A DNA stretch of 26,331 nt from Baffinella frigidus (lineage: Eukaryota; Cryptophyceae; Cryptomonadales; Baffinellaceae): contig MU646425.1 in the NCBI GenBank assembly GCA_026770585.1, positions 59,616 through 85,946 of the forward strand. Reading direction: 5' to 3'. This document shows, piece after piece, positions 1-26,331 of the stretch (position 1 is its first letter; each line of letters starts with the position of its first letter). Under the pieces are notes generated by a model. It searched no databases. It worked only from the letters and a program-made list of their open reading frames with translations, and was not told the DNA's origin. A program made the position numbers and the translations under genes.

Positions 1-45
1 CTCCCCCAATACACCCCAAAACGCCAAAACGCACACCCCGTGCAG

Positions 46-116
46 GCAGCGAGGTCAACGGCGGGCAGCACACGATCCCGAGCCAGTTCGGCGCCATGCA
101 GCCCACGGCCATCAAG
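46..116 (+). CDS. P5CDH: P5CDH exon a (first in window)
   Basis: The acceptor is TGCAG at 41-45 and the donor GTCTCA at 117. The exon enters with two bases of a split codon and reads SEVNGGQHTIPSQFGAMQPT then AIK. This corresponds to the segment in ALDH12 proteins just before the VP(I/L) strand. It joins in frame to exon b. Confidence 0.88.
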
Positions 117-406
117 GTCTCACCTAAACCCGAAAACCTGGAGCCTGAAGACTGGACCCTAAACCAGCATGGTCTTAGGGTGGCCTGAGGTCCACGTGGG
201 TCCAACTCCATACTTGGAAACTTGAAAGAACTTTACGCTTGGAACCCTGGAAACTGGAACCTTCTTCCTCTCTACGTCCTAAACCCGTGACCACGTGCTC
301 GAGCAGGTGCCGATCCAGACGATGATCGACAACGTCGACCTGTGCTGCACCGAGCTCTTCGCCCCGTTCCAGGCATGTCCCCTCCGAAGTGGGTATATAG
401 ATATAG

Positions 407-447
<41 letters not shown>

Positions 448-3400
448 CATGTATATATATATAGGCCTTTTTCAATTGAGATAGAGACCTTGTTTGAATG
501 GTTGAGAGAGAGAGAGACCTTTCTCAGTACCGACACGGCCGGCATGGATGCGCCTGTTTCGTTGCAGGGGTTCGATCCACGTAATCCTCTCATTACAGGG
601 TTCGCTGTCCCCTAAACCCCAAACCTTACACCCCACACCCCACACCCCACACCCCACACCCCACACCCCACACCCTAAACCGTACCCCCTTCCCCCTAAA
701 CCCCGCGCCCTACATCCTACCCCCTACCCCCTACCCCCTACACCCAAAACTTCCGATCCCAAACGCTAACGCTGCGTGCCCCCGGCAGGTGGTGACTGAC
801 TACACAACAGAGCAGCTCCCGCTGGTCCACCAGCTGCTCAGAGTCCAGGTCTCTCCCACCCCCCCAACACTCAAGTGTTTCCCTAAACCTTAAGGCTCTG
901 GGTTCTGGGTTCCCTAAACCTTACGGGTCGGGGTGCAGAGCCCAAACCTAAGCGGGGTCAGTTTGGGGTTCGGGGAATAGGGAATGGGGTCCAGGGTTTT
1001 GGGGTCTCCGGTATGGGATTTAGGGCTGAAGGATCAGGGGTTTAGAGTTGAGGGTTTGGTAGGGTTGAGCAGCTCCCCCTGGTCTACCAGCTTCTCAGAT
1101 CCGAGGCCTCTTTCCCCCCAACACTCCAACACTCAAGGGTTATGGGTCCCCTAAACCTCAAGGCTCTGGGTTCTGGGTTCCCTCAACTTTAGGGCTCGGG
1201 GAGCAGGGCCCAAACCTATGCGGGATCAGTTTGGGGTTCGGGGTGTAGGATTTAGGGTGTGGGGGTAGTGTTGAGCAACTCCCCCTGGTCCACCAGCTCC
1301 TCAGATCCCAGGTCTCTTTCCCTGACCCACCCCTCTGACCTAAACCCAAAGGCGCCCTACGCCCTGGGCCCTAAGTTCAACCCTGACCCTTAAACCCTGA
1401 CCCATACATCCTGAACCCTGAACCCTGAACCCTGAACCCTAAACCCTACACGGTGAGGCCACTTGACGGTCCCTAAAACCTAGCTCCTAAACCCCAAATC
1501 CCAAAACCCAAAACCCGAAACCCAAACCCTTAACCCCTAACCCCAACGCAGGTGGAGCACCAGACGGCCATATCATATGATATATTTGTTAAGGGGGGTT
1601 GAGCCTACCGACATTGGCGATCGTCTCAAGCGACCCCACCTTCCAACCAACACCATCCTCTCCCCTAGACCCTCAATTCCAACCAACACCAGCCTCCCCC
1701 ACAAACCCTAAATACGCCCTACGGTAGGGCCCTAGGACCTGCCTAGGGAGACTTACGGGATAGCGTTGACGGTGTGCTGACTGCGCTGTTGTCGTGAGCT
1801 TCGGACCATACCAGAATCTGTCCTGATGAAAAGGCGCAAGATAGCATCATTCGATGCCTAAAATCGCATATACACCCTTACCTTCCGCGTGGGAAGCCTA
1901 AGATAGCGGGACAGATTCTGTCTTGGTCCGAAATTAAATTCCAACCAACACCAGCCTCTCCCCTGATCCCTAAATACGCCCTACGGTAGCGCCCTAGGAC
2001 CTGCCTAGGGAGACTTACGGGACAGCGTTGACGGTGTGCTGACTGCGCTGTTGTCGTGAGCAGGCGGGTTTGGGGTCTGGGTTCTAGGTTCTGGGTTCAG
2101 GGCTCAGGGTTCAGGGTCTCAAGGTTCAGTCGTGAGCTTACAGCGGCGATCGTCTCGACGACCCCTAAACCCTAAACCCTCAACGGTGAGGCCACTTGGC
2201 AGACCCTAAAACCTGGACTTCGTCAGTCGTCGAGTGCGCCATCTCGAACCTGCGCAGGTTTGAACGAAAGGCAGTTGACCCCCTCTTACCGGCGGAAGCT
2301 GGGGCGTGAAAGTGCCGCTCGATTGAGTCTAACAGAACCCCAAACCCCAACCTAGGCGGAGCACCTGACCGCGGCGATTGTCTCGAAAGACACCACCTTC
2401 CAGCGCAGCATCCTCTCCCAGGTCCGCATGTCTTGGGGTTGAGAGGTTTGGGTGTTGTGTGTGGCGTTTGGGGCGTTGGGTGTAGGCTGTTGGCTGTTGG
2501 ATTTAGGGTGCTGTGTGTTGGGTGTTGGGTGTTGGGTGTTGGGTGTTGGGTGTTGGGTGTTGGGTGTTGTGTGTGGCTTTATGGGGCGTTGGGTGTAGGC
2601 TGTAGGCTGTAGGCTGTTGGATTTAGAGTTTAGGGTGTTGGGTGTTGGGTGTTGGGTGTACTTAAGGTCGGTGTCGTCTCGAGCGACATCACCTTCCAGC
2701 GCAGCATCCTCTCGAAGGTTACGAGCCTCCCTCAACGCGAAACCTGGAACCCTGCGACCGTGAACCCTGCACCCTGCACCCTGCACCCTGAACCCAGAAC
2801 CCAGAACCCTGAACCCTGAACCCAGACCCCGAACCCGAACCCGAACCCGAACCCGGCACTCAAACCCTAACCCTAACCCGGAAGCACTCAGTCAACGGCA
2901 CAACTCACGTCGGCGTCCATCAACCCAAAACCATACACCCTAAACCCGCAACCCTAAACCCGCAACCGAAACCCAAACCCAAACCCTACCCCTAAACTCT
3001 CAACCCGGAAGCAGACAGTGAACGGCACGACCTACGTGGGCATCCGCGCCCGCACGACCGGCGCTCCCCAGAACCACTGGTTCGGGCCTTCCGGTGCCGC
3101 CCGACTCACCCTGCCTCCCGTTTCATTTTTTAAATTTTATTTATTTATTATGTTTTGCAACGTTTGGAGTGTACATGTCGTGGTTCTGGGGTGGGATGCT
3201 CCCTAGAACCGCTGGTTCGGGCCTTCCGGCACCGCCCCTCTTCCCATCACTTCCCATCATCGTGCCACCACTCCCCACCATCGTCCCAGCCCTGAACCCT
3301 GCATTCTGAACCTGAACCCGCACGACCGGCGCTCCCCAGAACCACTGCTTCGGGCCTTCCGGTACCGCCCGACTCATTCTGTCTCCCTTTATGATGATGA

Positions 3401-4439
3401 TTATTATTATTTTGTACCGCCCGCCCCCGCTCCCGCCCGAACTCGCTGCATGTCACAAGTCGGAGGGCCGGAATCTGGCCTCGGTTGCAGGCGATTATTT
3501 TAAAAATTACCGAGTTGTTCCCTCCCCGCTCGGCAGCGAAAACCCTTAACCCTTAACCCTGAACCCGCACGACCGGGGCTCCCCAGAACCACTGGTTCGG
3601 GCCTTCCGGTACCGCCCGACTCCCCCTGCCTCCCGTTTTAATCTATTCTTTTTGTTTTATTATGTTTTGCAACGTGTAGAGTGTAGATGGCCTTTTTATG
3701 TCGCACCCCAGAACCACTGGTTCGGGCCTTCCGGCACCGCCCCTCTTCCCACCACTTCGTATCATCTTCCGGCCCTCTTCCCACCACTTCCCATCATCTT
3801 CACATTACTTCCCATCCCATCATCTTTCCACCATTTTGCCATCACTTCCCACCATCGTGCCACCACTGCCCCTCATCTTTCCGCCTCTTCCCAGCCCTGA
3901 AACCTGCACCCTGAGCTCTCGCGCGCGCTCTCTCTCTCTCTCTCTTGTTCGCGAGTAACCCATGTGCTCATAACCTAACCCATGTGCTCATAACCTTGCG
4001 CAGGGGATCCGCGCGCGGCGGGTATCGGGACGGCCGACGCGATCCGGTAAACCCCAAACCCTACACCCTGAACCTTAAACCCTAAACCCTACACCCTGAA
4101 CCCTGAACCCTGAACCCTGAACCCTGAACCCCAAACCCTACACCCCAAACCCCAAACCCCAGACCCCAGACCCTAAACCCCAAACCCCAAACCCCAGACC
4201 CCAAACCCCAAACCCTAAACCGTAAGGTAAGCACTAAACGCCTAAACCCCAAACTCCTAAACCCCAAAACCCAAACCCCCAGCCCCCCAGCCCCAAACCC
4301 CCAGCCCCAAACCCTAACCCCCAAACCCCAAACCCTAACCCTTAATCCCAAACGCAGGCTGACCTGGTCATGCCACCGCGAGATCGTGCAGGACACCGCT
4401 GACATCCAGTCTGACTGGACCACCCCGGCCCGCACCTAA
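46..4439 (+). CDS. P5CDH: Delta-1-pyrroline-5-carboxylate dehydrogenase (ALDH12/P5CDH type), 3' part
   Basis: The product oxidises pyrroline-5-carboxylate/glutamate semialdehyde to glutamate with NAD+, the second step of proline breakdown, usually in mitochondria. Exons: 46-116, 307-372, 789-848, 2356-2421, 3015-3093, 4004-4046 and 4358-4439 (TAA 4437-4439). They join in one frame to about 155 codons. Diagnostic C-terminal blocks known from plant ALDH12 enzymes are visible: CTELFAPFQ, VVTDYTTEQLPLV, HLTAAIVSKDTTFQ, TVNGTTYVGIRARTTG, APQNHWFGPSG, DPRAAGIGTADAIR and LTWSCHREIVQD. NAD-binding and catalytic Cys/Glu regions must lie upstream of the window. All introns start GT except the one after 372, which starts GC. 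Family identification is from memory of conserved blocks but is very specific. Mitochondrial location is inferred from the family. Confidence 0.94.
307..372 (+). CDS. P5CDH: P5CDH exon b, followed by a GC donor
   Basis: The acceptor is CGAGCAG, ending at 306. The exon reads VPIQTMIDNVDLCCTELFAP then FQ, phase 0 at both ends. The donor is GCATGT, so this is a GC-AG intron. The TELFAPFQ block is the equivalent of T(E)xFGPFQ in plant P5CDH; here Ala replaces the usual Gly. The following intron holds a TATATG-type microsatellite. Confidence 0.9.
393..463. repeat. TATATG/TATA microsatellite in P5CDH intron
   Basis: A run of about 70 bases of TATAGA, then TATATG units, then TATATATA. It lies just after the GC donor of exon b. 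Confidence 0.95.
612..730. repeat. C-rich tandem repeats (CACACCC and CCCCTAC units)
   Basis: CACACCC-type heptamers at about 628-675, followed by CCCCCTA units at 710-740. These are variants of the CCCTAAA theme seen in nearly every intron. Confidence 0.85.
789..848 (+). CDS. P5CDH: P5CDH exon c
   Basis: The acceptor CCCCGGCAG ends at 788 and the donor is GTCTCT at 849. The exon is 20 codons, phase 0-0, reading VVTDYTTEQLPLVHQLLRVQ. Its 3' half is copied twice downstream (see 1067-1318). Confidence 0.92.
815..1320 (+). repeat. Exon c 3' half plus intron, three direct units
   Basis: The 3' half of exon c and about 200 bases of following intron recur. Copy 2 (exon part about 1067-1106) has the donor changed to GCCTCT. 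Copy 3 (1273-1310) keeps GTCTCT. The intron parts share the GGCTCTGGGTTCTGGGTTCC and GCGGG(G/A)TCAGTTTGGGGTTC stretches, so the unit is exon edge plus intron, not exon alone. No acceptor precedes the copies, so they are not complete exons. Confidence 0.88.
1552..1645 (+). pseudogene. Broken copy of P5CDH exon d
   Basis: GCAG, then a copy of the exon d start (GTGGAGCACCAGACGGCCAT) at 1551-1570, is interrupted by about 45 AT-rich foreign bases. It resumes with GGCGATCGTCTCAAGCGACC (AIVSSDPTF) at 1617. The insert contains the palindrome ATATCATATGATAT. It cannot encode the exon as it stands. Confidence 0.75.
1717..2062. repeat. Direct repeat pair flanking a 133-base inverted-repeat element
   Basis: An 83-base sequence beginning GCCCTACGGTAG is present at about 1718-1800 and again at 1979-2061, nearly identical (261 bases apart). 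Between them, 1800-1932 is a hairpin-type element. Its left end TTCGGACCATACCAGAATCT and its right end are imperfect inverted repeats of about 24 bases. Confidence 0.85.
2140..2168 (+). pseudogene. Fragment of exon d
   Basis: CAGCGGCGATCGTCTCGACG matches the AAIVS part of exon d (GCGGCGATTGTCTCG). It then runs straight into CCCTAAACCCTAAACCCT. Confidence 0.6.
2356..2421 (+). CDS. P5CDH: P5CDH exon d
   Basis: The acceptor is CCTAG at 2351-2355 and the donor GTCCGC at 2422. The exon is 22 codons, phase 0-0, reading AEHLTAAIVSKDTTFQRSIL then SQ. Broken copies lie on both sides (1552-1645, 2146-2168, 2670-2717). Confidence 0.92.
2440..2660. repeat. G-rich TGTTGGG tandem repeat, opposite strand sense to most introns
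   Basis: About 200 bases of GTGTTGGGTGTTGGG units interleaved with TAGGCTGT units. Here the G-rich strand is the coding strand, whereas most other introns have the C-rich strand in sense. Confidence 0.9.
2670..2720 (+). pseudogene. 3' copy of exon d
   Basis: It reads VVSSDITFQRSILSK, ending at AAG followed by GTTACG, so the donor is intact but there is no good acceptor. It differs from exon d by a few substitutions, including Lys to Ser and Thr to Ile. Confidence 0.8.
2750..2990. repeat. CCCTGAA / CCCGAA / CCCTAAA degenerate telomere-like repeats
   Basis: Runs of CTGCACC, CCTGAAC, CGAACC and CCTAAAC. At 2885-2920 a degenerate copy of the exon e start (NGTTHVGV) is embedded in the run. Confidence 0.85.
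3015..3093 (+). CDS. P5CDH: P5CDH exon e
   Basis: The acceptor GAAGCAG ends at 3014 and the donor is GTGCCG at 3094, phase 1 at the end. It reads TVNGTTYVGIRARTTG then APQNHWFGPSG, the best-conserved block of the ALDH12 C terminus. The split Gly codon completes in exon f. Confidence 0.95.
3197..3733 (+). repeat. Four extra 3' copies of P5CDH exon e
   Basis: Partial copies end at 3228, 3361, 3608 and 3733, each followed by (G)GYACCGCCC. Copies ending 3361 and 3608 keep GT (GTACCG). Copies ending 3228 and 3733 have GC in place of GT. The copy ending 3361 has Trp changed to Cys in NHWFG. Adjacent intron text (CCCATCATC, CCACCATCG runs; ATTATGTTTTGCAACGT) is copied too. None has the exon's own acceptor and 5' half. 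Confidence 0.92.
3925..4000. repeat. CT microsatellite and 22-base tandem duplication before exon f
   Basis: (CT)n at about 3928-3945. Then a duplicated TAACCCATGTGCTCA stretch, the second copy leading into CTTGCGCAG, the exon f acceptor. Confidence 0.85.
4004..4046 (+). CDS. P5CDH: P5CDH exon f (43 bases)
   Basis: The acceptor TTGCGCAG ends at 4003 and the donor is GTAAAC at 4047. It reads (G)DPRAAGIGTADAIR with both end codons split. It continues the exon e block exactly as in known P5CDH proteins. Confidence 0.92.
4047..4357. repeat. Intron made almost wholly of CCCTAAA/CCCCAAA repeats
   Basis: The last P5CDH intron is about 310 bases of degenerate heptamers (CCCTAAA, CCCTGAA, CCCCAAA) from donor to acceptor. 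No other content was seen. Confidence 0.9.
4358..4439 (+). CDS. P5CDH: P5CDH last exon with stop codon
   Basis: The acceptor AACGCAG ends at 4357. It reads LTWSCHREIVQDTADIQSDW then TTPART and TAA. LxWSCHRE is the conserved end of the family; the last fifteen or so residues are not recognisable. No clear polyadenylation signal was identified downstream. Confidence 0.93.
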
Positions 4440-4455
4440 GCACACGAACCTGACG

Positions 4456-4500
4456 GGATTCCGCGGAATCACGCGATTCCGCGGAATCACGCGATTCCGC
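4456..4500. repeat. 18-base palindromic tandem repeat
   Basis: GATTCCGCGGAATCACGC repeated about 2.4 times, directly after the P5CDH stop. GATTCCGCGGAATC is a perfect palindrome, so the transcript end would form hairpins. A role in 3' end formation is only a guess. Confidence 0.9.
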
Positions 4501-4652
4501 TATGAGGCCCCTTTCTCTTCCTAGTGCTTAGGGGGGCCCTGAGTACCAGAAAGAGAACGAGACTTTTGTGAGGGCCGAGGCAGTGCCCCCCAAGTATTGC
4601 GCATTGCAGAGAGAGGGAGGGGGGGAGAGAGAGAGATGAGGAGAGAGAGAGA

Positions 4653-4766
4653 GGTACCTCGCTCATAAGGAGGCGCACCCCCCCAGGACCCTACGGTAGG
4701 CATATCATAGCCCTACGGTGGTCCCTAGGGGGGGGCGCGGCTCCTTATGAGCGAGGTAACCCTGTA
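4653..4766. mobile_element. Hairpin MITE-like element 1 (GGTACCTCGCTCATAAG ends)
   Basis: The left end GGTACCTCGCTCATAAGG and the right end CCTTATGAGCGAGGTA are inverted repeats. The centre has CCCAGGACCCTACGGTAGG-type sequence. It is preceded by a GA-rich tract (4609-4651). Confidence 0.88.
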
Positions 4767-4903
4767 AGTACTGCGAATGACGGATCGTTGCATGTAAGCG
4801 CCGGTAAGTACGGGTCTCTCAGTACGTCTGAAAAGACCCGTAATTAGCTGTGCTTAGAGGTCCGCACTTAGGGGCGATGACGGGCCGACGCACCCCCCTG
4901 GAG

Positions 4904-5025
4904 CTACAGGGCTACCTCGCTCATAAGAACCGCCCACCCCCTAGGACCACCCTAGGACCCTATGCATGGTCCTACTGTAGGGTCCTGGGGGGGGACGGTT
5001 TCTTGTGAGCGAGGTACCCCTGTAG
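4904..5025. mobile_element. Hairpin MITE-like element 2
   Basis: CTACAGGGCTACCTCGCTCA at the left and TGAGCGAGGTACCCCTGTAG at the right form the inverted ends. The centre is CCCCCTAGGACC plus its near-complement. Confidence 0.92.
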
Positions 5026-5101
5026 ACTCATTCACTTGGGAGGGGCAACGTGTGCTCGGGTTGGGACCTTCCCCATGATGATTAAATTTGAGCTGACAGC
5101 T

Positions 5102-5564
5102 CCAATGGACGATGCCCAAAATTCAACTGTGGCCGAAAACTATGCTGCGTCCATCTAAACACTTCGGGGTGTTAGTTTTTTTCTGTCCCAAATTAAGGAA
5201 AAACCCCGTGCCACCTTCTTTTGTTAGGTTATGGATCTTTTCAAGAGAAAAAGGTCGACGGATCGATAGGAACACATGTCACAGGATCGAGTTTTCACAA
5301 AAGGAAAAAACCCGTGCCACCTTCTTTTTCCTCTTTTTACATCTTTTTGCACAGGTCATGGGTCTTTTCAACAGAAAAAGGTCGACAGATCGATAGGAAC
5401 ACATGACACAGCGTTTTTCTTTTTTCTCAAAACTGTAGGGCAAAACTTCGGGAGGCCCGCCGAAACAGAAAACTTTTGCGTCACAGTTTGCAAAGTATGC
5501 CCGTTCTTGGAGCCGTTATGTTGACAGTTTTGGCTCACAGTTGAATTTTGGGCATCGTCCAATG
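5102..5564. mobile_element. 463-base inverted-repeat element with internal duplication
   Basis: The ends are about 40-base inverted repeats: CCAATGGACGATGCCCAAAA at the left, its near-complement finishing CCAATGG at the right. Inside, a segment of about 100 bases is repeated (about 5198-5288 and 5304-5412), including AAAAGGTCGACGGATCGATA. No transposase reading frame was seen; it looks like a non-autonomous DNA element. Confidence 0.85.
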
Positions 5565-5633
5565 GAACGTGTGGGCCTCCTTCTTCTTCTTTATTACAGC
5601 TGTACAGTACATGGATGTACTCTCGATACAGGT

Positions 5634-5759
5634 CCTACAGGGGTACCTCGCTCATAAGAAACCAACCCCCCCTAGGACCCTACAGTAGGACCATGCCTAG
5701 GGTCCTATGGTGGTCCAAGGGGGTGGGGCAGTTTCTTATGAGCGAGGTACCCCTGTAGG
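5634..5759. mobile_element. Hairpin MITE-like element 3 (best-formed copy)
   Basis: CCTACAGGGGTACCTCGCTC at the left and GAGCGAGGTACCCCTGTAGG at the right are perfect complements. The element is about 126 bases and folds almost end to end. Confidence 0.95.
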
Positions 5760-5789
5760 TCCTTGAGGTTCTTCGAGCCCCCACTATCC

Positions 5790-5849
5790 TAGGCGGACAC
5801 CGGAACTTGTTCTGCAGAATAGGCGGACACCGGAACTTGTTCTGCAGAA
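5790..5849. repeat. 30-base perfect tandem duplication
   Basis: TAGGCGGACACCGGAACTTG followed by TTCTGCAGAA occurs twice back to back. Confidence 0.95.
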
Positions 5850-6184
5850 AATCAAAAAGGCATATGCTTCCTTTCGGATCACGTTCAGGCCCCCCGGTGA
5901 GATGGTGCGGGACCAATCGCCCTCCACCTCCGCGATACCATCCTCCACAATCCCCGGGATCGTCTCCCAGGCATACTCGCCGCCTCGTCCATATCCCGCG
6001 CCATGACAACTGACCCCGCATCACTCCTCGCATGAACAGCTGCCCCCCAGGGGTCGTGCAGAACGTGTACAGTATCCCTTGAGTGACCAGTAGGCTCATA
6101 CACCCTACCGTAGGGCCCTAGGACCTGCCTAGGACCTCTTGCGGGTCAATTTTGACCGGCTGGCCACTTAAGGGATACAGGGGT
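5850..6184. other. Intergenic stretch without a recognised gene
   Basis: Mixed-composition DNA with open frames on both strands but no recognisable protein. A CCCTACCGTAGGGCCCTAGG motif at about 6102-6121 belongs to the same family as those at 1717 and 7450. Nothing else can be supported. Confidence 0.6.
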
Positions 6185-6545
6185 ACAGGGGTACCTCGCT
6201 CACAAGAAACCGAACCCCCCCTAGGACCCCAACCCCCCCAGGAGCTAGGATCCAGCAGGACCTAGAGAGAGGTCATTCTACACGTTGCCAGTTCTAGCAG
6301 CTGCACAGGGGAACCTCGCCCATAAGAAACCGCCCCATCCCTAGGACCCTACAGTAGGCCCATAGGGGTACCTCTCTCATAAGAAACCGCACGCCCCTAG
6401 GACCCTACAGTAGGCCTATGCCTAGGGCCCTGTGGTGGTCCTAGGGGGGGAGTCGGTTTCTTATGAGCGAGGTACCCCTGTATGCCTAGGGCCCTATGGT
6501 GGTCCTAGGGGGGGGGGGCTTTCTTATGAGCGAGGTACCCCTGTA
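6185..6545. mobile_element. Cluster of whole and half hairpin elements
   Basis: A left half only at 6185-6232; a left half at about 6305-6364; a complete element at 6366-6482; then a duplicated right half at 6483-6545. The half copies end near the element centre (GCCTATGCCTAGGGCCCT), suggesting breakage or template switching at the hairpin loop. Confidence 0.88.
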
Positions 6546-6758
6546 CTGCATTGCCTCACTGGAAAGCACAGGGAGGAACAAAGCAGTTCTTTTTCTCTCG
6601 GTCGAAACTGGTCAAATATTTTTGCAAAATCTACCCCCCGTTTTGCCGGCGAATTGTTTGACCATCATTCCGTTAAGACTTTGCTCCAAACGATTTCGAA
6701 CTGAGTTGAGTCGTGCACAGGATTCTGAGCGAACGAACCTAGAGCACCCGAAGCACTG

Positions 6759-7142
6759 ATGCCGGCACTCGCCCCCGTGGGCGGCTCCAGTCAGCGTGAG
6801 AACCAGAAGGGGCGCGGTTTGCTGTCTCCCGTAAAGAATCTGGGAAAACGCATGAAATCACTCGACGAGGAAAGGGACATGGTGTCCTCTCCCATGGGCC
6901 TCAATGATTTGTCCCGGGCCACGGAGACGCTGATGAAGTCCCCTGCTGGGTTGGAGACGCCAGAGACGTCGGAGCGCTGCCGGGTGCTCATGCGCCTGCG
7001 CCCCCTCCCGGCGTCCGATGGAGGGGCATCCCCCCTGGTCCTCAGTGGCAATTCCGTGGAGGTCATGTCGAGGGACGGCACCCAGGTGGATGACGTGGCC
7101 TCGTTCCCGTTCGACCATCTGTTCCCGCAGGATACGACGCAG
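6759..7142 (+). CDS. Kinesin exon 1: start codon, N-terminal extension, first motor strand
   Basis: The ATG at 6759 is the first after an in-frame TGA at 6726. The exon has 128 codons and ends [13 protein letters not shown] before GTCCGC. Residues 1-73 are Ser/Lys-rich with SP sites (LLSPVK, KSPAG, VSSPMG) and no recognised domain. The motor begins at [12 protein letters not shown]. [13 protein letters not shown] is the usual FDxVF motif. Splicing to exon 2 restores the classical TQxEVF junction. Confidence 0.93.
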
Positions 7143-10100
7143 GTCCGCACCCCTCCACGAACCCTCCCTCCCTCTGAATTTCATCCTGGTTTGGCAAACC
7201 CCGATTGGTACCTGGGGGTCGTGCTTACAATCCGCACACTTTAGACGTTCAACGATCGACAGACTTCTCTTCGGAGGGCCCTCCGTGGAAGCATGCCCGG
7301 ATGGGGGGTCCGCCCAGAAGCCTGCTACAGAATCCGGGGTGTTCTAGCTTGGGAGCGGCGGTGGGTTGACCACACAGCGGGCTACGAAGGGATTTTCGGC
7401 CCAACTCGGGCCACCTTTCTGTTACCTTATCCGCAGGAACCCCCCTATGTCCCTACGGGTTGCCTACCGTAGGGTCCTAGGTCTTATCGCTTAGGGGTTA
7501 TTCAAAATTCCTTCGAAGTCCGCTGTGTGGGGTGCTTGGAAGACAGTTAAGACCGCCTCTGAGAGACAGAACGACAGAGAGGTTTCACTGGCATTCTCAG
7601 CTGCCCCCCCCCCCACTTTCGAGAGTCCCGCGGCTGTTGACTTAACAACTTGTGCGTAGAGCGACTGTTGACTAAACCCTTGATCCATACCGTTCGAGGC
7701 ACCTTCACTCTAGCCGTGGGACCAACCCTCACGGAAGGACCAAATCGATGGATTTCGACCTGTTCCGAAAAGTTGATTTTGTACCAAGATTGGGACTTAA
7801 GTTGACACATAGAACCCAGATCTGGGGTCTCACATAGACCCCAGATCTGGGGTCTCTGCAAGGTAAATCTGAGGTCAAAAAATCGACGATTTGGTCTTTC
7901 CGTGAGGGTTGGCGGTGGGACCTTCACGTTCGAGCCCTCTCTGGACGCATTAAGTTGACAATTCGACGTCATAAGTTCAATAAATTCTCTTCATTCTCTC
8001 GTGCGCAGAGCGACTGCTGACTGAACCCTCTCTCTAGCTCTGCCTCACTCGGTTTGGTCTCGCCAATTTGGCGAGATCGGAAGTCAATTCCCCGGGTTGT
8101 GGTGCAAATCCGTCAACTTTTTGGGTGAAAACGATCAGTCAACCCGAGTCAGGCAGAGCTAGTCTCTGGACGCATCAAGTCTATGGTTCGACGTCACAAG
8201 TTCAATTCGTTCTCTTTCTCCTCCTCTCTCACCACACCCTCTCTCGTGCGCAGAGCGTCTGTTGACCAATTTCTCTCGTGCGTATAGGGGTTGACTGATC
8301 CCTTTCGTGCGCAGAGGGGTTGACTCATCCCTCTCGTGCAGTAGAGGGGTTGACTAAAAGACTCGTGCGTAGAGGGGTTGACTAACCCCTCTCGTGCGCA
8401 GAGGGGTTGTTGACTAAACGTTCTCGTGCGCAGAGCGACTGTTGACTAAAACTTGCTTGCCCTACTGGAAGAGACACTAGTTCCCATATCTACCCTCCGG
8501 GGTGGTAGCGGGCTGCGCAAGCCCTCTGGTCTCGACGCATTCCCCCCCCTAGCGTGAAGCGGTCGTGTTAGTCAACTTATCGAAGCGGTCGTGTTTGTCA
8601 ACTTATTAAACCTCGCTTTCCCCCCCTTCTCGTGCGCAGAGCGACTGTTGACTAAAATATTCTCGTGCGCAGAGCGAGGTGTTCGCGGAGGTGATGAACG
8701 ACTCGGTGGCGTCCGTGCTCAAGGGCTTCAACGCCACCGTCCTCGCTTACGGACAGGTCCCTCCCTGCAGCCGTGTGACTGCCTTAGGGCCAGTAGACTG
8801 CCTTAGAGCGAATAGGAGGACTCCTCGACTGCCTCCTGAGATCCTTATGAGATTAGATTCAGTTGACTGCCTTGGGCTAAGATTAGAAGCATTCCCGTTT
8901 GACGACTCGGTCGCGTCCGTTCTCAAGGCCTTCAACGCCACCGTCCTCGCTTACAGACAGGTTTTATCTCAGATAAACACTTCTAGAAGTCGTTTTCCTA
9001 CAGTCAATTCCCCTACAAATCCGTCAACTTACGTCAACGTATGCGCAGAGTAAATAACAAGTTGACGGATTTTGTAGGGGAATTGACTTTAGGAAAACGA
9101 CTCGGTCGCGTCCGTTCTCAAGGGCTTCAACGCCACCGTCCTCGCTTACGGACAGGTCCCTCCCTGCAGCCGTGTGACTGCCTTAGGGCCAGTAGACTGC
9201 CTTAGAGCGAATAAGAGGACTCCTCGCTTACGGACAGGTTGGAGCCATTCCCGCCAAATCCAAAACCCTTGAGGCCCGTCCAATCCCAAACCCGTAAGGG
9301 TTTTGGTTTTGACCTCAATTGGACATCAATTGGGCGGTCTTAACTGTCTTCCAAGGGCGTCAACGCCACCGTCTTCGCTTACGGACAGGTCTGTCTCTTT
9401 TCTACCCCGGGGGGGGGCCTGAACCCCCGAATTGTACCAGATTTTGCCTGTATTCCGCGACACATGGTACAATTCCGAGGGTTGGGGAGCAGGGTCCAGG
9501 GCTTCAACGCCATCGGGGAGGGATGTCGACTGTGTTGATCGCTTGCCACTCGAGGCTGGACGATTTTTTTTTGAAATTACCTGTTTCTTTTCAAGGCTTT
9601 ACTTTCAGGCGGGGAGGTCACGTTGCCATGCGGATTTTTAGGGAGACATGTTTTAAAAATAGTCCTTCTTCCAGCCTCGATTCGTGGGTCTGGCGCATTT
9701 TATCTCAGAAAAGGACTTTTAGAAGTCCTTTTCCTAAGTCAACTCCCCCACAAATCCGTCAAACTTATTCTTCACTCTACGCATAAGTTGACGGTTTTGT
9801 AGGGGATTTGACTTTAGGAAAAGGACTTCTAAAAGTCCTTTTCTGAGATAAATTTGTACCCGGAGGGGGGTGAATACCGATGACACCTGGTACAATTCAG
9901 GGGTTCAGAGTTCAGGATTTAGGGTTAAGTGGCCAAACGGTCGCTTGAAATCGGTAACACCTTGGCGCGAACCCGTCCGTGCTCCAGGGTCCCAACGATG
10001 TTTGCCAGGGGGGCGTTATTCCCCACACCCCGCGCCCCAAACCGTAAACCCTAACGGAGCCTGATAATTAGTTAGGCCGACTAAGTAGATAATGGCGCGT

Positions 10101-13100
10101 AGTTAGTGGATTGATTAGGCCGCCTAATTAAACGATGGCGTGCATTTCGTGGACTGATAACCCCAAACACCAAACACCAGACGGGGGCTGAGAAGACCCA
10201 CACGATGTTCGGGGCCCCTATGACCCACACTCAAACCCCTAAACCCTGAACCCTAAACCCCAACCCCCAAAATCTGCGTACAGACGGGTGCGGGGAAGAC
10301 GCACACGATGTTCGGGACGGCCGACGACGCGGGCATCATCCGCGCTTCCGCTTCGATACTTTGATAGGAGGATTACTTAAGGGAGCCTAATTATTCAATT
10401 AGGCCTGATAGGGGGATTACTTGAGCGAGCCTAAGAATTAATACGGCCGCCTAGTTAACTGATTACGCCGCCTAATTGAATCGCCTTATTAAATCTGAGG
10501 CGCGCTGATTTCGTGGACTGATACACCCTAACTCCGAAATCCGCGTATAGACGGGGGCTGGGAAGACGCACACGATGTTCGGGGCGGCCGACGACGCGGG
10601 CATCATCCCCATCGCTTCGATAGTTTGATAGGAGGATTCCACAGGAGAGCCTAACATTCATTTAGGCCTGATAGGAGGATTACACACGGAAGCCTAACGT
10701 TTAATTAGGCCGCCTAATTAAATATTGGGCTCCCGTATGTAATACTCCTTTCAAAGCGCGTATGGCGTGGACTGATACCCCCCAACCCCAAACACCAAAC
10801 ACCAGACGGGGGCTGGGAAGACGCACACGATGTTCGGGGCGGCCGACGACGCGGGCATCATCCCTATCGCTTCCGCCTCGATAGCAGGATAACATACGGG
10901 AGCCTAAGAGGGAGCCTACGATTTAATTAAGGGAGCCTAGTAATTAATTAGGCCGCCTAATTAAATAATGCCACGTCTTCAGTGGACTGATCTCCCCAAA
11001 CACTACATACCGAACCCCAAACACCAACCACCAGACGGGGGCTGGGAAGACGCACACGATGTTCGGGGCGGCCGACGACGCGGGCATCATCCCGCGCGCA
11101 CTTCACGAGCTCTTCGCGTAACAACCCCCAGACCCAAACCCCGAAACCCCAGACCCTAAACCCTCTCTCCCCGTTTCACGCGCGCTTTGCGGAAACCCGA
11201 AACCTGAAACCCGAAACCCGAAATCCTGAACCCGAAACCCGAAACCCGAAACCCGAAACCCGAAACCCGAAACCCTGAACCCTAAATCCGGGCATCATCC
11301 CGCGCGCACTTCACGAGCTCTTCGCGTAACAACCCCTAGACCCTGAACCCTAAACCCTATCTGCATCCGAAGCTTCGTCAACCCTAAACCCGAAACCCAC
11401 AACCCGAAACCCTCAGCCCGAAACCCTAACTCAGGCGCATCGCCAAGGACGAGTCCGGCTCATCGTTCGTCGTGAAGGCACTCCCTACCCCCCAAACCCT
11501 GATCCCCAAACTCAAAACCCTGATCACGAATCACGAATCGGTCAGAACTCCTAATCCCTAAACGGGGGGGGGGCTCCTCACTTCTGAGGGCTTCTGAGAA
11601 GCCCGATAGAGCTATTCCGGTAGGACTTGTCGCATTTTCGATTTCGAGATTTCGAGACTTCGAGACTTCATTTGTACCATGAGATTTGAAACGGTGTGTT
11701 TTAAAACGTTTTACGCCCTTTAAAACCTTTTTGAAGTCTGAAATCTTGAAATCTCGAAGTCGAAAACGCGACAAGTCCTACCGGAATGGCTCTACTCAAT
11801 ACACAATACTCAATACTGCGCCTCGAGGAGCCGCGGCAAGGCCTCAACAGTACACCCTCAACCCCAAACCCCAAACCCCAAACACCAAACACCAAACCCC
11901 AAACCCTAAACCCTAAACCCCAAACCCCAAACCCCAAACCCCAAACCCTAAACCACAAACCCCCAATCCCATATCCTCAACCCGAAACCCGAAACCCCAG
12001 GCATCGATGCTGGAGATCTACATTGAGGAGCTCAAAGACTTGATCCGCCCTGGGTCGAGGAGTTGCGAGTCGCTGGGTGAGTACGTACCATTTAGTACCA
12101 CGAAACGAACCGTTGCGTCCTGAAATTCTGACTTACGATCTGCCGTGCCCCCAGGCATCGATGCTGGAGATCTACATGGAGGAGCTCAAAGACTTGATCC
12201 GCCCTGGGTCGAGGAGTTGCGTGTCGCTGGGTGAGTGTGTACCATTTAGTACCACGAAATGAACCGCTGCGTCCTGAAATTCTGACTTACGATCTGCCGT
12301 GGCCCCAGGCATCGATGCTGGAGATCTACATGGAGGAGCTCAAAGACTTGATCCGCCCTGGGTCGGGCAAGCTCAGGTCCCGCCCTAACCCCTTAACCCC
12401 AAACCCCAACCCCCAAACCCCAAACCTTGAAGCCTTTGAGGGTGGGGTTCAAAACCTGTCCGCAGGGGGCCTCCCCGCAGACGGATGCAGTTGACTGAAA
12501 CCGACCCTTGTCTGCAGCGAGTTGACTAATGTCGATCCTCCTTGAAAGGACGGGAGGGAGGGTTCAGGAGGTGGGGTCTGGGGTTCAGAGTTAAGTGTGT
12601 AGTTTTTAAACCTTGAAACGGCTTTGGGGTTCAGAGTTCCGGGTTCTGTGTTCAAATCCGTTAACCCCTGAAACCCAGGCTGCGCGAGTCGTCGTTCGAT
12701 GGGGGGTGGGTTGAGGGCTTGCACCACGTCTTCCTTCCTAACGCCCAGCCTGCCACGAAAGAAGATCGACATCAGTCAACTTGCTGCGCACGAACGTCGT
12801 TTTAGGGGTTAAAAAATCCGTTGGGAAACAAATGCACAGCCGAGGGCAGCCTGCCACGGCGTAGGGTGTAAACACTCAACCCGGCACTCTGGCAGACGGA
12901 CCTCGTTTGCAGCAAGTTGACTGATGTCGATCCTCGTGCGTGGCAGGCTGCGCGAGTCGTCGTTTGATGGAGTGTGGGTGGAGGGCTTGCACCACGTCTT
13001 CCTTCCTAACGCCCAGGCAAACCCCAACCCCTAACCCCTACACCAGAAAACCGAAACCGAAACGCTCAACCCCGAACAAGGGGGGGGGGGTTACGATTCA

Positions 13101-16100
13101 GGGTTTAGGGTTAAATCTGAAGGGTTTAACCCTAAACCCTGAACCGTAAACCATAAACCCTTCCTCCCCAACGCGCAGACAGACCCCTAACCCCTGAACC
13201 CTGAACCCCGGATAATAAACTCTGAACCCTGAGCCCTGAACCTTGAACCCTGAACCCCGAACCCCGAACCCCAAACAATAAACCTAGAGCCCCGAACAAT
13301 AAACCTAGAACCCCGAACACTAAAACTAAACCCTAAAACATAAACCCTAAACCCTAAACTCTGAACCCTAAACCCTAAACCCTAAACCCTAAACCCTACC
13401 CATCAGTCGTGCGCGCATGGTTCAATACTCAAATCCCTAAACCCCATACCCCAAACTCCAAACCCGAAACAGGCGGCGCTCTCGGTGGTGAAAGCGGGGT
13501 TCGACGCGCGCACGACGGGATCCACGACCATGAACCCTCAACCCTATCCTTGAAACCCTCAACCCTGACGCGCGCACGACGCGCGCGACAAACCTTGAAC
13601 CCTCTAATCCCTGGAAGCATCAACCCCAAACTCGTAGGGACCAATGGCTCCAAGCGCCCAGTTTAAATTATTATATTATATTATATTATATTATATTATT
13701 CGAATCTCCAAGGCTAACCCTCCCCCGCAAATCGAGGCAGGCGGCGCCCTCTCGGTCGTGAAGGTGGGGTTCGACGCGCGCACGACGGGATCAACGAACA
13801 TGAACCCTCAACCATCATCCCTAAAACCCTCAACCCTAAACCCCAAACCCCAAACACCGAACCCGTAGTGACCAATGGCTCCAGTGCCTGTCTGAATATT
13901 TTTGAATTCTCATATTTTATTATTCAACCCCCCAACCGTTAACCCCCCCCCTCCTCCTCGACGCAGGCGGCGCTCTCGGTCGTGAAGGCGGGGTTCGACG
14001 CGCGCACGACGGGAGCGACGAACATGAACCCTAAAACCCTCATCCCTAAAACCATCAACCCCAAACCCGTAGGGACCAATGGTCCCAGTGCCCAGTTTGA
14101 ATTATTATTATATTATATCATATTTTTCGAATCTCCAAGGCTAACCCTCCCCCGCACATCGAGGCAGGCCGCCCTCTCGGTCGTGAAGGCGGGGTTCGAC
14201 GCGCGCACGACGGCATCCACGAACATGAACCCTCAAACCCTCATCCCTAAAATCCCTAAAACCATCAACCCCAAACCCGTAGGGACCAACAGCTCCAGCG
14301 CCCACTCTAATATTTTTAAATATTTTATTGCATTTTATTATTCAAATCCCCCGAACTCTAACCCCTAAACCCTACACCGTAAGCAGGCCGCACTATCAGT
14401 CGTGAAGGCGGGGTTCGACGCGCGGACGACGGGATCAACAAACATGAACCAGCACTCGAGCCGCTCCCACTGCATCCTCACCCTCCGGTACCGCAGTCCC
14501 TGAACCGTGAAACCCTGAACCCTGGACCCTAAACCCGCAAACCCGTAAACCCTGAGTCCTGGACCCTGAACTCGCGAACCCGTAAACACTGGACCCTTCA
14601 CCCTAAACCCGTCAACCGTGAACGGTGAATTGTGACGGGAGCGACGAACATGAACCAGCACTCGAGCCGCTCCCACTGCATCCTCACCCTCCGGTCTGCA
14701 ACCCCTAAAGAATACACCCCTCACCTCTAAACCCTAATGATTAAACACTGAGCCCTGCACTCTGAACTCTGAACACTAAACACGCTCCCACTGCATCCTC
14801 GCCCTCTGGTACCGAAGTCCTTGAACCGTGAAACATTACACTAAACCCTGAACCCTGAAGAATAAAGAATAAAGACTGAACCCTAAAGATCAAATACTGA
14901 ACCGTGAACCCTCAACACTCAACCCTGAACCCTGCACCCTGCACCCTGATCTTCAAACCCTGACCTCTGAACCCAAACCCCCAAACACTAAAAACGAAAC
15001 ACCAAACACCAAACACCAAACATCAACACCAAAGACTAAACGATTGGCCGGATGTCCGGGAGGAACGTGCCCAAGCCCGCTCGTGCGTGGTGCAAATTTT
15101 GAACCACATTTAAAATAAAGTCCTATTTTTGGCCTCGGGTGGTTTTCATCTGTTTCTAGTATGGACCAGTTGTGAAGTAATTTTCGTTGAAAGAATCTCA
15201 AGGTGGGGCTAAAATTTAAACACCAAACGCTTAATGCTAAACACCACCCCCGAATGCAGGGTGGAGCAGCAGCAGACAGACGGGATCATCCAGCGCGGGG
15301 AACTCCACTTCGCGGATCTCGCGGGGCTCGAGCGCGTCGACCGCACAGGTTCTGAGCCCCGCCAATCGAGACCAGAAAAGGGATGATTTTAAAGCCAGGA
15401 TTCGAACCGTACAGGTGCCGAGCCCCACAAGTAAAGCAATTTGTGTAAAGCAATTTATGTAAGCAATTGCTGTACTTTTCCTGGTCGATCATCCAGCGCG
15501 GGGAACTCCACTTCGCGGATCTCGCGGGGCTGGAGCGCGTCGACCGCACAGGTTCTGAGCCTGGAGGGGAGGAAAACGTTTCCCTCCACTTTTGCCAACT
15601 AATTTGAGAGGGTTATCGACAACTTTTGGTCTGCTACTCCACCCTCGTTTTGTAAAGCAGTTGATATACTTTCCTGGTTCAATAAGTTGTGGGGGGAACT
15701 CCACTTCGCGGATCTCGCGGGGTTGGAGCGCGTCGACCACACAGGTGGCGAGCCCCGTCACCGTGTAAAGCAACTTTTGTAAAAAAAACATTTAATTTTC
15801 CTGTGCAACTTTACCAGGAAAATTGTCGATAACTTTCGTGGACCGTGTAAAGCAACTTTCGTAAAAAGCTAATTACTATGATTTCCTGGTTCGGTAATTT
15901 GTTTGGGGACAAGGCGCTCGGGTTGCCTCAACATTTACCCGTGCAAAGTTTTTCACGGGATGCTTAAAATTAAGTTTTATTTTCTTTGAAGTAGCCTCCG
16001 TCATTTCTCTCACGTGTAAAGCAATTTTCGTAAAATAATTGATTGTTTTAGTACAATTGATTTTTTATAATGATTGTTCTACTTTTCCTGGTTCGGGAAT

Positions 16101-19100
16101 CTGTGAGGGGGCAAGGCGCTCGGGGAGGCGAAGCAGTTGACTAATCCTCCCCTTTCCACCTATGACAGTTGACTAATCACATGATTTCCCGGTACTAATC
16201 CTGCCCGGTTTAGTCACTGCCCCGGTACAAACCCCGTCCGGGTCAGTCAACCGCCGCGGAGCTCACAACCTGTGAGGCACAACAATTTTTCGTAAACCAA
16301 TTAATCAACTTTTCCTGATGCGGCAACTTGTGGGACGCAGTAATTTTTGTAAAGCACTTAATCAACTTTTCCTGATGCGGCAACTTGTGGGGGGCAGCAA
16401 TGATGCCCCCCCCACAACCTGTAGAGCTCATCATTTTTGTAAACTAATTAATCCAGTTTCCCCGATGCGGTAACTTGTGGGGGGTACCAATTTTGTAAAG
16501 CATTTAATAAACTTTTCCTGCTGCATTTTTGCAAAGCAATTAATAATCTTTTCCTGATGCGGCAACCGTGTGGGACGCAGCAATCTTGTAAAGCACCTCA
16601 TCAACTTTTCCCGATGCAGCACCTTGTGGGGGGCAGCAATGATGCCCCCCCCACAACCTGTAGAGCGCATCATTTTTGCAAAGCACTTAATCAACTTTTC
16701 TCGATGCGGCAACTTGTGGGACGCAGCAATTTTTGTAAAGCACTTAATCAACTTTTCCTGATGCGGCACCTTGTGGGACGCAGCAATTTCGTAAAGCACT
16801 TGGGACGCAGCAATTTTGTAAAGCATACAACTTTTCCTGATGCGGTAACTTTTGGGGACAGGCGCGGCGGGGCAGACTCTCGAAGAGGCGAAGCGAATCA
16901 ACACCTCTCTCTCCGCCCTTGGTCAGACCCCTGATATCCCACCCTGCCAGACCCGAAACCCGAAACCCGAAACCCGAAACCCGAAACCCTAAACCCTAAA
17001 CCCTTAACCTTAAAACCTCAACCCTGAATCCTGAATCCTCTGAACCCTAGGCTCTTGGATTTTGGCCTAAACCCTGGACCTCAGCCTAAACCGAGGAGGC
17101 GAAACGGGAGCTGCGGGGGCGTGCGAATTGTATGACCTACGGGTCGCCCTACGGTAGGAGGTGGCTAGCAAATTCTTGTGGGTGTGGCCTATATATGATA
17201 GATGGACGGCTTATTTGGACGTAACACCACCTCTCTCTCCGCCCTTGGTCTGACCCCTTCTGCATCCTTGCCACCTAAAATCCTATTCCGTAGCACCTTA
17301 ACTTTGACCATCCCTACACGGTGAACCCCGACAAGCCATACACCATAAACACAACACCTGCAAAACACTTCTCTCTCCGCTCTTGGTCAAACCCTGATAT
17401 CCCACCCAGCCAGACCCTAACCCCCAAACCCTAAAACCTCTGAACCCTAGATCTTGGATTTCAGTCTAGACCCTGGGACACTAAACCTGCAAAACACTTC
17501 TCTCTCCGCACCTTAGCTTTGACAATCCCTACACGGTGAACCCCGACAAGTGCTAAACCATAGACACAACACCTGCGAAACACCTCTCTCTCCGCCCTCG
17601 ATCTGGTCAAACCCTGATATCCCACCCTGCCAGACCCTAACCCCCAAACCCTAAAACCTCTGAACCTTAGGCTCTTGGATTTCAGTCTAGACCCTGGACC
17701 TCACCATAAACACTAAACCTGCAAAACCTCTCTCTCTCCGCTCTTGGTCAACCCCCTGATATCCCACCCTGCCATCCCAAACAAACCCTAAACCCTAAAC
17801 CCTAAACCCCAAACCCTAAAGCCTCTGCACCCTACACTCTTAGATTTTGGTCTCCCGCATCCTAAACCCCGGACCCTAAACTCTTTTTCCGGTATTGTTC
17901 GGCGTCGTCGCAACGCAAGTGTGTAATCGCGATTCTCCCAAAAATCGCGATTCTCCCAAAAATCGCGATTCTCCCAAAAATCGCGATTCTCCCCAAAATG
18001 CGCAAGCCGGGCGATCGCACACTCGGTTCCGGGATTCGAAACTCACCTTCCTCCTCAATTCCCTGACAAACCCTAACCGCTGCCGATCGAGGACGGGTCA
18101 CAATTTTAAAGACCTTCACCTGAATCCTTCAGGACCTGGACTTCTAAAATGAAAAAGCCAGAGCCGGATTTCCGGCTGTGGCTTGTATCCTTGTGCTTAG
18201 TCGGCTCAACAGCGGCCCTCTTTCTCGCAGGCAACTGCATCCACGCGCTCGCGCAAGCGGGCCGATCGCACATCCCGTTCCGCGACTCGAAACTCACCTT
18301 CCTCCTCAAGAACTCTCTGGGAGGAAACGCAAAAACCACCCTGCTCGTCGCCGCATCGCCTCGGTGAAACCCCCAAGACCAAAAATCCACCCCCCCCCCC
18401 AAAAAAAAACCGCGGCCTGTTTCTAGAACCTGAGGTCTCAGCCGCTGAGGTCTCAGCCGCTGAGGTCTCAGCCAGAAGCAACTTTTGCTTTCAACTTAAT
18501 ACCAACGTGCGCTTTCAAATTCCAAAGCACCACTTGCTTTCGACATTGTGAAAAGCCCTTTATAACTCGCTGGGAGGAAACGCGAAGACCACGCTGCTCG
18601 TCGCCGCGTCGCCTCGGTGAAACCCCCAAGACCAAAACCCCACAACCCCCCCCCCAAAACAAACCGCGGCCTTTTTTTAGAACCTAGGCCTCAGCCAGAA
18701 GCAACTTTTGCTTTCAACTTAATACCAACGTGTGTTTTTGCTATCAACTTCATACCAACGTTTCAAATTCCATAGCATCAGTTGCTTTCAACATTGTGGA
18801 AAGCCCGCTGTGTGGGGGGTTGAGAGTTTAGAGCTCGCTGGGAGGCAACGCGAAGACCACGCTGCTTTTCCCCGCGTCCCCGCGGTGAAACCCCTGGCTC
18901 TGATCTCCTGTGAAGAAATCAGATGATCTTTTGGGCGTTACGAGCGAGGAGAGGGAGTCACGGAGCAGACTTGTAACTCTCCTCGTTTTCTTCCTCCCTC
19001 TCTCTCTTCAGCGACCAAAACCCCACCCCCCCCAAAAAAAAAAAAACGCGGCTTGTTTCTAGAACCTAGGTCTCAGCCAGAAGCAACTTTTGCTTTCAAC

Positions 19101-22100
19101 TTGATACCAACGTGTGCTTCCAAATTCCAAAGCACCACTTGCTTTCGACATTGTGAAAAGCCCTTGATAACTCGCTGGGAGGAAACGGAGCTCCTCGGCT
19201 GACAGCTTCCGGTGCACCTGATCCGATCTTGGTAGTCAGAGCCTTGCATTATGTTTGAAAATTTCCTAAAAAAAAAAAAAAAAAACGGTTTTGGCAAAAC
19301 CGTAAGCCGCGCCCGGGGGGGGAAGGCCCCGAGCTTTTTAAGGCCCTGGGTTATAGGGACTTGTACAGGCTATTTATAAGCTGGATATACAATCCTTTTA
19401 GAGATCTTCACGTCCTGAATTGCGTCGTTTCCTCTTGATGTTTGGAGCCGTCTATGAGAATATGGGCGCATGATTTTTAGGATTCGAAAAAAAGGTCGTT
19501 GCAATGACCAAGAAGACGCGTTAAAAAAAACACAAAAACACTTTTGCCTCCATTAATAGAAAAAGAGTCACAACAACTCACTTTTGTGGGGTAAACAGTC
19601 CATCAATTCGAAATCCATTTATGCAAGCTGAGAAGGTCGATGTGAACAGCACACCATTTAACTATTCTTTTATATCTCCGAGCGGTGAGATGTCGTGGCT
19701 GTTCTCCTCATCTTGTCTCCGAGAGGACGTGATGATGCGCTTTACACTGTCGGAATTTCCGGTTCCGACTAGAGCCATTTGTTTTCTAAGGGATTCCCCC
19801 CCCCGGGCGCGGATGCTCGTCACTGCGTCGCCGCGGTGAAACGGGCTTGTTATTTCGCCATGCAAAACGGGGGTATGTTAGACTGCTGATTTCGCCATGC
19901 AAAACGGGGGTATTTTAGACTTTAGGCGAGCCCTGAAAAGCCCTGAGAAGAGAAAGTTGACGAGTTGAGAGTTGAGTGTGGGGTTCACTCAACCCCACCC
20001 CGTTGCCTCTTCGTGGCTCTCGAAGCGGTCACGTCCCCTTCCGGGACTCGAAGCTGACTTTGAGGTGGATGTGACTTTGGAGGTGGATGTGACTTTGGAG
20101 GAGAATGTGACTTTGGAGGGGGTTGTGACTTTGGAGGTGAATGTGGCCGCAGGTGGCGGGATCTGGATGAAACGCTCTCGACGCTCAAATTCGGCGCGCG
20201 CGCCCGCAACATCCGCAACTTAGTCAAGGTCAACTTAACACCCATCTTAACATCCGCAATTTATCTGGTCAACTTTAGGGGCGACTCTTTGAATGTCATT
20301 TTCAGAACGTTGCCTTCAAACTGCATCAGTTTTTACACGAAATAAATTCAATTAGCCGCTTTTCCAAAACCAAAGCGGGGCTCTGACTAGCAACATCGGA
20401 TCACGTCGACCTATGAGTGAAGGATGGGTTAGTGGTTTCTTGCCGACTTTGGAGCGGTTCTAGAGGGCGGTCTCTACATCTGTTGGCCACGAAAAGAATG
20501 AACCAATGGCAAACGTCGACGTGATAGTACCAGCGACGTCCACGTTTGGCATTTTTCTAGTATTTGTGTGGCCAACATATGTGAAAACCGCTCTGATGAA
20601 AGGCCATCGGGGGGGGTGACAACAGGTGAACCGGAAGCTGGTAGCCGAAGAGCTCCGTAGGAACCCCCCTACGTCCCTACGGGTTTCCTACCGTAGGGTC
20701 GTATGACTTGACGCCCATGGGTCATTGACGAATCGTCCCTACGGGTTGCCTACCGTAGGGTCGTATGTTCACGGCCTTGTTGTCTGGACCAGGCGGCCTC
20801 TGAGGAGTTGTGGGACAAAAACAACAGGTGAACCGGAAGCTGTCGGCCGAGGAGCTGGAGCGTCTTCTCAACTCCCTCCGCCAAGATCACGAGGTCACAT
20901 CAGTGTCCTATTACTTTCCTATCAGTTTCCTATCAGTTTCCTATCAGATATCAGTTTCCTATCAGTTTCCTATCAGTTTCCTATCAGTTTACTATCAGAT
21001 ATTTCCTATCAGTTTCCTATCAGTTTCCTATCAGATAGGAAAATGATAGGCCGAGGAGCTGGAGCGTCTTCTCAACTCCCTCCGCCAAGACCACGAGGTC
21101 ACATCAGTGTCCTATTACTTTCCTATCAGTTTCCTATCAGTTTCCTATCAGATATCAGTTTCCTATCAGTTTCCTATCAGTTTCCTATCAGTTTACTATC
21201 AGATATTTCCTATCAGTTTCCTATCAGTTTCCTATCAGATAGGAAAATGATAGGCCGAGGAGCTGGAGCGTCTTCTCAACTCCCTCCGCCAAGACCACGA
21301 GGTCACATCAGTTTCCTATCAGTTTCCTATCAGTTTCCTATCAGTTTACTATCAGATATTTCCTATCAGTTTCCTATCAGTTTCCTATCAGATAGGAAAA
21401 TGATAGGCCGAGGAGCTGGAGCGTCTTCTCAACTCCCTCCGCCAAGACCACGAGGTCACGTCAGTGTCCTATCAGTTTCCTATCATTTTCCTATCAGTTT
21501 CCTATTAGTTTCCTATTAGTTTCCTATCAGTTTCCTATTAGTTTCCTGATGGTTTCCTATTGGTCTCCCGTGAGTTTCCTGTGAATGCCCGACCGGTATT
21601 CAAGAGCTGGAGCGTCTTCTCAACTCCCTCCGCCAAGACCACGAGGTCATAGGAAACTTACCGGAAACTAATAGGAAACTAGTAGAAATCCAATAGGAAA
21701 CTGATAGGAAACTAACAGGAGACCAATACGAAAATAGTAGGAAACTAACAGGAGACCAATAGGAACATAGTAGGAGACTAATAGGAACCTGATAGGAAAA
21801 TGATAGGGAAATGATAGGCCGAAGAGCTGGAGCGCCTGCTCAACTCCCTCCGCCAAGACCACGAGGTCGACTTCAACCTTACACCCTAAACCCCAAAGGG
21901 GCATAGGAAACTAACAGGAGACCACGGCGGTCATAGGAAACTAGGTGGAAACTAATAGGAAACTAGTAGGAAACTGATAGGGAACTAGTAGGAAACTAGC
22001 AGGAAACTAATAGGACACTAGTAGGAAACTAATAGGAAACTGATATGAAACTGATAGGAACATAGTAGGAGACTAATAGGAAACTGATAGGAAAATAATA

Positions 22101-25100
22101 GGAAAATGATAGGAAAATGATAGGCCGAAGAGCTGGAGCGCCTGCTCGCCTCCCTCCGACAAGACCACGAGGTCGACTTCAACCCTACACCCCAAAACCT
22201 GAAACCTGAACCATAAAGCATAAACCCTAAACCCTAAACCCTAAACCCTAAGCCCTAAACCCTAAACCCTAAACTCTAAGCCCTAAACCCTAAACCCTCC
22301 TCTAGGACTGAGGCTGCGACAGCAGCCTCTATTTCCCCTAAGTACGTTTTTCCCCCCCCTCAACCCTAAACCCCCGCGCCCACAGGCGCTGCGCAAGCAC
22401 TGCCGCGAGCTGGAACGACGCCTCGCATCCTCGGAAGACATTCTCCAAAGACTATCAGAGCCACAGTCCACCCTGATGAAAAAGGAGGTTCGTCTTCCTA
22501 CACGGTTTTGGGGTCAGGGGGATGGGCCGTGACACCCCAACCCCCACACCCTCAACCCCCACACCCCGAACTACAGGCGCTGCGCAAGCACTGCCGCGAG
22601 CTCGAACGACGCCTTGCATCCTCGGAAGACAAGGAGAACGGCTCCGCACCCTCACCCTTCCCCTCCACGCCCTCCAACGGTTCGACCCCAAACACGACCC
22701 TACAGCATAAATCCTACAGCATGAACCATGAACCATAAACCATAAACCATAAACCATAAACCATAAACCATAAACCATAATCCATAAACCATAAACCATA
22801 AAACATACAACAACGGTATCCTCGGAGGACAAAGAGAACGGCTCCGCGTCCTCGCCCTTTCCATCCACGCCCTCCAACTGTTCGACCCTTTACCCTACAA
22901 CCTACACCCTACATCCTGATCCCTGAACCCTACACCCTACGCTCTAATTCCTAAACCCTAAACCCTAAAACCTAAACCCAAAACCCCAAACCCTCACCCA
23001 AAACCCAAAACCCAAAACCCAAAACCCAAAACCCAAAACCCAAACCCCAAAACCCTGAACACCGAACACTGAAACCCCAACCTTGAACCGTAAACCCCCA
23101 GCCCTAAACCCGAAACCCCACAGGTGCGTTCCGGAGCAATTCGAACCCCAAGTCGCCAGGTGGGAAGCAAACGGGGGACTTTGAGGAGGATGATGGGGTC
23201 GACAGGTTGTGAGCCCTCACCCTCCCTTCTTTTTTATTTATTATTACTCGCGATACAGGTCCTAGATGAGGCCGTTGAGCCTTGAGTTGAGTGATACCAA
23301 AGTCTACGAGCCTTAAGAAACGGGCCCGCCTCAGAGACAAGAGCTATGTCGTTTGGCATAGCTATCGGCTCCGCCAAAGTTGCCAGGCGGGAAGAAGACG
23401 GGGGACTTTGAGGATGATGGGGTTGACAGGTTGTGAACCCACACCCTGAAACCCGAACCGAGAAACCCTGACCCTAAGCCCCTCACCCTAAGCCCCTCAC
23501 CCTAAGCCCCTCACCCTAAGCCCGTCACCCTAAGCCCCTCACCCTAAGCTCCTCACCCTAAGCCCCTCACCTCACCCTCAAACTCGAACCCAGAAACCCT
23601 CACCCTGAAACACGAACCCAGAAACCCTTACCTTGAAACCCGAACCAAGAAACCCTCACCCTGAAACCCGAACCCAGAAACCCTCACCCTGAAACCCGAA
23701 CCAAAAAAAACTGACCCTGGCCCTGAAAACCGGACCCTAAAAAAACTCACCCTGAAACCCTTGCCTGGAAACCCTCGCCCTGGAACCCTCACCCGGAAAC
23801 CCTCGCCCCCAAAACCTCACCCTGGAACCCTCGACCAGAAACCCCCGCCTTGGAACCCGAGACCCGAACACATGAACGCTGAACCTGAACTCTGGATGCC
23901 GAACCCTGCGCGTGTGAAACCCAAGACCCTGCACCAAGACACCCGAATCCCGAATCCCGAATCCCGAAAGCCGTGTCCTAAACCTCGAGACCTGAAACCC
24001 GAAATTCGAAACCCGAATCCTAAAACCCGAACCCCAAAACCCGAAACCCGAAACCCGAAACTCGAAACTCGAAACCCGAAACCCGAAACCTGAAACAGGA
24101 CCCCGAGCGGTGGGGGAGGGTGGCCCGGAACCCAGCACCAACAAGCAACCCACACCCCAGCACCAAGAAACGCCCGAAACCCGAAACCCGAAACCTGGAG
24201 CAAGACCCCAAGCGGTGGGAAAGGGTGGATTGGGCGCACCCCCGAAACCCCAAAGCCGAAACCCGAATCCTCAACCCGAAACCCGAAACCCGAATTCTAA
24301 AACCGAAACCCGAAATCTGAAACCCGAAACCCGGAGCAGGACCCCGAGTGGTGGAGAAGGGTGGATTGGGCGCACGCCCGGGAAGGAGGAGCCTGCGGCC
24401 ACGCTCTCGGCGGTGCACCCTAACCCCTAAACCTGAAACACTAATTGAAGATTTCCTATGAGTTTCCTATGAGGTTCCTATCAGTTTCCTATGAGGTTCC
24501 TATCAGTTTCCTATCAGTTTCCTATCAGTTTCCTATGCAGGGTGGATTGGGCGCACGCCCGGGAAGGAGGAGCCTGCGGTCACGCTCTCTGCGGTAAACC
24601 CTGAACCCTGAACCCTGAACCCTAAACCCTAAATTTCGTAGGAACCTGATACGAAACTGATACAAAACTGAAACGAAAGTGATACGAAAATGATGGGGGG
24701 ATGATAGTAAGCTGATAGAAAACTGATACGAAACTCAAAGAAACTCATAGGAAACTCAAGGACACTCGTGGAAATCGGTTGGTTCTCATAGTCAACTAAT
24801 AAAAAACCCCACATGTGTGCAACTGGTGTCGGTGCGCGCACGACAAAGAAGAAACCGCCTCGCCAAATGTGTATGCATCTCAGGGGAAACTCATAGAAAA
24901 TTGGTATAGGTCTCATAGGAAACTGATAGGAAACTGATAGGAAACTGATAGGAAACTCATAGGAAACTCATAGGAAACGCGTAGGAATCGGATGGGAAAC
25001 TAATAGGAAACTAATAGGACAGCTTCAATCGGCGACAGGTGTGCAACCGGTGGCGGCGCGCGCACGACAAAGAGGACATCGCGTCCCCCACCAGCAGCCT

Positions 25101-26276
25101 CGACCCCCTCCGCCTGCTCCCTACGTCTGATGCATAGATCTTATAGGAAACTCATAGGAAACTCACAGGAAACTCATAGGAAACTGATGGGAAACTCATT
25201 GGAAACTCATAGGAAATGCATAAGAGACTCATAGGAAACTCATAGGAAACTTGTAGCAAACTCATAGGAACATGATAGGAAGCTGATAGGAAACTGATAG
25301 GAAACTGGTACGAAACTCATAGGAAACTGATACGGGGAGCACAGGTGTGCAACCGGTGGCGGCGCGCGCACGACAAAGAGGACATCGCGTCCCCCGCCAG
25401 CAGCCTCGACCCCCTCCGCCTCCTCCAACGCATCGCAGAGCTCGAGTCCGCCAACGTCGACATGCAGGTCCGCCCGCGGCATTTATTTACAAGTCGGTTT
25501 TACGCTCGCGTCCACGTTTGTATGGGGGCTGGGCACGTTCCCGTGGTTAACGTGACCAGATCCCGTACAAACTCTCTAAAAGTACGCACTTGTAGATTTT
25601 AAAGAAAGGCCGCGGCCAGCCTGGACCCCCTCCGCCTCCTGCAGCGCATCGCAGAATCCGAGTCAGGTGCTTTTAAGCACGTCTTACACGAAACGTTTCA
25701 GGTCTCATACGAAACGGTATAGATCTCAAACCCTCTCCGCCCCCCCCCCCCCATCTGTTAGAGCGAATCCGGGAAGACGTTGCGGATTCTTGGGGTTTGA
25801 GGTTCCGAGGTTTTGAGGTTGTTTGTACCAGGAACTCGATTTGCAGAGGGTTGTAACTGTTTCATGTTTTATTACTGTTACAAACAGGTCCGTCCATCCT
25901 CCTCCTCATCATCCTCCTCCTCCTGTCTGACGTGGCGTGACGCGCATGGATTGGCGGCCCCTACGGTAGGCAATACCGTAGGGTCATAGGGGGGTTCCTA
26001 CGGATATGGTAACGGAAAGGTGGACCGATGTGGGCCGAAAATCCCTTCGTAGCCCGCTGTGTGGTTGGCGCAGTTCACACTCAACTCAGAGGGAAGCCCG
26101 TACGCACACGGGCCCGCCTCGGCACGTGCCTAATAACCTGTGCACGTTTCGAGTAAAGTCGCTTTTTCTCTCCCTAACCTGTTCGCGTGGGCAGATCGAG
26201 TTGGAGAGTCTCGCAATGGCGCAAGAGTCAGCCTCCCCGACGGCCGTCGTGCGCACCTCCCTCTCCCTCTCCGCAA
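6759..26276 (+). CDS. Kinesin heavy chain-like motor protein (kinesin-1-like), 5' part
   Basis: A plus-end-type microtubule motor is predicted. Exons: 6759-7142, 8673-8756, 11035-11117, 11435-11477, 12309-12376, 12947-13016, 14387-14487, 15260-15348, 16862-16921, 18231-18363, 20153-20228, 20828-20893, 22386-22487, 22577-22679, 23124-23205, 24340-24412, 25345-25467 and 26195-26276. All phases agree. Landmarks: [10 protein letters not shown] (residue 74), P-loop [13 protein letters not shown], switch [11 protein letters not shown], switch [44 protein letters not shown], then the neck [14 protein letters not shown]. The ETLSTLKFG and LSAEEL neck most resemble kinesin-1. The stalk continues past the window. 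Introns 4 and 6 start GC rather than GT. Confidence 0.93.
7370..7530. mobile_element. Inverted-repeat element with CCACACAGCGG ends
   Basis: The left end CCACACAGCGGGCTACGAAG matches the complement of the right end, CTTCGAAGTCCGCTGTGTGG, with few mismatches. The middle has CCCTACGGGTTGCCTACCGT. A partial copy in the opposite orientation lies at about 25950-26063. Confidence 0.88.
7720..7912. mobile_element. Inverted-repeat element
   Basis: The left arm CCAACCCTCACGGAAGGACC then AAATCGATGGATT pairs with the right arm AATCGACGATTTGGTCTTTC then CGTGAGGGTTGG. The loop contains the duplicated CCCAGATCTGGGG palindromes. Confidence 0.82.
8034..8162. mobile_element. 129-base inverted-repeat element
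   Basis: CTAGCTCTGCCTCACTCGG at the left and CCGAGTCAGGCAGAGCTAG at the right are complementary apart from one position. Confidence 0.85.
8230..8672 (+). promoter_or_regulatory. Array of duplicated 3' splice-site units before exon 2
   Basis: Units combining TTGACTAA (a good branch-point match) with CTCTCGTGCGCAG (pyrimidine run plus acceptor) and AGCGA or AGGGG recur at about 28-30 base spacing from 8240 to 8455, and again at 8630-8672. The last is the true exon 2 acceptor (TTCTCGTGCGCAG, then AGCGAGGTG). Because several units also carry AGCGA, the unit looks like a copy of the intron end plus the first exon bases. Related units occur at 7648-7678 and 7996-8024. Confidence 0.85.
8673..8756 (+). 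CDS. Kinesin exon 2
   Basis: 28 codons, phase 0-0, donor GTCCCT. It reads [20 protein letters not shown] then [12 protein letters not shown] begins the P-loop motif that exon 3 completes (TGAGKT). Confidence 0.95.
8901..9515 (+). repeat. Partial copies of kinesin exon 2 (3' part)
   Basis: Copies: 8901-8960 ([20 protein letters not shown], donor GTTTTA); 9098-9155 ([18 protein letters not shown] intact, with about 75 bases of intron as after exon 2); a stub at about 9220-9238; 9352-9388 ([11 protein letters not shown]); and a trace at 9493-9515. All but the last keep CAG followed by GT. None has the exon start SEVFAEV or an acceptor at the right place. Confidence 0.92.
8962..9097. mobile_element. 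Inverted-repeat element fused to an exon 2 copy
   Basis: The left arm TTTATCTCAGATAAACACTT then GTCGTTTTCCTACAG, and the right arm AAGTTGACGGATTTTGTAGG then TTTAGGAAAACG, are inverted. The right end is missing: it runs into the exon copy at ACGACTCGG. Confidence 0.82.
9698..9853. mobile_element. Complete inverted-repeat element of the same family
   Basis: Ends TTTATCTCAGAAAAGGACTT and its complement AAGTCCTTTTCTGAGATAAA. The inner arms match those at 8962-9097 (CCACAAATCCGTCAA and TTGACGGTTTTGTAGG). It is about 156 bases with no reading frame. Confidence 0.9.
10070..10990 (+). repeat. Tandem units carrying kinesin exon 3 copies (P-loop)
   Basis: Four extra copies precede the used exon: 10181-10218 ([12 protein letters not shown]-loop Gly changed to Glu), 10284-10345, 10551-10607 and 10806-10861 ([11 protein letters not shown](A/T)ADDAGII intact). 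Copies 2-4 lose the exon after GGCATCATC, running into CGCTTCxGCxTCGATAG. Each unit, about 255-270 bases, also repeats TTAATTAGGCCGCCTAATTA and GTGGACTGATAC. Acceptor-like CAG or TAG precedes each copy. Confidence 0.92.
11035..11117 (+). CDS. Kinesin exon 3 (P-loop)
   Basis: The acceptor ACCACCAG ends at 11034 and the donor is GTAACA at 11118. It reads [20 protein letters not shown] then RALHELF plus a split Ala codon. With exon 2 it gives [11 protein letters not shown], the ATP phosphate-binding loop. It is the only copy with both the 5' and 3' parts. Confidence 0.93.
11160..11434. repeat. CCCGAAA repeats with a 3' copy of exon 3
   Basis: Heptamers CCCGAAA and CCCTGAA at 11190-11285. Then 11289-11325 repeats GGCATCATCCCGCGCGCACT through TTCGC with donor GTAACA and the following AACAACCCC. 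More heptamers run to the exon 4 acceptor. Confidence 0.9.
11435..11477 (+). CDS. Kinesin exon 4 (43 bases), GC donor
   Basis: The acceptor ACTCAG ends at 11434. It reads (A)[14 protein letters not shown]. The phase to exon 5 ([11 protein letters not shown]) requires the donor GCACTC after AAG, so this is a GC-AG intron. [18 protein letters not shown] corresponds to the conserved (V)xVSYxEIYxExxxDLL of kinesins. Confidence 0.88.
11478..12000. repeat. Kinesin intron 4: purine-rich duplication and heptamer repeats
   Basis: 11600-11790 contains an imperfect inverted repeat: TAGAGCTATTCCGGTAGGACTTGT on the left, and ACAAGTCCTACCGGAATGGCTCTA on the right at about 11771-11794. Inner CGATTTCGAGATTTCGAGAC on the left pairs with GAAATCTCGAAGTCG on the right. 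CCCCAAA repeats follow to 12000. Confidence 0.78.
12001..12308 (+). repeat. Two complete exon 5 copies in an exact 154-base tandem array
   Basis: Copies start at 12001 and 12155, the used exon at 12309: two steps of exactly 154 bases. Each copy has CCAG before GCATCGATGCTGGAGATCTA, reads ASMLEIY(I/M)[11 protein letters not shown], then diverges to RSC(E/V)SLG with a consensus donor GTGAGT. That donor is phase 1, whereas exon 6 needs phase 2. Confidence 0.93.
12309..12376 (+). CDS. Kinesin exon 5
   Basis: The acceptor GGCCCCAG ends at 12308 and the donor is GTCCCG at 12377. It reads [20 protein letters not shown] then KL with a split Arg. It was chosen over the two upstream copies because only its donor phase fits exon 6 (giving [12 protein letters not shown]). 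Confidence 0.88.
12679..12748 (+). repeat. Full-length copy of kinesin exon 6 with a dead donor
   Basis: The acceptor ACCCAG ends at 12678. It reads [20 protein letters not shown] then NAQ, with one replacement (Val to Gly) in 23 codons. After CAG comes CCTGCC rather than GCAAAC, so no donor is present. Confidence 0.9.
12947..13016 (+). CDS. Kinesin exon 6, GC donor
   Basis: The acceptor GCGTGGCAG ends at 12946, with a branch-point-like TTGACTGATG about 25-30 bases upstream. It reads [20 protein letters not shown] then NAQ. The next exon begins AALSVVKAG in phase 0, so the intron begins GCAAAC: the third GC-AG intron of the window. Confidence 0.88.
13017..13472. repeat. Telomere-like heptamer block
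   Basis: CCCTGAA, CCCCGAA and CCCTAAA runs, including six near-perfect CCCTAAA units at 13365-13397. At 13096-13145 GGGTTTAGGGTT faces TTAACCCTAAACCCT, an inverted pair. Confidence 0.9.
13473..14230 (+). repeat. Four 5' copies of kinesin exon 7 in about 200-270-base units
   Basis: Copies start at 13473, 13741, 13967 and 14168, each after CAG, and read [20 protein letters not shown] with few replacements. The copy at 13741 has two extra bases (frameshift). All stop matching at ATGAACC and pass into CCTCAACCC/CCTAAAACC repeats, then CCGTAGGGACCAA and an ATTATATTAT tract, before the next CAG. The used exon continues with CAGCACTCGAGC. Confidence 0.94.
14387..14487 (+). CDS. Kinesin exon 7 (switch I)
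   Basis: The acceptor GTAAGCAG ends at 14386 and the donor is GTACCG at 14488. It reads [20 protein letters not shown] then [22 protein letters not shown] is the switch I NxxSSRSH motif that senses the nucleotide gamma-phosphate. It is the only one of five copies to include this motif in full with the 5' part. Confidence 0.95.
14634..14808 (+). repeat. 3' copies of exon 7
   Basis: 14634-14693 repeats ACGGGAGCGACGAACATGAA through CATCCTCACCCTCCG with donor GTCTGC, retaining [10 protein letters not shown]. 14784-14808 is a shorter stub, SHCILAL, followed by GTACCG. Confidence 0.9.
15260..15348 (+). CDS. Kinesin exon 8 (switch II)
   Basis: The acceptor GAATGCAG ends at 15259 and the donor is GTTCTG at 15349. 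It reads [20 protein letters not shown] then AGLERVDRT plus a split Gly. DLAGLE takes the place of the near-invariant DLAGSE of switch II. Confidence 0.94.
15486..15744 (+). repeat. Two 3' copies of kinesin exon 8
   Basis: 15486-15551 ([20 protein letters not shown] then T, donor GTTCTG) and 15691-15744 ([17 protein letters not shown], donor GTGGCG). The atypical Leu is coded CTC, CTG and TTG in the exon and the two copies. The following intron text (GAGCCCC and GTAAAGCAA) is repeated as well. Confidence 0.92.
15760..16861 (+). repeat. Array of about 57-60-base units derived from the end of intron 8
   Basis: Roughly ten units of TTTTGTAAAGCACTTAATCA, ACTTTTCCTGATGCGGCAAC and TTGTGGGACGCAGCAA lie at 16290-16840, with looser relatives from 15760. 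The last unit runs into the true exon 9 acceptor (TTTTGGGGACAG). Degenerate exon 9 starts occur at 15905-15920 and 16107-16133 (GGGCAAGGCGCTCGGGGAGG). Confidence 0.85.
16862..16921 (+). CDS. Kinesin exon 9
   Basis: The acceptor GGGGACAG ends at 16861 and the donor is GTCAGA at 16922. It reads [19 protein letters not shown] with split Gly codons at both ends, the switch II cluster/alpha-4 region (typical INxSLSALG). Confidence 0.94.
17223..17752 (+). repeat. Five 3' copies of exon 9 with intron
   Basis: ACCTCTCTCTCCGCCCTTGG-like ends occur at about 17226-17252, 17366-17391, 17484-17511, 17577-17608 and 17725-17750. Four are followed by GTCTGA, GTCAAA or GTCAAC (donor kept). Copied intron text includes CCTGATATCCCACCCTGCCA and CTTGGATTTCAGTCTAGACC. 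The third copy lacks a donor. Confidence 0.88.
17926..17997. repeat. 18-base tandem repeat x4
   Basis: ATCGCGATTCTCCCAAAA four times, almost perfect, immediately before a degenerate exon 10 copy. TCGCGA is palindromic. Confidence 0.95.
18000..18066 (+). pseudogene. Degenerate copy of kinesin exon 10 (middle part)
   Basis: GCGCAAGCCGGGCGATCGCA through CTCCTCAATTCCCTGAC reads [20 protein letters not shown] then SL. It matches exon 10 apart from Ile-Pro to Thr-Arg and a missing Lys codon, and lacks both splice sites. Confidence 0.88.
18231..18363 (+). CDS. Kinesin exon 10
   Basis: The acceptor TTTCTCGCAG ends at 18230 and the donor is GTGAAA at 18364. It reads [20 protein letters not shown] then [20 protein letters not shown] and ASP plus a split Arg. 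[11 protein letters not shown] and LGGNxKT are kinesin motor signatures. At 133 bases it is the largest internal exon. Confidence 0.96.
18428..18480. repeat. 15-base tandem repeat x3
   Basis: CTGAGGTCTCAGCCG three times. The start of a longer block (AGAAGCAACTTTTGCTTTCA onward) recurs at about 18475, 18700 and 19079. Confidence 0.92.
18566..19838 (+). repeat. 3' copies of exon 10 with intron
   Basis: 18566-18618 ([16 protein letters not shown], donor GTGAAA, then ACCCCCAAGACC as after exon 10); 18833-18885 ([22 protein letters not shown]); a stub at 19170-19190 (SLGGN); and 19804-19838 (MLVTASP, GTGAAA). The remaining intron has homopolymer A and C runs and no recognised gene. Confidence 0.9.
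19840..19925. repeat. Short direct repeat in intron 10
   Basis: ATTTCGCCATGCAAAACGGG GGTATxTTAGACT occurs twice (about 19852-19881 and 19889-19920), right after the last 3' copy of exon 10. Confidence 0.88.
20015..20144 (+). repeat. Exon 10 fragment running into an 18-base minisatellite
   Basis: GCGGTCACGTCCCCTTCCGG and GACTCGAAGCTGACTTT resemble exon 10 [11 protein letters not shown] (here [10 protein letters not shown]). From GACTTTG the sequence becomes five units of 18 bases (GACTTTGGAGGTGGATGT type) ending ten bases before exon 11. Confidence 0.88.
20153..20228 (+). CDS. Kinesin exon 11 (end of motor, neck linker)
   Basis: The acceptor GGCCGCAG ends at 20152 and the donor is GTCAAC at 20229. 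It reads [20 protein letters not shown] then RNLVK. ETLSTLxFGxRAxxIxN closes the motor; the spacing from the exon 10 SP to ETL is as in kinesin-1. Confidence 0.95.
20229..20625. mobile_element. Intron 11 with an inverted-repeat element (about 20475-20584)
   Basis: CTGTTGGCCACGAAAAGAAT ... GGCAAACGTCGACGT on the left pairs with ACGTCCACGTTTGGC ... GTGTGGCCAACATATG on the right. The rest of the intron has no recognised content. Confidence 0.75.
20626..20772 (+). repeat. Truncated neck-exon copy with duplicated CCTACGGG element pieces
   Basis: 20626-20656 reads [10 protein letters not shown] after ACAACAG, then is broken by AGGAACCCCCCTACGTCCCT. CGTCCCTACGGGTTxCCTAC plus CGTAGGGTCGTATG occurs at about 20672-20706 and again at 20734-20768. 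Confidence 0.9.
20828..20893 (+). CDS. Kinesin exon 12 (neck)
   Basis: The acceptor ACAACAG ends at 20827 and the donor is GTCACA at 20894. It reads [20 protein letters not shown] then HE, phase 0-0. VNxxLSxxEL is the kinesin-1 neck-linker/neck junction. LERLLNSL is the start of a coiled coil. Confidence 0.93.
21050..22171 (+). repeat. Neck-exon cassette array: six more copies
   Basis: Copies: 21050-21097, 21254-21301, 21407-21454, 21605-21645 (5' truncated), 21818-21865 and 22124-22171. Five are exactly 48 bases, [16 protein letters not shown] (last one LLASL), preceded by GATAG and followed by GTCACA, GTCACG or GTCGAC. Each is a possible in-frame 16-residue exon. Spacers are 10-base TTCCTATCAG repeats up to about 21560, then the complementary CTGATAGGAA type from about 21650. 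Confidence 0.95.
22172..22385. repeat. CCCTAAA telomere-like block
   Basis: About a dozen CCCTAAA/CCCTAAG units at 22222-22300, among the purest of the window, lead into exon 13. Confidence 0.92.
22386..22487 (+). CDS. Kinesin exon 13 (coiled coil)
   Basis: The acceptor GCCCACAG ends at 22385 and the donor is GTTCGT at 22488. 34 codons, phase 0-0: [20 protein letters not shown] then [14 protein letters not shown]. Heptad-like leucines suggest a stalk coiled coil. It may be alternative to exon 14 or used together with it. Confidence 0.85.
22577..22679 (+). CDS. Kinesin exon 14 (second version of exon 13 with a Ser/Pro-rich end)
   Basis: The acceptor AACTACAG ends at 22576 and the donor is GTTCGA at 22680, phase 1. 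It repeats [18 protein letters not shown] with only synonymous changes, then continues [17 protein letters not shown]. Its phase 1 end fits exon 15, so exon 14 is needed for a continuous frame while exon 13 can be included or skipped. Confidence 0.8.
22690..23123 (+). repeat. CCATAAA/CCCAAAA repeats with a 3' copy of exon 14
   Basis: An ACCATAA tandem at 22720-22805, then 22818-22876, a copy of the end of exon 14 ([20 protein letters not shown]). Then CCCTACA, CCCTAAA and CCCAAAA runs continue to exon 15. The copy's donor region reads CTGTTC instead of CGGTTC. Confidence 0.88.
23124..23205 (+). CDS. Kinesin exon 15 (acidic, low complexity)
   Basis: The acceptor CCCACAG ends at 23123 and the donor is GTTGTG at 23206. 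In phase with exon 14 it reads [20 protein letters not shown] then EDDGVD. The frame is supported by a downstream copy that loses exactly one GAG codon and has wobble changes in this frame. No known domain. Confidence 0.75.
23206..23700. repeat. Copy of exon 15 and CCCTCACCCTAAGC repeats
   Basis: 23380-23429 repeats [18 protein letters not shown] followed by GTTGTGA. 23470-23575 has about seven units of 15 bases (CCCTAAGCCCCTCAC), then CCCTGAAACCCGAACC units. Confidence 0.9.
23700..24338. repeat. CCCGAAA/CCCTGGA repeats with two exon 16 5' copies
   Basis: Long degenerate heptamer runs. Exon 16 starts are embedded at 24099-24135 (TPSGGGGW) and 24204-24243 ([13 protein letters not shown]), each passing directly back into CCCGAAACC repeats. 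Confidence 0.9.
24340..24412 (+). CDS. Kinesin exon 16
   Basis: The acceptor GGAGCAG ends at 24339 and the donor is GTGCAC at 24413. It reads [20 protein letters not shown] then TLSA, in phase with exons 15 and 17. Low-complexity linker of unknown role. Confidence 0.75.
24445..25340 (+). repeat. 10-base CCTATCAG/CTCATAGGAAA satellite with copies of exons 16 and 17
   Basis: TTTCCTATCAG-type spacer at 24450-24535; exon 16 3' copy 24541-24593 (donor GTAAAC). Then the complementary AGGAAACTGATAGGAAACTC type follows at 24640-24780, 24890-25020 and 25140-25325. Between these lie exon 17 copies: 24815-24868 (degenerate) and 25039-25118 ([20 protein letters not shown] intact, acceptor ACAG, then truncated). 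Confidence 0.9.
25345..25467 (+). CDS. Kinesin exon 17 (stalk)
   Basis: The acceptor AGCACAG ends at 25344 and the donor is GTCCGC at 25468. 41 codons, phase 0-0: [41 protein letters not shown]. The second half is coiled-coil-like. Confidence 0.88.
25612..25666 (+). repeat. 3' copy of kinesin exon 17
   Basis: Reads [19 protein letters not shown]. It matches exon 17 with four synonymous codon changes, one replacement (Leu to Ser) and a missing Ser codon. The splice sites are not convincing. Confidence 0.85.
25946..26063. mobile_element. Partial reverse copy of the 7370-7530 element
   Basis: CCTACGGTAGGCAATACCGT through AAAATCCCTTCGTAGCCCGC TGTGTGG is the reverse complement of the left two thirds of the element in intron 1, with scattered mismatches. 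Confidence 0.85.
26195..26276 (+). CDS. Kinesin exon 18 (last in window)
   Basis: The acceptor GTGGGCAG ends at 26194 and the donor is GTAAGC at 26277. In phase with exon 17 it reads [20 protein letters not shown] then TSLSLSA. This joins NVDMQ to IELES, extending the coiled coil before a Ser/Thr-rich part. The gene continues beyond the window. Confidence 0.82.
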
Positions 26277-26311
26277 GTAAGCTATCCCCAGGATCCCTGT
26301 GGTCTACCGTA

Positions 26312-26331
26312 GTATATATATATATATATAT
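26312..26331. repeat. TA microsatellite at the window end
   Basis: (TA)n from 26312 to the last base; its length is unknown because the window stops. Confidence 0.9.

Follow-up and report, generated by a model that had tools for sequence, protein, structure and literature searches.

Gene content of the window

The window analysed here is a 26,331-nt stretch of nuclear DNA matched to the cryptophyte Baffinella frigidus (assembly size 382 Mb), flanked by runs of N at both ends. It carries the 3' end of a gene for delta-1-pyrroline-5-carboxylate dehydrogenase (P5CDH) and most of one kinesin gene. The P5CDH exon model comes entirely from homology, its 155-residue spliced tail matching ALDH12 (PDB 6d97, E = 2.5e-53). 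The kinesin exons are fixed by independent RNA-derived evidence, at the level of protein rather than transcript: the 17-exon spliced model is identical at 573/573 model residues to a 612-residue protein derived from the MMETSP0987 transcriptome (P0001; taxid 697907, Baffinella frigidus). An Rfam search of the window returned nothing at gathering scores, and NCBIfam assigned neither the P5CDH tail nor the kinesin to a family. Three of the 23 donors of both gene models (at 372, 11477, and 13016) are GC rather than GT, a share that seems high.

The P5CDH features are as follows, the exons being those supported by the PDB 6d97 match of the spliced tail:

46..116, +, P5CDH (ALDH12) exon a (ends read from sequence)
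307..372, +, exon b, GC donor
789..848, +, exon c
1067..1102, +, exon c copy, 3' part
1273..1311, +, exon c copy, 3' part
1601..1664, +, exon d copy, upstream, decayed, near-full (exon bases 4-64 of 66), with indels
2137..2158, +, exon d short copy (bases 10-31)
2356..2421, +, exon d
2676..2713, +, exon d copy, 3' part
2889..2918, +, exon e copy, 5' part
3015..3093, +, exon e
3198..3228, +, exon e copy, 3' part
3317..3361, +, exon e copy, 3' part
3564..3608, +, exon e copy, 3' part
3702..3733, +, exon e copy, 3' part
4004..4046, +, exon f
4358..4439, +, last exon, with stop

Several repeat families accompany the genes. A 140-base dispersed repeat lies in a P5CDH intron (1801-1940), with relatives in the sampled loci L011, L014, L018, and L029, and the intergenic region (4654-6545) is rich in a dispersed, nearly palindromic, MITE-like repeat of about 120 bases (GTACCTCGCTCATAAGAAACC...) that recurs in many other sampled loci in both orientations. 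Introns are also rich in short arrays (609-745, 4049-4353, 11860-11999, 22181-22298, and elsewhere), some made of 7-base AAACCCT-like units that resemble telomere repeats and are mostly C-rich on the coding strand, others of 11-base TTTCCTATCAG units in either orientation. A foldback element about 150 bases long, its inverted ends reading TTATCTCAGAAAA, occurs at 9697-9852 and 8962-9102, and also in loci L011, L015, and L024.

For the kinesin gene, real exons were defined by identity to the transcriptome protein, and copies were detected with the exons as queries (E ≤ 1e-3), excluding matches within the query exon itself:

6759..7142, +, kinesin exon 1, without copy
8673..8756, +, exon 2
8902..8960, +, exon 2 copy, 3' part
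8962..9102, +, truncated foldback element between two exon 2 copies, its right end joining the next copy at a shared ACGACT
9096..9155, +, exon 2 copy, 3' part, plus 71 intron bases
9221..9237, +, 17-base copy of the exon 2 end
9352..9388, +, exon 2 copy, 3' part
10181..10215, +, exon 3 copy, 5' part
10284..10345, +, exon 3 copy, 5' part
10551..10609, +, exon 3 copy, 5' part, 100% identical
10806..10864, +, exon 3 copy, 5' part, 100% identical
11035..11117, +, exon 3
11289..11325, +, exon 3 copy, 3' part
11435..11477, +, exon 4, GC donor, without copy
12001..12057, +, exon 5 copy, 5' part
12155..12211, +, exon 5 copy, 5' part (154-base tandem unit)
12309..12376, +, exon 5
12679..12748, +, exon 6 full-length copy, donor CC
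12947..13016, +, exon 6, GC donor
13473..13536, +, exon 7 copy, 5' part
13745..13806, +, exon 7 copy, 5' part
13967..14030, +, exon 7 copy, 5' part
14168..14231, +, exon 7 copy, 5' part
14387..14487, +, exon 7
14634..14693, +, exon 7 copy, 3' part
14783..14806, +, exon 7 copy, 3' part
15260..15348, +, exon 8
15487..15551, +, exon 8 copy, 3' part
15693..15744, +, exon 8 copy, 3' part
16264..16857, +, direct duplications of intron only (masked self-comparison)
16862..16921, +, exon 9
17225..17247, +, exon 9 copy, 3' part
17364..17385, +, exon 9 copy, 3' part
17579..17598, +, exon 9 copy, 3' part, GT lost
18000..18058, +, exon 10 copy, middle
18231..18363, +, exon 10
18564..18616, +, exon 10 copy, 3' part
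18830..18884, +, exon 10 copy, 3' part
19189..19217, -, exon 12 copy, 5' part, the sole antisense copy, in another intron
20030..20061, +, exon 10 weak copy, middle
20153..20228, +, exon 11, without copy
20626..20654, +, exon 12 copy, 5' part
20828..20893, +, exon 12
21049..21097, +, exon 12 copy, 3' part
21253..21301, +, exon 12 copy, 3' part
21406..21454, +, exon 12 copy, 3' part
21604..21645, +, exon 12 copy, 3' part
21817..21865, +, exon 12 copy, 3' part
22123..22171, +, exon 12 copy, 3' part, farthest and most diverged of the downstream set
22386..22440, +, exon 13 copy, 5' part
22577..22679, +, exon 13
22818..22878, +, exon 13 copy, 3' part
23124..23205, +, exon 14
23374..23429, +, exon 14 copy, 3' part
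24099..24123, +, exon 15 copy, 5' part
24204..24244, +, exon 15 copy, 5' part, AG lost
24340..24412, +, exon 15
24539..24593, +, exon 15 copy, 3' part
24815..24864, +, exon 16 copy, 5' part, AG lost
25039..25120, +, exon 16 copy, 5' part
25345..25467, +, exon 16
25617..25664, +, exon 16 copy, middle
26195..26276, +, exon 17, without copy; GT donor starts after 26276

The spacer between the two exon 5 copies (12058-12154) has a GTGAGT donor-like site and a CCCCAG end, so that it mostly resembles a small intron of its own.

Half-exon copies lie in sense orientation beside their own exon

A first-pass annotation of this DNA had claimed that exons of both genes possess local copies of themselves, and masked self-comparison confirms dense local direct repeats throughout. 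With exon queries at E ≤ 1e-3, copies were found for 13 of the 15 internal kinesin exons 2-16 (2, 3, 5, 6, 7, 8, 9, 10, 12, 13, 14, 15, and 16) and none for exons 1, 4, 11, and 17. The sense orientation noted earlier and closeness to the source exon also hold, with 43 sense copies to 1 antisense in the kinesin gene and every sense copy lying in one of the two introns that adjoin its exon. From an exon side to its nearest copy, the median spacing is 230 bases (IQR 215-258, n = 20 exon sides), against the 150-270 bases first given as the unit length.

The copies are arranged by a simple side rule. Among 18 upstream kinesin copies, 16 consist of the 5' part of the exon with its acceptor, one is full-length, and one is from the middle; among 25 downstream copies, 23 consist of the 3' part with its donor and two are from the middle. 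The reversed arrangement, a 3' part upstream or a 5' part downstream, was seen 0 times among the 39 one-ended kinesin copies, and together the 43:1 orientation and the 39:0 side rule for one-ended copies are more than chance. In P5CDH, the copies proposed for exons c, d, and e are present in sense orientation within their own introns, and these obey the same rule except for the near-full copy upstream of exon d. Since 42 of the 43 kinesin sense copies are partial, each of these is missing at least one splice site, and the only full-length one, of exon 6, has a broken donor that is neither GT nor GC. Each kinesin exon is present once in the transcriptome protein, so the copies are intronic in the corresponding transcript.

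Full-length copies are rarer than random placement predicts. Units of 154-306 bp positioned randomly should yield a full exon in 38-66% of the copies that overlap an exon; one was found on 1/20 kinesin exon sides (P = 0.0009 at 38%, with sides treated as independent).

The pattern recurs in other gene loci

The suggestion that the process is not confined to these two genes is borne out by a survey of two families, kinesin (PF00225) and chaperonin (PF00118), at 21 other loci, 7 of which have the same pattern. The genome gave 55 family matches, of which 51 were taken (leaving out three in the window and one on contig C1202); four of these fell outside the sampled loci, leaving 47 coding segments. 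A strict survey used 44 of them, omitting two that are copies of a listed exon and one with four internal stops, and keeping five with one internal stop. At E ≤ 1e-5 and within 1.5 kb, 11 of the 44 segments, in 7/21 loci, had copies, 33 in sense and 0 in antisense orientation. On the upstream side lay 20 copies of a 5' half and none of a 3' half, and on the downstream side 12 of a 3' half and 1 of a 5' half, so that 32 of the 33 obey the side rule. At a looser setting (E ≤ 1e-3, any distance in the locus), 15/47 segments had direct copies, with 52 sense and 2 antisense matches, among them distant ones to short repeats. The remaining 14/21 loci had no copies at E ≤ 1e-5 within 1.5 kb, and in several of them the matched segments are long (264-876 bases for L009-L014). 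As the surveyed segments are parts of exons, full-exon copies are not scorable in these loci.

Introns are duplicated as well

The proposal that the process works exon by exon and adds length to introns is supported by these data, but its stronger form, in which exon-intron borders are copied as such, is not supported, because intron segments are duplicated too. Among exon-length segments of kinesin intron containing neither short arrays nor exon copies, 66/150 have local direct copies and 17 have inverted ones, compared with 13/15 and 0 for exons, and the intron-segment matches number 249 direct versus 21 inverted. Intron-only duplications are thus frequent. Exons are nevertheless over-represented: 78% of exon bases have a local direct partner versus 28% of the remaining unmasked intron, and coverage averaged 48% and never exceeded 75% when the exons, which may then fall on exon copies, were shifted circularly 2000 times. 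A roughly twofold advantage of exons would be expected in any case, since the real exon is held by selection and its relic stays recognisable for longer. We therefore rejected border specificity as the main claim, although exons exceed shifted positions, and gene-wide local duplication describes the process better than a copying of exon borders.

Divergence between copies and exons

Kinesin copies differ from their exon by 0-22%, with 4 gap positions in 2085 aligned sites. The 145 differences in 42 copies (41 of the 43 sense copies plus an exon 9 copy at 17730-17752) fall at codon positions 1/2/3 in the proportion 19/18/108, and comprise 105 synonymous (S) to 40 non-synonymous (N) changes, an omega-like value of 0.13, for which about 0.5 would be expected if copy and exon age alike. 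The synonymous share of 105/145 contrasts with 40-49% under a model of dead relics (P below 1e-7 in each of five mutation models). At the other loci, the counts are 129 S to 70 N (0.19), with 27/38/134 differences at the three codon positions (n = 199). The P5CDH copies have a smaller synonymous excess than the kinesin ones, at 18 S to 18 N (0.34).

We then assigned the changes of the window kinesin and the 11 segments to lineages. The counts are 29 S to 2 N for the functional exon's lineage, 20 S to 29 N (one of them a stop) for private changes of an inner copy, and 24 S to 37 N for those of the outermost copy; exon sites lying under one copy only give 77 S to 38 N. This split implies that the real exon is constrained and the copies mostly released. 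Strong coding constraint on the copies was accordingly set aside, as the split shifts much of the bias, though not all of it, to the functional exon. Even the private inner changes, at 20/49, lean synonymous (P = 0.03 or 0.15, depending on the mutation model). Gene conversion or origin from another allele could account for the overall synonymous excess.

Of 20 sets of copies, 18 are untied, and in 13 of these the nearest copy resembles the exon more closely than the farthest does (one-sided P = 0.05); beyond the window, this trend is weak (15 vs 10 pairs). An annotation-free measure of codon periodicity in the sampled loci and the window scored 15/143 pairs of direct repeats against 4.4 expected and 1/17 inverted pairs against 0.4, which is supportive rather than decisive; under a limit of 9000 N, L029 and L032 are the only two of the five regions meant as random controls in these counts.

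Probable local tandem duplication with a proposed splicing sieve

The best reading of these observations, and one we regard as probable, is frequent same-strand local tandem duplication throughout genes combined with a selective sieve on splicing. Short duplications of about 150-300 bp would strike anywhere along genes, and frequently. Those lying inside an exon, or spanning a whole exon with both splice sites, would alter the mRNA and be lost, whereas those with one end in the intron and the other in the exon would leave a whole exon plus a half-exon with a single splice site, to be spliced out as part of the intron. Repeated events at both exon edges would place 5' halves upstream and 3' halves downstream while the introns grow, and the half-exons would decay while the real exon is kept. 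As the mutational step, the replication machinery may switch templates, for which hairpin elements and short arrays are conceivable sites.

Several features of the copies agree with this reading. Direct orientation beside the source is found in 43/44 window kinesin copies, and the predicted side with an intact original in 39/39 one-ended ones, as follows if an intron-exon segment is duplicated next to itself and the original exon is left whole; a non-tandem insertion of exon pieces should also yield 3' pieces upstream, and none was found in the kinesin gene. On whether one unit abuts the next, the picture is mixed: repeat length equals spacing for the 154-base unit and the near-identical 204-base units from 20845 on, and 12 of 40 copies have little intron sequence in common with the functional flank (see below). 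A sieve against whole-exon copies, suggested by their scarcity, would explain why half-copies are tolerated, each apparently lacking one of the two splice signals needed for entry into the mRNA. With regard to microhomology-mediated template switching (FoSTeS/MMBIR), two junctions read by eye, rather than from a systematic count, fit a backward switch at a hairpin and are anecdotal: at 9096-9102 the broken foldback element joins the exon 2 copy through the shared ACGACT (6 bases), and at about 9215-9225 TCCTCG (6 bases) is common to both sides.

Several observations pull against it. Differences between copy and exon are far more synonymous than dead relics would give, a near-full decayed copy lies upstream of P5CDH exon d, 14/21 surveyed loci lack copies at the strict setting, the looser setting includes two antisense matches, and the greater similarity of the nearest copies is weak beyond the window. 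Plain tandem duplication followed by slow decay fits poorly with 12 of 40 copies (39 of the 43 sense copies plus the exon 9 copy at 17730-17752), which have at most 10 intron bases in common with the functional exon's flank while their exon part is 78-100% identical. Homology ending so close to the splice site suggests that the intron side has been turned over or has received filler sequence.

This early end of homology, together with the synonymous bias, would also be accounted for by ectopic gene conversion, in which continued exchange between half-exon and real exon would be confined to the exon part and leave the intron part to drift. In the exon 3 copies at 10551 and 10806, 59/59 bases match the exon, although the intron flanks look like two types. 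We consider this contribution possible but doubtful: some copies have clearly diverged, to 78% identity, a tract length of 40-80 bases is low for homologous exchange, and conversion would supplement tandem duplication rather than replace it.

Less likely still is an introner-like insertion of short elements whose unusually long target duplications (about 60 bases) catch a splice site. The foldback element at 8962-9102, lying between two 60-base exon 2 copies, suggested such an event, and the 12/40 copies whose match to the functional exon and its flank includes no more than 10 intron bases would fit it. Among five members of the foldback family in other loci, however, two show 4-base target duplications by eye and three are ambiguous, and after inspecting them we set aside a long target-site duplication at exon 2. 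Furthermore, clean tandem repeats that include intron exist (the 154-base and 204-base units), and only 11 kinesin intron stretches match the other sampled loci (a twelfth match is exon 10), so that most kinesin spacers are unique within the 157 kb compared.

That the copies are alternative exons, a tandem or mutually exclusive exon duplication diversifying the protein, is improbable to a still greater degree. Third positions hold most differences (108/145 in the window and 134/199 elsewhere) and indels are few (4 gap positions in 2085 sites), which speaks for it, but all sense kinesin copies except one are partial, the exception has neither a GT nor a GC donor, the transcriptome protein holds every exon once, and private changes of inner copies are mostly non-synonymous, one being a stop. 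Repeated misassembly of single exons, which the N on both sides of the window and units of 98-100% identity might suggest, is scarcely credible, since 0-22% divergence with a codon-position pattern means that most copies are no assembly error and the same anatomy appears on other scaffolds.

Relation to known systems

Mutually exclusive exons, like tandemly duplicated ones, are complete and have both splice sites. They share with the Baffinella copies the repetition of one exon within a gene, but the latter are half-exons with one splice site: 1/43 is full-length and has lost its donor, and the copies are absent from the one transcriptome protein. Introners resemble our case as a large-scale source of intronic sequence in diverse eukaryotes (PMC9860276), yet they are families of similar elements at many genes, whereas each Baffinella copy resembles the neighbouring exon: the exon copies match their own exon, and 11 stretches of kinesin intron match the 157 kb of other loci compared.

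Tandem duplication has been treated as a source of new introns (review, PMC3443670). In the AGGT model of intron gain, as outlined there and in PMC4974935, tandemly duplicated exonic sequence partly becomes intronic, a feature shared with Baffinella, but that model needs an AGGT segment inside an exon and makes an intron, whereas the Baffinella segments span existing borders and lengthen existing introns, the kinesin copies sitting inside introns of a transcript-supported model. The closest precedent is the potato RdRp gene, where one tandem duplication across an exon-intron boundary gave a new intron through a cryptic donor (PMC4974935); this is a single event, as opposed to dozens of copies in several genes and on both exon sides. 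The first-pass view that this is not a described system thus holds in part, a single border-crossing duplication having been described. For serial half-exon duplication in Baffinella or other cryptophytes, we found no report in the open-licence PMC literature as judged by titles and abstract openings, and the main text of a cryptophyte genome paper (PMC12220804) does not name Baffinella. We regard the phenomenon as a variant of tandem genomic duplication for whose serial, many-gene form we found no earlier account.

Implications for intron growth

Intron growth is often explained through transposons. In the sampled intron-rich genes of Baffinella, much intron sequence can be traced to duplicated segments of the gene in which it lies. 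The anatomy of the copies seems to show what splicing tolerates, namely half-exons and not whole exons. Since selection keeps the real exon unchanged, every relic provides a date for its duplication, and one assembly with RNA reads would suffice to measure how fast local tandem duplications arise, how strongly additional exons are selected against, and how much gene conversion, if any, takes place.

A further proposal, which we offer as speculative and rather unlikely, is that exons act as constant sources of intron sequence, their edges shedding half-exon copies outward that stay in partial exchange with the living exon. If true, introns would in large part be autobiographical, preserving their own exons as dated fossils, and half-exons that are not expressed would be indirectly constrained as coding sequence through their capacity to overwrite the exon.
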